From Stentor roeselii (Eukaryota > Ciliophora > Heterotrichea > Heterotrichida > Stentoridae), in contig RSEH01000088.1 in the NCBI GenBank assembly GCA_006503475.1, positions 96,382-160,381 on the forward strand: a DNA stretch of 64,000 bases, in the 5' to 3' direction. The notes beneath the pieces were generated by a model. The model saw only the letters and a program-made list of their open reading frames with translations, had not been told where the DNA came from and searched no databases. Below are positions 1-64,000 of this stretch, piece after piece. The stretch's first letter is position 1; each line of letters begins with the position of its first letter. Made by a program: the position numbers and the translations under genes.

Positions 1-900
1 TTTATTATTGAAAAAGCGAAAAATGAAGAGACTGATCCTCTTAGTTGCTTAATTGTTTCAAAGCCTTTAGACCCGGATTGTATTCATGGGAATATTTCTA
101 TTAGCTTGTTGAAAGTTTCAGGGTTTAAACCTGGAAGTAGATGCATTCGGTTTAAGGTGAAAGATGTTTTAGAGTATCTTACACCGGAGTTTAATGAAAA
201 TGTACTTACTTATAATTTTAAGTGCGATTATTTGATTGAAAATAAAACACCAGCGAGTCTTCCTACAACTATTGAGGTGGACTTATTGAATAAAAATGTT
301 AATGAAGGGCATGCATCGTTTAACTGGACCAAGTCAAACGCAATAACCACAGATTTCTCATTCAAACAAAAGCTAGACATAAAAACCTCTCTAGGCCAAG
401 CAAGAGGCGCGATTCACATCCAAGTATCCTGGTCTCCTATTTTCGCAAAGTTCTACAGTTCATCCGATCTAGATCGTTTGTCTCGTTTAAAGCAAAAAGC
501 AGAGACCTACCAAGCCCAGCTTGAGCGAAAGCACAAGATGACCCGTTCAATAACCCACAAGATGACAAACGAGTTACCAGCCCTTTCAGAAGAAGACTCT
601 TACTTAGAAGAGGCAAAAGAAGAGGTACTTCGCAGCCAAGAAGGTAAAAGAATGAGTTTCCTGATAAACGTATGCAAAAAGTCAATAGAAACTCTTCATT
701 CCCCAAAGCCCGGAATGCCCCGTTCACCATCAAGCAAGGCGAGTATGGACTTCCTATCAATCCGTTCAGTGAAAAGAAATTTCACAACATTAGAAAGACC
801 GAAAACGCCTTCAGCAACAAAACTTAAAGTCGACTCTCCAACACCTTCTCGTATGTTAACACCTACGAAGTCAATGCGAAAGAACTCGATCCAGTTTTAA
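1..900 (+). CDS. C2-like domain protein, 5' partial
   Basis: The frame is open from base 1, so the gene begins left of the window and only its last 299 codons are present (TAA stop). The first 130 visible residues alternate short hydrophobic strands with loops (GNISISLLKVSGFKPG, then RGAIHIQVSW), the pattern of a C2 or C2-like beta sandwich. No calcium-binding aspartate cluster can be confirmed from this fragment. The rest is basic, Ser/Thr/Pro-rich and probably disordered (RSPSSKAS, KTPSATK, TPTKSMRK), with a short helical stretch around DRLSRLKQKAETYQAQLERK. Membrane or scaffold binding is an inference from the fold. The next gene starts only 11 nt after the stop, on the same strand. The C2 call is tentative; that it is a real coding region is secure. 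Confidence 0.6.
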   Translation, partial: FIIEKAKNEETDPLSCLIVSKPLDPDCIHGNISISLLKVSGFKPGSRCIRFKVKDVLEYLTPEFNENVLTYNFKCDYLIENKTPASLPTTIEVDLLNKNVNEGHASFNWTKSNAITTDFSFKQKLDIKTSLGQARGAIHIQVSWSPIFAKFYSSSDLDRLSRLKQKAETYQAQLERKHKMTRSITHKMTNELPALSEEDSYLEEAKEEVLRSQEGKRMSFLINVCKKSIETLHSPKPGMPRSPSSKASMDFLSIRSVKRNFTTLERPKTPSATKLKVDSPTPSRMLTPTKSMRKNSIQF

Positions 901-911
901 CCATAATAAAT

Positions 912-1970
912 ATGACGACTTATCACGATCCAATCAACCTTCTGAGAGACTATGTCTCAACTTCCAAGAAAATCGACTTGGTCGGCGGGAAGCTTTATTT
1001 CAATAACTTGGAAATCCCGCTCAATCATCCAACTGCTTGGAACTCGCATATCTCGAATAAACAGTATTCGATTGGCTCGCTTTGGTTTTATCTGCAAAAT
1101 CATCAGATGGACTTCAAAGAATATGCGAAAGGATGTCAAAGGACTGGCGTTGATCTTGTTAGTCGACCGGATAAAGATGAAATTTTAGCTTATTTTCAGG
1201 GGCATATTGAAAGTTCGAGTTATATTGTTGAAGAACTTAGACCTGGAACTCTTGTTAAGAAGGTTATTGAGGAGAATAAGGGAAGTAATAGGGAGGCTCT
1301 TGAAAGACCTTTGTGTACTAAGGAAAGTATTTTGCAGACTCCTTCGACTAGTTATAAGTATTTGATCAGCTATTGTAAGGAGAATATGAAACAGACCAAA
1401 AGGCAGAGGGATGTTAGTGCTGTTAGCTTAATTCAAGAGATACTCAGTGGCCCAGACAAGTCTCCAGAGTACCTCCCAAGGCCGATAATAATAGTTCCAA
1501 CCACGGCAAACACAGGAGGTTTATGCCTTCTAAACGCGATCCAGTTCCTAGAAAAAGGTAATTTTATAGACTCCACACATCTAGAAGGTCAGCACTTGAC
1601 AGGTCCTCTTCAATTCACGCGAAAGGTGCGAGGAAGACTAGTGACATTCGAGGTATACGACCAGATCCTTTCATTTACAAAAGCCCACTGGAGACGAACA
1701 GTTGCTGTGATAGTTCAAGGTCCTCGTTATCAGTTCAAAGACTGGCCTTTGTCTTCTAATCTTATCACTTTATTCCAGACCTTTAGAGGCTTTTATATCA
1801 ACTATCAAGACTCGCCTATTGATGAGAATGTCAAGAAATGGAATGTCAGAGCTTTGCAGATTAGCAGGAATAAAAGACATTTGGATAAAACTGTTCAGCA
1901 TGAATTCTGGGATGAACTTGAAAAGTTCTTGTTTTCTGTTAGGTTTAAGGGAAATAAGGGAAAAGATTGA
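912..1970 (+). CDS. CDC73: Cdc73/parafibromin, Paf1 complex subunit
   Basis: A 352-residue protein ending in TGA. The N-terminal 95 residues follow parafibromin (a short helix, the segment with LYFNNLEIPL, then a ...SRPDKDEILAYFQG stretch matching the family's RRPDRKDLLGYL region). Residues about 190-345 form the Ras-like Cdc73 C-terminal domain, marked by PIIIVPTTANTGGLCLLNA and a C-terminal EFWDELEKFL helix. Cdc73 is a nuclear subunit of the Paf1 complex, which travels with RNA polymerase II and supports elongation and histone modification. It is shorter than human parafibromin (about 530 residues) because the low-complexity middle is reduced. The start at 912 matches the family N-terminus, although it lies 11 nt after the preceding stop. 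The TGA stop supports the standard code. Confidence 0.9.
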   Translation: MTTYHDPINLLRDYVSTSKKIDLVGGKLYFNNLEIPLNHPTAWNSHISNKQYSIGSLWFYLQNHQMDFKEYAKGCQRTGVDLVSRPDKDEILAYFQGHIESSSYIVEELRPGTLVKKVIEENKGSNREALERPLCTKESILQTPSTSYKYLISYCKENMKQTKRQRDVSAVSLIQEILSGPDKSPEYLPRPIIIVPTTANTGGLCLLNAIQFLEKGNFIDSTHLEGQHLTGPLQFTRKVRGRLVTFEVYDQILSFTKAHWRRTVAVIVQGPRYQFKDWPLSSNLITLFQTFRGFYINYQDSPIDENVKKWNVRALQISRNKRHLDKTVQHEFWDELEKFLFSVRFKGNKGKD

Positions 1971-2563
1971 GTTATTTAAATAAGGTTGAAAGGATTTGAG
2001 ATTTAAAGAGGGTTTTGGATGTTTTGGATTTGGAGAGGATTGTTGGATTTGGAAGTGGGTTTGTTTTTGGAGATTTGAATGAGGGTTTTAGGGAAGTTTA
2101 TTAGGGTTTTTAGGGAATTTATTAGGGTGAAATTTACCTGAATTCGAGGTAGGATTATTTAGGATTAGAAATTTCTTGATGTGATTAATATTAGCATCAG
2201 GAAATCTTAGGTTATGTTGAATTTTAACAGTTGGTAAATAAAATTATATTCTATTCTTAGGTTATTTTATATTTTGAGTTTTAGACATTTCTTTAACTAT
2301 CAGAGAATTAAATTCGATTTCTTTATGTTTAAAAAACAACGAAGGTGTCAATTATAAAGACTATTATCAAAGTAAAATACTTTAGCCAATTCAAGTGATC
2401 GATTCACAAAGTAAAACTAAAATTAGCCGAAAAAAATAAAACTAAATGCAAAAATATCCTAAATCAAAAATGACTATAATAAAATGAAAAACTCTAAACA
2501 TATGAAATAAACAATAAACCTTCATATAACAAGATCAAAATTCTAAACATCTTGAAAAATTAT
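1971..2563. other. Intergenic region between convergent genes
   Basis: 593 nt between the 3' ends of Cdc73 (+) and kinesin-1-like (-). No ORF is supported. The left half (about 1975-2150) is strongly G+T-rich on the + strand, and the composition flips to A+C-rich near 2330. It holds a short imperfect tandem repeat with TTAGGG-like units at 2087-2127. Confidence 0.7.
2087..2127. repeat. Short imperfect tandem repeat, two units of 20-21 nt
   Basis: Two adjacent units share the pattern TTTAGGGAA(G)TTTATTAGGG; the second lacks one G. The sequence lies in a G+T-rich 3' flank and resembles a telomeric hexamer only by chance of composition. No function is claimed. Confidence 0.5.
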
Positions 2564-5249
2564 TTAATTTAAAGGTGAATTTTCAAAAATCTTCTTCAAG
2601 GGATCATCCTGAGAGTAAAAATTAACAGTATTAATCATCAGCAACTGAATCTTCCGATGCATTTCTCGACTAACAAGTCCTTCCTGAACTTCCATGAACC
2701 TGTTAATCCATTCCGCTAAAATTTCATTTAACTTATTGAGTTCTTCTTGTTTTCTAGCAAGTTCAACTTGACAATTTTTCCTACTTTGAACATAAAAAGT
2801 CTTCCAAAGTTCTTTTTCCCTTTCAAATCTTTTCACGACTTCATCAAGTGCCTTTAAGCTTTTATCCTTGATACTTTTTTTCCTTCTTTCATTCTCAAGT
2901 TCAATTTTAAGTTGTCGATTCGCAGTTTCCAAGACTTCCACCTGAACCTCAATACTTTTAAACTTATTCGTCAGTCCTTCCGCATCAATTTCAAAAGACG
3001 GTCCTAAAAACGACAAAGAAGCAAAACTTTTTTCAATTTGGTCACTTTTGAAAGACCTTGCATAGAACGACCTAAGCATTTTCGCTTTTTTTTCAGTCGG
3101 TGAAGGAATATCGACGATTTTCAAGGGTTTTTTTACGAACTTGTAAAGTTCGTCAGTGATTTTTTCACAATTTTGAAGAAAAATTTTATTTTGCTTGTTT
3201 TGCAAGGTTTTTATCTGGAGTTTCGAGTTTAACAAGTTGATTTTCCAAGAGAGGGACTCGAGTTTCCAAGCCAGGTTTGAGTTAAACATGGAAGCTTCAA
3301 CGATTTGAGCTTTTAACTGGTAAATGATCAGGTCTTTGCTGAGAGCTTTGTTGCTTTCAAGGGCTTGTTCTAAGGTTTGGCCGTAAGTTGAGCAGAACGA
3401 CATTTTTTCAGGGTTTAAAGAAAGTTCTTGAATAGAAAATTCAAGTTCTGATGAACTTTCCAAGATTTCTTCGGATTCTGTTGTTTTTTTCGATGGGATT
3501 ATAGTGTCAATGAACTCTACTCGTGTTATGTCACGACTTGCTTGGAGATCGCTCAGGTGACTGAGTTTTTTTTCTAGTTCTTGAAGGGAATTTACCAGAA
3601 ATTTCAGAGATTTTGTTAAGTTTTCGTTCTTTTTTATTAGAAGAAGATGCTCGCTTGAGTCTTTGTGGATCAGGTTCAGGGTTTTGTGGTATAAAGAATA
3701 GTATTCAAGGGATTTTTTTTCGAGTTTTGAGATTTTTTCTTGGGATTTTTTCAGTTTTTTTAAAAGTTTTTTGTTTTCTGATTGAAGTTCTTCGTTTTTT
3801 TCCTCGATTTCGAAAAGTTTTTTTTTTGTTTCGAAGTCTTCTTGAGTTTCTTTCAGGTCCTCGTTTCCTTTGTCTGGAGTGAAAAAACTGGAATTTATGA
3901 ATTCTTGTTCGAAAATGAAGTTTTTTTTATCGAATGTTGGAAGGTCTATTGATATTGGAGTGTTTCGAGTTGATCCTAATGCGATTGGACTTTCGACTGT
4001 GATTCGGTTCTTTTTACTGGAACTTGAACTTAGAGTTTTTTGGGGTCTTCGGCCAACATATGAATGTGAGACAGCTCGAGTTTCGACCAATGTAGATTTT
4101 TCTCTTAAACTTTGAAGTTCAGCCTTTGCCTGGAAAAGTTCAGTTCTCAAAGCTTCAATAATTTTTAAATATGATTCAGGATTTTCCTTCAAATTTACCT
4201 TAACTCGATTTTTGATTAGCTTGGCCCGGAGTGCAAAGCTCAAACTATTAATAGTCTCTTCCTTCGAGTGGCATCCCGGACTACAATTAACAACAAGGCT
4301 AGTTTTAAAATTCCCTCCAAGTGAATCTTGCAAGATGCGAGTTAACTTCGAGTCCCTATAAGGAACATGATCCTTTCCAGCCACAAGAGCCGAGATGACA
4401 TTTCCAAGAGCAGACAACGACAAGTTGATTTTTTTTGTTTCTTCAAGAGTCTGTCCAGTGACTCCACTATTTCTAACTTTTTCACTTCCAGCAAGATCAA
4501 CTAAATTAAGCAGTCCTCTTTTTTCAGTCCCATGAGGATTAGTCTGAATAATTTCAGCAGTCATCAAAAGATGTGACCTTGAACTCGACGAATTCATTCT
4601 CGTCGAAGCAACAGTCCTTAAGTCCTGCCCCATGACGACAACTTCCAAGAATTCCTTCGGACAAGTGGGACAAACAACGGCGAGGCCACTGACGAAAACT
4701 CCTTTCATGAGAGTTTGTTTTATTTTCAACTGGTTTGAAGCCGGGTTGAGTAAATCGACGAGTTTATCTTTATAAACCTCTAACATCGAAAGTTTCACAA
4801 GACATTCTGAGTCCTCTTCACTGTCCTGGTCAAGAGAAAAGAAAAGGTTTGAAGCTAATCTTGGAACAATTCCTTGTTTTTGGTCATTATTCAACTCTCC
4901 TAAAATCGTGTAAGTCTTCCCTGAGCCTGTCTGGCCATAAGCCAAGATAGTTCCATTAAACCCGCATAAAACATCGGCAAGGATCGGCCTGGCTATTGTA
5001 TCAAAAACCTCGTCTTGTGAAGCACTTCCTGAAAAAACACTGTCGAAGGTGAAGGACTGAAGATCTTCTTCACTTCCGAAGCCGACTACTTTTGAAGAGA
5101 TCGGGTGGAAAAGTGACACTTGTCCTGAAGTCTGAACTATTTTTTACTTTTTCTTGCTCGGACATCGGTCGGAACCGAGCGAAAACTTTAATGTTTGACT
5201 CTTGTCGTTGAAGAAGGTCGGGTTTTTGATTTGAAAGTTTTTGAGACAT
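2564..5249 (-). CDS. Kinesin-1-like motor protein with long coiled coil
   Basis: 889 residues in two exons joined across a 16-nt intron at 5132-5147. Translation starts at the ATG at 5249 (MSQKLSNQKPDLLQRQ), followed by the first motor strand NIKVFARFRPMSEQEK just before the intron. The N-terminal motor (about 1-360) has P-loop [12 protein letters not shown], switch I NSSSSRSH, switch II LVDLAGSEK, and VPYRDSKLTRILQDSLGGN, closest to conventional kinesin heavy chain. IKNRVKVNLKENPESYLK corresponds to the kinesin-1 neck region. The remainder is coiled coil with serine-rich breaks. Family knowledge predicts plus-end-directed microtubule transport. No recognisable kinesin light chain or cargo motif was identified in the tail, so the subfamily beyond 'kinesin-1-like' is inference. 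Confidence 0.88.
5132..5147 (-). other. 16-nt intron in kinesin-1-like gene
   Basis: Reads gtaaaaaatagttcag on the minus strand. Its removal joins MSEQEK to TSGQVSLFHP in frame; leaving it in shifts the frame of the motor domain. It is the only intron here that is not 15 nt. Confidence 0.85.
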
Positions 5250-5287
5250 TTATAAATTCATATGAAATTTGTTTAAACTAATTATTT

Positions 5288-6052
5288 TCATCGAGAAATC
5301 ACTTCGACTGTGTTTTTAGACAAGTCTAGTCGAGCTATGGTCTGGGCAGGACAGATAAAGTAAATAAAACCTTCTCGGAAGACTGGATATGAGTAGATCA
5401 ATGTGAATGGTTCAGGAATTGATAAAGCACTCTCGGTCCATTCATTGTTTTTGAAGGTCTTTAGGCTATATTGAGTGAGTATGTAGAAGTTGTTTTCATG
5501 GATTAGTAAAATTTTATATGGCTCTGGTATTTTTTGGAATTCTCTGTAGTGGTCTTCTGTAGGGTTGTATAGGAAAAGAGAAGGAAGATGTTGTCCTACT
5601 ATCGCTATTTCATTATTTTTTAATGCTCCTGTGTTGTTGTAAGACTTGCAAGGCAGAGGTGAAATTGAAGTCCAGGTGAAATTTAAAAGGCAAAAGTAAT
5701 GGCTTTGGTCTGAAGGCTCGTAAATGTCTCTTGTCGCTCCTCCAAAGATGAAGATTTTAGAACCTTGCTTCACGCAGGCCCCTGCTCCATTGATTGGTCC
5801 GAATGGTTGCTCTTCGAAGGATTTTGACTGGGTGTGATAGATTGAAGTATCTGAGATGAACTCTGCACTAACGATTCCGCCTTGGATCCAGATCTGGTTT
5901 TCATTGATTGGAACAATATGAGGACCGTATCCTAAAGTCACGTCGTGAGGGTCGACTTCAGTGGTCAACTCGTGTGATGAAGGGTCAAACTTTAATAGGA
6001 CTGTTGAGTTGTAGGGAATAAAATAAATTACTTTCTCTTCCCACTCTTCCAT
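5288..6052 (-). CDS. Short kelch-repeat protein
   Basis: 254 residues with no signal peptide. It shows about four to five degenerate kelch blades: paired glycines and hydrophobic strands as in NQIWIQGGIVSAE, SKIFIFGGATRDI, NEIAIVGQHLPSLFLYN and NNFYILTQYSLKTF. Kelch blades fold as beta-propellers that bind protein partners, so a cytosolic scaffold role is plausible. The protein is short for a closed six-blade propeller. The ATG at 6052 is chosen because it is the first Met in the frame. It lies only 14 bp from the ATG of the divergent ankyrin gene. The stop lies 38 nt from the start of the kinesin gene downstream on the same strand. Confidence 0.75.
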   Translation of the reverse strand: MEEWEEKVIYFIPYNSTVLLKFDPSSHELTTEVDPHDVTLGYGPHIVPINENQIWIQGGIVSAEFISDTSIYHTQSKSFEEQPFGPINGAGACVKQGSKIFIFGGATRDIYEPSDQSHYFCLLNFTWTSISPLPCKSYNNTGALKNNEIAIVGQHLPSLFLYNPTEDHYREFQKIPEPYKILLIHENNFYILTQYSLKTFKNNEWTESALSIPEPFTLIYSYPVFREGFIYFICPAQTIARLDLSKNTVEVISR

Positions 6053-6066
6053 CAATAATAACTCAA

Positions 6067-6867
6067 ATGAATTCTTTAGAAAGCGAGTTTTTAAGGTCGA
6101 TTCAAAATAAGGACTTGCTGAAAGTGCAGGAGTTGCTCAGAATGGGGTTTCCTGTTAACCTGCATATTAGGAAGGAAGGCCAGTCTTTCGGAAGTCATAC
6201 CTATCCACTTATCCTGGCTATAGAAAAAGAAATGTTCAGTATAGTTCAATCAATGATAAGCTCAGGTGCACTTGTAAATTGTTTTGACTCTACCGGGATG
6301 ACTCCATTGATGGCAGCGTGCTCAGTAGGTAGTTTGGAGACAGTAAAACTCCTTCTGAGCCAAAAAGCTGACATATCAAGTAGAGACTTTTTCGGAAACA
6401 CGTTGCTTCATATAGCAGGAATTCACGCTCAAGTCAACACCCTGCGTTTTTGCATCGAATCCCTAAAAATCCCAGTAATAGTAAAAAACCGAAAAGGCCA
6501 AACCCCTCTAGCAGCATGCATATCCGCTCAAGAAGAAAGTAAAAGTTTAGAAACAGCAGCAAATCTACAAGAGTCCATCGAATACCTATGGAAAGTAGAA
6601 GAAGAATTCAAATCCCAGCGTTTAAAGCAGAAAAACCTGACAAACAGCTACGTAAAAAAGCATCCAAGGTTCAACCTAAGCGACCTTGCCTCAGTCCCTC
6701 TTCTAGCAGATGAAAAAAAGCTAAAACTTCCAGGAAACCTGGAAAAATCAAATATCCAAAGCTACCTAAAAGCTAAACATCGCGAGATCTACTACAACGA
6801 GGTCCTGAAAGAAAAATTCCAGTTCCCAGGAGTACGGTCCGCAAGCGTAAAGCCCTTTACTAATTAA
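6067..6867 (+). CDS. Ankyrin-repeat protein
   Basis: 266 residues. Residues about 8-155 form four ankyrin repeats; the clearest are TGMTPLMAACSVGSLETVKLLLSQKADISSRD-type units (TPLMAACSVGSLETVKLLL followed by GNTLLHIAGIHAQ) and KGQTPLAACIS. The C-terminal 110 residues are basic, helical and unrecognised, ending near FQFPGVRSASVKPFTN. Ankyrin repeats mediate protein-protein contacts; partner and process cannot be told from the sequence. The start is the first ATG, 14 bp from the divergent kelch start, so the two genes must share a very small promoter or use leaders that overlap each other. The 3' end is 13 nt from the convergent trypsin-kelch gene. Confidence 0.85.
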   Translation: MNSLESEFLRSIQNKDLLKVQELLRMGFPVNLHIRKEGQSFGSHTYPLILAIEKEMFSIVQSMISSGALVNCFDSTGMTPLMAACSVGSLETVKLLLSQKADISSRDFFGNTLLHIAGIHAQVNTLRFCIESLKIPVIVKNRKGQTPLAACISAQEESKSLETAANLQESIEYLWKVEEEFKSQRLKQKNLTNSYVKKHPRFNLSDLASVPLLADEKKLKLPGNLEKSNIQSYLKAKHREIYYNEVLKEKFQFPGVRSASVKPFTN

Positions 6868-6880
6868 TGTATATGGATCG

Positions 6881-8596
6881 TTAAAAATTCACTTTACCCC
6901 GCAAACTAGAAAATCCTTGACGACTTACAAGATTAGCAATTTTCAAGTTTTTTCGAAAGACTTGAACTGATTCTCCAGATTGTTTCAAGAAACTACGAAA
7001 TGTATAAGAAAGGACTGACGGTGCTTGACCTTCTGGAGATTTAGTGAAAAAGACCTTGTTTTCTGAGATGTTATAAACAATTGGATAGACACTTTCAATG
7101 TTTTCGTTTAACTCTTCTATTTCAAAGACTCGGAAGATTTCTTCTGTTCGGCCTTCGATGATTTCTTGAACTGCTTCGAAGATTAATACTGCTTTTGAAT
7201 GACGGCCTCCTAGAAGTGCGAATTTTGATTGGGTCACTGGGAAGATCCCGCATCGGAGAAGTGGAAAGGAAAAAACTACTGAAAGACCTTCCCAACGGTC
7301 TTGGCTGAATGAGTACCTTTCAAGGGTTTTGCCTACGGATTCTTCTGGCTGGCCTCCTGCTACGTACATGAAGTTGTCACCTTGTAATAGGCAGGCTATT
7401 GGCTCGTATCGACCGTGGATCATACTTGAAAATGGACTCCAGGTGTTTGACTCTAAGTTGTATTTTTCACAGGTTGTGTAGGTGAAACGACCTCCTACTA
7501 CGTAGATGAAACCTTGACGGTATATCACTGCTGGACCGTCGCGACGATCTAACATGCTTTTTTTACGGTAGAGCTCTGAACGGTCTGGAAAGAACTGGTA
7601 CACGTCACCTCGAGCACCACCCGAGTCGGGATGTGTTCCTCCAACAACTAAAAAACTTCCATCAGGAAGATAAACCAATCTAGAGCCAAAGTTAAACCTC
7701 CACATTTTAGTTTCCTGAGTAATAAACTGCTGATAATTTTCAAGTCTAACCCTGGTCCACTTTTGATCATTCACATCATATTTCCAGATATTTTTGCTTC
7801 CCCACTCGATCCAAAACAAGACTTTTCCTTCTCCAAAATGTTCTTGTTTTTCATTTAATTTAAATTTATTCTTATTTGCATAGTTCTGCAGAATTTTATT
7901 GAGAGAAGTTCGGAAATCGTTATTTTCAGTGGGAATCAAAACGACACTGCAAAGAATTTGAATAATTGAGTCTATTCTTGTTCCGATGCTGAAAGAATAA
8001 GCTGCATTGGTTGTATGATGAATGCCTTGCAAGGCTAATTCATTTTTTTTTGCCTTTACTCTGAATATTGGAGTCCCGGGCATGATTTGCTTGCTTGTCG
8101 TGTAAGTAAAAAGATCTGTGTCTACGCCGATTATCTGGCAAATCGTCAAGCCTGAACCTGGGTACTTTATTTGACTTCCGTCTCTTAGCTTAAATTCTTG
8201 CCGAATGTCGATGAATTTTGAAGTGGTCAACTTTAAGGAGATCACTGTGAAGTTTAGTCCTCGGTTTGTGTAAAAAAAGGTACTTGGGTCGAATCGCACT
8301 TTTTGTGATGATGGGAAAACTGCGAAACAGTGGCCTGCTACTTCCTCATCAACAATAACCGAGTTACTCGTCATGGCAATATTCTCAGTGATCATAAACC
8401 CCACCCCATTAGGATTGCCAAAGTGAGAATTTAAAAACGAGAATCCAATTCCATAAATTTCAAAAACACATCCAACAATCGGCCCTTCTAAAAACCAGCC
8501 CGAATCAGCCCTAGGAGTCAAAGAAACTCCAAGTCCACATCTTCCACTTCCAACACTCTTAAAAGTTCTGGCACTAAAAGAGTGACTAGAGTTCAT
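6881..8596 (-). CDS. Degenerate trypsin-like domain fused to kelch propeller
   Basis: 571 residues. Residues about 20-215 follow the order of a trypsin-like (Trypsin_2/DegP-type) domain: GVGFMITENIAMTSNSVI where active proteases have GF.I...V.TN.HV., then LNFTVISLKL at the catalytic-Asp strand, then IMPGTPIFR at the GxSGxP loop. The catalytic His and Ser are therefore replaced (Asn and Thr/Pro context), so it is probably an inactive pseudoprotease. Residues about 255-540 are kelch blades (GSFLVVGGTHPDSGG, GFIYVVGGRFTYTTCEKY, NFMYVAGGQPEES, SKFALLGGRHSKA). No signal peptide is seen, so a cytosolic adaptor is likely. The ATG at 8596 is the first in frame. The fold assignment of the N-terminal half is inference from motif order. 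Confidence 0.7.
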   Translation of the reverse strand: MNSSHSFSARTFKSVGSGRCGLGVSLTPRADSGWFLEGPIVGCVFEIYGIGFSFLNSHFGNPNGVGFMITENIAMTSNSVIVDEEVAGHCFAVFPSSQKVRFDPSTFFYTNRGLNFTVISLKLTTSKFIDIRQEFKLRDGSQIKYPGSGLTICQIIGVDTDLFTYTTSKQIMPGTPIFRVKAKKNELALQGIHHTTNAAYSFSIGTRIDSIIQILCSVVLIPTENNDFRTSLNKILQNYANKNKFKLNEKQEHFGEGKVLFWIEWGSKNIWKYDVNDQKWTRVRLENYQQFITQETKMWRFNFGSRLVYLPDGSFLVVGGTHPDSGGARGDVYQFFPDRSELYRKKSMLDRRDGPAVIYRQGFIYVVGGRFTYTTCEKYNLESNTWSPFSSMIHGRYEPIACLLQGDNFMYVAGGQPEESVGKTLERYSFSQDRWEGLSVVFSFPLLRCGIFPVTQSKFALLGGRHSKAVLIFEAVQEIIEGRTEEIFRVFEIEELNENIESVYPIVYNISENKVFFTKSPEGQAPSVLSYTFRSFLKQSGESVQVFRKNLKIANLVSRQGFSSLRGKVNF

Positions 8597-8752
8597 CGTT
8601 TTTTTTATATAAAAAACTTAAATCGCCAAATCAAAAAACTTAATTCATCCTCCAAATACATAAAAATTAACCAACTTAATTTTCTATGTGGTCATTATTC
8701 ATCTTAAAGATGTATAAATTTTAAAACGGTTAGTGCTTTCCAATATATAAAG
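8597..8752. promoter_or_regulatory. Divergent promoter region
   Basis: 156 bp of A+T-rich DNA separate the divergent start codons of the trypsin-kelch gene (-) and HMG-CoA reductase (+). It must contain both promoters and 5' leaders unless these extend into coding DNA. No specific box is recognised. Confidence 0.45.
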
Positions 8753-11002
8753 ATGACATCATCAGATAGCTTTAGAGACTTTCACAAAATGACAATCCAA
8801 GAACGCATGGAGCTTCTGGCTTCCTTACACCCAGATTTAAACGGTTCTTATGTCCAAGGACTTGATCTTAAAACTGCTGACTTGATGGTCGAGAACTGTG
8901 TTGGAAAAATCGCGATCCCGGTTGGATTAGGACTCAACTTTATGGTCAATTCTAAGGAGTACCTAGTGCCAATGAGCACTGAAGAACCTTCTGTGATTGC
9001 AGCGGCATCTGCCGCTGCCAAATTAATCAAACGATTCGGAGGATTCAAGGCTCATAGCACTGACCCTATCATGATCGGGCAGATTCAGGTCCTTGATATC
9101 GATCCTAAAGTCTTCCATGGACTGATCTTAGAGCGTGAAAAAGAACTGATCACCAAGGCTAATACAAAATACTGTCCAAGAATGGTTAAAAGAGGAGGAG
9201 GTGTCGTTTCGTTACAGTTTTTAGAACTAAATTCAAAATCAGGAGTAGTCGAAATCAGCGTCAATGTCGGTGAAGCCATGGGAGCGAATATCGTGAACAC
9301 CATCTGTGAAGGACTTGCTCAGGACCTTCAACTGTTAGCTGAATGTCGCCTGGGTCTTAGAATTCTTTCAAATTACTGTCCAGACCGAAAAGCGATTTCA
9401 GAATTTCGAATTCCTGTAAAAGAACTGGCTTATAAGTCAATCCCAGGCGCTGAACTCGCAAAGCGCTTTATTGAAAGTTGGGAATTTGCAAAGTTTTCAG
9501 TGAATAGAGCTTGTACCCATAACAAAGGAATCTTAAATGGAGTCATTGCTGTTTGTTTGGCAACTGGACAAGACACAAGGGCCGTCGAGTCTGCAGCCCA
9601 CTCGTGGGCTGCCCAAAGTGGAAGGTATCAGCCTTTGAACTCTTATAAGATCGAATCGGGAATGCTTGTTGGAAGGATTGAACTACCGATTGCTATTGGA
9701 ACTGCTGGAGGAGCACTTAAAACTAATCCTGGGTATCAGGGATCTATGATGCTTCTTGGAAATCCTTCGTCGAATGAACTTGGACAGTTAATCGCCTCTG
9801 TTGGACTTGCTAGCAACTTTGCTGCTATCAGGGCTATGGTCTCTGAAGGGATTAATAAGGGACATATGGGACTTCATGCGAAGAATATCGCTGTTTCGGC
9901 TGGAGTTCCGAGCTCAATTGTTTCTGAGGTGGTGGAGTACATGAAACAACGCGGTGATATAAGCCAGAAGGCTGCGCTTGACTACATGTCAGCCCATCAC
10001 ATTCACACAATCTCAAGAAAAAGCTTTAAACAACAAGGAGCTTTGAACACCTTCCACATAAGCCTTCTAGACCAAAAGCCACCAGTTTCCTTTACCCTGG
10101 CTTTCACCTGCCCAAAGATAAGTGGAGTCCACGTTGACCTAAGAAAATCCTCCCGAAGTCAAATGGCAGTCAACCTTCACAAGTTATTCGTACGAAAAGA
10201 CTACCAATGGCTTGACTCCTTCGTTCGAATAATCGAAAAAGTCCGTTTCAAGCCTGAAAACCCAAGAAACAACCAAACTTTTCTACTAAAAATGAAACTT
10301 TTTGCCATCTGGATCAACGAAATCTCGATTCACCTCGTCAACTTGATGGGCAGCACATTTTGTGACAAGGTGTTCACTGAAGTCTTTGCAATGCGACGCG
10401 ACACTCTAGAAAAACTGACGCTAGACGTTGAAGAATACGTCGAGTTCGGGATTTATATGGCTTATGAGTTGTACCACGTTCTTAATTTCAACTTGGAGAA
10501 CTTTGACAACTCGCCCATTGAGAACTCAGCTGAATTGGCTCAAAGAATAAGAAAAGAAGTGCAAATGGTAGTTTTGTCAAACATCAAATCAATGAGCGTG
10601 TCTCCGAAAGACTATCCTTTGTTAGTCGAGTTGAGGAAGAAACAGATGAGCGCAACTTTGATGCTTTATTGTGATTGTCTTGGAGTAGATACTATTAATA
10701 TTCAGCTTTTAAACAACCTGCAGAAACTTGGAGATATTTTAGAGATTCTTAGCACTGCTCGAAGGGATTATATGAAAAGTTTGAATGGAGAAGCGGAACA
10801 TCCTAACATATACAAGGCTTGGAAGGAGCAGGAGATGTTTGAAGGGAGCTACTTTAGCTATTTTGAAAGACTTGTGAAGACCAAGTCTCAACAGTTGCCG
10901 CCTGACATGATTGAGCTTGTGCGTAAAACTGTCGCTTTTATGAATGGGTATTATAAAAAGTACCCACAGGACAGCCTGGACTTGAACTACCCTAAACTTT
11001 AA
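8753..11002 (+). CDS. Class II HMG-CoA reductase with unique C-terminal domain
   Basis: 749 residues. Residues 1-425 match class II (bacterial-type) HMG-CoA reductase, which interconverts HMG-CoA and mevalonate. All four catalytic positions are visible: Glu in TEEPSVIAAAS (about 77), Lys in THNKGILNG (about 255), Asp in TGQDTRAVES (about 272) and His in KGHMGLHAKN (about 373). There is no N-terminal membrane anchor, unlike class I enzymes of animals, fungi and plants, so it should be soluble. Class II enzymes are about 430 residues; here 320 mostly helical residues follow that I do not recognise. They are not thiolase (the Enterococcus MvaE fusion partner, which is also N-terminal). Lateral acquisition is a reasonable inference. 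It could work in mevalonate synthesis or degradation; cofactor preference cannot be read by eye. Confidence 0.9.
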   Translation: MTSSDSFRDFHKMTIQERMELLASLHPDLNGSYVQGLDLKTADLMVENCVGKIAIPVGLGLNFMVNSKEYLVPMSTEEPSVIAAASAAAKLIKRFGGFKAHSTDPIMIGQIQVLDIDPKVFHGLILEREKELITKANTKYCPRMVKRGGGVVSLQFLELNSKSGVVEISVNVGEAMGANIVNTICEGLAQDLQLLAECRLGLRILSNYCPDRKAISEFRIPVKELAYKSIPGAELAKRFIESWEFAKFSVNRACTHNKGILNGVIAVCLATGQDTRAVESAAHSWAAQSGRYQPLNSYKIESGMLVGRIELPIAIGTAGGALKTNPGYQGSMMLLGNPSSNELGQLIASVGLASNFAAIRAMVSEGINKGHMGLHAKNIAVSAGVPSSIVSEVVEYMKQRGDISQKAALDYMSAHHIHTISRKSFKQQGALNTFHISLLDQKPPVSFTLAFTCPKISGVHVDLRKSSRSQMAVNLHKLFVRKDYQWLDSFVRIIEKVRFKPENPRNNQTFLLKMKLFAIWINEISIHLVNLMGSTFCDKVFTEVFAMRRDTLEKLTLDVEEYVEFGIYMAYELYHVLNFNLENFDNSPIENSAELAQRIRKEVQMVVLSNIKSMSVSPKDYPLLVELRKKQMSATLMLYCDCLGVDTINIQLLNNLQKLGDILEILSTARRDYMKSLNGEAEHPNIYKAWKEQEMFEGSYFSYFERLVKTKSQQLPPDMIELVRKTVAFMNGYYKKYPQDSLDLNYPKL

Positions 11003-11008
11003 TAGAAT

Positions 11009-12259
11009 TTAATCATCAAAGTCGTAAATCATTGGTTGAAGATTGTAGGGAAGTATAGGTTTCTTACTTTCAGGGAATGAGACCTGGCTGCTAAGAAGAC
11101 TTTCAAGAGTTTTTGACTGGTCATATTTTTTACATGTTTTTAGTCTTGCCTTTGAACTGATTTTCGCTTTTTCACACAGTTCTGAGTAAAAAAGAACAGA
11201 TGATGAGTTCTCAATGTACACCCCTCCTCCTGTGCAGACCTGGAGCCAATATCGATTTTTCATTATCTTGCATGGAATAGCTGAGAAAAGAGAAGAAAAT
11301 CCTGAAATGCTCGGCTGAATGCATCCTGAATCAAAGCAAACAGGGACGAAAGATGAAAGAGTTTCATCCAAGAACTCATTCTTTCCATGTGCGAGTTTTT
11401 CCACAGTTTTTGAAAGACAAAACAAGTCCTGCTCATTATTCCCAACAGTTCCTGACTTGTACATCTCAGGTCTTCCAGGCGATGTGAACAGTACCCGCTT
11501 TCCACCGAAGGACAAATGCGAGTAATTCTTGTAAGGCTTGAAGTACCGACAGTCGACCAGTTCCACCCCGTCATTAAGCACTGCGAAAGAAAAGCAACAG
11601 TCAATCGGAAGCACCTGCTGAATGAAGTTTGAAAGGTAAACCTGATGTTGTCTTCCTTCTCGAATGTCCATTCGGTAGATCGAAGAACTGTTATTTAAAG
11701 TAAAAATGTAAGGCGAGAACTCAAAATCAAACCTGTCGATATTTTCCACTCGTATTCGAGAATTTCTTTCGTTTTGAAGGTGAATTTCGTTTTCTTTTAA
11801 AAAAACCACCTGGCTTGGGTAGTACGGGTTTAAATGGACTTCGCTTACTGAGCTTTTAAAGTTAAATTCACTTTCTAGGTTCAGGGAAAACCTTTGGAAA
11901 CCTTTTGATGTCTGGATCAACAGAAAAGATGAAGAGTCTTTCGGGTTTGATAGTGAAAGAGAATGAATCTCGCTGTCTAACTTTATTGAGAACTTTTTTG
12001 AGGATTTTAACTTTGACCTTGATTTTGTTATTGAAAGTTTGTTTAGAGTTGAATGGAAACTATAGAATAAATCGATACCTTTCGTGGTTTTGATGTAGCT
12101 TATTGGATTGCTTGGTCGAGTTGAGTTTGGGATTGGGGATTGCAAGCAGGGAGGAGAGTTGAATAGAGATGAAATTAGGGATTCGGGAACTGATTTTAGA
12201 ACTGGAAGAGAGAGGCATGAGAAGTTCCTGGATGATTGGTAATTTTGTATTATCGACAT
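11009..12259 (-). CDS. WD40-like protein, possible TAF1C/Rrn6 homologue
   Basis: 416 residues beginning at the ATG at 12259. Beta-propeller-like strands run from about 55 to 270. The segment SEVHLNPYYPSQVVFLKEN, then FDFEFSPYIFTLNNSSSIYRMDIR resembles the 'HP..PSQ...' and 'D.R' signatures of TAF1C/Rrn6, the WD40 subunit of the RNA polymerase I promoter factor SL1/core factor. The serine-rich N-terminus and short basic C-terminus are not informative. If right, it acts in the nucleolus at rDNA promoters. The match is by eye on short signatures, so this could be another WD40-like protein. It ends 6 nt from the stop of the convergent HMG-CoA reductase gene. Confidence 0.5.
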   Translation of the reverse strand: MSIIQNYQSSRNFSCLSLPVLKSVPESLISSLFNSPPCLQSPIPNSTRPSNPISYIKTTKGIDLFYSFHSTLNKLSITKSRSKLKSSKKFSIKLDSEIHSLSLSNPKDSSSFLLIQTSKGFQRFSLNLESEFNFKSSVSEVHLNPYYPSQVVFLKENEIHLQNERNSRIRVENIDRFDFEFSPYIFTLNNSSSIYRMDIREGRQHQVYLSNFIQQVLPIDCCFSFAVLNDGVELVDCRYFKPYKNYSHLSFGGKRVLFTSPGRPEMYKSGTVGNNEQDLFCLSKTVEKLAHGKNEFLDETLSSFVPVCFDSGCIQPSISGFSSLFSAIPCKIMKNRYWLQVCTGGGVYIENSSSVLFYSELCEKAKISSKARLKTCKKYDQSKTLESLLSSQVSFPESKKPILPYNLQPMIYDFDD

Positions 12260-12534
12260 TTTATTTAGATTGGTGTAGGGAATTTTTCAATTGGTTTAAA
12301 TTTTCTTTTGGATTAGAGATGATTTTAGTATACTTTTAGGAGAAAATATTCGAGGATTGTACTGATATTCAAGTATTTAATAAATTTATGAATTAGTCTT
12401 TAAAGTTTTTAATGATTTCTTAATTTCCTATAATCTAATACAAATGAGGCCATAAGAATCACCAGGTATTTCGATAATCACTTTCAATAAAATCAAATAA
12501 CCTAATTTCAATTAAATTTAAACAATCTTAATGA

Positions 12535-13509
12535 TTAAAACTCTGATAGAAATGAATTCTCTATATCAGTTTGCCCATAGCAAGTCGAAGTATTAGCTTC
12601 AACAAACTTCATATTAATAACCTTATCATCACAGATTTCATTGATCTTTCTAGAATTATCCTCAATCACATCACCAGCAAAAACAATTTTCCTTAAAAAT
12701 CCATCTCCCACTTCAATTTTCTTAATTTCCTTAGTGATCCACCTAATACTAGTTTCATCATCACAATGAAAAGTGTGAATTTGTTTATCAGCAAGTTCAA
12801 CATGAATCTGTCTATTCTTTTCTTCAAACACAAAAAGTTTAAACTCTTCAACATCAGCAAGAATAGTCGAATTATCAAGTTTTCGTCCTTTACAACAAAT
12901 TATTTGTTTTTCAGCAGAGATGTTGACCAATTTCTGAATTTTCATTTTCAAGTCTCTTATAGTTCGGTCACTTAAGAGCCGAGCGATAATCAACTGGTTT
13001 TGAACAGTTTTCACCCTGAAACTCGCTTCAATGCTAAAAATCAAAGAAACAACTGACAAGTTCCTGAGACCTGAGTCTTTTATTTGAACTTCATCTGGAA
13101 GTTCGAGTTTTTTGTGAATAAGTCGTTGATGGGGTAAAGGAATTTTTAGTCTTTCATGAATTTTTTGTTTTAAGGTTTTTATTGATTCACTTGGATTTAT
13201 ATCGAATGTGAGGTACCGGCCTCCTATTTGCTTTACTATTATTTGAATTGTTGATGGGGTTGTTAGGAGATGCAAGGTGGAACCGAAGGAGATGTTGTAG
13301 TCTTCTAGAGTTTTATTGTTTTCAAGGACTTTTCCATTGTAGATTAGTTTGACTGTGGTCATTGGGATTGACTTCATTGAGTTTATCATCGATTTTAGTG
13401 ATCCGATTGTGTTCATTCGGGACACTTCGAGGAAGATTTTAGACCCGCCTGTGAAGTTTACTGAAATCATTGTTATAATTATTAGGAAACCATTAGTATT
13501 TAACCACAT
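12535..13509 (-). CDS. Protein with four tandem ubiquitin-like domains
   Basis: Up to 324 residues. The Met at residue 15 (base 13467) aligns with the first residue of ubiquitin (MISVNFTGGSKIFLEV against MQIFVKTLTGKTITLEV), so the 14 residues before it may be a leader or the true start may be 13467. Four ubiquitin folds follow at about 15-85, 91-165, 166-230 and 234-305. Domains 1 and 2 are clear (LIYNGKVLENNKTLEDYNI, then LKQKIHERLKIPLPHQRLIHKKLEL); 3 and 4 are diverged. No domain ends in the GG needed for processing and conjugation, so this is a fixed ubiquitin-like adaptor, not polyubiquitin. Such modules usually bind proteasome or Ub-receptor proteins. No partner is identifiable. Confidence 0.8.
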   Translation of the reverse strand: MWLNTNGFLIIITMISVNFTGGSKIFLEVSRMNTIGSLKSMINSMKSIPMTTVKLIYNGKVLENNKTLEDYNISFGSTLHLLTTPSTIQIIVKQIGGRYLTFDINPSESIKTLKQKIHERLKIPLPHQRLIHKKLELPDEVQIKDSGLRNLSVVSLIFSIEASFRVKTVQNQLIIARLLSDRTIRDLKMKIQKLVNISAEKQIICCKGRKLDNSTILADVEEFKLFVFEEKNRQIHVELADKQIHTFHCDDETSIRWITKEIKKIEVGDGFLRKIVFAGDVIEDNSRKINEICDDKVINMKFVEANTSTCYGQTDIENSFLSEF

Positions 13510-14535
13510 TGATTAGGTCTTGGATGAAATTGAGAATTGGGTATAGAAATAGAGGAATTAAAATTATTTAATGGTTGTGGCTTTCTTTAAAATCTGCATG
13601 AAATTTAGGTTTATTCGAGAAGAATTTCCTTAAGAGATTTTAAGTTTTTCACAGTTTAGGTATAAGTAGATCTTTTGGATTTTAATTAAAATCTTAGACC
13701 AGATAGGAATTCAGTTTTTAAAGAGAACACGAAAAGTTTAATCTTGGTCCTTATAGTTTGATTGATTAATTGATGATGGTTTAATTAAACTTATAATCGA
13801 GATTGTTGACGAATGAATAATTGAATTATGATTCTTTTGATCTTTTATTATTTTCTTAATTTTCTCAATTGATTTAGGTTTTCCATAATTTTAGCCAAAA
13901 TTGTCTGTTAATCGGGATCCTACCACATTCGATTTTTAGCTTGAAATTGTAATTAAAAACGCGAATTTAAACCATAGTTGATTGAACTGAAAAAATAGTT
14001 TAATTCTTGATGCCTTTCTCAATAATCTTGAATAAATTGTTCATAGTGATATTAAGATATTAATGAATTATGATATCAATATTTTAAATTTTATTAACCT
14101 TACAATATTTGGTATATTCTATGTCTCTTCTTTGTTTGAAATACTACTGAATCGATCATTAAAAAATATATAGATTTAATAAAAGAAAAGGAATCAGAAA
14201 TACATTTAGCTAGTAAAGGATTTTGTAGTAATTGAAAATTACCTAAATTGACTTAAAAATTCATCAATCATTTTTTTAATTTTTAAATTTAGCCAAAATT
14301 TCTTTATTGTCTCAATTTTTAAAACATAATAATTTATCACAAATGATTAAAACTAATAAACATTGCTTATCCACCTAAATCACACTTTCTATATTAATAG
14401 AATACATCAATCTATACTTAATGAGAATATTTGATCAAAATATCTTAGCTCAGTGATTATAAAATCTTTAAAAGAATCTCTAATTGAAAAAAAAACTTTG
14501 ATATTTCCAATAAGTGTAACTCTCTAGAAAATGAA
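13510..14535. other. Intergenic region upstream of kelch array
   Basis: About 1.03 kb of very A+T-rich DNA between the divergent ubiquitin-like gene and kelch gene A. No ORF, tRNA or repeat stands out on either strand. It should contain the promoters of both neighbours. Confidence 0.6.
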
Positions 14536-17500
14536 ATGTTTTTAATAAATTTTGAAATGTCTCTCCTTCTATTGCTTCTCCCAGTTTCCTGCAACTTTAC
14601 AGCATCGATGATTCCATCATTCGGTTACCCAAGTCTCTATCCTCTCTTCTCATCCCTTACTCATAGCTCTGGAATAATTTACCAGTTCGGAGGTACTGAC
14701 AATTTTGACTTTTCAAATGATTTAAAATCTTTCAACTTGACTTCAAGACTTTGGAATGATCTACTGCCTTCATCTGAAGAACTTCCAGCACAAAGAAAGA
14801 ATTCTGCGTCATTTGTTTATCAGAATCAACTTTTCATCTTTGGTGGACAGTCGAAATCTAGAATTTTGAATGATCTTTGGTCATTTAATTTAAGGTCAAA
14901 AATTTGGAAAAAACTAGATCAATCAGGAGAGATTCCCTCAGCCAGATTAAAATTTTCATTCGTGATCCACAACGAGCTAATGTTTCTTTACGGAGGCGAA
15001 ACTTGCTGTGAAAACGACCCATTAGTATACAGGTATTCAATAATCAGATTCAATATAACTCTCTTGCACTGGTCAGTGATAGGTTCAATACCAGTAAACA
15101 AGTCCAGAAGTGGAAGTGCATTATTTTGGCATCAAGATATTTTAAACATATGGGGAGGATCGACAAACGATTCAGACATCATCCAAGTATTTCCAAGTAC
15201 AGGATTGATAAAAACCTTAAAAATCATTGGAAATCCACCTTCACCTCGATATTCATTCCCTTACCTCCTAAACGAAAACAGTTTATTAATCCTTCCTGGG
15301 AATTCTTATCCTTCAGGAGAAAATGTCTTGTCTTGTTTCCAAATTTATCTTACTTCTTTAACTTCAAATCAAATTGACTGCAATGTAAAATATCTTTACA
15401 CAGCATTTATTCAAGTCGAAAAATTGATTTTTCTATTCGGAGCTGTTGATTCAGAGTCAATCATCAATCAACTAGTTCAAGGTCGAGTTTCGAATGGCTT
15501 TCAAATCAAAGAGCTTTCACCTTCTGTGGTTTATCCGAAACCAAGGACTGGACATGCCCTGCAAAAAAGTGGAAAATATTTGTGGGTCTTCGGAGGATGC
15601 TCTGATGAGAAGTAGTAAGAAATGTTTAGTTACCAAGATTGCTGGAAATTCGATGTTTTGGCAGAGACTTGGGAAAAAATCGCCTCTAGTATGGATGAAC
15701 CTGCAGCGAGATGTGGGCATCAATCAGTGGCTCTTTATGGGAACATTTTTTACTTGTTTGGAGGAAGAAATTCTGAGAAGTTTTTTAACGATCTCTTTGT
15801 TTTTAATGCTGTTTCCAACAAATGGACTGAATTGACTCATTCAAGTTCGATTTCTCCGAGATCCAGCGCTTGTATGACTTTAGTTTACCCAGTCATCATG
15901 ATCCATGGAGGAAAATATAAAGAAACAGTGCTAAACGATCTCTGGATTTATATAATAAATGACAATAATTTCGAAGAAATAAAAACGATAGGAGAAAAGC
16001 CCGCTCTTTTCGATCATAACTGCTTTATTGACCCAGACAGCTCTTCTTTCATTGTCTTTTCAGGAACAAACATAAATAACCAGCCAAGTCCTTATTATTA
16101 TATTTTGACCGGGGAAAAGTGGACAATATTTGAAAAAAATGAAAAAATACGACTTTCATCTTCAGCTTTCTACATAATAAACAATCAGTTGGTCATCATC
16201 GGCGGGAATCAATACTCAGAAGCTCAAAACAAGATAATAAAACTGAAAGACTCAGAATTTTTAGAAATCGCTTCAATTCCTTACTTCTTATCAGGAAATA
16301 AACTAACTTACATCGGAAAGTCCTTCTACAGTTTCGGAGGATCTCTCACTAATGGCAAGATAATCCTAGGAAATAAAGGATCTTCTTTACTTTTAAAAAT
16401 ATCTCTTCAAGAATTCAGCTGTGATCTTGGCTTTTCAGGTAAAAACTGCGAAATTTGTCCTGCTGGGACTTTTTCAGATCATTTTGATTCCGATCATTGT
16501 GAACCATGCAAGCCAGGGACCTACTCAAAAGACGAAGGGACTTGGTTTGATTTTGAGTGTCTTCCCTGCCCTTCTGGAACTTTTACTAATAGATCTGGAA
16601 GCAAGTTCTGTTTGGACTGTCCGATACAACAAGATTGCAAGTTTAAGACAGTGAAGCCGAGATATTCAACACATCAAGAGACTAATCAAGACATCCAACC
16701 AGTGGCTTACAAGGAAAACTCAGAAAAAGCTGATTATTATAGTTTCGTGATAGGCGTCTCAGTAGCTTCAGTCATCGGGTTTCTTGTTATTTTCTTCCTT
16801 TTAGCCTCGCGAAGACGTGTCTTTATATTGATTGACTTCTACAAAGACCAGCACGAAAGAAAGTATTTTGAAGAAGCATCTGCAACTGCACTAGGAGGCC
16901 TTTTTTCATATATTTATTTATCTTTACTTGTGTTTTTCATCTGCTCTCCTGTTATCTTTTATTCTATTGCAAATATTTCAGAGGTTAAGTCTTTAGTCCC
17001 GCTTTTTACTCTTAACGGTCAAGAGTTCAATGCGAAAAACTTTCACATTAAAATCAAACTTTTTGATTATGGAGGAACTTGCGTATCGAATGGCGAATGT
17101 GAAGGAAAAATTGAGGGAAATGTTTCAGGACTTCAATTTGGTAAAACTGAGCATTTTTGCTCGGATCAAGGAAATAATTGTTGTATTGATTACTTCTTTC
17201 AGGATGTTAGTTTTCAGGAAAGTGGAGTTATTGACTTGCTTGTTGTTGATAAAGCGATTTTTGCTACTGGAGTTCAGACTTCTTTGAGTGTTTCTTCTTC
17301 TATGCCTGGAGAGTATAATGAAAGTTTCATTCAAATGTTGGCACAGGCGCCTGAGGGGTTTGTACTTAATGGTCTTGAACCTACTGTATTTGATGTGAAT
17401 GTTGTTCCTTCGGTAAGAGTTATTAAGGTTTTTTTCACTGATAGCTCGAAATGGAAAAGTAATACCACAGGTTATCATATCACTTTTGCAGAGAATTATT

Positions 17501-17874
17501 CTTTAGGATCTCTGTCAGATTCAGAAAAGTAATGAAAAAATAGCATAAATACTTTCTTGACCTTCAAGGTGTCTATTCGATTTCAAAGGAGTTTAAATGC
17601 TTTCGTGATCAATAGAAATACAAATGTAGATATTTTAACTTTACTGAGCGGACTCTTAGGAAGTATTGCTGGAATTTTTGATACTCTTGGTTCAATTTTA
17701 AGCATAACTGAAAAATTATCAGGAAAAATCAAGTCTAAAATCAATAAAAAACTAATGATACTCAGAATTTTCAAAAAAAGAATAGAGATTTCAGATTCGA
17801 AAGTAGTTCCACTCGATAGAATAGAGAATAATTCAAAAAGTGAGTTTGGTGATGCTCCAACTAAACTTTTTTAG
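14536..17874 (+). CDS. Kelch receptor A (array member 1): kelch, Cys-rich, 3 TM
   Basis: 1092 residues after removing four 15-nt introns (15033-15047, 15615-15629, 17413-17427, 17529-17543). Order: signal peptide (a Met at 14557 begins MSLLLLLLPVSCNF), about 12 kelch blades to residue 600 (IIYQFGGTDN, QLFIFGGQSKS, NIFYLFGGRNS), a cysteine-rich stalk about 617-690 (CEICPAGTFSD, CEPCKPGTYS, CLPCPSGTFTN), TM1 about 722-748, a basic linker with HERKYFEEA, TM2 about 774-803, a 200-residue ectodomain with four cysteines and N-glycosylation sites, a third hydrophobic segment about 1012-1035 (LLSGLLGSIAGIFDTL) and a basic tail. A surface receptor or adhesin role is inference. Introns 1 and 3 do not interrupt the frame and are inferred from the paralogues. 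Confidence 0.85.
15033..15047 (+). other. Inferred 15-nt intron 1 of kelch gene A
   Basis: gtattcaataatcag. No in-frame stop, but removal gives VYRFNITLLHWSV, which aligns with intron-1-spliced B, D and E; retention adds five residues. Confidence 0.7.
15615..15629 (+). other. 15-nt intron 2 of kelch gene A
   Basis: gtaagaaatgtttag, with in-frame stops. Removal gives DEKYYQDCWKFD, aligning with intronless B and D. Confidence 0.9.
17413..17427 (+). other. Inferred 15-nt intron 3 of kelch gene A
   Basis: gtaagagttattaag, phase 0, ending AAG. It reads through as VRVIK. It is at the position where B and D carry a stop-containing 15-nt GT..AG segment. Confidence 0.5.
17529..17543 (+). other. 15-nt intron 4 of kelch gene A
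   Basis: gtaatgaaaaaatag, with an in-frame stop. Removal gives DSENINTFLTFKVSIRF, which aligns with the other four paralogues. Confidence 0.9.
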
Positions 17875-18032
17875 AGATTTTAATAGTAAATAGGGTAAAA
17901 GCTTATTCGCATCAAAAGATATATAATCTTAACTTAGAATAGATTTTCATGAATAGTTTATTTTAACAAAAGGTTAATCTTAGTAATGTTAAGTTTATAA
18001 AATTGAAAGATTCAAATGAACAATTACAAAAA

Positions 18033-21000
18033 ATGATATTCATTTGCATTCTTACCTCATTTTGTGAATCACTAACTATTACTCAGATCCCATCACAAGG
18101 TTATCCTACTCAGTACCCTCGGTATTCATCCCTTCTCTTTTCTTCAAACAAGCTTTACATCTTCGGAGGTTCTGACAATATCGAATTGTCAAATAGTTTA
18201 CATTACTTCGATTTATCGACATCAACCTGGAACGAAATCTTTCCCAATAGTATAGCAATTCCAGAGCCACGTTTGAATTCCCTTTCATTTGTTTACAACC
18301 AAAACTTGTTCATCTTTGGAGGTCAGACAAATTCCAAGATGTTGAACGACTTGTGGAAATTCGACATCTCTAACAGAAAATGGATTCAAATGCAGACCAC
18401 TGGCCAAGAACCTCTTCCCCGAGTGAGAAGTTGTTTGATTCTTATGAATGAAACAGTCTTTCTCTATGGAGGACAAAGTGAAGTTGGATATGAATCAGCA
18501 GTTTATCAGTAAATTGTATTTAGACTAGACCTGAATACCTTTATTTGGAGTGTTTTGATACCTCCTGGGGTTTTAGAAGCTAGGGCTGGAAGTGCTATGT
18601 TTGTTTACAATGAGTCTTTGTTTACCTGGGGAGGGACAACTTTAAACTTGAATTTTATAAAAATTGATAGTTTTGGAAATATTTCAGAAGTTAAAGTTTC
18701 TGGAGACTTCCCTGATTATCGACAGTCTTTTCCTTACTCATTTTATGAAAACTATTTAATGATATTACCTGGGTACTCTCATCCGATCGGAAAGTTCATA
18801 AAAAAGTGTTTTGGACTCTCAATGCTAACCCTGATATCTTCTGAAGTAAACTGTGAAGTAGAATCAATTTACTCTTCATTCACCCAAGTTCAAGACACAC
18901 TCTACATATTCGGAGGAGAAAACTTCAACAGCTATTCAAACGAACTCGGAAAACTCGACCTTTCCAAAACTCCTCCAATTTTTTCTCTGATTTCCCCAGA
19001 TACAGTTTACCCAAAGCCCCGTTCAGGTCACACAATGATGAGAAGTCGAAGTTATCTCTGGGTATTCGGAGGTTGTTCCTCAGGATCCTACTATAGCGAT
19101 TCATGGAAGTTCAATTTACGAACAGAAACTTGGGAATTAATTCCATCAAACAGTTTTTCTCCATCACCTCGATGTGGACACAAAGTAGTTACTTTATTCG
19201 GCGACACTTTTCTGTTATTCGGAGGAAAAAATAATGATGAGTACTTTAATGATATCTTGATGTATAATTTTTTGTCAAATGAATGGACTGACTTGACGGG
19301 TGAAGGAAAAATTTCAGCTCGTTCAGGGGCTTGCATGGTTTGCATTTACCCTGAGTTGGTGATTCAAGGAGGGATAAACTCGAAAGGAGTTCTTTCAGAT
19401 ATTTGGATTTTCAATATAATGACTTCAGCCTATTCTTTGATGGAAGTGACTGGAGAAGCTCCATCACTTTACAATCATAACTGCGCAGTGGATAATGAAA
19501 CAGTTTTTTACATTTACTCAGGGACAAATGTGAATGGAAAAGCGAATCCATCGATATTTTACATTACTATTTATGAGTTGAAGTGGGAAATGCTTGTCTC
19601 TTCTGAGTCTCTTGCCATTTCTAATACTAATATGCTGGAAATGGGAAACTTCACTGTTATCATTGGAGGAAGCAAGTACATTGAAGCTCAGAAAGATATT
19701 ATTTTACTTAGAGGATTAGAACCTACTCTTGTTGGAGCCCTTCCTCAGGCAGTTGTCAGTCATCAAATGGTTCATGCTGGGAAAAATATTTATATTTATG
19801 GAGGGGAATATACTGCTGATAAAGTCATTTTTAAAGATAAGGGAAGTCCTTTGCTTTTTAAGATTAGCATGGATTTTTTCACATGTAGCTTAGGGTTTTT
19901 CGGAGAATCGTGTGAAATGTGTCCTCCTGGAACTTATAATTTTTATCATGATTCACTTTCTTGTGAACCTTGCTTACCTGGCACAAGCTCAAATGATTAT
20001 GCGTTGAATAATTTTGCACAGTGTCTCCCTTGTGAATATGGTAGCTTTACTGATCAATATGGAAGTATTAGTTGTCTCGATTGTGGTATTCCAGAATATT
20101 GCAAATTTAAAACAATTCAACCGAAATATCGTGAAATTATTTCTCCAATCATCAGCATTCAGCCTGCTTCATATGATGACAGAGTTTCAGTTACAGATGA
20201 TTATATAAAAATGATAGAGATTTTCATTGGCTGTTTGATTTTATCACTATTCATTATTTACCTAATCAGAAAAGAACTTAAAGTGTTTAACCTGGTAGAT
20301 ATATTTAAAGAGAGACATAAAAGAAAGTATTTTGAAGAACCTTTCAAAACTCCTCATGGAGGTTTTTTTACTCTGGCTTTGATTCTTCTGATCTTAATGT
20401 TTATTATCACTCCACTAATTTCATACTTTCTCTCAAACATCCTAGAACTCAAGACTCTAGTCCCATCATTCACCTTAGAAAACACTAAATTTGAAAGTGA
20501 ATTCGGCTTAATTCAAATAACTTTTCATAACTATGCCGGTTCCTGCACGAATAAAGAATCTAAATGTAACAACGGAGTAAATACATTAACAGAAGGTGTT
20601 TACGCTAATTCAATTGACGGGCCTTACTGTAAAGAAATCGATTTAAATATATGTCAAATCACTTTTTCCTTCCAAAAAATTTCATTTAGCAGTCCAAGTT
20701 CAATAAATTTAACAATAATTGACTTATCTGCATTCTCAACAGGCTTAGAAGCAAAAGCAGTCTTCTCATCATCGATTCCAGACTTTAATGAAAGTTCAGT
20801 AAAATTTTTTATAGAATCAGAAAAAAACCAGGTATTCAACGGTCCAAGTCCTTCTATATTCTACTTGAAACTAATCCCGACAGTACTTTTTACTTAGTTG
20901 TTCTTATCTGAAAGCTCTGAATGGAAAAACAACGTAACTGGCTATCACGTCACTTCAAATAAAAACCCAACTAAGGGATCAACATCGAATTCGAAAAAGT

Positions 21001-21344
21001 AAAAAGTATTTAGCATGAATTCTTATAATTTTTTAAAAGTTGCTCTTATGTTTGAGAGCAGTGAAAATGCATTTATTGTTAATCGGATGATTAGTGTTAA
21101 GGTCATGGTGCTTATCAGTGGAATACTTGGAAGTATTGCTGGAGTCTTTGGAATTGTTGGATGGATGATGACTGCTTCTGAAAATTTCGCAAGTAAAATT
21201 AAGGAAAATATTTTGAAAAAGAAGAGGTTGAAGGATGTTGTTAGGAATATGAATGAGATTAGAAGAGATCAGTTTGAAATTAATGATGAGCTAAAAGGAA
21301 TGTTTCAAGTTGGAAATGAGTCTGTATTTACTTTAGATGTTTAA
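18033..21344 (+). CDS. Kelch receptor B (array member 2)
   Basis: 1088 residues after removing introns at 18509-18523, 20883-20897 and 20999-21013. The ATG at 18033 gives a signal peptide (MIFICILTSFCESLT) that aligns residue for residue with gene D. Kelch blades fill about 25-600 (KLYIFGGSDN, NLFIFGGQTNSK, TLYIFGGENFNS, YLWVFGGCSSGS, TFLLFGGKNNDE). The Cys-rich stalk is at about 611-684 (CEMCPPGTYN, CEPCLPGTSS, CLPCEYGSFTD). TM1 is about 722-741, TM2 about 771-798, the third hydrophobic segment about 1008-1031, then a charged tail. It lacks intron 2, present in A, C and E. The kelch half is nearly identical to gene D at the DNA level, while the membrane-proximal ectodomain differs much more. 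Confidence 0.87.
18509..18523 (+). other. 15-nt intron 1 of kelch gene B
   Basis: gtaaattgtatttag, identical in sequence to intron 1 of gene D. Removal restores AVYQLDLNTFIWSV. Confidence 0.9.
20883..20897 (+). other. 15-nt intron 3 of kelch gene B
   Basis: gtactttttacttag, phase 0, ending in an in-frame TAG. Removal joins LIPT to LFLSESSEW. Confidence 0.75.
20999..21013 (+). other. 15-nt intron 4 of kelch gene B
   Basis: gtaaaaagtatttag, with an in-frame stop. Removal gives SNSKNMNSYNFLKVALMF, aligning with D. Confidence 0.9.
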
Positions 21345-21828
21345 AAGGGCTTTTAGGTTAAAGTTTTGTTGGTTACAGTTTAGTTTAAATCAAAGAGTAA
21401 TGAATTAGAAAATTGTTTGATTTGGTTTTAAATTAAAATAAGATACTTTCAAGGTGAGAAATTTTAATGATATTGAGAATATTCATCTGATAATGGTTTT
21501 GTATCGAAATTATGATTATTCGTAACTCCTATTGAATTCACAAAATAAAACCTTAAAAAGAAAAGCTTAATGCTTATGATTGATCAATGCTTCACTCAGA
21601 ATTTAAATTGAAATTCCTAAACTTTTAATATTAATTTCATAGTTCAAAGCCTGTACCCTTTCCACTTAATAATTTTTGAGTATTTTTAAGTTTTATTATA
21701 ATTAAATTAAACAACTATACAAATTATATAGACTTAATGATCATTAGTTGTTGAAATAATCAACAATAATTAAAAATAAAAGATTTATTGACACTCAAAG
21801 CTCTTCTCTAACTAAAAACAAATAAAAT
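21345..21828. other. Intergenic region between kelch genes B and C
   Basis: 484 nt of A+T-rich DNA. It must contain the promoter of gene C. No ORF or repeat recognised. Confidence 0.6.
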
Positions 21829-24800
21829 ATGGATATTCTCAGATTTTTCCTGTTAGTTCAGCTCGCAAGAAGTTCACTTACAGCGAATCTCATCCCTTCA
21901 TACGGCTACCCTCCTCTGTATTCCCTATATTCAAGTTTAGTTGTTCACAATGAAAGAATCTATATATTCGGAGGGACGGACAATACAGATTATTCCAATT
22001 CCCTAAGCTGCTTCGATTTCTCAACAGCTGAATGGTCGCACCTGATTCCATCTTCAGACTTAGCTCCAAATCCAAGAATAAATTCCTTTTCCTTCATGTA
22101 CAACGAGACTTTTTTTATATTCGGTGGTCAGACCAAGACATATCTTCAAAACGATTTATGGAGTTTCGACTTCAATGAAAACATTTGGAAATCTCAAACA
22201 TCTGTCGGAACCATTCCCAGTCCCCGAGTCCGTAGTTCTTTAGTTATCCATGAAGACTTTTTATACCTATTCGGAGGTGAAAATGCTTCAGGTCCTGACA
22301 ATTCCCTCTACCGTTTAAACCTCGCCTTTCTTTCATGGGAACTTCTTCTGAATCCTGAATCTTTACCCCAAAGTGCCGGCCAAGCAATGTTTATCCACAA
22401 AAATTCCCTAAACCTCTGGGGCGGGTACTTCAACTCTTCAAAACTGTTCCAAATCAACCTAGAAACCTTAAAAATCTCTCAAATCCCTGTAAAAAACTCT
22501 CCTATCCAAACCGAGTCCTTTCCATTCGCCTTCTTCGAAGAAGTCTTCTACATCTTTCCCGGTTTTTCTCATCCAATAAAGACAAAATCCTTAAAATGTG
22601 GCAAAATCGATTTAAACCTCTTAAAATTTTCTTGGCTTTCCTGCAACATCCTTAAAATTTTCACATCATTCACACAAAAAAACAATAAAATTTTCTTATT
22701 TGGAGGTCTTGGTGAAGAAAGAGCTGAAAATGAATTATTAAAAGTAGAATTATCATCAAAGTCCTTTTATTTGGAGCAAAAAACAATCACCCCGGCGACT
22801 CTTTACCCGAAGCCTCGGCTTAAACATGCGATGGCTGCGAGTCGAGGAGTCATTTGGTTGTTTGGAGGATGCACTGATGAGATTTAGTAAGATTTAATTA
22901 GCTTTGCGGAATCTTGGAAGTTTGATATTTCGACTGGCCTGTGGGAAATTATTAAACCTGGAGGAGGAAATCAACCTTTTGCTAGGTGCGGGCATAAAAT
23001 TGTTAGCTTGTATGGAGATACTTTTCTGGTGTTTGGAGGGAAACTTTTTGATAATTTTTTCAATGATATCTTGCTGTATAATATTGTTTCTAATACTTGG
23101 ACTGATCTTAGTGATACTAAGGAGGTTAGTGCGAGGGAAGGAGCTTGCTTGATTATGGAGTATCCTAGATTGTTTATACATGGGGGAGAAAACAGCCGTG
23201 GTGTTCTTTCAGACCTATGGTCATTCAACATAATCACCTCCAAATACTTTCAATTCAATTCCTACGGTCAAGTGCCATCCCTAACAACCCACAGCTGTTT
23301 CTACTCATCCTCATCCAGTTCAATCCAAGTCTTTTCAGGATCAACTCACAATTCATTCCCAAACCCATACATTTACGAGTTTTTCCTTTCCAACAATTCC
23401 TGGCACATCCTTTTAAAATCCGATGATCTTTCCTTATCCAACTCGAATTTTCTAATAATCGATGAAGAAGTTTTCATAATCGGAGGAACCAAATATTTTC
23501 AAGTGCAAAAAGACATTCTTCATCTATCAAAAAAGGAAGGTTCAGCAAAGGTTTCTATAATAGGAAGTCTTCCCGTCGCCTTTGCCTTTCACGATGCAGT
23601 CCACTTGGGCAGATCTCTTTATATATACGGAGGGGTCTTGACAGCAGGGCAGGTAATGATAAACGGTCAAGGTTCTTCTAAAATGTTGAATGTCAGTCTT
23701 GAATCAATCAAGTGCAGTCCAGGTTTCTTCGGAAAGAACTGCGAAATATGCCCAGCAGGGACTTACAGTCCTGATTTCAATTCAAATAACTGCAGCAAGT
23801 GTCAACCTGGGACTTATTCACAAGACAAGGGTCTCTCTTTTTACTCTCAGTGCTTTCCTTGCCCTTATGGAACCTTTTCAGATGACTGGGGCTCTCAGTA
23901 TTGCTATGAATGCGACGTCCTTGAAGAGTGCAGGTTTCGCACAGTTGAAAGCAGCATCAGATCCACCCAGGCAGGAATCATCAGTGTCCAGCCGGAGTCT
24001 TTTCAAAATCATTTAAAAGATGCTGAAAGTTACAACATGACTCTTCTTTTTACATGCTTCGCACTTTCTGGATTTTTTTTTATTGTTTTTTGCTTCGCGT
24101 TTAGGGCCAGGTTCTTTTTGGTTGTTGATGTTTTTTGTGAGAGTCATTCAAGGAAATGGAATGAAGAACCTTTTCCTACGGCTTTTGGAGGGATTTTTTC
24201 TTTGGTGTTTTTTATTTTTGTGGTTTATTTTGTGGTATCGCCTTTTATATTTTTTTTTGTGGCGAATGTTTCTGAGTTTAGGACCTTGGTGCCTTCTTTT
24301 ACACTTGATCATGAGGAATATGTTGCGAAGTATTGTGAAATTAATATCAAATTTCATGATTATGGAGGGATTTGTGTGAATAGTGAAATGGAATGTCATG
24401 GAGATATTGAAAAGGCAATTTTTGGAGTTACTTATAAAGAGTTGAATGGACCTCGATGTCAGTTGTCGAAAAATAGGATTTGTGAAATTGGGTTTTTTTT
24501 TGAAGATATTTCATTTGAAGAAAATGGAAAATTGGATTTGAGTATTTCAGATCCATCGATATTTGCTACTGGTATTGAAATTTATATGAAAATATCATCG
24601 TCAATTCCTCCTAAATACAATGAAAGCTCGATTCAATTCTATATCGAATCTGAGAAAAATACAGTTTTTAACGGTATCCAACCAAATAATTTTTATATCA
24701 ACTTAATCCCATCGGTCAGATTTATTCAGGTGTTTTACTCAGAGAGTGCAAAATGGGCTGACAATCAAACAGGTTATCATATAACTTATACCCAACAACC

Positions 24801-25185
24801 AACATTAGGCTCAACAACAAATTCTGAAAAGTAATTAAAATTCAGCATTAATACTTACAATCTTATTTCAGTCAGTGTCATTTTTGATCGTAATCCATCT
24901 ACTTTTGTGATTGAAAGGAAAATAAATAACTATATCTTTGATATCATCAGTGGGATTTTAGGAAGTGTTGCTGGTATTTTAGAAATCACTGGAATTTTAC
25001 TTAAAACCACTGAAGATTCTGTTGGCTGGGTAGCTGGAAAAGTTGAAAAGAAGAGGAATATTAAAAGGATCAAAGATAAAAGAATTCAGCTTTATGATGA
25101 GCAGATTAAACCGAATCATCATCGAGAGTTTACAGTTATTGATGAGAAAGATTGTAAAGATTACACCAGGTCAGATGCTCAATAA
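21829..25185 (+). CDS. Kelch receptor C (array member 3)
   Basis: 1103 residues after removing introns at 22887-22901, 24715-24729 and 24831-24845. Signal peptide MDILRFFLLVQLARSS, then kelch blades (RIYIFGGTDN, TFFIFGGQTKT, FLYLFGGENAS, VIWLFGGCTDE, TFLVFGGKLFD), Cys-rich stalk about 622-695 (CEICPAGTYS, CSKCQPGTYS, CFPCPYGTFSD), TM1 about 732-754, TM2 about 780-808, ectodomain, third hydrophobic segment about 1022-1045 (IISGILGSVAGILEITG). Intron 1 is absent here: NSLYRLNLAFLSW is contiguous. Sequence around the N-terminus (LIPSYGYPPLYSLYSSL) is closest to gene A, which suggests A and C are sister copies. Base composition flips abruptly inside the gene near 23185. Confidence 0.87.
22887..22901 (+). 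other. 15-nt intron 2 of kelch gene C
   Basis: gtaagatttaattag, with in-frame stops. Removal gives DEIYFAESWKFD. Confidence 0.9.
24715..24729 (+). other. Inferred 15-nt intron 3 of kelch gene C
   Basis: gtcagatttattcag, phase 0. It reads through as VRFIQ, and begins GTC rather than GTA. Inferred only from its homologous position. Confidence 0.4.
24831..24845 (+). other. 15-nt intron 4 of kelch gene C
   Basis: gtaattaaaattcag, with in-frame stop. Removal gives NSENINTYNLISVSVIF. Confidence 0.9.
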
Positions 25186-25944
25186 TCATAAGGTAATTAT
25201 AGATTTCTTTTTAAGTTAATTATTGATTATCTTCTCTTGTTTATTATATAAATATAATATTGATTAATTTTATAGGATATAAATATTACTCTCTAGATTT
25301 GGATGCTGAATTGCATATAAATATCAATTTTTTATTATTCATGGAAGAAAAAATACTAAAGAAGTTCTTCTAATATATGATTTATTTTTATATGGTATCT
25401 TAAATCATCAAACTTTAATAATTCACCAGCATTATAGAATCATTGATGATATACTGATTATATATTTTATAGTTTTTAATGTTTTTTCTGGTACAGATAA
25501 GCATGGTCAAGATAATCATTATAGATAATATTCTATATATTTTGTGTGGAAGATAATAATGCTTGGAAATAATTTAATGCACTAGATAATTTAGATGTTA
25601 TCAAAGCTTAAATGATATATCTTAATTTATACTTTAAAATATCCTTTTAATAGGAAGTAGTTATCTTGACGAGAGATTCATTTTTAATGACTTAAGATAA
25701 AGTTACAAATTTTTTTTTAAATGAAATGATGAGCTAATTTCACTAAGCGAAATCCTATGATAATCTATTATTAAATTTTTAACAAAAACTATTCCTATAC
25801 ATTTAACAGAAAAAATTAATTTCAGGCTAACTTGATAAACTGAACTCAAGTCATGTTGAAACTTATAATTTAGTTATTGAAAAGTCAAACATCTGGAAAA
25901 ATAAATCGATTATGCTAAGTAAGCGAAAAAATATTGTAAATCAA
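25186..25944. other. Intergenic region between kelch genes C and D
   Basis: About 0.75 kb, the longest spacer inside the array and very A+T-rich. No ORF, RNA gene or recognisable mobile element. An in-frame upstream ATG for gene D lies at 25912. Confidence 0.55.
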
Positions 25945-28900
25945 ATGATTACTTTTTCTATTTTATGCTCATTTGCTAGTTCTCTAACTATTACCCAGAT
26001 TCCATCACAAGGTTACCCTACCCAATACCCTCGTTACTCATCCCTTCTCTTTTCTTCAAACAAGCTTTACACCTTCGGAGGTTCTGACAACAACGAATTG
26101 TCAAATGATTTGTATTACTTCGATCTCTCAACCTCAACCTGGAACGAGCTCTTTCCCTTTAACACAGCAATTCCAGAGCCACGGTTAAATTCCCTTTCAT
26201 TTGTTTACAACCAAAACTTGTTCATCTTTGGAGGTCAGACAAATTCCAAGATGTTAAACGATTTATGGCAATTTGACATCTCTAACAGAAAATGGACTCA
26301 GATGCAGACCTCAGGCCAAGAACCTCTTCCTCGAGTGAGAAGTTGTTTGACTCTTGCGAATGAAACAGTCTTTCTCTATGGAGGACAAAGTGAAGTTGGA
26401 TATGAATCGGCAGTTTATCAGTAAATTGTATTTAGACTAGACCTAAATACCTTTATCTGGAGTGTTGTTATACCTCCTGGGGTTTTAGAAGCTAGGGCTG
26501 GAAGTGCTATGGTTGTTTATAATGAGTCTTTGCTTATCTGGGGAGGGTCGACTTTAAACTTGAATTTTATAAAAATTGATAGCTTTGGAAATATTTCAGA
26601 AGTTAAGGTTACTGGAGACTTCCCTGATTATAGACAGTCTTTTCCTTACTCATTTTATGAAGACTATGTAATGATATTGCCTGGGTACTCTTATCCGATC
26701 GGAATGTTTATAAAAAAGTGTTTTAGAGTCTCAATGATAACCCTTGTATCTTCTGAAGTAAACTGTGGAGTAGAATCAATTTACTCTTCATTCACCCAAG
26801 TTCAAGACACACTCTACGTATTCGGAGGAGAAAACTTCAACAGCTATTCAAACGAACTCGGAAAACTCGACCTTTCCAAAACTCCTCCAATTTTTTCTCT
26901 GATTTCCCCAGATACAGTTTACCCAAAGCCCCGTTCAGGCCACACAATGATGAGAACTCGAAGTTATCTCTGGGTATTCGGAGGTTGTTCATCAGGATCC
27001 TACTTTAGCGATTCTTGGAAGTTCAATTTACGAACAGAAACTTGGGAATTGATTCCATCAAACGGTTTTACTCCATCAGCTCGATGTGGACACAAAGCAG
27101 TTACTATATTAGGCGACACTTTTCTGTTATTCGGAGGAAAAAACAAAGATGAGTACTTTAATGACATATTGATGTACAATTTTTTGTCAAATGAATGGAC
27201 TGACTTGACGGGTGAAGGAAAAATTCCAGCTCGTTCAGGGGCTTGTATGGCTTTTGTTTATCCTGAGATAATGATTCAAGGAGGGATAAACTCGAAAGGA
27301 GTACTTTCAGATTTATGGGTATTCAATATTATGACTTCAGCTTATTCTTTGTTAACAGTGAGGGGAGAAGTGCCTGGTCTTTACAACCATAACTGTCAAA
27401 TAATTGATGAAAGCGGTCTTTCAATCTATTCAGGAACAAATGTGAACGGAAAAGCAAATCCTACTGTTTACTACATTAATTTTAGTCATTTAGAATGGGT
27501 GATTATTGTATCATCTGATTCAATCGCTATTTCAAATACAAATATGATTGGTATGGTAAACTTTACAGTCATAATAGGAGGAAGCAAGTACATCGAAGCC
27601 CAGAAGGATATCATCCTTCTTGTCGGAATCATTCCTATTCCTGTTGGCTCCCTTCCTAAAGCTGTTGTCAGTCATCAGATGGTCCATGCAGGGAAGAGTA
27701 TCTATATATATGGAGGCGAGTGTACTTCTGATAAAGTTATTTTTAAAGATAAAGGAAGTCCTTTGTTACTCAGAGTGACTATGGACATTTTTACATGCAG
27801 TGATGGGTTTTATGGAGACTCATGCCAAATGTGTCCTCCTGGCACTTATAACTATGAGTCTAATTCAGAGACTTGTGAACCCTGTTTACAAGGGACCAGG
27901 TCTGAAGACTATGCACTTAATAACTTTGCTCAATGTCTTCCTTGTGAGTATGGAAGCTATTCGGATGATTTTGGAAGTAAATTTTGCTTCGACTGTGCTA
28001 ATCCTGTTGATTGTAAGTTTAAAACTGTTCAGCCAAAGAGTCGTGAATTCATCCCGAGTTTTGTTAGTTCCCAACCTTCTCCATTCAACAACAAGGTATC
28101 AGATTCCGACAAGTACATAAGAATCGTGCAAATTTCAGTGGGTAGCTTGATAGCTCTTCTTTTTCTTATTTATCTTCTCCGAAATAAACTAAAATTATTC
28201 AACCTTATCGATGTTTTCAAAGAAAGACACAAAAGAAAGTACTACGAAGACCCTTTTAAAACACCTCATGGAGGTCTTTTTACTTTAGCCTTAGTCCTTC
28301 TGATCTTGATGTTCATAGTAACACCTTTAGTCTCATTTTTTATCTCAAACATCAGTGAAATGAAGACCTTGGTCCCATCATTTACTTTAGAAAACAGTAT
28401 ATTTTCAAGTGATTACGCACAATTTGAACTAACCTTTTATGATTACGCTGGTGTTTGCGCTCTTAATGGAACCGAATGTGATAGTGGAATCGAAGCTAAT
28501 ACAAAAGGAGTCAATGCTCATTTATTCGATGGTCCTCACTGCACAAAAATCGATATAAACATCTGTAAAATTTCTTTTTACTGCCACAAAATCTATTTTG
28601 ACAAATCAAGTTCTATGAACTTGACACTTATCGACTATTCTGTTTTCGCTACAGGTTTAGAAGTGAAAGCAACATTCTCCACATCAATCCCCGGAGATTA
28701 CAATGAAAGTTCAGTAAAATTCTTCATCGAATCCGAAAAAAATCAAGTCTTCAACGGTCCAAACCCGACGATTGTCTACCTAAAGCTGATTCCGACAGTA
28801 ATTTTTAAATAGTTGTTCTTTTCTGATAGTCCTGAATGGAAAAACAATGTAACAGGTTTTCATGTCACTTCAAATAAAAACCCAACAAATGGATCGATAT

Positions 28901-29256
28901 CAAATTCGAAAAAGTATTCAATATTTAGCATCGGTTCTTATAATTTTTTAAAAGTTGCTCTTATGTTTGAAAGAAGTGAAAATGCATTTGTTGTTTATCG
29001 ATTTCTTAATGTCAAGACTATGGCACTTATTAGTGGAATTCTTGGAAGTATTGCTGGACTCTTTGGAATCACTGGGTGGATGATGAGCACTTCGGAAAAA
29101 TTCGCTGGGAAGGTCAAGGAAACTATTGAAAAAAAGAAGAGGTTGAAGGATATTGTTAAGAAAATGGAAGAGATTAAGGAAGATCAAATTAACTTGATTG
29201 AAGAAAAATGTTATAAAACTAGAGATGATGGGAAAACTTTTTTTATTGAGATTTAG
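25945..29256 (+). CDS. Kelch receptor D (array member 4)
   Basis: 1088 residues from the ATG at 25945 after removing introns at 26421-26435, 28798-28812 and 28914-28928. An upstream in-frame ATG at 25912 would add eleven residues; 25945 is preferred because MITFSILCSFASSLT aligns exactly with the start of B and the two mature lengths then agree. Domain order is as in B: kelch to about 600, Cys-rich stalk (CQMCPPGTYN, CEPCLQGTRS, CLPCEYGSYSD), TM1 about 721-742, TM2 about 771-797, ectodomain, third hydrophobic segment about 1010-1032 (LISGILGSIAGLFGITG). No intron 2. Stretches such as 26771-26990 are almost base-identical to B, whereas the ectodomain near 28395-28600 differs at many residues. 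Confidence 0.87.
26421..26435 (+). other. 15-nt intron 1 of kelch gene D
   Basis: gtaaattgtatttag, with in-frame stop. Identical to intron 1 of gene B. Confidence 0.9.
28798..28812 (+). other. 15-nt intron 3 of kelch gene D
   Basis: gtaatttttaaatag, phase 0, ending in an in-frame TAG. Removal joins LIPT to LFFSDSPEW. Confidence 0.8.
28914..28928 (+). other. Inferred 15-nt intron 4 of kelch gene D
   Basis: gtattcaatatttag. No in-frame stop, so the frame stays open; removal gives SNSKNIGSYNFLKV, matching B and C. Confidence 0.7.
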
Positions 29257-29438
29257 AAAAGATTTTAGTTAATAGAAGATTGTTTTAGGAATTTTATATT
29301 AATCTTTTTTTCTTGTTACAATTAAATAAATTCAGAGAGTTTAAGCTGAATTTTTTCAATCAAGCAGTTTTATATGAGATCAGGGAATAATTCAAAATAA
29401 AACACAATTTCTCCATTTAATGAATAATTCAGGCAACA

Positions 29439-32400
29439 ATGCTAATCCTATCATTTCTACTTTTAACCTCAAGTTCCTTAACAGTGACCCAGATACCTTC
29501 ACAAGGTTACCCATCAACTTCAACAATAGGTTCAGTCCTTCTTCTCCTGGAAGACTGTCTCTACACATTTGGAGGTTCATCAATGCCAGAAGTTTCAAAA
29601 GACTTCAAAAGATTCAACCTGACAACTTTAACCTGGTCAGAAATTCTTCCATCAAGCGAAGATTCTCCAAGCATGAGAAGCAATTCATTAGGTTTCTCCT
29701 ATAATCGAAAGTTATTTATTTTAGGAGGCAAGTCAGAATCGCTGATTTTATTCGACCTTTGGTCATTTGACCTTGAGTCAAACTCTTGGAGTTTAGTTAA
29801 AACAGAAGGACTTGTGCCTGTCGCGAGATTGAAAAGTTTGACTTGTGTCGAAAATGACTTTCTTTACCTGTTTGGAGGAGAGACTGTTCAAGGAAATGAC
29901 TTGAAATTGTATAAGTAAGGATTATGTAGACTTGACTTACTGTTGTTTGAATGGAGTGTAGTCACTGAATTGACTGAATTGAAAAGCTTCACGACGGGCT
30001 TTATGTTTAGTTTTAATCAGAATTTGTATATTTTTAGCAGCAAGGACAAGAAACTCTTTCTATTTGACCTTCAAAGTAACCTTCTCTCGCAAGTCCAAAT
30101 CACTGGAGATCTGCCGAGTTCCAGTCAGTACTTCGCCTTATTCAATGAAAACCTTTACATCTTTCCCAGCTCTTCAAACAAAGCCCTTAAAACCTGCACA
30201 ATAATCTCCCTTCATTCCCAAATATCTAAAAGTCACTCCTTCTCAATGACCAGTGACTTCAACACATTCACTCAAAGCAATTCATCTCTTTTTCTATTCA
30301 GCGAGTTATTTTCCGACACTATTTCAAACAGATTATGCGAAATAACTAAAAATGATTTGAAATTGAAAACAATTTCAGAAGATGTAAGTTATCCAAAAGC
30401 CCGAGCTTTCCACAGTTTAGAAAAATGTCGGAAATATCTTTGGCTTTATGGTGGATGTGCTTTTGAATCCTAGTAAGGCCTATTCAGCTTTAGTGATTCT
30501 TGGAAGTTCGACATTCAGAGTGAAAAATGGGAGATAATCACTAAAACAACAGGAAAACCTATGGGACGTTGTGCTCATAGCGTTTTGCCCTTGTTTGGAG
30601 ACTCCTTCGTGGTTTTTGGAGGAAAAAATAGTGATATCTACTTGAATGATGCTTATATTTACAATTTTTTGTCTAACTCTTGGACTGCCATCGGTCAGGA
30701 TCTGAGAATGCCTGGAAGGTCCTCGGCTTGTCTTTGTTTGGCTTATCCGATTATTTTCGTTCATGGAGGGATCAACTCGGAAGGAGTTCTTGCTGATCTT
30801 TGGAAGATTAGTCTACTTGACTCCAGCTTCACTGAAATTAAATTGGTTGGAATGGCACCGGCTCTTCATGGACATCAATGCGGCTTTGAATCTGGTGGTA
30901 CTTCTTATATTATTGTTTATACCGGCACTAATTCGAAACAAACACTGAATTTTTATACTTATAGAATAAATGTTGAGAGTGGAATAGTAGAAATTGTTGA
31001 AAATAATCCTGCTTTTGCTATTTCTTATACTAAAGTCATCAACATGACGAATTTCTCAGTATTAATCGGAGGATTCGACATGCAATCAGCAAGTAAAGAC
31101 CTTCAAATCCTCTACAAGAACAAATCAATCTCAACATTTTCCCTTCCAACATCACTAGCAGGTCACGGAGCAGTTCACAGTGGTAGATCGCTTTACATCC
31201 ACGGTGGAGTATTCAGCGTAGATTCAATAATAATCCCAAAAAAAGGAAGCAATCTTCTGCTAAAAATATCCTCCGAAGAATTCGACTGTAGTGGTGGTTT
31301 CAGCGGTTCAAACTGTGAAATCTGCGCAAAAGGTAGTTATTCAGAGTCTTTAAACTCAAAGACCTGCTCAAACTGCAGCAAAGGAACATATTCCTCTGAA
31401 GTTGGCCTGACCTTCCCCAACCAATGCCTGCCCTGCCCTTACGGAACCTTTCAAGACGAGGAAGGGCAGTCATCTTGTTACGACTGTAACCCGGCATCAG
31501 ACTGCAGGTTTAAAACGACGCATCCTAGAACAAGAAAAAACCCTGAAAGTGTTTCAAGTATACAACCAAGTGAATATGACAGTAAAGAAGACCAGGCAAG
31601 TTTCAGTAGTTCTATTTTGGTTTACTCTATTATTTCAATTATTTCTATTGTTTCTGTTTTTTACTTGATTAGACCGAAAAATCGAATATTTTTAAAAATT
31701 GACTTGTTTAAGAATAGACATGAAAAAAAAGCTACAACTTATGGAGGGTTTTTTTCTTGTGTTTTTTTGTTGATTGCTGTGATTTTTATTTGTTCTCCTG
31801 TGATTTTTTATAGAGTTTCTAATGTTTCAGAGACTAAAAAGCTTATACCCAGCTTGACCATGCAGAATAAAAGATTTGTTGCTGAGAAATGCTTGATTAA
31901 AACGACCTTGTTTGACTTTGCTGGAACTTGTGTTGTTAATTCTGAATGTAACTCGATTTTTTACGGGGGATACGGAGGCGCAACTGCTGAAAGTTCTGAA
32001 GGACCGATTTGTGAGGTAGAAGGCGATAACTGCATAATTTCTTACACTCTTTTTAATGTGGAATTCAGTGAAACCGGTTTTTTAAACATGACTGTCATTG
32101 ACGTGCAGGTGTATTCAACAGGGATTCAAGCTGAAATAACGATTTCTTCTTCATTACCTGGGAAAAACAATGAAAGTTTCATTAGTTTCTACCTGGAACC
32201 ACCGACAAACTACGCCATCAACGGTGCGAAACCTTCTTATATTTATATAAACCTCATACCTTCTGTAAAAAATAAACAGGTCTTCTTTACTGATAGTTCA
32301 AAATGGAAAGACGATGTAACTGGATATCATCTGACCTACCCAAAAATGCCAGAAATTGGAGAATATTCAGATTCTAAAAGGTAATAATTAAAAAGTATCA

Positions 32401-32753
32401 GTTCTTATAACTTTTTCAGATTTTCCATTGTTATTCAAAAGACTACTAATGTCATTGTCATTGAAAGATTAGAAAAAATGACACTTATCAACCTTTTAAG
32501 TGGAATTCTTGGAAGTATCGCTGGATTACTTGAACTTGTTGGAGGGTTTATGGAAGTTTCTGAGAAAAAAATTGAGAGGGTGAAGATGTTTTTGAGGAAT
32601 AGGGGATTTGTGAAGAAGTTGAAGAAGAAAAGAGTTAATTATATTGAGAATCAGCTTTTTGCAGGGAGTGAGATTAGAAATTATCTGGGAAGAGAGAAAG
32701 AGTCTTTAGACCAGACTTTTGATATGAAGAATTTAATTGGAGATACAGGGTGA
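29439..32753 (+). CDS. Kelch receptor E (array member 5)
   Basis: 1084 residues after removing introns at 29915-29929, 30473-30487, 32265-32279 and 32381-32395. Signal peptide MLILSFLLLTSSSLT; kelch blades (CLYTFGGSSMPE, KLFILGGKSES, FLYLFGGETVQG, YLWLYGGCAFES, SFVVFGGKNSD); Cys-rich stalk about 605-680 (CEICAKGSYSE, CSNCSKGTYSS, CLPCPYGTFQD); TM1 about 714-734; TM2 about 757-785; third hydrophobic segment about 997-1017 (LLSGILGSIAGLLELVG). The TM1-TM2 linker is about six residues shorter than in A to D and lacks the EEP element, keeping HEKKATTYGGFFS. It is the most diverged copy and ends in TGA. The 5-oxoprolinase gene starts 155 nt downstream. Confidence 0.87.
29915..29929 (+). other. 15-nt intron 1 of kelch gene E
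   Basis: gtaaggattatgtag, with in-frame stops. Removal gives KLYKLDLLLFEWSVV. Confidence 0.9.
30473..30487 (+). other. 15-nt intron 2 of kelch gene E
   Basis: gtaaggcctattcag, with in-frame stop. Removal gives GGCAFESYFSDSW. Confidence 0.9.
32265..32279 (+). other. Inferred 15-nt intron 3 of kelch gene E
   Basis: gtaaaaaataaacag, phase 0, a perfect match to the local intron style. It reads through as VKNKQ, so only the comparison with B and D reveals it. Confidence 0.65.
32381..32395 (+). other. 15-nt intron 4 of kelch gene E, AAG acceptor
   Basis: gtaataattaaaaag, with in-frame stop. Removal gives DSKSISSYNFFRF, exactly the length of the paralogues. A CAG six bases further on would make a 21-nt intron and drop two residues. 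Confidence 0.75.
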
Positions 32754-32908
32754 GTTATTCAATAAAGATTATTAAGGTTTAATCATTTTACCTAATAAAA
32801 TCTATTATTATCTTCAAAATCCCTAAAATTCAATAATCTTTTACTTTCATTATCAATATTAAACAACTAAAATCTCTTCTAAAACAATTTCAACTCCATT
32901 TCTAATAA

Positions 32909-35900
32909 ATGATCTCTGACTTCAAATTCTCAATAGACCGAGGAGGAACCTTTACCGACATCTACTGCGAGTATCTTTCAGGAAACTCGGCAGAAACCAT
33001 CGTCGAAAAACTACTGAGCAGTGACCCTACAAACTACTCAGACGCACCAACAGAAGGAATTCGCAGAATCCTCTCAAAAGTACTGAAAACTCCCCAGCCT
33101 TACCCTGTACGAACTGATTTAATCAAATCGATTCGAATGGGAACAACAGTCGCTACAAATGCTTTACTTGAACGAAAAGGGAAACCTTTTGCTTTAGTCA
33201 CATCAAAAGGCTTCCAAGACCTGCTTTTGATTGGGAATCAGTCACGTCCGTCGATATTTAGTTTGAATATTAATCGAGGAGAGAAATTGTTTTCAGAAGT
33301 TGTGGAAATTGATGAGAGAGTGCAGATCTTGAAGGAAGCACAACCTGGAGCAGTTCAAGGAACTACTGGAGAATATTTTAAGGTGCTTAGGCCTATCGAC
33401 GAGTTAAAAGTAGCCGAATCACTTTCCAAAGTCCTCAAAAAAGGTATAAACACTCTAGCAATTTCCTTATTACATTCCTACTCCTTCACCGACCACGAGC
33501 GAAAAGTATCAGAAATCGGTAAATCCTTAGGTTTCAGTTACATTTCCCTATCAAGTGAAGTAATGCCAATGTTCAAGTACTTACCTCGAATGTCAACAGT
33601 TTGCATAGACGCTTACTTGACTCCCGTCCTTCAAGAGTACATAAATCAATTCCGTCAAGGATTCGATTCAAACTTCAACAGCATCGAAGTCTTATTCATG
33701 CAATCAGACGGAGGCCTATGCGAGATGAAAAGTTTCCTCGGTTCCAAATCAATTCTTTCAGGACCCGCAGGAGGAGTCGTCGGGTACTCGACCTGCGCAG
33801 CGCCTCCAGTCATCGGCTTCGACATGGGGGGGACTTCAACAGACGTCTCAAGGTTCGACGGAAATTTTTGCCATGTCTTCGAAACAGAAATCTCTTCTGT
33901 AAGCATTCAAGGCTCACATCTCGACATTCAAACAGTTGCAGCAGGTGGCGGCTCTCGCTTATTTTATAGAAGCGGACTTTTCACTGTTGGACCTGAATCC
34001 AGTGGAGCCTTTCCAGGGCCAGTCTGTTACAGAAATTCAGGATTTTTAAGCATTACTGACGCGAATTTAATACTTGGAAGAATCAGGTCTGAACTTTTTC
34101 CTGCAATTTTTGGACCTGGGAAAAATTTAATGCTGGATTTGAAGGAGGCTGAAAAGGAATTTGAAAAAGTTCAAAAGGAAATTTTTTTGGATTTGGGGGA
34201 ATTTAAGAGTATTTATGAAATTGCTTATGGGTTTGTTAAAGTTGCGAATGAGACTATGTGTAGACCGATTAGGGAAATCACTTCGGCTAAAGGATTTGAT
34301 CCTGCTGGTCATGTTTTGGCTTGCTTTGGAGGAGCGGCTGGACAACATGCTTGTGATATTGCGAGGAATTTGGGAATTAGGAAAATTGTGGTTCATAGGT
34401 TTTCTGGGATTCTTAGCGCTTTTGGACTTGGACTTGCTGATTTAACTTATGAGGTTGTTAGAGCTACTAAGATTGTTTTAGTCGAAGGGATGGAAGGGGT
34501 TATTGAAGAGATTATTGAGGAGAATAAGAGAAAAATCCAATCAGAGTTCACTCCATCAGTTCCAAAAATCGACTACAAATCATTCCTTCACATCCGTTTC
34601 GCAGGAAGTGACACAAGCCTTCCAATCCTCTACGATTCAAGCATTTCAAAAGCAATAACCCAATTCAAACAAGACTACCTTCGCGAGTTCGGTTTTCTTT
34701 TATCATCTCGAGACCTTCTATGCGACAGCATTCGACTTCTAGCAATAGGAAAAGCTTCAATTTCTCCAAATCAAGCAAATCCTCCATCATCTCTTCCCAT
34801 CATTCAAAGCGAAGTCCCAGTTTTCTTCGAAATCAACGAAAAAATAATAAACCTTCCAACAAAAGTCTTCAAATTCAACGACCTTCCAAAAAACTTTAAA
34901 ATCCAAGGCCCATCTTTGATAGTAAACGAAATATCCTGCATAGTTCTCGATCCAGACAGTATCGGATTCATAAACGACGAGGGTAACCTAGAAATTACTT
35001 TAAACTCTTTAGAAAAACCAAAGATTAACCCTTGTATTAAAGACACAGTCCTTCTTTCCTTATTCGCCCATCGTTTTATGAGCATTGCTGAACAAATGGG
35101 CAGAACTCTTCAAAGAACTTCGATTTCAACGAATATTAAAGAACGACTTGATTATTCCTGCGCGATTTTCAGTAATGATGGAAGTCTCGTCGCCAATGCC
35201 CCTCATTTGCCTGTTCATCTTGGGTCCATGCAGGAGGCGGTTAAGAAGCAAATTGAATTCCACCCTGAATGGAAAGACGGAGAAGTCATGTGTTCCAATC
35301 ATCCCCAGGCAGGAGGCTCTCATTTGCCTGATATCACTGTCATCACTCCTGTCTTCTCTCAAGGAAAAATCGTCTTCTTCGTTGCAAGTCGCGGGCATCA
35401 TGCTGACATCGGCGGAGTCACCCCCGGGTCAATGCCGCCCTTTTCAAAAAGACTTGACGAAGAAGGCGTCGCTATTCTTTCTATGAAACTCGTTGAAAAT
35501 GGAGAGTTTCAAGAAAAAATTGTTAGAGAAGTCTTCGCTAAGAGTAGATGTCTTGAAGATAACCTTAGTGACCTCAAAGCTCAGACTTCTGCGAATAAAA
35601 AAGGAATTTCACTTATTTCTGAATTGATTGAAGAGTATTCGTTAGATGTCGTCTTGGCTTACATGAAGTTCATTCAAGAAGCTGCAAGGGTCAGTGTTGA
35701 GGACTTGTTGATGAAGACTTTTAATGAAAAAGGTGAAATGAAGGCTAAGGACTTTTTAGATGACGGGACGAAAATCAAGTTAAAAATTTTGATTAACAAA
35801 AAATCTGCTGTTTTTGATTTTAGTGGAACTGGTCAACAAGTGATGAGTAATTTGAATAGTCCTCCTGCTGTTGTCAAGTCAGCAATTCTTTACTGTCTTC

Positions 35901-36568
35901 GATGTTTAGTCGGTAGTGACATTCCTCTTAATCAAGGATGTATGGACCCGATTACTGTGATTCTTCCTGAGAACTCTATTTTAAGTCCTTCTGGTGAAGC
36001 AGCTGTTGTAGGAGGTAATGTTTTGACCTCTCAGAGGATTACTGATGTTATTTTTAAAGCTTTTCAATCTTGTGCAGCGTCGCAAGGATGTATGAATAAT
36101 TTGACTTTTGGAAATGAAGACTTTGGCTTCTATGAAACTATTGCTGGAGGAGCTGGGGCTGGAAATGGTTGGAATGGAGAAAGTGCTGTTCATACTCATA
36201 TGACGAATACTCGTATCACTGATGTTGAAATCATGGAAAGACGGTACCCTGTCATTGTTAATAGGTTTCAAATCAGAAGGAATAGTGGAGGAAAAGGAAA
36301 GTTTAGAGGAGGAGATGGAGTTGTTAGGGAAATTCAGTTCTTGGCTAGAATGCAGGTTGGGATTTTAAGTGAACGAAGAGCGTTTAGACCGTATGGGATG
36401 GGCGGAGGAAAACCGGGGAAAAGAGGAAAGAATTTTTTGGTTAAAGATGGAATTGAGGTCAATATTGGGGGGAAGAATCTCTGTGACGTCCAAAATGGTG
36501 ATAGGATTATTATTTATACTCCTGGAGGTGGAGGATATGGTGCTGAAGATAATCAAGAAACTTCATAA
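32909..36568 (+). CDS. OPLAH: 5-oxoprolinase (ATP-hydrolysing)
   Basis: 1219 residues, a full-length fused enzyme (animal forms are about 1290). It cleaves 5-oxo-L-proline to glutamate using ATP, in the gamma-glutamyl (glutathione) cycle in the cytosol. The HyuA-like half (about 1-700) opens with FSIDRGGTFTDIYCEY and has MGTTVATNALLERKGKP, SGPAGGVVGYS and GFDMGGTSTDVSRFDG. The HyuB-like half (about 715-1215) has RTSISTNIKERLDYSCAIF, NHPQAGGSHLPDITVITPVF, SRGHHADIGGVTPGSMPP and VNRFQIRRNSGGKGKFRGGDG. No intron interrupts it. Codon third positions switch from G/T to C/A abruptly near 33405 and 34530 without affecting the protein. Confidence 0.95.
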   Translation: MISDFKFSIDRGGTFTDIYCEYLSGNSAETIVEKLLSSDPTNYSDAPTEGIRRILSKVLKTPQPYPVRTDLIKSIRMGTTVATNALLERKGKPFALVTSKGFQDLLLIGNQSRPSIFSLNINRGEKLFSEVVEIDERVQILKEAQPGAVQGTTGEYFKVLRPIDELKVAESLSKVLKKGINTLAISLLHSYSFTDHERKVSEIGKSLGFSYISLSSEVMPMFKYLPRMSTVCIDAYLTPVLQEYINQFRQGFDSNFNSIEVLFMQSDGGLCEMKSFLGSKSILSGPAGGVVGYSTCAAPPVIGFDMGGTSTDVSRFDGNFCHVFETEISSVSIQGSHLDIQTVAAGGGSRLFYRSGLFTVGPESSGAFPGPVCYRNSGFLSITDANLILGRIRSELFPAIFGPGKNLMLDLKEAEKEFEKVQKEIFLDLGEFKSIYEIAYGFVKVANETMCRPIREITSAKGFDPAGHVLACFGGAAGQHACDIARNLGIRKIVVHRFSGILSAFGLGLADLTYEVVRATKIVLVEGMEGVIEEIIEENKRKIQSEFTPSVPKIDYKSFLHIRFAGSDTSLPILYDSSISKAITQFKQDYLREFGFLLSSRDLLCDSIRLLAIGKASISPNQANPPSSLPIIQSEVPVFFEINEKIINLPTKVFKFNDLPKNFKIQGPSLIVNEISCIVLDPDSIGFINDEGNLEITLNSLEKPKINPCIKDTVLLSLFAHRFMSIAEQMGRTLQRTSISTNIKERLDYSCAIFSNDGSLVANAPHLPVHLGSMQEAVKKQIEFHPEWKDGEVMCSNHPQAGGSHLPDITVITPVFSQGKIVFFVASRGHHADIGGVTPGSMPPFSKRLDEEGVAILSMKLVENGEFQEKIVREVFAKSRCLEDNLSDLKAQTSANKKGISLISELIEEYSLDVVLAYMKFIQEAARVSVEDLLMKTFNEKGEMKAKDFLDDGTKIKLKILINKKSAVFDFSGTGQQVMSNLNSPPAVVKSAILYCLRCLVGSDIPLNQGCMDPITVILPENSILSPSGEAAVVGGNVLTSQRITDVIFKAFQSCAASQGCMNNLTFGNEDFGFYETIAGGAGAGNGWNGESAVHTHMTNTRITDVEIMERRYPVIVNRFQIRRNSGGKGKFRGGDGVVREIQFLARMQVGILSERRAFRPYGMGGGKPGKRGKNFLVKDGIEVNIGGKNLCDVQNGDRIIIYTPGGGGYGAEDNQETS

Positions 36569-37412
36569 TAGTTAGCAGGAATTGAATGATAGGATTTTCT
36601 ATATCGAACTCTTTCTGAAATATTTTGCAGTTTAATATTTAAGTGCTTTAATAGCATACTTATAATTCTATTCACGCTAGGATAATTAAATATTAATGAT
36701 CTCTTATTCAAAATCAATTTGTTGAAAGTAACCCAAATAAAATTCAATCTAGTTACAGTTTATAGAATGTAAGATAAATTTTGAAATTTCAATGTATTTA
36801 TATCTTGGATTCTTTGTTCATTAATTTTAAGATCATTAAAAAAGCTTAAATAATTTCAGAAAAGAAATCATAGGTAGCACCTTCCTCTGCAAAATTTCTG
36901 TTAGAATGATGATATGCTGATCAAATTATGATTCTAATAACCATGGCTTCAGATGTTAGATTACAAGATTAAATTAAAAAAATTCTATAAAGCTAACTCT
37001 TGAACTCATGTAGCTTTAATCAGGTATTACAACTATTTTCAATATATAAATTCTCTAAATGGCTTTAATAATATGGCTTCAAACGATGCAATAAAGAAGC
37101 TCAAGGTAGTTTCTTCTTCTCTAAGCCTAAAATGGCTGCTCCTACTTAACGAGTAAGTACAGTTAATCCTTATAAATCAAAAAATATCTATTAAAACAAT
37201 CCAGCTCTCCTTTTTAAATATAAAACACTTCAATATTTAAAATTCTTACTTGATATTAAAGGATGGAACTAGCGAAATACGGCTTCAATATTTTGAGAAG
37301 ATTTTAGAATGAATAGGTAATTAGAAGAATGAATTAATACTTTCAGATTAGTTTGAGTAAGATTTTAGTTTTAGATGGAAAAGTTTAAATTAAGTAGGCA
37401 TCCCGGTAATAA
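36569..37412. other. Intergenic region upstream of ASH coiled-coil gene
   Basis: 844 nt, A+T-rich, no ORF. The motif GGCTTCA recurs near 36943, 37075 and 37281, twice preceded by AT; I cannot assign a role. It should contain the promoter of the coiled-coil gene. Confidence 0.5.
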
Positions 37413-40400
37413 ATGAAAAACAGTGGACAAAGAATACTCGTTAGTCCTGATGAAATCTTGATTGATTCACTTGATATTGGAAAACCCTTCGTTGAGACTG
37501 TACAATTGACTAATACCTTGTCAGTTCCGGTCAATATCGACATATCCGCTCAAACAAGTTCAGACCGAAAGCACGAAATCATCCCATCCTCACTAAGACT
37601 ATCCCCTCGAGAAACCCTTCCAATAACAATAAAATCAACCCTCTCAAAATACCCAAGAATCGGTTACTACATCCGAGACGTAGTCCAGCTAAAAAGTGAC
37701 TACTTCACAGAAAAGTTTTACATAAGCATAAAGCCAAAAACTTATTCAAAATCCTTTCAAGAAAGTTCAAATTCCCATAAAAAAATCGAAAAACTCGAAG
37801 ATGAAATCCGTGCTTACGACGAAGAAATCGAAAGTTTACATGAAAAATTCTTAGAAAAAAGCCATGCCGAGAATGAAATGAGTCGACTAAGTAAAGAAAA
37901 CAGCGAACTTAAAACAGCTCTTGATGAAGCCCATCGAGGAAGTCACTATTCTCAGAAAATGAACGATTTATATAAAGAAAAAGCCAGTGTCGAGCAAATC
38001 GTTGAAATGAGACTTTTAGAAGAAAAAGAAAGAAATGATAGAAAAAATGCTAAAGTTTTGCAGGTTTTAAAGCAAAAGGATGAAGTCATTCAAGAAAGAG
38101 AGAAAAATGTTGAAAGGCTTAATGAAAAAATCGCTGAATTACATGATAAACTTTTTAATGCGAAGAAAGATATTGAAAAGTTGAGAGGTGTTGAAGAATC
38201 GACTGAAGAAATGGAAAAAACTGTTCAGGATCAACAGAATTTAATTGAAGAACTCAAAATGCAGATTAAGTCTTTTAAGGAAATGCAAAAAATTAATGAG
38301 GAACTTAAAAAAAAAGTGGAAAAAAGTGAAGATCTGGTAAAGGAAATGAGAGAAGAAAATCATCGATTGAAAAATCGGGAACAGGGGATTTTAAGTCTTT
38401 CTACTGTGCAAGAAATGGTGAAAAATAGGAATGAGGCTTTGAATTCGGAAAAAGATTTAATTATTTCTGATCTTCGAGCGAAGGTTAGGTCGCAGTCGAA
38501 TTTTATTGAGATGATTCTTAGCACATCACAATCGCATCAAGCTATCCTATCCAAACTTCTCTCCCTCGAATCCGAAAACCAGCACCTCTGCGCTCAACTA
38601 GCAGGTATCTCGATACCATCCAAACCTCCCCAAATCTCAAATCCAGAAGCTTTAGAATTCGAGCTTTCGCTAAAAAACCAAGAAATAATATCCCTTCAAA
38701 ACCAGATCTTATCTCTATCAAAAAATTCTCAATCAGACTCAGTCCAAATCTTACTTCTTTCCGAGCAATCAAAAAATTCCTCTCTTCAAAAAACCATCAA
38801 CGAGCAAAGCGAGTTGATAACAACTTTAGAAGCAAGTAACAAAGACCTTCAAAGCCAGCTAAACAACTTGCTTCAAGGTGCAAACAGCGAGGCCTTCATT
38901 CAAAGTCTTGCATCTCAAACCCAACTCGTAAGTCGTCTTAATTCACGACTGATGCAATTGAAAGACCGAGAAGAGCAAGCTTTGAAAAAACTTTCAGAAA
39001 GTGAAGAACTTATCAAAAAACTTAAAAAAGTCGTAAATTTCGAAGAAATCCCGAAAAAATCAGTCAAAAGTACCTCAGTGCAAGTTGAGGACTTGAATGA
39101 AGGCCAAGAAGGGTTGAATCTTTGGGATACTCTTGAAAAAATGAGGTATCAAAGAAAAATCGCTGAACTTGATCGAGAAACTTGTGACTTACATGACAAG
39201 TTTTATGAGAAAGTTAAGGAAAATCATTTGATTGTTGAAGAGTTTTCAAGGGTTCAAGTTGAAAAAGTTGAAGATTCTGTAAAAGTTCAGAAGGAAGTCT
39301 TGGAATTGAATGAAAAGGGAGAATTGATGCATCAGGAAATTAATTATCTTAGAAATACTCTTAGGGATGTTGAAAGTACTGCTCAGGACTTGAGAGATAA
39401 GAAAAGAAATTTGGAAATGCAGAATTTGGGTATGGATAATTATTATAAAGGAGTTATTGCTGAGTTTGAAGGTGAAATTCGAGAATTTAAATTGGAAATC
39501 GCACTTAAAGAGTCTTGTCTTCAGGAAAGAACTGCTCAAGTTGCTATTTTAATGGAGAATATAGAAGGTAGTTCAGAAAGAGAAGAACTTTTAATTAAAC
39601 TTTCTCATTTTAAAGCTGTTGAAGGCAGTTTAAACCGTAAAATAATCGAACTCAAGGCAATAAATCAAGACCTGTCATCTAATCTCTCCCAAGAATCCAA
39701 AACCACAGACTCCTTAAAAGAAAAACTTGAAAACCAAAGAAATTTAATAGAAAACCAAGAAAAAACCATACAAAACTTACAAGAAAACATAGAAGACTTA
39801 AAAAATCAGCTAAAATCAAAAATTTCTGAAATTTCCATTCTTTCAGTTTCACTTTCTCGTAACAAAGACTCTGAAAAAGAACTAAAAAATCGCATCGAAA
39901 TTTACACCCAACGCATTAACCAGCTTCAAAAGTCTTTTTCTTCTGACCTGGTGAAAGAAAGAGAAGCTTTTCAAGAAGAACTCATGAGAATCAGGGAAGA
40001 AGCAGAACCTTTCGACTTCGAACTTAACTTTCACAGGCCGCTTATAAAGTCAATCAACAATTTAATGATTTCATTGAACACTTCTAAATTAACTTCTGTT
40101 GAATTTAATGAAAAAATCAAAGAATTAATATTAGAAGGCGATAAACAACTTTTTGAATACCAGAAAAAAATCAAAGAACTTGAATTTTCAATTAAAAACA
40201 ACGAATTTTTCAGGTTTCTCGACCCGGATAATATTGAATTAGTTCAAAAAATGAAAACCTTGATTTTTGAGCTAAGTTCCGAACTCGAGATCTGCAAAAA
40301 TCCTAAAAATATGCCAAATCCTGAAATTTACTCAAAAAGAATAAAACTTTTAGAAAGTGAACTTCAAGAACGAACTTCATTAGTCTGTCAGTTGGAGTCA

Positions 40401-43400
40401 GAACTTTCAGAAGCCAAGAAAAATATTCAAATTTTGTCAACTTCTCTAAATTCTTCAAAACTTCGCCAAAAGTCAGAAGAAATCCAAGATTTTTTAAAAG
40501 AGCGAAATTTGATTGAAAAATGTGAGCAAGAAATACGAGGAAGACTGAAATCACGAGATGAAGAAATAAGAATTTATCTTGACTCTCATTTAACAAAAGT
40601 ACTTTTAAACAGTCCAGATTCAGAAAGAGTTCTCGAACTTACCCGTGAAATCAGTTCTCTTAAAATGATCATTAATGACCTGGAGGTTCAATTAAAAAAA
40701 GAATGTAAAAATAATGAATCTCTTCAAAAGTCCTTTGCAGAGCTTTCTGAACTTGCTTATCAATCAGACAAACAAGAAATGACTGTAAATATCTCTCAAA
40801 ATGCAGAACTTTTAGTACAACTCGAGTTAAAATCACAGGAAATTCATAAACTCAAAGAAGCAAACGAGCACCGAAAAGAAGAAAACGCTTTTCTTCAAAT
40901 GAAACTCGCTGACCTTAAAAAAGAACTCGCTTCAAGTGGAAGAATCGACCTGGACTTCAAGAAAAGAGAAGAAAACCTGCTTAAAGAACTGAAAGACTTG
41001 AAAGAAAGACATCGAAGAGAAGTCCAAACAATAAAAATCAACTCTCAGGAACTCCTTCAGGCAAAAATCGAAGAAATCGAAAATTCTTCAAGTTTTAACT
41101 GGAAAAAACAACATGAAGATGAAAAGGACCAGGAAAAAATAAAGGCTTTAATGGAAGAAAACTCTAGAATGTTAAATGAATTCGAGGAAATGGCTGAAGA
41201 ACTCAAGTCCTGGGAAGGAAAAGTTCAAGTTTTAACTGAAAATCATAATCGTGTCAGGGAAGAACTTGAAATTTATAAAGTCGCTGTTCAGGAAGGCATG
41301 AATCTTAACACTGAAGACGTCAGGACTGGAAAAAAAACAGAAAAAAAACTTTCATTGGAAAAAGCGAAAAGTTCTACAATTTTTCGACTTGTTCGAGCTT
41401 TAATCGCGTCGAAGACTGCAGAGAAAAATTATTTGAAACAACTTAAAAATCTTGATGAAAATTTTAAAGATCAGAGAAATTCTGCTTTTGAAACTCGTGA
41501 TAAATTTGAATTACTTTCGATGCAGATGGAGAAATTGGTTAAGTATTTAAAAGTACAGAAAGTTCCTATTCCTGAAATTGGGAATTTTGAATTACAGGAT
41601 TTTAGGAAGGATGAAGAAATTGAAGTTTTAAGGTCGCAGGTGAAGAGTTTACAGGAGGTTAATAGTCAGGCTTTTCAGTCTGTTGTGCCACTTTCGCATA
41701 AATTGGATCCTGTCTGTTTTACAGGGTCGGAGGCAGGAGATGTGCTGGAATCGATTGTTTTTTTGTGTAATCAGCTGACTGAAGAAGACCCAACCCCCTG
41801 CAAATCTCTAGAAAAAGTACAGCGTCAAGTAATCCACTCCCTCCACAATTCATTAAAATCCTTTTTAAAGCCCTCAGAGCCCTTATCCTCTCTGCTTGAC
41901 TTCAAGCCAAGCCACAAGGAAGACACAAAACTTTGGTACGTCGAGTTAATCGAGACTCAAAGCGACAAGTTTTCCTCAACAGTCTCAAAGCTCATCGATT
42001 TCGTTCAAAAAACCTCAGTCGACGTTTCAGGTAACCTTCTAAGCACAGCTCAATACAAAGGAGCAGCATTAGAACTTGCCCAAAATTTAAAAACAGCAGC
42101 AAGCGAGTTAGAAACCCTTCAAAATATCTGCTTTCTTCTAAGAACAGACCTAACCGAGTTAAAATCATCTTCAAATTTCACTGACTATAAAGAAAGAGCC
42201 TTCTTGGCAGAGGCTCTTAAAAGAAAACTAGAAGAAGAGATACTTAAATTAAAAGTTGAACAAAGTTACAAACTTGCAGAAATTCAAGAATTTGTCACTT
42301 TTCTTCAGGATGAAAATGAAAAACTTAAAGAAGCTCAGGACAAGTCAGGCTTAATTGTTCAAGATAAAGATAAAGAGTCGGTTAAAATAAAATCTCATGT
42401 CAATCGTCTTGAATTGGAACTAAAACAATTCTCAGAAAAATACTCAACTCTTGATAAAACATGCAATGATTTAATTGAAGCAAAAGATGTTCTTGTTAAA
42501 AGAAATGAAAAACTTGTCAAGGAACAAAAAGTTAAATTTGCGGAAATGAATGAACAGGCTTTAGCGAAAGATAGAGTTTTAGCTGAAGTTCAGAAGCAGA
42601 ATAAAATTTTAAGTGATGAAAGAGCGAAAATTCAGCAGGAAAGTACTGCTGTTAAGAAAATGAACAGGGAACTTAAATGTGAACTTGAAAATGTTAAGAA
42701 TTTGAGGGAAACTGAAAAAGAAATTAAGGAATTAAGGCTGGTTAAAAGAGAAGGGGAAGAAATTAAGGCTGATATGAAGAGACTTGTCGACTCGCATAAG
42801 AGGGAAATGGAACAAGTTTTGGTTGTTATTTCTGGACTTGAGGATAAGAATAAAACTTTAAGGGCGAAATATAAAAAAGCGAAAAATTATATCACTGCTA
42901 AAGTTAAGAATCGAGAGGAGGACGCGGAACTCTTGAGGCACACATTCAACGCTCAGATGATAACAGTAAAAAACGAATCAAAAGAACGAATCAAAGATCT
43001 GACCTCCCAAGTAAACAACCTCCAAACCCTTCTAAAAGAAAAGCTTCTCGAAACCGACCAAGACTCCAAAAAGCGTCTCGAAAACGAAGAAAAACAGAAA
43101 AATCTTCAATTCTTAGAAATCGATTCTCAAAGAAAAATCGCAGTTCTCGAAGAAAAGTTAAAAAACCAGTCAACCCTATTCGAGCAAGAAACAAAAAAAC
43201 TTTCCCAAGAATTAGAAAAGTCTCGAAACGAGCATTCAAAGTTAATTCTAAAACTTCAAGAAAATTTCACATCAGCCGAGATCCTTGCAGACTTTATTTC
43301 AAAATCCGAGCAAGAAAAAAAGTCTCTAGACGCAAGTTACAAGTCTGAAATATCCTCTCTTCACAAAAAAGAGAGAGAAAAGGACTCTTTAATCGATTCT

Positions 43401-44123
43401 TTAAAGAAAAAACTTGAAGAAACCATCGAAAAAGTAAAAGTTTTCGAGTTAAAAATGTTTGAATTCAATAGTTTAACGAAAGAAGTAGAAGACTTGAAGT
43501 TCAGAGTAAATGAGTTAAATAATACAAAAGCTCAGCAAAGAGTGAAGATTAGAGAAGCGGAAGCAAAGGTCAGGGAATTAGAAGCTTTAAAAGAAACAGA
43601 AAAAAATTTATTTGAGGAAAAATTTGAACTTGTCAGGCGAGAGGCTCAAATCGCTTTTGAGGAATTTGAAAAAACTAATGCGAGACTTGAAGGTATCATT
43701 GAAGGACTTAAGGAACAGTTCGCACTTGACTTAAAAAGGCTTAAGTGCCCGAAAAAGGCTGTTGAAAGTTTGGATTTTATGTTTCAAATTGCGAAAAGAG
43801 ATGGACTTATCAAGGCATTAAGACATGAAATTAAAATGAAATGTAAAAAAGATGTCAGACAGGGAAGTGTTAATGAACAAGTCGCGATTTTACAGACTCA
43901 GGTCTTTAAGGCGAAGGGAACTGCGAAGAACTTGGAGGCTCAACTTATGGAAGTTAGGAATGAAAATCAAAGATTGAAGGAAGAAATCGACTTGAATATG
44001 AGGATTAATGAAGATTGTAATGAAAAGTTCTTGGAAAGGGAAAAAAAACATCGAGCGGAAGTTAAAGCTATGTTGGAGGACCATAATAGGCTTTTATATT
44101 CTAAATCTAATACTACTCTTTAA
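37413..44123 (+). CDS. Giant coiled-coil protein with N-terminal ASH/MSP-like domain
   Basis: 2236 residues. Residues about 8-108 form an ASH (ASPM-SPD2-Hydin)/MSP-type immunoglobulin-like sandwich: ILIDSLDIGKPFVETVQLTN, SVPVNIDISAQTSS, RLSPRETLPITIKS. The other 2100 residues are almost continuous heptad-repeat coiled coil rich in Glu, Lys, Leu and Gln, broken near 1430-1560 by a more globular helical stretch (PLSHKLDPVCFTGSEAGD onward). No transmembrane segment or enzyme domain. ASH domains are typical of centrosomal, basal body and ciliary proteins, so a structural part of the basal-body or cortical fibre system is a good inference. The exact orthologue is not recognisable because coiled coils align poorly. 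Confidence 0.85.
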   Translation: MKNSGQRILVSPDEILIDSLDIGKPFVETVQLTNTLSVPVNIDISAQTSSDRKHEIIPSSLRLSPRETLPITIKSTLSKYPRIGYYIRDVVQLKSDYFTEKFYISIKPKTYSKSFQESSNSHKKIEKLEDEIRAYDEEIESLHEKFLEKSHAENEMSRLSKENSELKTALDEAHRGSHYSQKMNDLYKEKASVEQIVEMRLLEEKERNDRKNAKVLQVLKQKDEVIQEREKNVERLNEKIAELHDKLFNAKKDIEKLRGVEESTEEMEKTVQDQQNLIEELKMQIKSFKEMQKINEELKKKVEKSEDLVKEMREENHRLKNREQGILSLSTVQEMVKNRNEALNSEKDLIISDLRAKVRSQSNFIEMILSTSQSHQAILSKLLSLESENQHLCAQLAGISIPSKPPQISNPEALEFELSLKNQEIISLQNQILSLSKNSQSDSVQILLLSEQSKNSSLQKTINEQSELITTLEASNKDLQSQLNNLLQGANSEAFIQSLASQTQLVSRLNSRLMQLKDREEQALKKLSESEELIKKLKKVVNFEEIPKKSVKSTSVQVEDLNEGQEGLNLWDTLEKMRYQRKIAELDRETCDLHDKFYEKVKENHLIVEEFSRVQVEKVEDSVKVQKEVLELNEKGELMHQEINYLRNTLRDVESTAQDLRDKKRNLEMQNLGMDNYYKGVIAEFEGEIREFKLEIALKESCLQERTAQVAILMENIEGSSEREELLIKLSHFKAVEGSLNRKIIELKAINQDLSSNLSQESKTTDSLKEKLENQRNLIENQEKTIQNLQENIEDLKNQLKSKISEISILSVSLSRNKDSEKELKNRIEIYTQRINQLQKSFSSDLVKEREAFQEELMRIREEAEPFDFELNFHRPLIKSINNLMISLNTSKLTSVEFNEKIKELILEGDKQLFEYQKKIKELEFSIKNNEFFRFLDPDNIELVQKMKTLIFELSSELEICKNPKNMPNPEIYSKRIKLLESELQERTSLVCQLESELSEAKKNIQILSTSLNSSKLRQKSEEIQDFLKERNLIEKCEQEIRGRLKSRDEEIRIYLDSHLTKVLLNSPDSERVLELTREISSLKMIINDLEVQLKKECKNNESLQKSFAELSELAYQSDKQEMTVNISQNAELLVQLELKSQEIHKLKEANEHRKEENAFLQMKLADLKKELASSGRIDLDFKKREENLLKELKDLKERHRREVQTIKINSQELLQAKIEEIENSSSFNWKKQHEDEKDQEKIKALMEENSRMLNEFEEMAEELKSWEGKVQVLTENHNRVREELEIYKVAVQEGMNLNTEDVRTGKKTEKKLSLEKAKSSTIFRLVRALIASKTAEKNYLKQLKNLDENFKDQRNSAFETRDKFELLSMQMEKLVKYLKVQKVPIPEIGNFELQDFRKDEEIEVLRSQVKSLQEVNSQAFQSVVPLSHKLDPVCFTGSEAGDVLESIVFLCNQLTEEDPTPCKSLEKVQRQVIHSLHNSLKSFLKPSEPLSSLLDFKPSHKEDTKLWYVELIETQSDKFSSTVSKLIDFVQKTSVDVSGNLLSTAQYKGAALELAQNLKTAASELETLQNICFLLRTDLTELKSSSNFTDYKERAFLAEALKRKLEEEILKLKVEQSYKLAEIQEFVTFLQDENEKLKEAQDKSGLIVQDKDKESVKIKSHVNRLELELKQFSEKYSTLDKTCNDLIEAKDVLVKRNEKLVKEQKVKFAEMNEQALAKDRVLAEVQKQNKILSDERAKIQQESTAVKKMNRELKCELENVKNLRETEKEIKELRLVKREGEEIKADMKRLVDSHKREMEQVLVVISGLEDKNKTLRAKYKKAKNYITAKVKNREEDAELLRHTFNAQMITVKNESKERIKDLTSQVNNLQTLLKEKLLETDQDSKKRLENEEKQKNLQFLEIDSQRKIAVLEEKLKNQSTLFEQETKKLSQELEKSRNEHSKLILKLQENFTSAEILADFISKSEQEKKSLDASYKSEISSLHKKEREKDSLIDSLKKKLEETIEKVKVFELKMFEFNSLTKEVEDLKFRVNELNNTKAQQRVKIREAEAKVRELEALKETEKNLFEEKFELVRREAQIAFEEFEKTNARLEGIIEGLKEQFALDLKRLKCPKKAVESLDFMFQIAKRDGLIKALRHEIKMKCKKDVRQGSVNEQVAILQTQVFKAKGTAKNLEAQLMEVRNENQRLKEEIDLNMRINEDCNEKFLEREKKHRAEVKAMLEDHNRLLYSKSNTTL

Positions 44124-44616
44124 TTAATTAAGGGTTTTGGTTGAAGGATGATTAGTTGAGTGGGTGTTGATATTTAAAAGTAAGATTTATATACAGGAAT
44201 ACATCGAGTGAAATGAAAGTGATAATTATTTTCTTTCAAATTAAGGCTGCTTTATATAATTGTCAAGTTTTCTATAGAATATCATTAGTGAAACTATCAT
44301 GGAAAGTAATTTTTTTAATCTGTAACAATTCCTAAACAAAAATATTGTTTTAATATAAGTTAATTAATCCTTGAATTGTTAGAGAACTACTTTATTCCGA
44401 AGGATTGATAGTTATCAAATCATAGTCAAAGTTTAATTTTATCACAAGTTTTGTTTTCCTAAACACAGACTTATCCCTATAACAAATCATAAACTATTAA
44501 CCTTCTAAAATAACCTTTTAATTGTAAAACCTCAACATGAAAATTAAATCCTATCTTGAAATCCTCCTTATCAAAACCCATTCCAACCTCTCCCCAGCAT
44601 TAAAATCATTAATTCA
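44124..44616. other. Intergenic region between convergent genes
   Basis: 493 nt between the 3' ends of the coiled-coil gene (+) and kinesin-13 (-). G+T-rich at the left, C+A-rich at the right. No ORF or RNA gene recognised. Confidence 0.6.
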
Positions 44617-46143
44617 TTAAAACTCATTGACTCCGAGTATATTTCCCTGAAACTTATAAAATTTCTTACTAATTTCTTCTTCCATCCTCAAATGTTGAGT
44701 GAACTTACCAAGTCTTTCTTTCATCTGAGAAATGCATTTAACCTGCTGTTCGAGGAAGTTTTTCAGTGCATTTGTATACTCGTCTACATCACTTCCCGGC
44801 TGGTCAACTTCATGTAAAATATTCATTTCTTGCTTGATAATTCCGACCATATCATCAATATGTTCTTTATGAGCATTGATGATTTCTTCTTCTTCCGCAA
44901 GTATCACATTTATGAGTTTTTCATGACCTTCTGACATTTCTTGTAAATCTTTTTCATTTCTCGCAGTCCATTTTTCGTCTAAATATTTTTCAACTCCTTG
45001 ACTTACAGGTTTAGAAGGAGGAGGTGCAGGTTTTGAAGGCCTTATTACATTTGCTGTTTATTATTTACAAGGTTGCCTTGGTAACATTAAAGCATCAGCA
45101 AGTTGATTTTCTTCTTTTCTTACTTTATTGATTTTTTTTAGTTCTTTTACCCTGTCAGCATATCTCAAAGTATTAAGAGTATTTTCACAGTTATTATTAG
45201 AGGGTGAGACATTAGCAATCATGACAGTTTTACACCTTCCTACAAAAGAGTCTTTTAACACCTGTGTTAAAATACTTCCTCTAAAAGGTGTATGTCTTTT
45301 ATCCTGGTCAAGTGCCCTGATGCATTCCTTAAGAGCTAAAAGTGATTTATTAATTTCAGCTCCATCAATACGAGTCTGTTTTGAGTTCTCAACAGTATCA
45401 GCTCCTCTTTCAGAGCCAGCTAAGTCAATAAAAGAAATTTTTCCATGTAATTTATTCGCGATTTTAAGTGAAATCTGAAGAACAGCATGTGACCTTGAAG
45501 ATTCATCATTAGCTCCAGTGACTCCAGTCATTCTAACACTAAGTCCAAATTCAATGACCTTCATAATATCCTCAACAGAAGCGACACTCCATTCTTTCAA
45601 CCCAACAATATTGACATTAGACTTCGCATCTTCCCTGGCAAAGAGCTGTTGACGATCATTTAACAAATCATGCAATTTTCCACAATAAATCTCATAAAAC
45701 GAGACAAAAATCCTGATATTTCCATTTGATTTTCCTAAAAGTTGAAAAACGTCATCAGCTGCCATAACATATAATCCAGGAACTGTTTTTTCTCCCATCA
45801 TTGTGTAAGTCTTGCCTGAGCCTGTCTGGCCATAAGCGAAACAAGTGATTTTAGTACGGTCAAAAGCCGCTGATATCAAAGGACGGACACAGTTGATGTA
45901 AATCTTTTTTTTTATTACGTCTTCGTTGGTAGAGTCCTTGTCGAATACTTGGTCGAAGGTGAAGTTGTGGCCTTCGAGGTACTTTGTTAAGTCGACTTTG
46001 ACCCTGGATAAGTTTTACTTTTCTTCTTTGACGATCAGTTCACAGGCGGAGGTGACGTCGATTATGTCGTATTCGCTTTTTCTTAACTCTTTTGAAGTCA
46101 GTGGACGCTTGCGGACTATGACTTGGATTCTTGGTCCTTCCAT
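44617..46143 (-). CDS. Kinesin-13-like microtubule depolymerase, short N-terminus
   Basis: 498 residues after removing introns at 46004-46018 and 45054-45068. The motor starts at once ([19 protein letters not shown]). It has the family KVD motif in [23 protein letters not shown]-loop [61 protein letters not shown] and [12 protein letters not shown], all kinesin-13 features. A proline-rich linker follows, then the C-terminal helix [20 protein letters not shown]...HEVDQPGSD seen in plant and protist kinesin-13. These motors remove tubulin from microtubule ends in spindle and cilium-length control. The 200-residue N-terminal region plus neck of animal MCAK is missing; the upstream stop is only 15 nt away, so there is little room for it unless another exon exists. 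Confidence 0.9.
45054..45068 (-). other. 15-nt intron 2 of kinesin-13 gene
   Basis: gtaaataataaacag on the minus strand, with in-frame stop. Removal joins LPRQP to [13 protein letters not shown] and so to the C-terminal helix. Confidence 0.9.
46004..46018 (-). other. 15-nt intron 1 of kinesin-13 gene
   Basis: gtaaaacttatccag on the minus strand, with in-frame TAA. Removal produces the conserved [12 protein letters not shown] motif. Confidence 0.92.
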
Positions 46144-46158
46144 TTATAACTAGTTAAA

Positions 46159-47028
46159 TTAATCATCAAATTTGAACTTCTTCTCGGAGATGTGCATTGG
46201 AGAGTTGAATACTCCTCGATTTGAACTGTCGTCTATTATTGTTCCGATGTTTGTTGGACTGAACTCTAGGTTACGGTCGAGAACTTGTTGGATTACTTTA
46301 GGAATGTCGTCAACGTTTGCTAGGATTTTTAGGATTTCCCAGAGACTGTCGAGGTCTCTGTCTCTTGGGTCGTCCATCCAAGTCTTAATCGGAATGGCAT
46401 TATTAGGCTGAAAAGAGTAAGAAGTAGGCGAGTTCTAACTATCCCTTACATCAACAATCACAACCTTTTTCAAATCTCTTCCTAGTCGAGACAAGTCTTT
46501 AACATAAGTGCCATTCGCAAAGCTACAACTTTCTCTGAAAAGCCTAAAAGCAATTTTTCCATGAGGGTCAAGAATATCAAGAAGCGGGTCAGCATAAACC
46601 GAAAGACTGGCAGTAAAAATGACAACTTCATACAAATCGTAACACTTTTGAAGAAACTCCTCAAGCCCCGGCCTTTTCAAGACAAATATTTTAAACTTTT
46701 GTCTGTCGACAGTGATGTCGATGCTCAAGTCGAACTTAGGACCAGAAAAGCTGCTGTGGACAAGAGTTTCATCTAGGTCAAGCACTAAAGTGTTTTTGCC
46801 GTAGTCTGTCACGTTTTGAGCCTCGAGAAGCGCCTGGTCTTTGGGAGTTGAGTAGTTTGTATCAATCGCTTTGAAACAATTACATAAAGACGCGAACCAG
46901 GACGATCTAGGAGCAGTAATTTGAGTTCCATTTTCATCACTCTGCTGAATTAAAGTGAATTTCGGTACAGGTACACTAGGCATATCCTCTTTCGAGTTCT
47001 CTTCTCCAGAAACATCTGATTTTTTCAT
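46159..47028 (-). CDS. SCP/FCP1-like (NIF/HAD) protein phosphatase
   Basis: 284 residues after removing a 15-nt intron at 46435-46449. Residues about 95-255 are an SCP/NIF-type HAD phosphatase domain: catalytic DxDxT in VLDLDETLVHSSF, KRPGLEEFLQKCYDLYEVVIFTAS, ADPLLDILDP, and after splicing VIVDNSPTSYSFQPNNAIPI, the acidic loop that completes the active site. Such enzymes remove phosphate from Ser/Thr, including the RNA polymerase II C-terminal repeats. The N-terminal 90 residues are unremarkable, and about 40 residues after the domain are unusual. Kinesin-13 begins 15 nt after the stop on the same strand, so co-transcription is possible. Divergent from ornithine aminotransferase across 115 bp. 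Confidence 0.9.
46435..46449 (-). other. 15-nt intron of SCP/FCP1-like gene
   Basis: gtaagggatagttag on the minus strand, with in-frame TAG. Removal restores the family motif VIVDNSPTSY. Confidence 0.95.
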
Positions 47029-47143
47029 TTATTTCCAATTCCTTCCCTATCTAAACCCTTTCCAACTAAAACATCAACCTCCACAAGCCCAAACTTCTAA
47101 ATAAACCAAATCCTTCATCCATTAATCCTTCTAATAATTCTTA
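47029..47143. promoter_or_regulatory. Divergent promoter region
   Basis: 115 bp, C/T-rich on the + strand, separate the start codons of the SCP-like phosphatase (-) and ornithine aminotransferase (+). No specific element recognised. Confidence 0.4.
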
Positions 47144-48400
47144 ATGTTGACTAAATCCCTTCGCAGAGGACTCGTTTCCATAACTAAAGGTGGAGAGGAG
47201 TTCATTGAAAGAGAGTCGCAGTTCGGAACTCATAATTATCACCCTCTTCCCGTCGTCCTAGAAAAAGGACAGGGCGTGTTCGTCTGGGACACCGCCGGGA
47301 AGCGATATTACGATTTTCTAGCTGCTTATTCTGCTGTCAACCAAGGACACTGTCATCCGAAGATTGTTCAGGCTTTGATTGAACAGAGCCAGAAACTTAC
47401 TCTTACTTCTAGAGCCTTTCATAATAACTTACTTGGAAGTGCTCAGGAATTACTGTGTAAAACCTTTGGATATGAAAAGGCCTTGCTTATGAATTCTGGA
47501 GTTGAAGCGGGTGAAAGTGCTGTTAAAATCGCAAGGAGGTGGGGATATGAAGTTAAAGGTATTCCGCCGAATCAGGCGAAAATTATTTTTTGTAACTCGA
47601 ATTTTTGGGGAAGGACTATTGCTGCTTGTGCAAGTTCTGACGACCCAGATCGTCAAAAGAACTTCGGTCCATTCGGAGGTTTAAACTTCCAGCTGATTCC
47701 ATACGACAAGCCCGAAGAGTTAGAGCCAGCCTTAAGCAGCCGTTTGACAGCAGGTATAATGTTCGAGCCAATCCAAGGCGAAGCAGGAGTAGTAGTTCCC
47801 CAGCCAGGTTACCTAAAGAAAATCCGTGAACTATGCACAAAATACAACGTTTTAATGATAGCAGACGAGATCCAAACAGGCATCGGCCGAACAGGAAAGA
47901 TGCTTGCCTGTGACTGGGAAAATGTAAAGCCAGACCTGGTGACTCTTGCAAAGTCTTTAAGTGGAGGACTGATGCCGATATCTTGTGTTTTAGGCAACAA
48001 CGAAGTAATGAACGTGCTTAACCCCGGCAGTCACGGGAGCACCTTCGGAGGGAACCCTTTAGCCTGCAAGGTCATAACAGCCGCTTTAGAAGTCGTTAAA
48101 GATGAAGGACTTGTCGAAAACTCTGAAAAAGTCGGTGAACTCTTCCGAAAAGAAATGAAAAAACTAGTCGGTACTTTTATTTCAGAAGTCAGAGGAAAAG
48201 GTCTCATGAATGCCTTTGTTATTAAAAGTGGACAAGGCGCCTGGGACCTCTGCATTAGAATGGCGAAAAATGGTCTTCTTGCCAAGCCGACTCATGAGAA
48301 CATCATCAGATTCACACCTCCTTTAATTATCACAAAGGAACAAATGCAGGAGTCCCTGGAGATCATCAAAAAATCAGTGATTGAATTGAATAGCGAATAG
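47144..48400 (+). CDS. OAT: Ornithine aminotransferase
   Basis: 418 residues, the usual length for the class III PLP aminotransferase that converts ornithine and 2-oxoglutarate to glutamate-5-semialdehyde and glutamate. Signatures: FGTHNYHPLPVVLEKGQGVFVWD, LAAYSAVNQGHCHPKI, GVEAGESAVKIARRWGY, MFEPIQGEAGVVVP, DEIQTGIGRTGKML and VTLAKSLSGGLMPIS with the PLP-binding Lys. The first 10-15 residues (MLTKSLRRGLVSI) are basic with hydroxyl residues, compatible with a mitochondrial presequence, where this enzyme normally works. It links arginine, proline and glutamate metabolism; 5-oxoprolinase at 33 kb also yields glutamate, but the two genes are not adjacent. Its stop is 15 nt from that of the convergent gene. 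Confidence 0.96.
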   Translation: MLTKSLRRGLVSITKGGEEFIERESQFGTHNYHPLPVVLEKGQGVFVWDTAGKRYYDFLAAYSAVNQGHCHPKIVQALIEQSQKLTLTSRAFHNNLLGSAQELLCKTFGYEKALLMNSGVEAGESAVKIARRWGYEVKGIPPNQAKIIFCNSNFWGRTIAACASSDDPDRQKNFGPFGGLNFQLIPYDKPEELEPALSSRLTAGIMFEPIQGEAGVVVPQPGYLKKIRELCTKYNVLMIADEIQTGIGRTGKMLACDWENVKPDLVTLAKSLSGGLMPISCVLGNNEVMNVLNPGSHGSTFGGNPLACKVITAALEVVKDEGLVENSEKVGELFRKEMKKLVGTFISEVRGKGLMNAFVIKSGQGAWDLCIRMAKNGLLAKPTHENIIRFTPPLIITKEQMQESLEIIKKSVIELNSE

Positions 48401-48415
48401 AAACTAACTAATTAA

Positions 48416-49483
48416 TTAGGAAGACAACTGAAGCTTATAGTCAACCATTGGACGTGCTTTGGTCAAGATGTCTTTATTGTTGTAACCTGAATTATACTTC
48501 ACTGTCGCTGAATAAGGCGTCAATTGTGAGTATTTTTCTGAAATCATCACTGAATCTGAAGGCTTTTGGACTAACTTCCCTGGAAATAATTGCTTGTTTG
48601 GAGGAGGGACTCGGGAACAGAGAGTGTCGACTGATGTCACTTGTGGAAGACTTTTTGTTGCTTTGTGAGGAAGTGTTGAGGAAGAGTTAGATGGCTTTAA
48701 GAAGGGTTTTGAAATTGAAGGTACTTGCTCGGCTTGCTTGCAACGGGTTATTAAGTCGATTTTTCTTTGTTCTTCTGCTTTTTTAGACGTTTCGAAGTCT
48801 TTACGGGCTGATAAAGATGCTTTCATCACCTCGGGGTTTAAAGGGTCGCAGGCTTGAAGACGAAGAACGGCGGAAAGTCGCTGGGTTGGATGGTTTTGGT
48901 GAAGGTGCTCGTCGTATTTGTCGTATTTTTGGTTGGATTTTTTTATTTCTTTCTTTTTTGAGATTTCTTCTTTTTTTATTAGGATCTTGTGAGAGTTTTT
49001 GTTGATTTGAGGAACTTCTCGGCATTCTTGAGCCTCGTTTGCTTTGAATTTTTGTTTGAATGATTTGAACTTCGCTTTTTCGAGAGCATCTTTATACATC
49101 AAACTATCAGCAATATCAAAGTTCATCGACGACTTCTTTGCTTCATTGAGTTCCTTCAAGTTAATATGAACCTGCATCAAGTTGCTTTTCTCCGAGCCAG
49201 AGACCTTTTGATCACGACCTTCCTCATTCCCTCCACTTTCGATTCCCTCATCAGACTTCTTCTCTATTCCCAATTCCCCATCTAATTTCACTTCTTCATT
49301 CACATTCCCTTCAATCTTTTCATTCTTTTCAACATTTTCCATAATTTCGACTTCTCTATCCTGTCCAAGGACAGCAAGTCCAGGATCAGGGACATCAGAA
49401 GGCGCCTCAGGCAAAACTTGAGGTTCTTGAACAACGACCTGAGGTTCCTGATTATCTTCTTTATGCGCTTCTTCACCCTCCAT
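48416..49483 (-). CDS. Unrecognised acidic, low-complexity protein
   Basis: 355 residues. Residues 1-100 are Glu/Gln/Val-rich and repetitive (QEPQVVVQEPQVLPEAP), residues 100-190 are Lys-rich and helical (MYKDALEKAKFKSFKQKFKA, ISKKKEIKKSNQKYDKYDEH), and the C-terminal 100 residues are Ser/Thr/Pro-rich, ending YKLQLSS. No enzyme domain, signal peptide or membrane segment. It is a real gene by its long open frame, sharp ATG start and compact fit between neighbours, but I do not recognise its family. A cytoskeleton-associated role is only a guess from its composition. Confidence 0.6.
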   Translation of the reverse strand: MEGEEAHKEDNQEPQVVVQEPQVLPEAPSDVPDPGLAVLGQDREVEIMENVEKNEKIEGNVNEEVKLDGELGIEKKSDEGIESGGNEEGRDQKVSGSEKSNLMQVHINLKELNEAKKSSMNFDIADSLMYKDALEKAKFKSFKQKFKANEAQECREVPQINKNSHKILIKKEEISKKKEIKKSNQKYDKYDEHLHQNHPTQRLSAVLRLQACDPLNPEVMKASLSARKDFETSKKAEEQRKIDLITRCKQAEQVPSISKPFLKPSNSSSTLPHKATKSLPQVTSVDTLCSRVPPPNKQLFPGKLVQKPSDSVMISEKYSQLTPYSATVKYNSGYNNKDILTKARPMVDYKLQLSS

Positions 49484-50229
49484 TAATTTTAACCTATAAT
49501 GTTAGGGTACCTTGCGCTATCTGGTTTGGAGAAGTGAACTTGTCATTAATTTCAAAGAATTTGGATAAATTATTAGCTTTTATCAGAAAATGATGAATTA
49601 CTTGATTTTTTATTTCAACTTAGAGAAGGAAAGGTTTTTAGTAAGGAAAGTTTTGGGTGATTAGAAAAATAGGTTTAAGGAATTGGATGTTTAGTTTGAG
49701 AAGATCTTTGTGAGTGAAAAGAGGAAAAGTTTGAAAAATGTTTGGAAATAGTTTTGGGTTTGATTAGGTTTCGATTATTGATGGGAATGAAGAAGAGTTT
49801 TATTTAAAAAAGGATGAGATGAGATGGAGGGAATGGATTTGATATGGGTGGTGATTTGGAAGAATAATTGAGGAAATAGTCGGTTTTTGGAAAAATGGAG
49901 TTTTGTGTTACTGGATATTATTGTTTTAGATATTTTATTGATTTTTTTTACTTGCATTCAGGATTTTTCTTATATGTGTTTTATGAATACTGAGGAAAAG
50001 ATAGATAACCTTATAATTTCAATATAGACTACCTTAATACTGTATTAAAATAAATAACTATGATGAATAGAAAAAAGGTAAACTCATCAATATCTAATAA
50101 AATCTCTCCACACCAAAAATCCACAAACATCAATCCAATCCTAAACCAAAACATTAAATCTTCCAATTCCCTTCAAAAATTCCTTAAAAATCCTCCATCC
50201 TCCATCCTTCCACCACCAATAAATCCAAT
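49484..50229. other. Divergent intergenic region
   Basis: 746 nt between the divergent acidic protein gene (-) and Qa-SNARE gene (+). G+T-rich at left, A+C-rich at right. A 69-codon open stretch at 50060-50269 overlaps the SNARE start in another frame and looks like a composition artefact. Confidence 0.6.
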
Positions 50230-50919
50230 ATGTCAACCTACAAAGCCTTACCCGGCACCGGTGAAGTAAACCTATCCCACATTTCAAAGACGCTAAAAGA
50301 AATGTCATCACTGATAAAAACCTTAAAAATCTGCACAAGTTCAACATACGATTCGACCTTACAAAGAATAAAGGTCCACGAAGCAGACCTAATCGACATC
50401 TTCGAAAATGGAAAGCCTTCAAAAGACCAAAAGGCTCAATTCCAGTCCTTATCTCGACAATTCGAAGAACTAAAAACAATTTTAAACGACCTCGAAGAAG
50501 CCTACGCAAGAAGAACAGTAAGAGAGTCAATTTACGCATCAACAGGTCTTGTGCAATACGACGAACTTGCCTATAAAAACGAAGAAGAAATAGACAGACA
50601 GCTTCTTCAAGAGAAGCATGAAGCAGCAGAGGAGATCCACAAGGACATCGTGAAATTGAATGAAATGTTTAAAGACGTCGCAGGGATGGTAAACGAGCAA
50701 GGTCAAGGTTTAGACAGAATGGACCAAAACCTTGAAGTAGCAGTAAAAAGTACAGACCAAGCAAATAAAGATCTAAATTCAGCTAAAGCTCATCAATTAA
50801 ATGCAAGAAAAAAAGCCTGTTATTTGACAGTCTTCGCAATTTTTATTATTTGTTTAGGTCTTATCTGGTGGTTCTTCCCAGGACTTCGAAGACTACTGAG
50901 ACAATTTTTACACTTTTAA
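50230..50919 (+). CDS. Qa-SNARE (syntaxin 7/12-like)
   Basis: 229 residues, tail-anchored. Residues about 15-105 are the N-terminal Habc-type helical bundle. The SNARE helix lies at about 138-198 (HKDIVKLNEMFKDVAGMVNEQGQGLDRMDQNL) with the zero-layer Gln in NEQGQGLD, as in syntaxins. The C-terminal membrane anchor is at about 203-222 (ACYLTVFAIFIICLGLIWWF). Qa-SNAREs form fusion complexes on target membranes, and the sequence around the SNARE helix is closest to endosomal/Pep12-type syntaxins, though the compartment is inferred. The ATG at 50230 gives a standard-length protein. It converges on the PLAC8 gene, with 30 nt between the stops. Confidence 0.9.
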   Translation: MSTYKALPGTGEVNLSHISKTLKEMSSLIKTLKICTSSTYDSTLQRIKVHEADLIDIFENGKPSKDQKAQFQSLSRQFEELKTILNDLEEAYARRTVRESIYASTGLVQYDELAYKNEEEIDRQLLQEKHEAAEEIHKDIVKLNEMFKDVAGMVNEQGQGLDRMDQNLEVAVKSTDQANKDLNSAKAHQLNARKKACYLTVFAIFIICLGLIWWFFPGLRRLLRQFLHF

Positions 50920-50949
50920 TAGGAATACTTTAATGATTAACTATTAGTC

Positions 50950-51327
50950 CTAACAAGCTCGCCTGGTGAAATGACATACAAAAAATCCGATTTCTCCTCT
51001 GTCGTGTTGGTCAATCGTCTCTATGTACTCCTGTGTCACTGCGCAACAAGGACAATAACACCAGAAGCAAATGTCGAGAATGACTGGGTCTTTGATAAGA
51101 AGACTTTCTCTTAACTGAACACGGTTTATTATGCAACCTAACAATGGTACAAAGGTACTCAATAAGCATGCCAAGGTACTTGCTTTCTTTTTCGCTTTTT
51201 CATCACCTTTCTTAGCAATATAAGCATTCGTGCATTGTGTTATGCAGATCCCGCCAGGTAAAAAGGTAAATAAAAATGTTTTGCAGTTTTTACTGCAAGA
51301 AAAAAGTAAAATGTTCCAACCTCCCAT
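50950..51327 (-). CDS. PLAC8-family cysteine-rich membrane protein
   Basis: 125 residues with the PLAC8 pattern: an N-terminal Cys pair region (LLFSCSKNCKTFLFTFLPGGICITQC), a hydrophobic stretch, and the C-terminal DICFWCYCPCCAVTQEYIE, which contains the family's CxCxxCxxxQ core. PLAC8 proteins sit in the plasma membrane and affect metal or calcium transport and organ or cell size in plants and fungi; the role here is unknown. It lies between the convergent Qa-SNARE gene (30 nt) and kinesin-14 (41 nt from its stop, same strand). Confidence 0.88.
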   Translation of the reverse strand: MGGWNILLFSCSKNCKTFLFTFLPGGICITQCTNAYIAKKGDEKAKKKASTLACLLSTFVPLLGCIINRVQLRESLLIKDPVILDICFWCYCPCCAVTQEYIETIDQHDRGEIGFFVCHFTRRAC

Positions 51328-51368
51328 ATTAAAATTATAAATCTATATTCAAGTTAACCTTTAAACAA

Positions 51369-52916
51369 TTACTCTAAAGTACAAGCATTTACCTTCTGAG
51401 CAAATTCTAAAGAATTTAAAGTTTCTTTAAAATTTTCATGTAAAGGTGAAACATTTACAAACATCAAAGTTTTTCCATCACCTCCTAAACAGTTCTGTAA
51501 AATACTTGTCAAAATAGAGTTTCGATAAGGAATATATTTATCTTTCTTCACCAATGCTTGAATCACAGTTCCAAGAGCACTGAGACTTTTATTAATAGCT
51601 TTCGTTTCTTCAAGTCTTTCTCCAGAAACTTTCGATTTTTTCAGTCTTTCACTTCCGGCGAGGTCGATCATGTTAAGGACTCCAAAAACTTCTTCTGAGT
51701 CTTTTTCACCTCGAATTTCGACTTTAAAGAGAAAATGAGATCTGGATGAATGAAGGTTTGATTCAGTTTCTGCCTCTGCACGTGACTTTCGAGCTCTTTG
51801 AAGAAGAGGTGAAAGTTCTTCGTAACTGAAAATTGGGACTGAAAGAGGAGTCATCATTGAAGTGCTGAAACCTGTCAGGACTTTACGGTTGTCGAAAAGG
51901 TCTCGGACTTTTTTGTTGTAGATCTCGATTGCGCTGGCTTTGAAGGAAAAAATCCATCCTAGGTCTTTTAGCTTCTTTTGGGAGGAAAACATTAACTCGA
52001 CGGACTTTTGGATTATGCCTTTTTCTGCTTGGTTTGATGGACCTTCCATTGTGTAGGTCTTTCCGGAACCGGTTTGGCCGTATGCGAAAATGCAGACTTT
52101 ATAACCATCCAAGGCACTCTGAACAAGTTGTGAAATTTCATCAAAAACATCAGAATTCGTAGCAGTCGGTGGAAAAACCCAGTCAAAAAAGAACTTACAA
52201 GGTTTATCCAATTTAAAAACCGTGATAGCCCGATCAGAAATTTCAAACCTAGCAAGTGCGCGATTTCTATCACAATCCAAAACAGGTCTAATCTTACAAA
52301 AAACTCTAATATTTCCCTTAAGTTCCTGCAAGGTATTATTAAGTCTTTTAATTTCATGATAAGCTTCATCCCTTTTCCTATGATACTCAAAAATCGACTT
52401 TTGATAAGCTTCAAAAATATCATCAAAAATATTTTCCTTCTCTTCCAACTCTCTATGAAAATTTTTCAATTTATTCATTTCTTTATTCAAATTTTCAAGA
52501 AATTCTTCTTTTTTTTCCCTTTCTCGAATTGCTTGATTTTTCTTCTGAATCAGTTCTTTTTGAGACTTTTCAAGGTCCAGCAGGTCTTCATCAAGTAACT
52601 CGATTCGCCCTCTTGCTTCAGAATTTTCTGATCGAAGCTTTGCAAGGACCTGGGTCAGTTCGGCTTGGCGCTTTAAACGAATTGATTCAAGTTCATGATT
52701 TTCTTCAGTTTTTCGCTCGATTTGATCGTTTGTTGAATGAAGTGCATCTTTTAATGATGATCTTTCTTTTGAGAGATTTATTAGTTTGTTCTCGCTTAGG
52801 GAATGAAGGTCGTTTAATGATTTCAGGAAATGGTCAAGTTCTTGCATTATTGGGTCGATTGGCTTTTTGTTTGAAAAAATTGGGTTTGATTTTCTTGGCG
52901 GGATTGAAAAGTCCAT
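51369..52916 (-). CDS. Kinesin-14-like C-terminal motor
   Basis: 515 residues. A short tail (1-25) and a coiled coil (about 30-190) precede the family neck-motor junction EIKRLNNTLQELKGNIRVFCKIRPVL, and the motor occupies about 205-515 at the C-terminus, the layout of minus-end-directed kinesin-14. Motor motifs: [66 protein letters not shown] and YIPYRNSILTSILQNCLGGD. The tail is much shorter than in Ncd/HSET and lacks an obvious microtubule-binding basic domain. Likely roles are spindle or minus-end transport. It is intronless as read; an intron without a stop would not be seen. Confidence 0.92.
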   Translation of the reverse strand: MDFSIPPRKSNPIFSNKKPIDPIMQELDHFLKSLNDLHSLSENKLINLSKERSSLKDALHSTNDQIERKTEENHELESIRLKRQAELTQVLAKLRSENSEARGRIELLDEDLLDLEKSQKELIQKKNQAIREREKKEEFLENLNKEMNKLKNFHRELEEKENIFDDIFEAYQKSIFEYHRKRDEAYHEIKRLNNTLQELKGNIRVFCKIRPVLDCDRNRALARFEISDRAITVFKLDKPCKFFFDWVFPPTATNSDVFDEISQLVQSALDGYKVCIFAYGQTGSGKTYTMEGPSNQAEKGIIQKSVELMFSSQKKLKDLGWIFSFKASAIEIYNKKVRDLFDNRKVLTGFSTSMMTPLSVPIFSYEELSPLLQRARKSRAEAETESNLHSSRSHFLFKVEIRGEKDSEEVFGVLNMIDLAGSERLKKSKVSGERLEETKAINKSLSALGTVIQALVKKDKYIPYRNSILTSILQNCLGGDGKTLMFVNVSPLHENFKETLNSLEFAQKVNACTLE

Positions 52917-54126
52917 TTTATTTGGTTAGGAGATGTGAAGGATGATGATTTTTTTTTGGGTTTTTAGGATTTTAGGGGGTTTTATGGTGATTGGTTGTAT
53001 TTTTATGGAAATTAGGGGATTTTTTTTATTTAAAGATATGATTTGTTATTAATGTTAAGAAAGTGAGTCAAATTTTTAAATTTTTATTAACTTTACAAAG
53101 TGACTTAAATAAGACTATTTGTTCAACCAAGTTAAAGTAGAAGTATCCAGAACTACAATTCCAATCACATATTTTATTGCTAAGAATTAATTATAACAAA
53201 AGTGCGTCATAGTAAAATTCATTAGTTATTTTAGAATATTATTATAATAAAGTATATTAAATATTCATTAATACTTTATTTTTATCTTTTATTCAATCAA
53301 TTTATCAAAAAATAATTATGCAGCAAATTTTAAAAATTGCATTACTTAACATATCTATTACTTAAAAAACTCAATACTCACTTCAGTTTGATATTATTTA
53401 TAAGTTTTATTATATAGAGTTGGATAATTCATAATTGAATACTTAAAAATTTTGGTTTTAGTTGATGATTTAGAGCTTTCTTGAGATAATTACAATTGTT
53501 TCATTGAAACAATAAAAATTTTAATATATTTTTAAATATTAAAAAATCTAAAATTAAAATTTGAACAAAAAAAATGATAATTTATGATCAACATTTTATT
53601 ATAATTCCTGATAAACAATCCTCATTATAAAAGATAGAATTTGATTTTATTATATTTTTTTTAAATTGGTTTTAATAAAAATGATAATTAAAAGCAGATC
53701 AAGTGATTTCAGATATGATACTTAAACAAATTAAGGTTAAATCTATATAAATTATCTTTTCAAATTTAAATAGTAATCTTTATTATAAATACGAAATTAA
53801 TTAATCATTAAATTATACTCAATATAATTAGATCTAATAATTAAAAATAATTAAATAAATTTATTTTACATTATGTTTTTCACTATTATGAATTTCTTAT
53901 TTAAAGCAGTATACAACGACCCAAGGATAAATTTTTCTCTTCTAATGCCTTTAAAACTAAATTTAATTTAAAAATATTATTCAATATAACTGAAATTGTC
54001 CATATTGACAAAGTGAAAAGTAAAATAAATTTCAATATTTTAAATAAAACCACTAAAAGTACTTCTCCAAACAATAACCATTCTACTAAACATTATAAGC
54101 CAAGAGCACTCCTAAACTAAATTAAT
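52917..54126. other. A+T-rich intergenic region
   Basis: 1.2 kb with very high A+T, between the start of kinesin-14 and the stop of the WD40-channel gene. Long A/T runs, no ORF and no RNA gene recognised. Confidence 0.6.
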
Positions 54127-57100
54127 CTAATTATTATCACTCTTACCAGCAAGTGCAGTTAGAATTTTCTTAACATCATCTCCAAGTTCTTCTACTTTTT
54201 TCCCAATATCATCAATTTTCCCCTGTAAACTTTTTATATCATTTCCACAATTTTCAATTTTTCCTTCAACTTTTTGATAAGTTTCTTGATTGAGTTTAGA
54301 AAAATTATTCAATTGATTTTTTATCTCATTTTCTTGTTTTTCGACAACTAAACTGAGGTCTTTAATCTGTTTATCCAATTTTTCTATTTTTTCATCATTT
54401 TCTTCAGAGCTATCATCAACAGAATTATAAGTCATGACCTGAAAATAACTTAAAATCGGATTTCGATCAACCCAAAACATCAATTTTTGAATTTCAAGTA
54501 CAACTGATATTCTTTCAGTATAATCAATAATTTCTCTATCAGTTTGGAAGTTAGCAAAAGATTCACTAAGAATAGAAATAAGAAGGTTGAACATTAAAAT
54601 CACATTAATAACCGTTGCTAAGATATAAGCAAATGTTTCAAAAGACGGTGCAAACTCATCCTTTGCCTCAAAAGTCCCAAAGTTAAGTAAATAAGAATCC
54701 ATCCACAACGACCGAAATTCGAAATTTTTTTCTTTTCTTGAAACTTCGAACATGACTCCAAAAGTAATGATCGAATAAGTCAAAATCACTAAAAAGTAAA
54801 GCATGTCGCTTATTGCTCGAATTATCAGTTTTACGTAATAACGAGTACCTGAAAATAGTCGAAAACCTGTCAGTCCTCGAGTGAAGTTTATTAAAGCCAC
54901 AACCCATTCGAGGTTGTTGTAGTCGACTTCTGGGGTTTGAATGCGAAGGACTATCCATAGAATTGTTGTTGAGAGTCTCAGGATGTCGATGTAGTTCCAG
55001 AAGTCTTTTAAGTAATTTAGTTTTTCTTCTAAAAATTGAATCACTTCCCAGAGGAAAAGCCAGAAGTTCACAAAGAGGAAAATGTAGAGAATGTATGATG
55101 AGGTTATGTCTGCTTGGGAGAAGAGGATTACTAGTAGTATTAGGTTGATGAATATCAGGAAGGTATACCCAGAAGTCCAGAAAATTAACTCATCCCAATG
55201 TTTTCTGACCACAAACTTAACAAAAGGAGTATTAAAAATCTGCCGATTCGAACATTCACTGATTGACTTCAAAAATTCAATAGTTGCAGTTGACCCAGGG
55301 TTAAATGGTATTTTAAAAGGAGTGTAATTAATGACAACTGGAATTTTTTCATCATCATCTGAAGTGCTTGGATTGAAATCTTGTGCAACGGGCATGAAAT
55401 TGTCAGAATAAAAAAAATGAGGCAAATTTTTCATCTTTTCGAATTGGACAGGACTTTTGATAAAGAATTGACCTATTAATAAATGGAGGATCTTAGAGGA
55501 GTTGCTGATTATTACTGGTAAATCATTGCTTATCGCGGAAAATGAAGTTGTTAGCCTTGAAGAATCTGATTGATTTGGTAAGTCTATTAAAAACCTCAAA
55601 ACAGTATCTACACAACCTTGATTCTGTCGCTGAATTCCATAAAATAAAGGAGACTTTCCAAAAAAATCAGCTGTTAAGTTCAAGTTTTCATCATTCATTC
55701 TTTCGATACTCTGAGCATCCCCTTTATAGCACAGAATATGCAATACAGAATAAGAGAATCTGCTAAATAAGATCTGATTTGTTTCTAGTTTCAGATTTAC
55801 AAAAGCATTTCCAGCAATACTATCAATTAGATTGTAGAATAAAATCAAATTTTGATAGTATGGGTCGAAAGTTTCAGATATTCCGATTTGATTTAATCTG
55901 ACTACTTCATTATTTTTTTTCTTATCGATTGATTCGCAATGACCATATTTGTAATTAAGTAAAATTTTTTCATCTTCTGTCTTAATAACAACATTATATT
56001 TCTGACTGGTAGTTTTCATAGAATCTTGATCAATCAAATCATTCAATCTCCAAATTTTTAAAGCTCTATCCTTAGCTGCACTGATTAAGAAAGAATTAGC
56101 AAAAACAGCTAAATCTTGAAAAGGTTTTTCAGAGCTATCAAGTGAATGTTCAACAACTCTTTTTTTCAAGTCCCAAATATTAATAACACAGTCAGACCCT
56201 GCACTAATTATTTTAGTCTTATCTTCTGTTAACGCTAAAGAATTAACAGAACCTTCATGACCATTTAATGTAAAATCTTCTCTTTTTTTCTGAATACTCC
56301 AAACTTTTATAAGAGAATCTTGACCTCCTGATATGAAACTATTTTGATTTAATATGGCCAAACTCAAAACACCTTCAGTGTGACCTGAAAAAATTGTTGG
56401 ATTCGGCTTGATTATGTTGGAATCTTGGTTTTTATCGGAAAGGTCCCAAAGTTTTATCACGTTTTCTTGGGATGAGCTCAGAAGTTTTAACTCTGCCCCT
56501 GGAAGTAATTTTAAACAGTTTATGCAAGACTTTGAAATTTCATATTTGATTATCTCGACTTTTTTGGTGAGAGATGAGATTTTAACGTTACCATTATCAT
56601 GACCTGTCAATACCCGATCATTATCAGGCAAAATAACTAATGACTTGATCGGTAATTTCAAGGGAATCGATAATTTAAAGGAATAATCATGAGTTGAATG
56701 AACTCTTAAATTTTCATCTAGAGAACCAGAGACCAGCCATTGTTTTTCACTACATATCCCAAGACAAGTTACGGTTTTAATATGTCCTAAAATACAGGCA
56801 AGTTCTTTCTTTTCCTTGAAGTTAAATACATTAATAGTGCTAGAATCAGATCCTGTAAATACCTTTTCACCTCGATCATCAATGAGAATGCACATAATGA
56901 CTCCAGATGTTGGTCTGAGACATTTTTTAGAACTGTTTTCACTCCTCAAATCCCAGGAAATAATCACCTTGTCGAGTGAAGAACTATAAAGAGTATTTCC
57001 ATGACTGGATAAACAAAGATTTGTGATTTTATCAATATGGGTTTTTTCTAAAGATTTTGGGTTTTTCATATCAGGTAATGAATATTCGTGAATATCACCA

Positions 57101-60100
57101 GAGTTATTCCCTATAAAAACTGATTTTTCATCTTTTGATAAGCAAACAGTGCTAGCCTCATCTTTCAATTCAGTTAAATCATTTGCTTTTATTTCTTTTT
57201 TTTCACCAAACTCAATTGTACAAAGTTTAACTTTTTTATTGTCAGATATCGAAATTAACTGATCTGAATTTGATAAAATTAAGAGAAATGATACAGAATC
57301 ATTTTGCTTTGTTGATATTATTTTGGACTTGCTTTCTATGTCCCATTTATTGATGAAGTAGTCTTTTGAACAAGAAAACAAGAAATTCTCTTCATGTGAA
57401 AATTTTAAGTCATTTATTTCTTTCGTATGTCCTAATAAAGTTATTGTTTTCGGGGATTTGTTTATTTTTTCTGATAAGAAAGACTCTGAAAAACGCCAGA
57501 TGCTTATTGAAAAGTCTTTCATTGCTGATGCTAGGAATAGGTTATGATTGGATAATACTATTGGACTTGTGCTGTTTTTACTTTCAGGAATTTCAATTGT
57601 TTCCTTGTTTTTTTGATTAATTGCTCCTACTAAGGTTATTGACGAGTTGGTTGCAGCTGTTACTAAAAATTTTGAATCTTTGGAGTAGAGAAGACCTGTT
57701 ATCGGTTCCTCTCCATGTATATTAATTGTATCTAAAAACTTTGAAGTTGCGAAATCATAAACCCTGATAGCTCCCTTATCATACCCAGTCGCCAAATACT
57801 TGGAATCCCCAGATAAAACTAAATGAGTAGGAGTATCAGTCCTCCATCTAAAAGAATAAAATTCTTTCTTTTCTTTTAAAGGCCAAGTTTTAATGATTTT
57901 ATCATCAGATATCGAAAACAGAACTCGATTAAAAACCTGCAAAAATGAGATTTTTTCAGAATGACCCTCTAATTTACACATAAAATCTCGTGAAATAGTT
58001 GAATAGACTCCGATAAACCCAGTTGAAGACCCTGCAAATAAGAAATTTTCATCTTCTGATAAAGCAAGTGCTGAGATTTCTGGCTGTTCGTTTAGTATTT
58101 TTAATTGACTTTGGTCTTCTATCTTCCAGAACCTCACTGTTCCATAGGATGACCCGCTGGCTAAAAATTGTCCTTCTGAGTAAAGTATTATTTTGGATGT
58201 ACTGTCATAACCATTTGAGAATAAAACTGGAAGGTCATTTGATTCTAGTTTCCAGAATGCAATGTCATCTCCAGCTACACAAAAAACATGAGTGTTACTT
58301 AATTTTACGTCTTTCACATATGAATATGGGTTATTATATGTATGGCTTTGATTTGTTTTGAGTTCACCAGTTACAACTACTCCATCAGAACATCCAGTTG
58401 CATAAATTCCGTTAAGACAGTCAATATAATCAACCCGCCCACTATGATTAAAGCAATTATTTATCAATTTTTTTTCAGTAGTCGAATAAACTGCAATAGC
58501 TCCATTTTCCATTCCAATAACAATAAGTTCCTCATCATACATAAAGACGCTGGTGATCTCTTCACAGTATCCATATATTAAAAGTTCTTGGCTTTTAGTA
58601 TTCATATCCCACATCTTGCAGCAATTTTGTGAAACTGAAACAAAATAATTTTCAAAATGATCCAAATAATGAATATCGTCACCATGAGCATTAATTGAAC
58701 TTATCTCTTTTTCATCATTTATATTCCAGAAGACTATTCGGCCATCAACTCCAAAAATCAAGGTGCTATCATCGAAAAGTTCTAAAGAAGTAAAGTAAAA
58801 ATCAATTGATTCTGATATTTTTTTAGGTGATTTTTCTGATAAGCTGATTTTGTAAATATCTCTCTCATCAGTCATGATTACAAGAAATTCTTCGTTTTGG
58901 GAGAGTAACATGAATTCTATGGAAGATTGAAGATCGGAGTTTGAATAAAGAATTTGTTTATTAGGAAGGCTCCAGAAAATAAATTTTCCATTTTCATGTC
59001 CTGATATTAACATTGAATCATCAGATTTGAGAATCAGTGATTTGATCAAGCCTTCATTTCTATCCGAAAAAGAATCAATTAGTTGTAAGTTAACTGGATC
59101 GATTTGATTTATTTCTGTCGAATTTGTATAGTAAAGGAATTTATCATCTGATGAAAGTTTAATTATAGGATCGTTTCCTTCAAATTGATATTTCTCTTTT
59201 ATTCTTTCTTTTGTTGATAAGTCATACTTATACAAGTAAGATTCACCAGCTGCGTAAAGATATTTCGATTCTTCACTAGAGGCAAAGGAAAGCAACATTT
59301 CTTCAGCTTTCAACTCACTACTGATGGCATTTTCATCCAAATCGAACAAGGTCAGTTTGAATCTTGTCTTATCCGCGTTACTATTTCTATCACTTTTACT
59401 TTTCTTAGATGATTCATGATCATCTGATGCTCTATCTTCCAATTCTTTATCTTCTGAATTACTATCATGTTTTGAACTTTTTTCATCGTTTTCTCCAATT
59501 TGTGAATCATTTTCTCCATAGTTGATTTGATCTTCATCATCATCACTTTGTCCATACTGATCAGAATAAGAGTAATTTGAATCAAAGTCATAGTCGTATT
59601 CATAATCTTCTATCATTTCACTCTCTTCTTCTTGATCTCCACTCTCTAAAACAATGATTAAATATTTACCGTCTTTAGTTAAAAATGAATTCTGAACCTC
59701 AAAGTTTTTAGGATTATATCGATGAACTTGTCTGTTTTCATTGATTTTAAAGACATTGACCCTGTCTTGGTCATCAATTGCGACAAGTGTCCCTATCTTC
59801 TTATTAATATTCATAAATTTAGTATTTTCAGGTACTTTTAATGAACATTTCGTATCTCTCACTTGTTCCTTTTGAATAAATTTAATAGTTCTATCATTTG
59901 AGCATGTAATGAAGTACTTGTAATCATGAGTGACTAAAATTTCATTGATAGTATCATGATGATGCAAAAATACATTTTCTTGAAGATCTTTCATTGTTTG
60001 ATCTTTCGATTCTACATCTTTTTCTTTTGAATTTAGAAGAATAATTTTTTTGGACTGGCAAGCACAGATCACCATTTGTCCTTTGTTGGTATACGCTACA

Positions 60101-60918
60101 TGAGTGAAAATTTCTTGATTATTTTCTATTCTTATAAGTTTTTTACTAGTTATATTGAAAAAAAAGATGTTGTTATTTGATCCTATTACCATCTGAGTGC
60201 CGCTTGGATTGACTGCTAAACAATTCACTGTCTCATCAATGCTGGTTAACTCCTCTAATTCACATTTGATTATCTGGCATCTCAACACTTTACCATTTTT
60301 GCATCCAATATAAAGCCAGTCTAAAACTAATTTTATTGAAGTAGCTTCAAGTTCTTCTCCTAATTTCACATCAAAATCAAAGTTTATCGGAAATTTCTCC
60401 GCACTAGCAAAATCATTTCCAGAAGCTGAAATCAATAAAGACCATCTTTTGATATGTCCTCCTTCATGAAGAGAAAACAAGTAAGAATTAGAATCTGACA
60501 CAATCTTTAAAATTTTAGAATCATTTTCTTTTTTGATAAAAAATTTATTTTTCGAGTCAACATAATAAAAGTTTCCAGATTCGGCCGCAGCGATGACTGA
60601 GTATTTTTCAGAAATGAAGCAAATTGACTTCAAGAATTCATTCGGAGTTTCAGAGATTACGTTTTTAGTCCATATTTCTTCTCGGTTTATCAAGTCCCAA
60701 AATTTGACATCGCCGGCAGCAGAGCAGCTTACGAGGTGGCTGTTGTCGATTGACATGGAAATTGATGTGACTGGATCAGTGTGCCCGAGAAGTAAAGAAC
60801 ATGCTCGATTGAGCTCAGACTCTAAGATTTTTTCATATTTTATGGTCTTAACTACTGGGATCCCAACACTTTGATCCTTGTCTAAAAGTTTAGAAAATAA
60901 GTCTTCTTGCTCTACCAT
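54127..60918 (-). CDS. WD40-repeat/ion channel fusion protein
   Basis: 2263 residues in one open frame. Residues about 30-1690 are dozens of WD40 units, enough for several propellers (GHTDPVTSISMSIDNSHLVSCSAAGDVKFWD-type; GHEGSVNSLALTEDK, then SAGSDCVINIWDLKKR). An acidic Ser/Asp/Tyr-rich insert lies at about 426-513 (DYEYDYDFDSNYSYSDQY). Residues about 1719-1786 look like degenerate ankyrin repeats (SVLHILCYKGDAQSIE). A six-helix channel of TRP/polycystin type follows at about 1899-2123, with a pore region near YLLNFGTFEAKDEF and a last helix NVILMFNLLISILSESF. A coiled coil (about 2166-2239) may drive tetramer assembly. It is probably a cation channel whose cytosolic propellers scaffold or sense partners; ion selectivity cannot be read. 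No intron is needed. Confidence 0.9.
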   Translation of the reverse strand: MVEQEDLFSKLLDKDQSVGIPVVKTIKYEKILESELNRACSLLLGHTDPVTSISMSIDNSHLVSCSAAGDVKFWDLINREEIWTKNVISETPNEFLKSICFISEKYSVIAAAESGNFYYVDSKNKFFIKKENDSKILKIVSDSNSYLFSLHEGGHIKRWSLLISASGNDFASAEKFPINFDFDVKLGEELEATSIKLVLDWLYIGCKNGKVLRCQIIKCELEELTSIDETVNCLAVNPSGTQMVIGSNNNIFFFNITSKKLIRIENNQEIFTHVAYTNKGQMVICACQSKKIILLNSKEKDVESKDQTMKDLQENVFLHHHDTINEILVTHDYKYFITCSNDRTIKFIQKEQVRDTKCSLKVPENTKFMNINKKIGTLVAIDDQDRVNVFKINENRQVHRYNPKNFEVQNSFLTKDGKYLIIVLESGDQEEESEMIEDYEYDYDFDSNYSYSDQYGQSDDDEDQINYGENDSQIGENDEKSSKHDSNSEDKELEDRASDDHESSKKSKSDRNSNADKTRFKLTLFDLDENAISSELKAEEMLLSFASSEESKYLYAAGESYLYKYDLSTKERIKEKYQFEGNDPIIKLSSDDKFLYYTNSTEINQIDPVNLQLIDSFSDRNEGLIKSLILKSDDSMLISGHENGKFIFWSLPNKQILYSNSDLQSSIEFMLLSQNEEFLVIMTDERDIYKISLSEKSPKKISESIDFYFTSLELFDDSTLIFGVDGRIVFWNINDEKEISSINAHGDDIHYLDHFENYFVSVSQNCCKMWDMNTKSQELLIYGYCEEITSVFMYDEELIVIGMENGAIAVYSTTEKKLINNCFNHSGRVDYIDCLNGIYATGCSDGVVVTGELKTNQSHTYNNPYSYVKDVKLSNTHVFCVAGDDIAFWKLESNDLPVLFSNGYDSTSKIILYSEGQFLASGSSYGTVRFWKIEDQSQLKILNEQPEISALALSEDENFLFAGSSTGFIGVYSTISRDFMCKLEGHSEKISFLQVFNRVLFSISDDKIIKTWPLKEKKEFYSFRWRTDTPTHLVLSGDSKYLATGYDKGAIRVYDFATSKFLDTINIHGEEPITGLLYSKDSKFLVTAATNSSITLVGAINQKNKETIEIPESKNSTSPIVLSNHNLFLASAMKDFSISIWRFSESFLSEKINKSPKTITLLGHTKEINDLKFSHEENFLFSCSKDYFINKWDIESKSKIISTKQNDSVSFLLILSNSDQLISISDNKKVKLCTIEFGEKKEIKANDLTELKDEASTVCLSKDEKSVFIGNNSGDIHEYSLPDMKNPKSLEKTHIDKITNLCLSSHGNTLYSSSLDKVIISWDLRSENSSKKCLRPTSGVIMCILIDDRGEKVFTGSDSSTINVFNFKEKKELACILGHIKTVTCLGICSEKQWLVSGSLDENLRVHSTHDYSFKLSIPLKLPIKSLVILPDNDRVLTGHDNGNVKISSLTKKVEIIKYEISKSCINCLKLLPGAELKLLSSSQENVIKLWDLSDKNQDSNIIKPNPTIFSGHTEGVLSLAILNQNSFISGGQDSLIKVWSIQKKREDFTLNGHEGSVNSLALTEDKTKIISAGSDCVINIWDLKKRVVEHSLDSSEKPFQDLAVFANSFLISAAKDRALKIWRLNDLIDQDSMKTTSQKYNVVIKTEDEKILLNYKYGHCESIDKKKNNEVVRLNQIGISETFDPYYQNLILFYNLIDSIAGNAFVNLKLETNQILFSRFSYSVLHILCYKGDAQSIERMNDENLNLTADFFGKSPLFYGIQRQNQGCVDTVLRFLIDLPNQSDSSRLTTSFSAISNDLPVIISNSSKILHLLIGQFFIKSPVQFEKMKNLPHFFYSDNFMPVAQDFNPSTSDDDEKIPVVINYTPFKIPFNPGSTATIEFLKSISECSNRQIFNTPFVKFVVRKHWDELIFWTSGYTFLIFINLILLVILFSQADITSSYILYIFLFVNFWLFLWEVIQFLEEKLNYLKDFWNYIDILRLSTTILWIVLRIQTPEVDYNNLEWVVALINFTRGLTGFRLFSGTRYYVKLIIRAISDMLYFLVILTYSIITFGVMFEVSRKEKNFEFRSLWMDSYLLNFGTFEAKDEFAPSFETFAYILATVINVILMFNLLISILSESFANFQTDREIIDYTERISVVLEIQKLMFWVDRNPILSYFQVMTYNSVDDSSEENDEKIEKLDKQIKDLSLVVEKQENEIKNQLNNFSKLNQETYQKVEGKIENCGNDIKSLQGKIDDIGKKVEELGDDVKKILTALAGKSDNN

Positions 60919-63548
60919 TTTATAATTAACTCTCCAGTGCCATTTAGAATTACTCTAGATATTAAAAATGAATAAATTAACTCTCCAGGATTATTTTTAT
61001 AAATATTTCCTAAAGTCATTTGAATAATAACTCAACAAACATCAAATGACTCTAGACTAAATATTATAAATTAAATCGACTGGTTAGTGAATCCTTGTTT
61101 TTTTTTCGAGGAATTTGATTAAAAATTCGTAGCAGATCAGATTTTTATATAAATAAACCAAAAAAATATCAATCAATTTAAAATTGTTTGTTTAGTTTAG
61201 AACACCACGTCAAATTCTTAATGACTTTAAAGATTATCAAATTTTAGGATTTTTTCATTTTAACTTTTCAAAGAGAGACAAGGTCTTATTCTGTTGATTA
61301 TTAGAACTTCGACGCCCTGCTATCATTTCATCCTAAAAACTCTGAAGACAAAAATATCAAACTTTTTTTCCGGGAACTTAGAAAAAACTAGCAGGGAGAG
61401 CTAATAAGAATAAAGTAATTAAGTCGACTTATGGAAACATATCAAAATTAAATCTTCTATTCAGCAAAAATACAAGCTTAAAAGGAACAAGTCCATCGTC
61501 TACTCGAAAAGCTTCAGTAGAAAATGAATAAATAGTCTACAAAATAATAATTTGGAGTATTAACAAGTAAAACCTTCTCAATTGTTTAGGCTACAAGCCT
61601 AGCAAGCTAAAATTTTTTAAGTTATTAACCCTGCTAAGTTTTCCTGGACTTAACTTCAAATTCTTTTATAATTCAAAAAACTTAAAAAAAAGAGTAGATG
61701 TTTTATAGGTTTTTATCAAGCTGAAGACAAATGCTAGTGACGACATACTTGAACGCGATCAAAACCTTTAAATCGTGAGAAAAAATACTTATAGTAAAGA
61801 AAAATATGGATATCAATATATTACTCTGTACTGGAAGGTTATGTTAATTTCTTGAATAAGGTCTAATGTAACTATGATTGCAATGATATATGTCTTAGGG
61901 ATATTAAATAAAATCAAATTCATTGAAATCACTTAATTAGATATTATTGCACTGAAAATCGATTTTCAAGCCAAATCAATCAAATCTTCCATTACATAAT
62001 ACAAATTATTCAATCTCACCAATAAATATTCGAAATAACTTACTAAGAATCCTTATTCCGATAATCTTACAGATAATAGTCATATATGCAGAAGATAACC
62101 ACTTCTTTACTTTTTATACAATTAAGAATCGCATCAAAAATATCTTACTAAAAAGTCATACAAAAGATGCATTTCTAATCATTCCTATAACAAATGTATC
62201 TTTTAATCGGCCTTCTTGAAATTTTCACATATTTCTTCTACTGCATGCTTAAAAAAATATTTAGGAACTATAAATATTCGAGTAACTGATCATGATATTA
62301 AATATCTCAAGTCCTCTACCTTGAATGCAATTAGGTTATTTTTCGAAAATTAAGAGTTTGAAGATTGTTTCAAAACCTACAAGAAAAAAAAATTTAGTAA
62401 TAGAGTTAAAATAGATATTGTAATCAACAAGAAATAAATATAGCCCTTCAGGAATAAAGAATAAATCATTTTATTTTAACTATTAAAGTAGTTATAATTT
62501 TATAATATTATTGATTTAACCATTGGTTTTACTATAATTTGTAGTAGTTGGGCTTCAGCTCGTAGTAACATTGCTATACTTTTTACCCCAATTATTCAAA
62601 GGTAACTGCACAAGGCAACTTTTAGTTGCATTTAAAGTCTTTGGTTTATTCTTTATATTTAAAATGTCCTTCAAATTCGTATAGAGATCGATGACTATCG
62701 CTTGAATAAGATTCAAGCTTATAAGGTCATCAATAAATCGAAAGTAGCATTAAATTTCAAAGATATTTTTATTTGTTAATTGTAAATGTTTTTATATTTG
62801 ATTTTTTGATAGCAGAATATGGATGATAAGATGAGGAATACGTTAAAAATTGTAAAAAATTAAAAATTGTGACTAGACTTTAAAAACATCAAGAATCATC
62901 AATAAAGAGTGCAGATGATACACTAAATTCATTAAAATTATAAAATTTTATTAATATTATGATTACTTCTAACTTGCTTCGAAGAAACTTTTAATCAACT
63001 CTAATTCTTGAGAAGGTTATAGGTGGCGTTTGTTACAGTTTACATTCTATTAGCTCCTCTTCATTGATAAAAAATTATTCCTATATAATTTTTATTATCC
63101 CTTGCGATTTCTGGACAAAAGATTAGAAACTTGCGATAAACTGCAAGTATCAAATCTAGGCTTGTAAAGAAAAAAATGATTAAACCACCTTAAAGCATCT
63201 TTATAATTTTTATAGGAGTTTATTTCATGATTATTGTACAGAATTTACTCTTTAATTAGAATTTCAAATACTTTTAATCTCATCCTCTTTATTTAGAATT
63301 TTAATCATGACCTATTTACTCTTTGGATACTCTTAAGATTCGAGTTGAACATTACATTTAAGCAATAATTTTTTTTCAATCATTAAACTTTTGTTACAAT
63401 AATTTATTATGTGAGTTGATTGCTGTTTTTTAAGTATAAATGATTTAGTTACCAAATAATCAGATTAATCCTACTAGCGAATTTATCAAGATTTAATTCA
63501 ATATCAAAATTTTATTTTAGAATCTAAAAAATTCTTCAAATATGATCC
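60919..63548. other. Gene-poor region
   Basis: 2.6 kb without a supported ORF on either strand, the longest such stretch here. It is A+T-rich with many short runs. A local patch at about 61310-61640 has higher G+C and several copies of CCTGCTA/TAGCAGG in both orientations (near 61314, 61390 and 61629), so a structured non-coding RNA or element remnant is possible but not shown. No tRNA arms recognised. Confidence 0.5.
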
Positions 63549-64000
63549 CTAATCTAAATTAACAACATCTAAATCTTCCCTTTCCTTATTGAAAATTTCC
63601 GGATTTTCATTATGTTGTTTTTCACCTTCAACAATATCATTTCTATTCTTTTCACCTAAATCTTCCTTTTTTACCTGATTATCTATTTTCTGAATATTTC
63701 TCTCATTAAATTCAGAGTTAATCTCACTGCTAGCAAAATCGATATTTCCATCTCGATAACTAGTAACTTTAAATGTTTTTCCGCTCATTATAGAGGCAAT
63801 ACTTTTATGTTTTGTCAAGTGAGTGGATTTCAAGATTTTTATCTTTTTCCAAATTTTCTCAGAAAGGTTTTCAATAATCACGAATACTTGAGTTAAGAGA
63901 GATACTGCTAGGAAAGAAAGCAACAAGTAACTTGAAATTTCAGCTTTGAACAAAAACTTCAAAATAATCAAAGCGTAAAAAAAGATAAGGCTCAATTCAG
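63549..64000 (-). CDS. Membrane protein, C-terminal part, 5' partial
   Basis: The frame stays open to the window edge, so the gene begins beyond base 64000; 150 codons are visible. The first 45 residues are two hydrophobic segments (LIFFYALIILKFLF and YLLLSFLAVSLLTQVFVII), followed by a basic then acidic hydrophilic tail (KIWKKIKILKSTHLTKHKS, then GEKQHNENPEIFNKERED). This is the last one or two transmembrane segments and cytosolic tail of an integral membrane protein. The family cannot be told from this part. Confidence 0.6.
   Translation of the reverse strand, partial: ELSLIFFYALIILKFLFKAEISSYLLLSFLAVSLLTQVFVIIENLSEKIWKKIKILKSTHLTKHKSIASIMSGKTFKVTSYRDGNIDFASSEINSEFNERNIQKIDNQVKKEDLGEKNRNDIVEGEKQHNENPEIFNKEREDLDVVNLD

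Follow-up and report, generated by a model that had tools for sequence, protein, structure and literature searches.

The forward strand of the 64-kb window (the whole stretch of Stentor roeselii DNA analysed here) switches repeatedly and abruptly from G+T-rich to C+A-rich composition. At silent sites each switch is strand-symmetric, the skew being at full strength over about 200 bp and back to zero by about 500 bp. A 150-bp matched filter detected 39 such GT-to-CA steps at synonymous and non-coding sites across the window (z of at least 3.5), with a mean spacing of 1662 bp (median 1398 bp), i.e. about 0.6 per kb. The footprint looks like long-term scarring around fixed germline break sites. 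We tentatively favour recurrent double-strand breaks of the germline at sharply fixed sites as its origin, with somewhat less than even confidence, the mechanism being inferred.

Detection relied on 29,048 sites, namely synonymous third positions and positions outside the models of coding sequence (CDS), from which amino-acid box and gene-strand means were subtracted. At the same 150-bp setting, 31 peaks of the opposite sign (CA-to-GT) were found beside the 39; the asymmetry between the two directions is one of sharpness and strength. At z > 4, GT-to-CA and CA-to-GT peaks numbered 14 versus 1 with a 50-bp filter, 24 versus 8 with a 100-bp filter and 29 versus 19 with a 150-bp filter, while at z > 6 the counts were 10 versus 0 at 150 bp and 6 versus 4 at 400 bp. 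Shuffling the residuals among the sites used gave means of 0.08 to 0.24 peaks at z > 4 (0.24 with the 50-bp filter), and a 50-kb stretch of E. coli analysed as a control showed no such step asymmetry (z at most 1.5). Step sizes calculated on all bases were skewed beyond phase-randomised surrogates at L = 160 (0.488, 0/1000) and not at L = 60 (p = 0.62). This all-base skew was carried by the G-C component; the T-A component showed no step skew at L of at least 100 (p 0.11-0.98) and a weak one of opposite sign at L = 60 (p = 0.016). At four-fold degenerate sites both components were skewed.

An earlier note on this DNA had listed 18 flips and staked its claim on an excess of sharp GT-to-CA jumps over the reverse. 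That excess was found (14 versus 1, see above), and all 18 flips, although the list was not used in detection, have a GT-to-CA filter peak at most 45 bp away. Its six hand counts of G+T were exact (40/22, 40/22 and 38/22), and raw G+T compared between the 250 bp to the left and to the right gave z > 2 at 17 of the 18 flips, with z = 1.5 at position 7635. The strand-symmetric sawtooth that it described is thus borne out by the steps at silent and non-coding sites. The full set of 39 switches, in which positions near 18770, 20405, 26700 and 29350 were placed by hand between two estimates, served for the analyses of spacing, shape, flanks, length and paralogue pairs. Eight weaker switches were removed for the odds, motif, TA, CDS-location and amino-acid tests (n = 31), and four more for the step-width fit and the gene-orientation tally (n = 27). 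Boundaries were refined for 32 switches, the weakest of which (20391, z 2.9) is omitted from the coordinates given below.

The CDS models are 34 coding-score segments of stop-to-stop frames rather than curated genes. With the standard code, a single 15-nt GT..AG intron restored the frame in eight of nine adjacent model pairs; introns of 15-16 nt are Stentor-like (PMC9505925). Searches with kinesin in genome_contigs and viral_contigs, and with polyubiquitin in viral_contigs, returned 0 relatives. The models cover 81% of the window and contain 22 of 31 switches (binomial 0.12). Those in + genes (size of the step in brackets) lie at 265-324 (2-lnL interval; 0.75), at 1383-1450 in a CDC73-like gene identified by Pfam (0.93), at 9973-10005 in an HMG-CoA reductase-like gene (0.89), at 33395-33426 (0.82) and 34528-34554 (1.13) in a 5-oxoprolinase-like gene, at 37513-37541 (0.75), 38516-38548 (0.98), 39608-39625 (0.89), 41776-41788 (1.02) and 42919-42943 (0.90) in a 2236-codon gene, at 47631-47702 in an aminotransferase gene (0.78), and in the kelch paralogues described below. 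Within - genes they were mapped to 4053-4129 (kinesin, 0.67), 7529-7605 (kelch, 0.76), 8336-8350 (kelch, 0.89), 49064-49085 (0.98), 52086-52103 (kinesin, 1.05), 55154-55165 (WD40, 1.09) and 57685-57722 (WD40, 0.91). The others are found at 12417-12484 between two - genes (0.58), at 29315-29392 (0.58), 30029-30083 (0.45) and 46418-46449 (0.56) outside CDS models, at 32752-32760 likewise outside, between + genes (0.88), at 53024-53068 upstream of a - kinesin gene (0.59), at 2294-2349 (0.58) and 44413-44466 (0.40) in convergent intergenic DNA, and at 49994-50025 in divergent intergenic DNA (0.74, z 7.4).

The sign of the switch was the same in + genes (15 of the set of 27), in - genes (7) and in intergenic DNA (5). 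From the common polarity in + and - genes the earlier note had argued that transcription alone does not explain the flips; the polarity is as described, but the argument is weaker than claimed, because a symmetric switch looks alike in either gene sense. The real evidence for independence from gene orientation, which is borne out, comes from intergenic switches, two of them between convergent genes (2332, 44460) and one between divergent genes (50019), and these argue against an mRNA-sense cause. The signal was strongest at four-fold and two-fold third positions after amino-acid correction. Since it persists at synonymous third positions and in intergenic DNA, neither protein, codon choice nor gene orientation explains the pattern, and the explanation by gene orientation or codon bias that the earlier note had named as a possible refutation fails.

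Tandem kelch paralogues on the + strand carry switches at 18734-18814 (K2; step 0.73; interval 18734-18785, filter peak 18814), 23172-23212 (K3; 1.16), 26646-26725 (K4; 0.78; aligned with the K2 switch) and 31029-31057 (K5; 0.94). Silent sites of these paralogues are near saturation. The switches fall at different homologous columns (about 80-100 in K2/K4, 289 in K3 and 370 in K5), which in near-saturated copies indicates that they are not gene-driven. K2 and K4 belong to a local duplication whose copies, at 18069-21271 and 25981-29186 on the + strand, are 81.4% identical and have this one switch in common. Between them divergence amounts to 1-2% at 18869-19068, 5-10% in the remainder of 18269-19368 and 21-43% at 19469-20868; at the switch itself it is 7-9%, its strict minimum being some 100-300 bp further right. 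This low-divergence stretch, a single case, looks as a conversion tract would look. Among 25 paralogue pairs, of which three lie within the K2/K4 duplication, no conversion island at a switch was evident in the other 22, most of them near saturation; their best 12-codon runs of silent identity were 50-1175 bp from a switch.

Flank length does not grow with the distance to the neighbouring switch, so that the length of the tract is independent of other sites. Over 38 gaps, a fixed linear decay gained 555.7 lnL units compared to 411.3 for the most successful of eight gap-scaled shapes. Symmetry forces a zero near 480 bp in the 13 shortest gaps, and the length test therefore rests on the long ones: fixed decay gained 213.8 against 170.0 for gap-scaled decay and 125.4 for a plain linear sawtooth in gaps of at least 1600 bp (n = 17), and 80.9 against 69.2 in gaps of at least 2100 bp (n = 9). 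Flanks in the nine longest gaps were if anything shorter (250-350 bp), and most long gaps were flat mid-way. Beyond 600 bp the shared-shape fit was slightly negative (-0.04 to -0.06), reaching -0.12 at 1200-1500 bp in the three longest gaps, perhaps because of undetected switches; amplitudes within the first ~150 bp, in these profile fits as in the refined step sizes and the four-fold skews, are somewhat inflated by detection with the 150-bp filter. A decay of fixed length that is not scaled to the gap fits a break with its resection tract better than a replicon, and the fixed fork-collision points also proposed in the earlier note fit worse for this reason. The steps are also sharp. The narrowest of 11 widths fitted best, 20 bp surpassing 60 bp by 20 lnL units with free centres, which favour sharp fits. 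Held-out measurements agree. They were made on the top 20 steps in each direction, selected by one rule on half of the sites and scored on the remaining half in 40 splits: at 20-40 bp and 60-80 bp, GT-to-CA steps amounted to 0.19 and 0.34, compared to 0.07 and 0.10 for CA-to-GT steps, which reached 0.25 only at 150-200 bp.

At four-fold sites both GC and TA skew jump abruptly and antisymmetrically, C and A being depleted on the left + strand and on the right - strand, and GC skew passes from about +0.6 to -0.6 (a jump of ~120%). On the G+T strand the odds of T over C and of G over A are raised to the same extent (ln 0.91 ± 0.05 and 0.95 ± 0.05). GC content is nearly flat, with an even component of 0.007 ± 0.015 at 0-25 bp and of just +0.02 at 300-500 bp. 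A peak in GC is common at recombination hotspots; no GC-biased conversion peak was found at the switches. Simple cytosine deamination as the sole cause was rejected, since it predicts the T/C but not the G/A shift, together with a lower GC content. The earlier note had invoked deamination of single-stranded 3' tails at a break: deamination alone is insufficient, whereas the tail geometry leads one to expect the polarity seen and a decay whose length is fixed, as was found. An A-directed process or a bias between G.T and A.C mismatches is needed besides deamination. No CpG- or TC-specific context was detected in a weak, codon-confounded test, and no AT-rich signature was seen at the switches. 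When 4- to 7-mers were examined up to 30 bp from the 31 switches, CCGATCG alone survived Bonferroni correction (0.006); it was discarded as an artefact, coming from a single spot per duplicate (18783 in K2 and 26695 in K4), counted on both strands.

If germline breaks are the cause, each switch would be a fixed site of repeated two-strand breakage of the micronuclear chromosome, most likely by programmed meiotic or post-meiotic breaks. Resection of the 5' ends would expose 3' single-stranded tails, formed by the + strand leftward and by the - strand rightward, and over evolutionary time the tail strand would drop C and A and accumulate T and G, through damage or miscopying of exposed C and A and/or unequal resolution of A.C versus G.T heteroduplex mismatches. 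Tail length, put at roughly 250-500 nt, would be legible in the fade of the skew, and the step would locate the break to within tens of bases; the mark would pass from germline to somatic sequence at each sexual cycle. Human meiotic break hotspots undergo strand-asymmetric mutagenesis, and the match in polarity and in C- and A-directed changes supports breaks (Hinch et al. 2023, PMC7615360); on our reading of that study the left + strand would lose C and A, as it does in the window. We also count in their favour the fixed length, the sharpness, the gene independence and the conversion-like stretch of K2/K4, as well as the germline breaks that exist in Tetrahymena, which the cited excerpts describe as Spo11-dependent at meiosis (PMC6294514) and as post-meiotic (PMC5482572). 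Errors of repair synthesis at breaks are not favoured, because G.T misincorporation on refilled or extended strands should give the opposite polarity.

Several observations count against breaks. One event making both flanks predicts linked amplitudes, but left and right amplitudes were uncorrelated (r = -0.01 for 39 switches, although saturation could hide a correlation), with standard deviations of 0.17 and 0.14 versus ~0.09 expected from sampling. A mutational hotspot should diverge faster, whereas K2/K4, the only informative pair, is slower near its switch; if breaks are involved, conversion bias may thus outweigh mutation. GC content does not rise at the switches as it often does at recombination hotspots; asymmetry within tens of bases would require unusually focused breaks, and no motif accounts for such focus; one switch per ~1.4 kb is a very dense set; and the equal effects on C and A are unlike spontaneous deamination. 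A bolder form of the break hypothesis, possible but rather unlikely in our view, is that almost all recurrent germline breaks are mapped in somatic silent sites with a precision of tens of bases, resection length being encoded in the way the skew fades and the skew arising from a GC-neutral, keto-favouring repair bias (A.C versus G.T on the invading strand). Such a bias, of which we found no description, would be the strand-directed counterpart of GC-biased gene conversion.

The main rival, which we regard as unlikely, is that switches are precise and very frequent bidirectional starts of germline replication, with an A+C-rich leading and a G+T-rich lagging strand as in yeasts. The polarity is that of S. 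cerevisiae, G.T misincorporation on one nascent strand would be expected to shift T/C and G/A equally, and polymerase usage close to origins is special (PMC9645720, excerpt); but skew should then reach zero at the midpoint between origins, whereas the flanks in the window are of constant length, most long gaps being flat mid-way. Moreover, the excerpted sources give a jump of 9% at yeast origins (PMC3459929), far from the +0.6 to -0.6 seen here, and one origin per 15 kb in the Tetrahymena macronucleus (PMC5182062), about ten times sparser than the switches, which show neither an AT-rich nor a motif signature. It is less probable still that switches are excision junctions of germline-limited segments (IESs), the step arising since the middle of a smooth germline gradient is cut from the somatic sequence. 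This would explain sharpness without a motif, and in the heterotrich Blepharisma 39,799 IESs are known for a somatic genome of 41 Mb; ~70% of these lie inside genes, at a gene coverage of 77% (PMC9942856, excerpt), to be compared with 22 of 31 switches in CDS at 81% coverage. However, excision itself does not explain the polarity of the gradient, and weak tests did not reveal clear enrichment of TA, which IES junctions usually have, within 2 bp of the boundary (0.42 versus 0.36 ± 0.08 in resampled controls) or of exactly T|A at the boundary (0.29 versus 0.22 ± 0.06).

Non-coding transcripts that do not follow gene orientation are made in the ciliate germline nucleus, and the bias that accompanies transcription makes the coding strand richer in G+T. 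A transcription-coupled bias could arise if germline-specific non-coding transcripts or R-loops began or ended at switches, yet we hold this very improbable: the polarity would need transcripts converging on a sharp common end, whereas sharp points are usually divergent starts. A skew following annotated gene orientation was not observed among the 27 switches. Forks that converge and terminate at set positions, a reading named in the earlier note, would fit the polarity if the leading strand were G+T-rich, as it is in bacteria and humans, but this is highly improbable, as fixed length and density count against it as they do for origins, and jumps at termination are absent in human and spread over 2-10 kb zones in yeast, according to the excerpt of PMC3459929. 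Protein composition or codon choice along genes is refuted as a full explanation and retains next to no probability: amino acids are affected (GT-codon/CA-codon residue ratio of 1.23 upstream versus 0.90 downstream of switches, Fisher p = 3e-4 with residues treated as independent), which looks like a consequence, but the signal is present at silent sites after amino-acid correction and in intergenic DNA, and near-saturated paralogues are mostly without common switch positions.

If the switches are break footprints, the positions of germline breaks and the extent of resection would be readable from sequence alone in an organism whose meiosis is difficult to study. The persistence of break sites would become visible, in that they would outlast a recent duplication but in most cases be gone by the time silent sites saturate, and a repair bias shaping codons and even amino acids would be revealed. 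If they are origins, they would form the densest precise set known to us. On either reading, codon-usage and phylogenetic work on such genomes must allow for the skew.

Among the matches listed from the open PMC literature, titles and abstract openings contained no report of the sawtooth pattern itself. Known strand-composition jumps are weak or rare, whereas those of the window are strong, constant in length and spaced by about 1.5 kb. In ciliate nanochromosomes, strand parity is likewise violated in the somatic genome, but the excerpts on Halteria (PMC7858049) and Nyctotherus (PMC2633312) describe a skew in purines or in GC that is linked to the ends of chromosomes or to the coding strand, not an intragenic keto sawtooth. 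Skew jumps at yeast origins and mammalian S-jumps share a sharp jump with gradual return and, for yeast origins, the A+C polarity of the leading strand; as excerpted, they differ in size (9% versus ~120% in four-fold GC skew) and in returning over ~20 kb, against ~0.5 kb and independently of spacing here (PMC3459929, PMC9645720). Those at Candida albicans centromeres are very large (74%), abrupt, return within ~3 kb and have been argued not to be due to replication; but in the excerpts they are one per chromosome, longer and with raised GC, compared to ~0.6 per kb and near GC-neutrality here, and the published GC skew runs in the opposite direction, from negative to positive (PMC2924309, PMC3459929). 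Human meiotic hotspots differ in that the effect was seen in rare variants pooled over 25,440 hotspots, with flanks of ~2 kb and a central ± 100 bp without asymmetry, whereas here single sites in a reference sequence are asymmetric within tens of bases; what they share with the switches is a limited tract, antisymmetry around a central point and changes directed at C and A where the strand is exposed as a 3' tail (PMC7615360).

The strand-switch pattern is real and strong. An earlier note had listed 18 abrupt + strand flips from G+T to C+A (GT→CA), with six hand counts of G+T per 60 bases; the counts (40/22, 40/22 and 38/22) were exact on recount, raw G+T compared over 250 bp gives z>2 for 17 of the 18 flips, and each flip has a GT→CA peak at silent or non-coding sites no more than 45 bp away. 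Autocorrelation of the keto skew extends over about 300 bp, and step asymmetry, with a skewness of 0.488 at 160 bp, was matched by none of 1000 phase-randomised surrogates of equal autocorrelation; neither feature is present in a 50-kb E. coli control (autocorrelation ≤0.062, skewness z ≤1.5). With all bases, the asymmetry is carried by the G-C and not the T-A component. Because coding sequence adds noise, the test was repeated with two kinds of site: positions outside CDS models, and silent third positions after removal of the effects of amino-acid box and gene strand. Filtering these sites gave 39 GT→CA and 31 CA→GT peaks at z≥3.5, but the two kinds do not look alike: a 50-bp kernel leaves 14 and 1, respectively, above z=4 in the window, the excess of sharp jumps that the claimed polarity implies. 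When steps were located on half the sites and sized on the other half under one rule, downward steps were sharp and upward ones slow (0.34 versus 0.10 at 60-80 bp). The longest run in which no GT→CA peak reaches z=3.5 is 57693-63451 (5.8 kb), which holds smaller swings, e.g. near 58.1-58.5 kb. Among the matches listed, we found no earlier description of such a pattern in the literature.

Close to a switch (50-100 bp), the frequencies of A, C, G and T at 4-fold sites (folded, G+T strand) are 0.21, 0.05, 0.24 and 0.50; at 600-800 bp they are 0.37, 0.14, 0.13 and 0.36. GC content is near-constant across the flanks, and log-odds shifts between 0-250 and 500-1500 bp are equal (T/C 0.91±0.05, G/A 0.95±0.05). 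The shape shared by the 39 switches has an amplitude of 0.28-0.33 in the first 200 bp and 0.20-0.23 from there to 400 bp, then falls to 0.08 (400-500 bp) and 0.01 (500-600 bp); it accounts for 51% of the variance in 150-bp bins, sampling noise being 22%. Neighbouring switches are 1662 bp apart on average (median 1398, CV 0.55). In all five gap classes (38 gaps) the signal is about zero past 500 bp; for the nine gaps >2100 bp it reaches zero sooner, at 250-350 bp. A fixed linear decay over 600 bp gained 555.7 in lnL; of eight shapes scaled to the gap, the best gained 411.3. The decay-length test has power in the 17 gaps ≥1600 bp, and there the gains were 213.8 (fixed), 170.0 (gap-scaled) and 125.4 (plain linear sawtooth). 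Recurrent germline breaks are the most likely cause, a reading that we favour tentatively. Dense replication origins come second to them and seem improbable: a replicon model predicts gap-scaled decay, whereas decay in the window fits a fixed length better. Passages of PMC3459929 describe yeast origins of identical polarity, with an A- and C-rich leading strand, but with a GC-skew jump of only 9% and a return over ~20 kb. In the same passages, Marsolier-Kergoat considers the 74% jump at C. albicans centromeres, back in ~3 kb, unlikely to be due to replication, because efficient origins ~6 kb away on both sides would be needed; this argument holds more strongly for the window switches. Junctions of IES excision fit in density, a passage of PMC9942856 giving 39,799 IESs for the 41 Mb of Blepharisma, but switches show no clear TA enrichment. 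Germline transcription would demand an unusual convergent geometry.

The 64 kb (35% GC) are 81% covered by coding-score CDS models under the standard code. Of 9 pairs of adjacent models on one strand, 8 are brought back into frame by one 15-nt GT..AG intron. Stentor coeruleus introns are 15-16 nt, according to a passage of PMC9505925, which makes the organism named in the earlier note a plausible source. Scans of public contigs yielded no relatives. Among 27 stronger switches, those in + genes (15), in - genes (7) and between genes (5) agree in sign and are about equally large. The independence from gene orientation claimed previously stands through the intergenic switches; the comparison of + and - genes fails as proof by itself, because a symmetric switch runs from G+T to C+A whichever strand is the sense strand, and an mRNA-level cause could produce it. 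That cause is excluded by intergenic switches between convergent (2332, 44460) and divergent (50019) genes. The switch-forming process extends into proteins: within 200 bp, the skew also affects first and second codon positions (GC skew 0.13-0.29 and 0.06-0.18), and residues with G/T-rich codons are more frequent upstream than downstream of switches (p=3e-4). Five listed switches lie in a 2236-codon + strand gene (37413-44120) with no confident Pfam domain, its sole match, Med9, falling below the cut-off. A polyubiquitin-like gene (12541-13512, - strand) has three matched ubiquitin stretches, and a 2267-codon - strand frame (54130-60930) carries very numerous WD40 repeats.

Five kelch genes with ephrin-receptor-like repeats (K1-K5) lie in tandem at 14488-32750, each is split into at least two model segments, and 15-nt introns join several of these; one pair was recently duplicated or converted. 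Nine of the ten pairs are near saturation at 4-fold sites (identity 0.34-0.46 versus 0.30-0.32 at random), and their profile correlations range from -0.60 to 0.46, only K3/K5 (0.46) exceeding its own shift control. The recent duplicates K2 (18069-21271, +) and K4 (25981-29186, +), 81.4% identical, have a common profile (r=0.84). Switches occupy different homologous columns (~80-100 in K2/K4, 289 in K3, 370 in K5); a weak K1 step (z 3.6) lies within ~25 codons of the K3 switch. Switch sites therefore outlast a recent duplication and mostly move before silent sites saturate, and conversion may be the source of part of the sharing. Divergence between K2 and K4 is very uneven, from 1% to 43% per 100 bp: 9-17% left of 18269, 1-2% at 18869-19068 and 5-10% elsewhere in 18269-19368, then 19% in the next 100 bp, 21-43% at 19469-20868 and 14-24% beyond. 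This suggests recent conversion of the 5' part. The common switch (18734-18814; divergence 7-9%) sits roughly midway along the low-divergence stretch, which hints, in this one case, that a conversion tract could account for it; we estimate the chance of a coincidence within ~100 bp, with two switches in 3.2 kb, at about one in eight. Low divergence near the switch also speaks against a plain mutation hotspot, where faster divergence would be expected.

Under recurrent germline breaks, a double-strand break with 5' resection would leave the + strand single-stranded at the left and the - strand at the right; the window does show a net loss of C and A from the left + strand. Flank length would be set by resection, which the fixed length fits. 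The tail strand would also pair with a homologue, giving A.C and G.T mismatches that may be resolved differently; the flat GC and the equality of the C and A effects would fit this too. Either mutation or conversion bias may underlie the pattern. Across the 39 switches, the left amplitude is not correlated with the right one (r=-0.01), although both vary beyond sampling, there is no GC peak, and no motif marking switches was found; these results speak against a simple break model. Work on single-strand annealing in mouse cells (PMC9001825) showed strand-directed mismatch resolution after breaks, mismatch type mattering little there. Strand-asymmetric mutagenesis, with changes directed at C and A on the 3'-tail strand, occurs at human meiotic-break hotspots (Hinch et al. 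2023, PMC7615360), but their central 100 bp lacks asymmetry, whereas the sharpness of the switches would require breaks confined to tens of bases, more tightly than in human.
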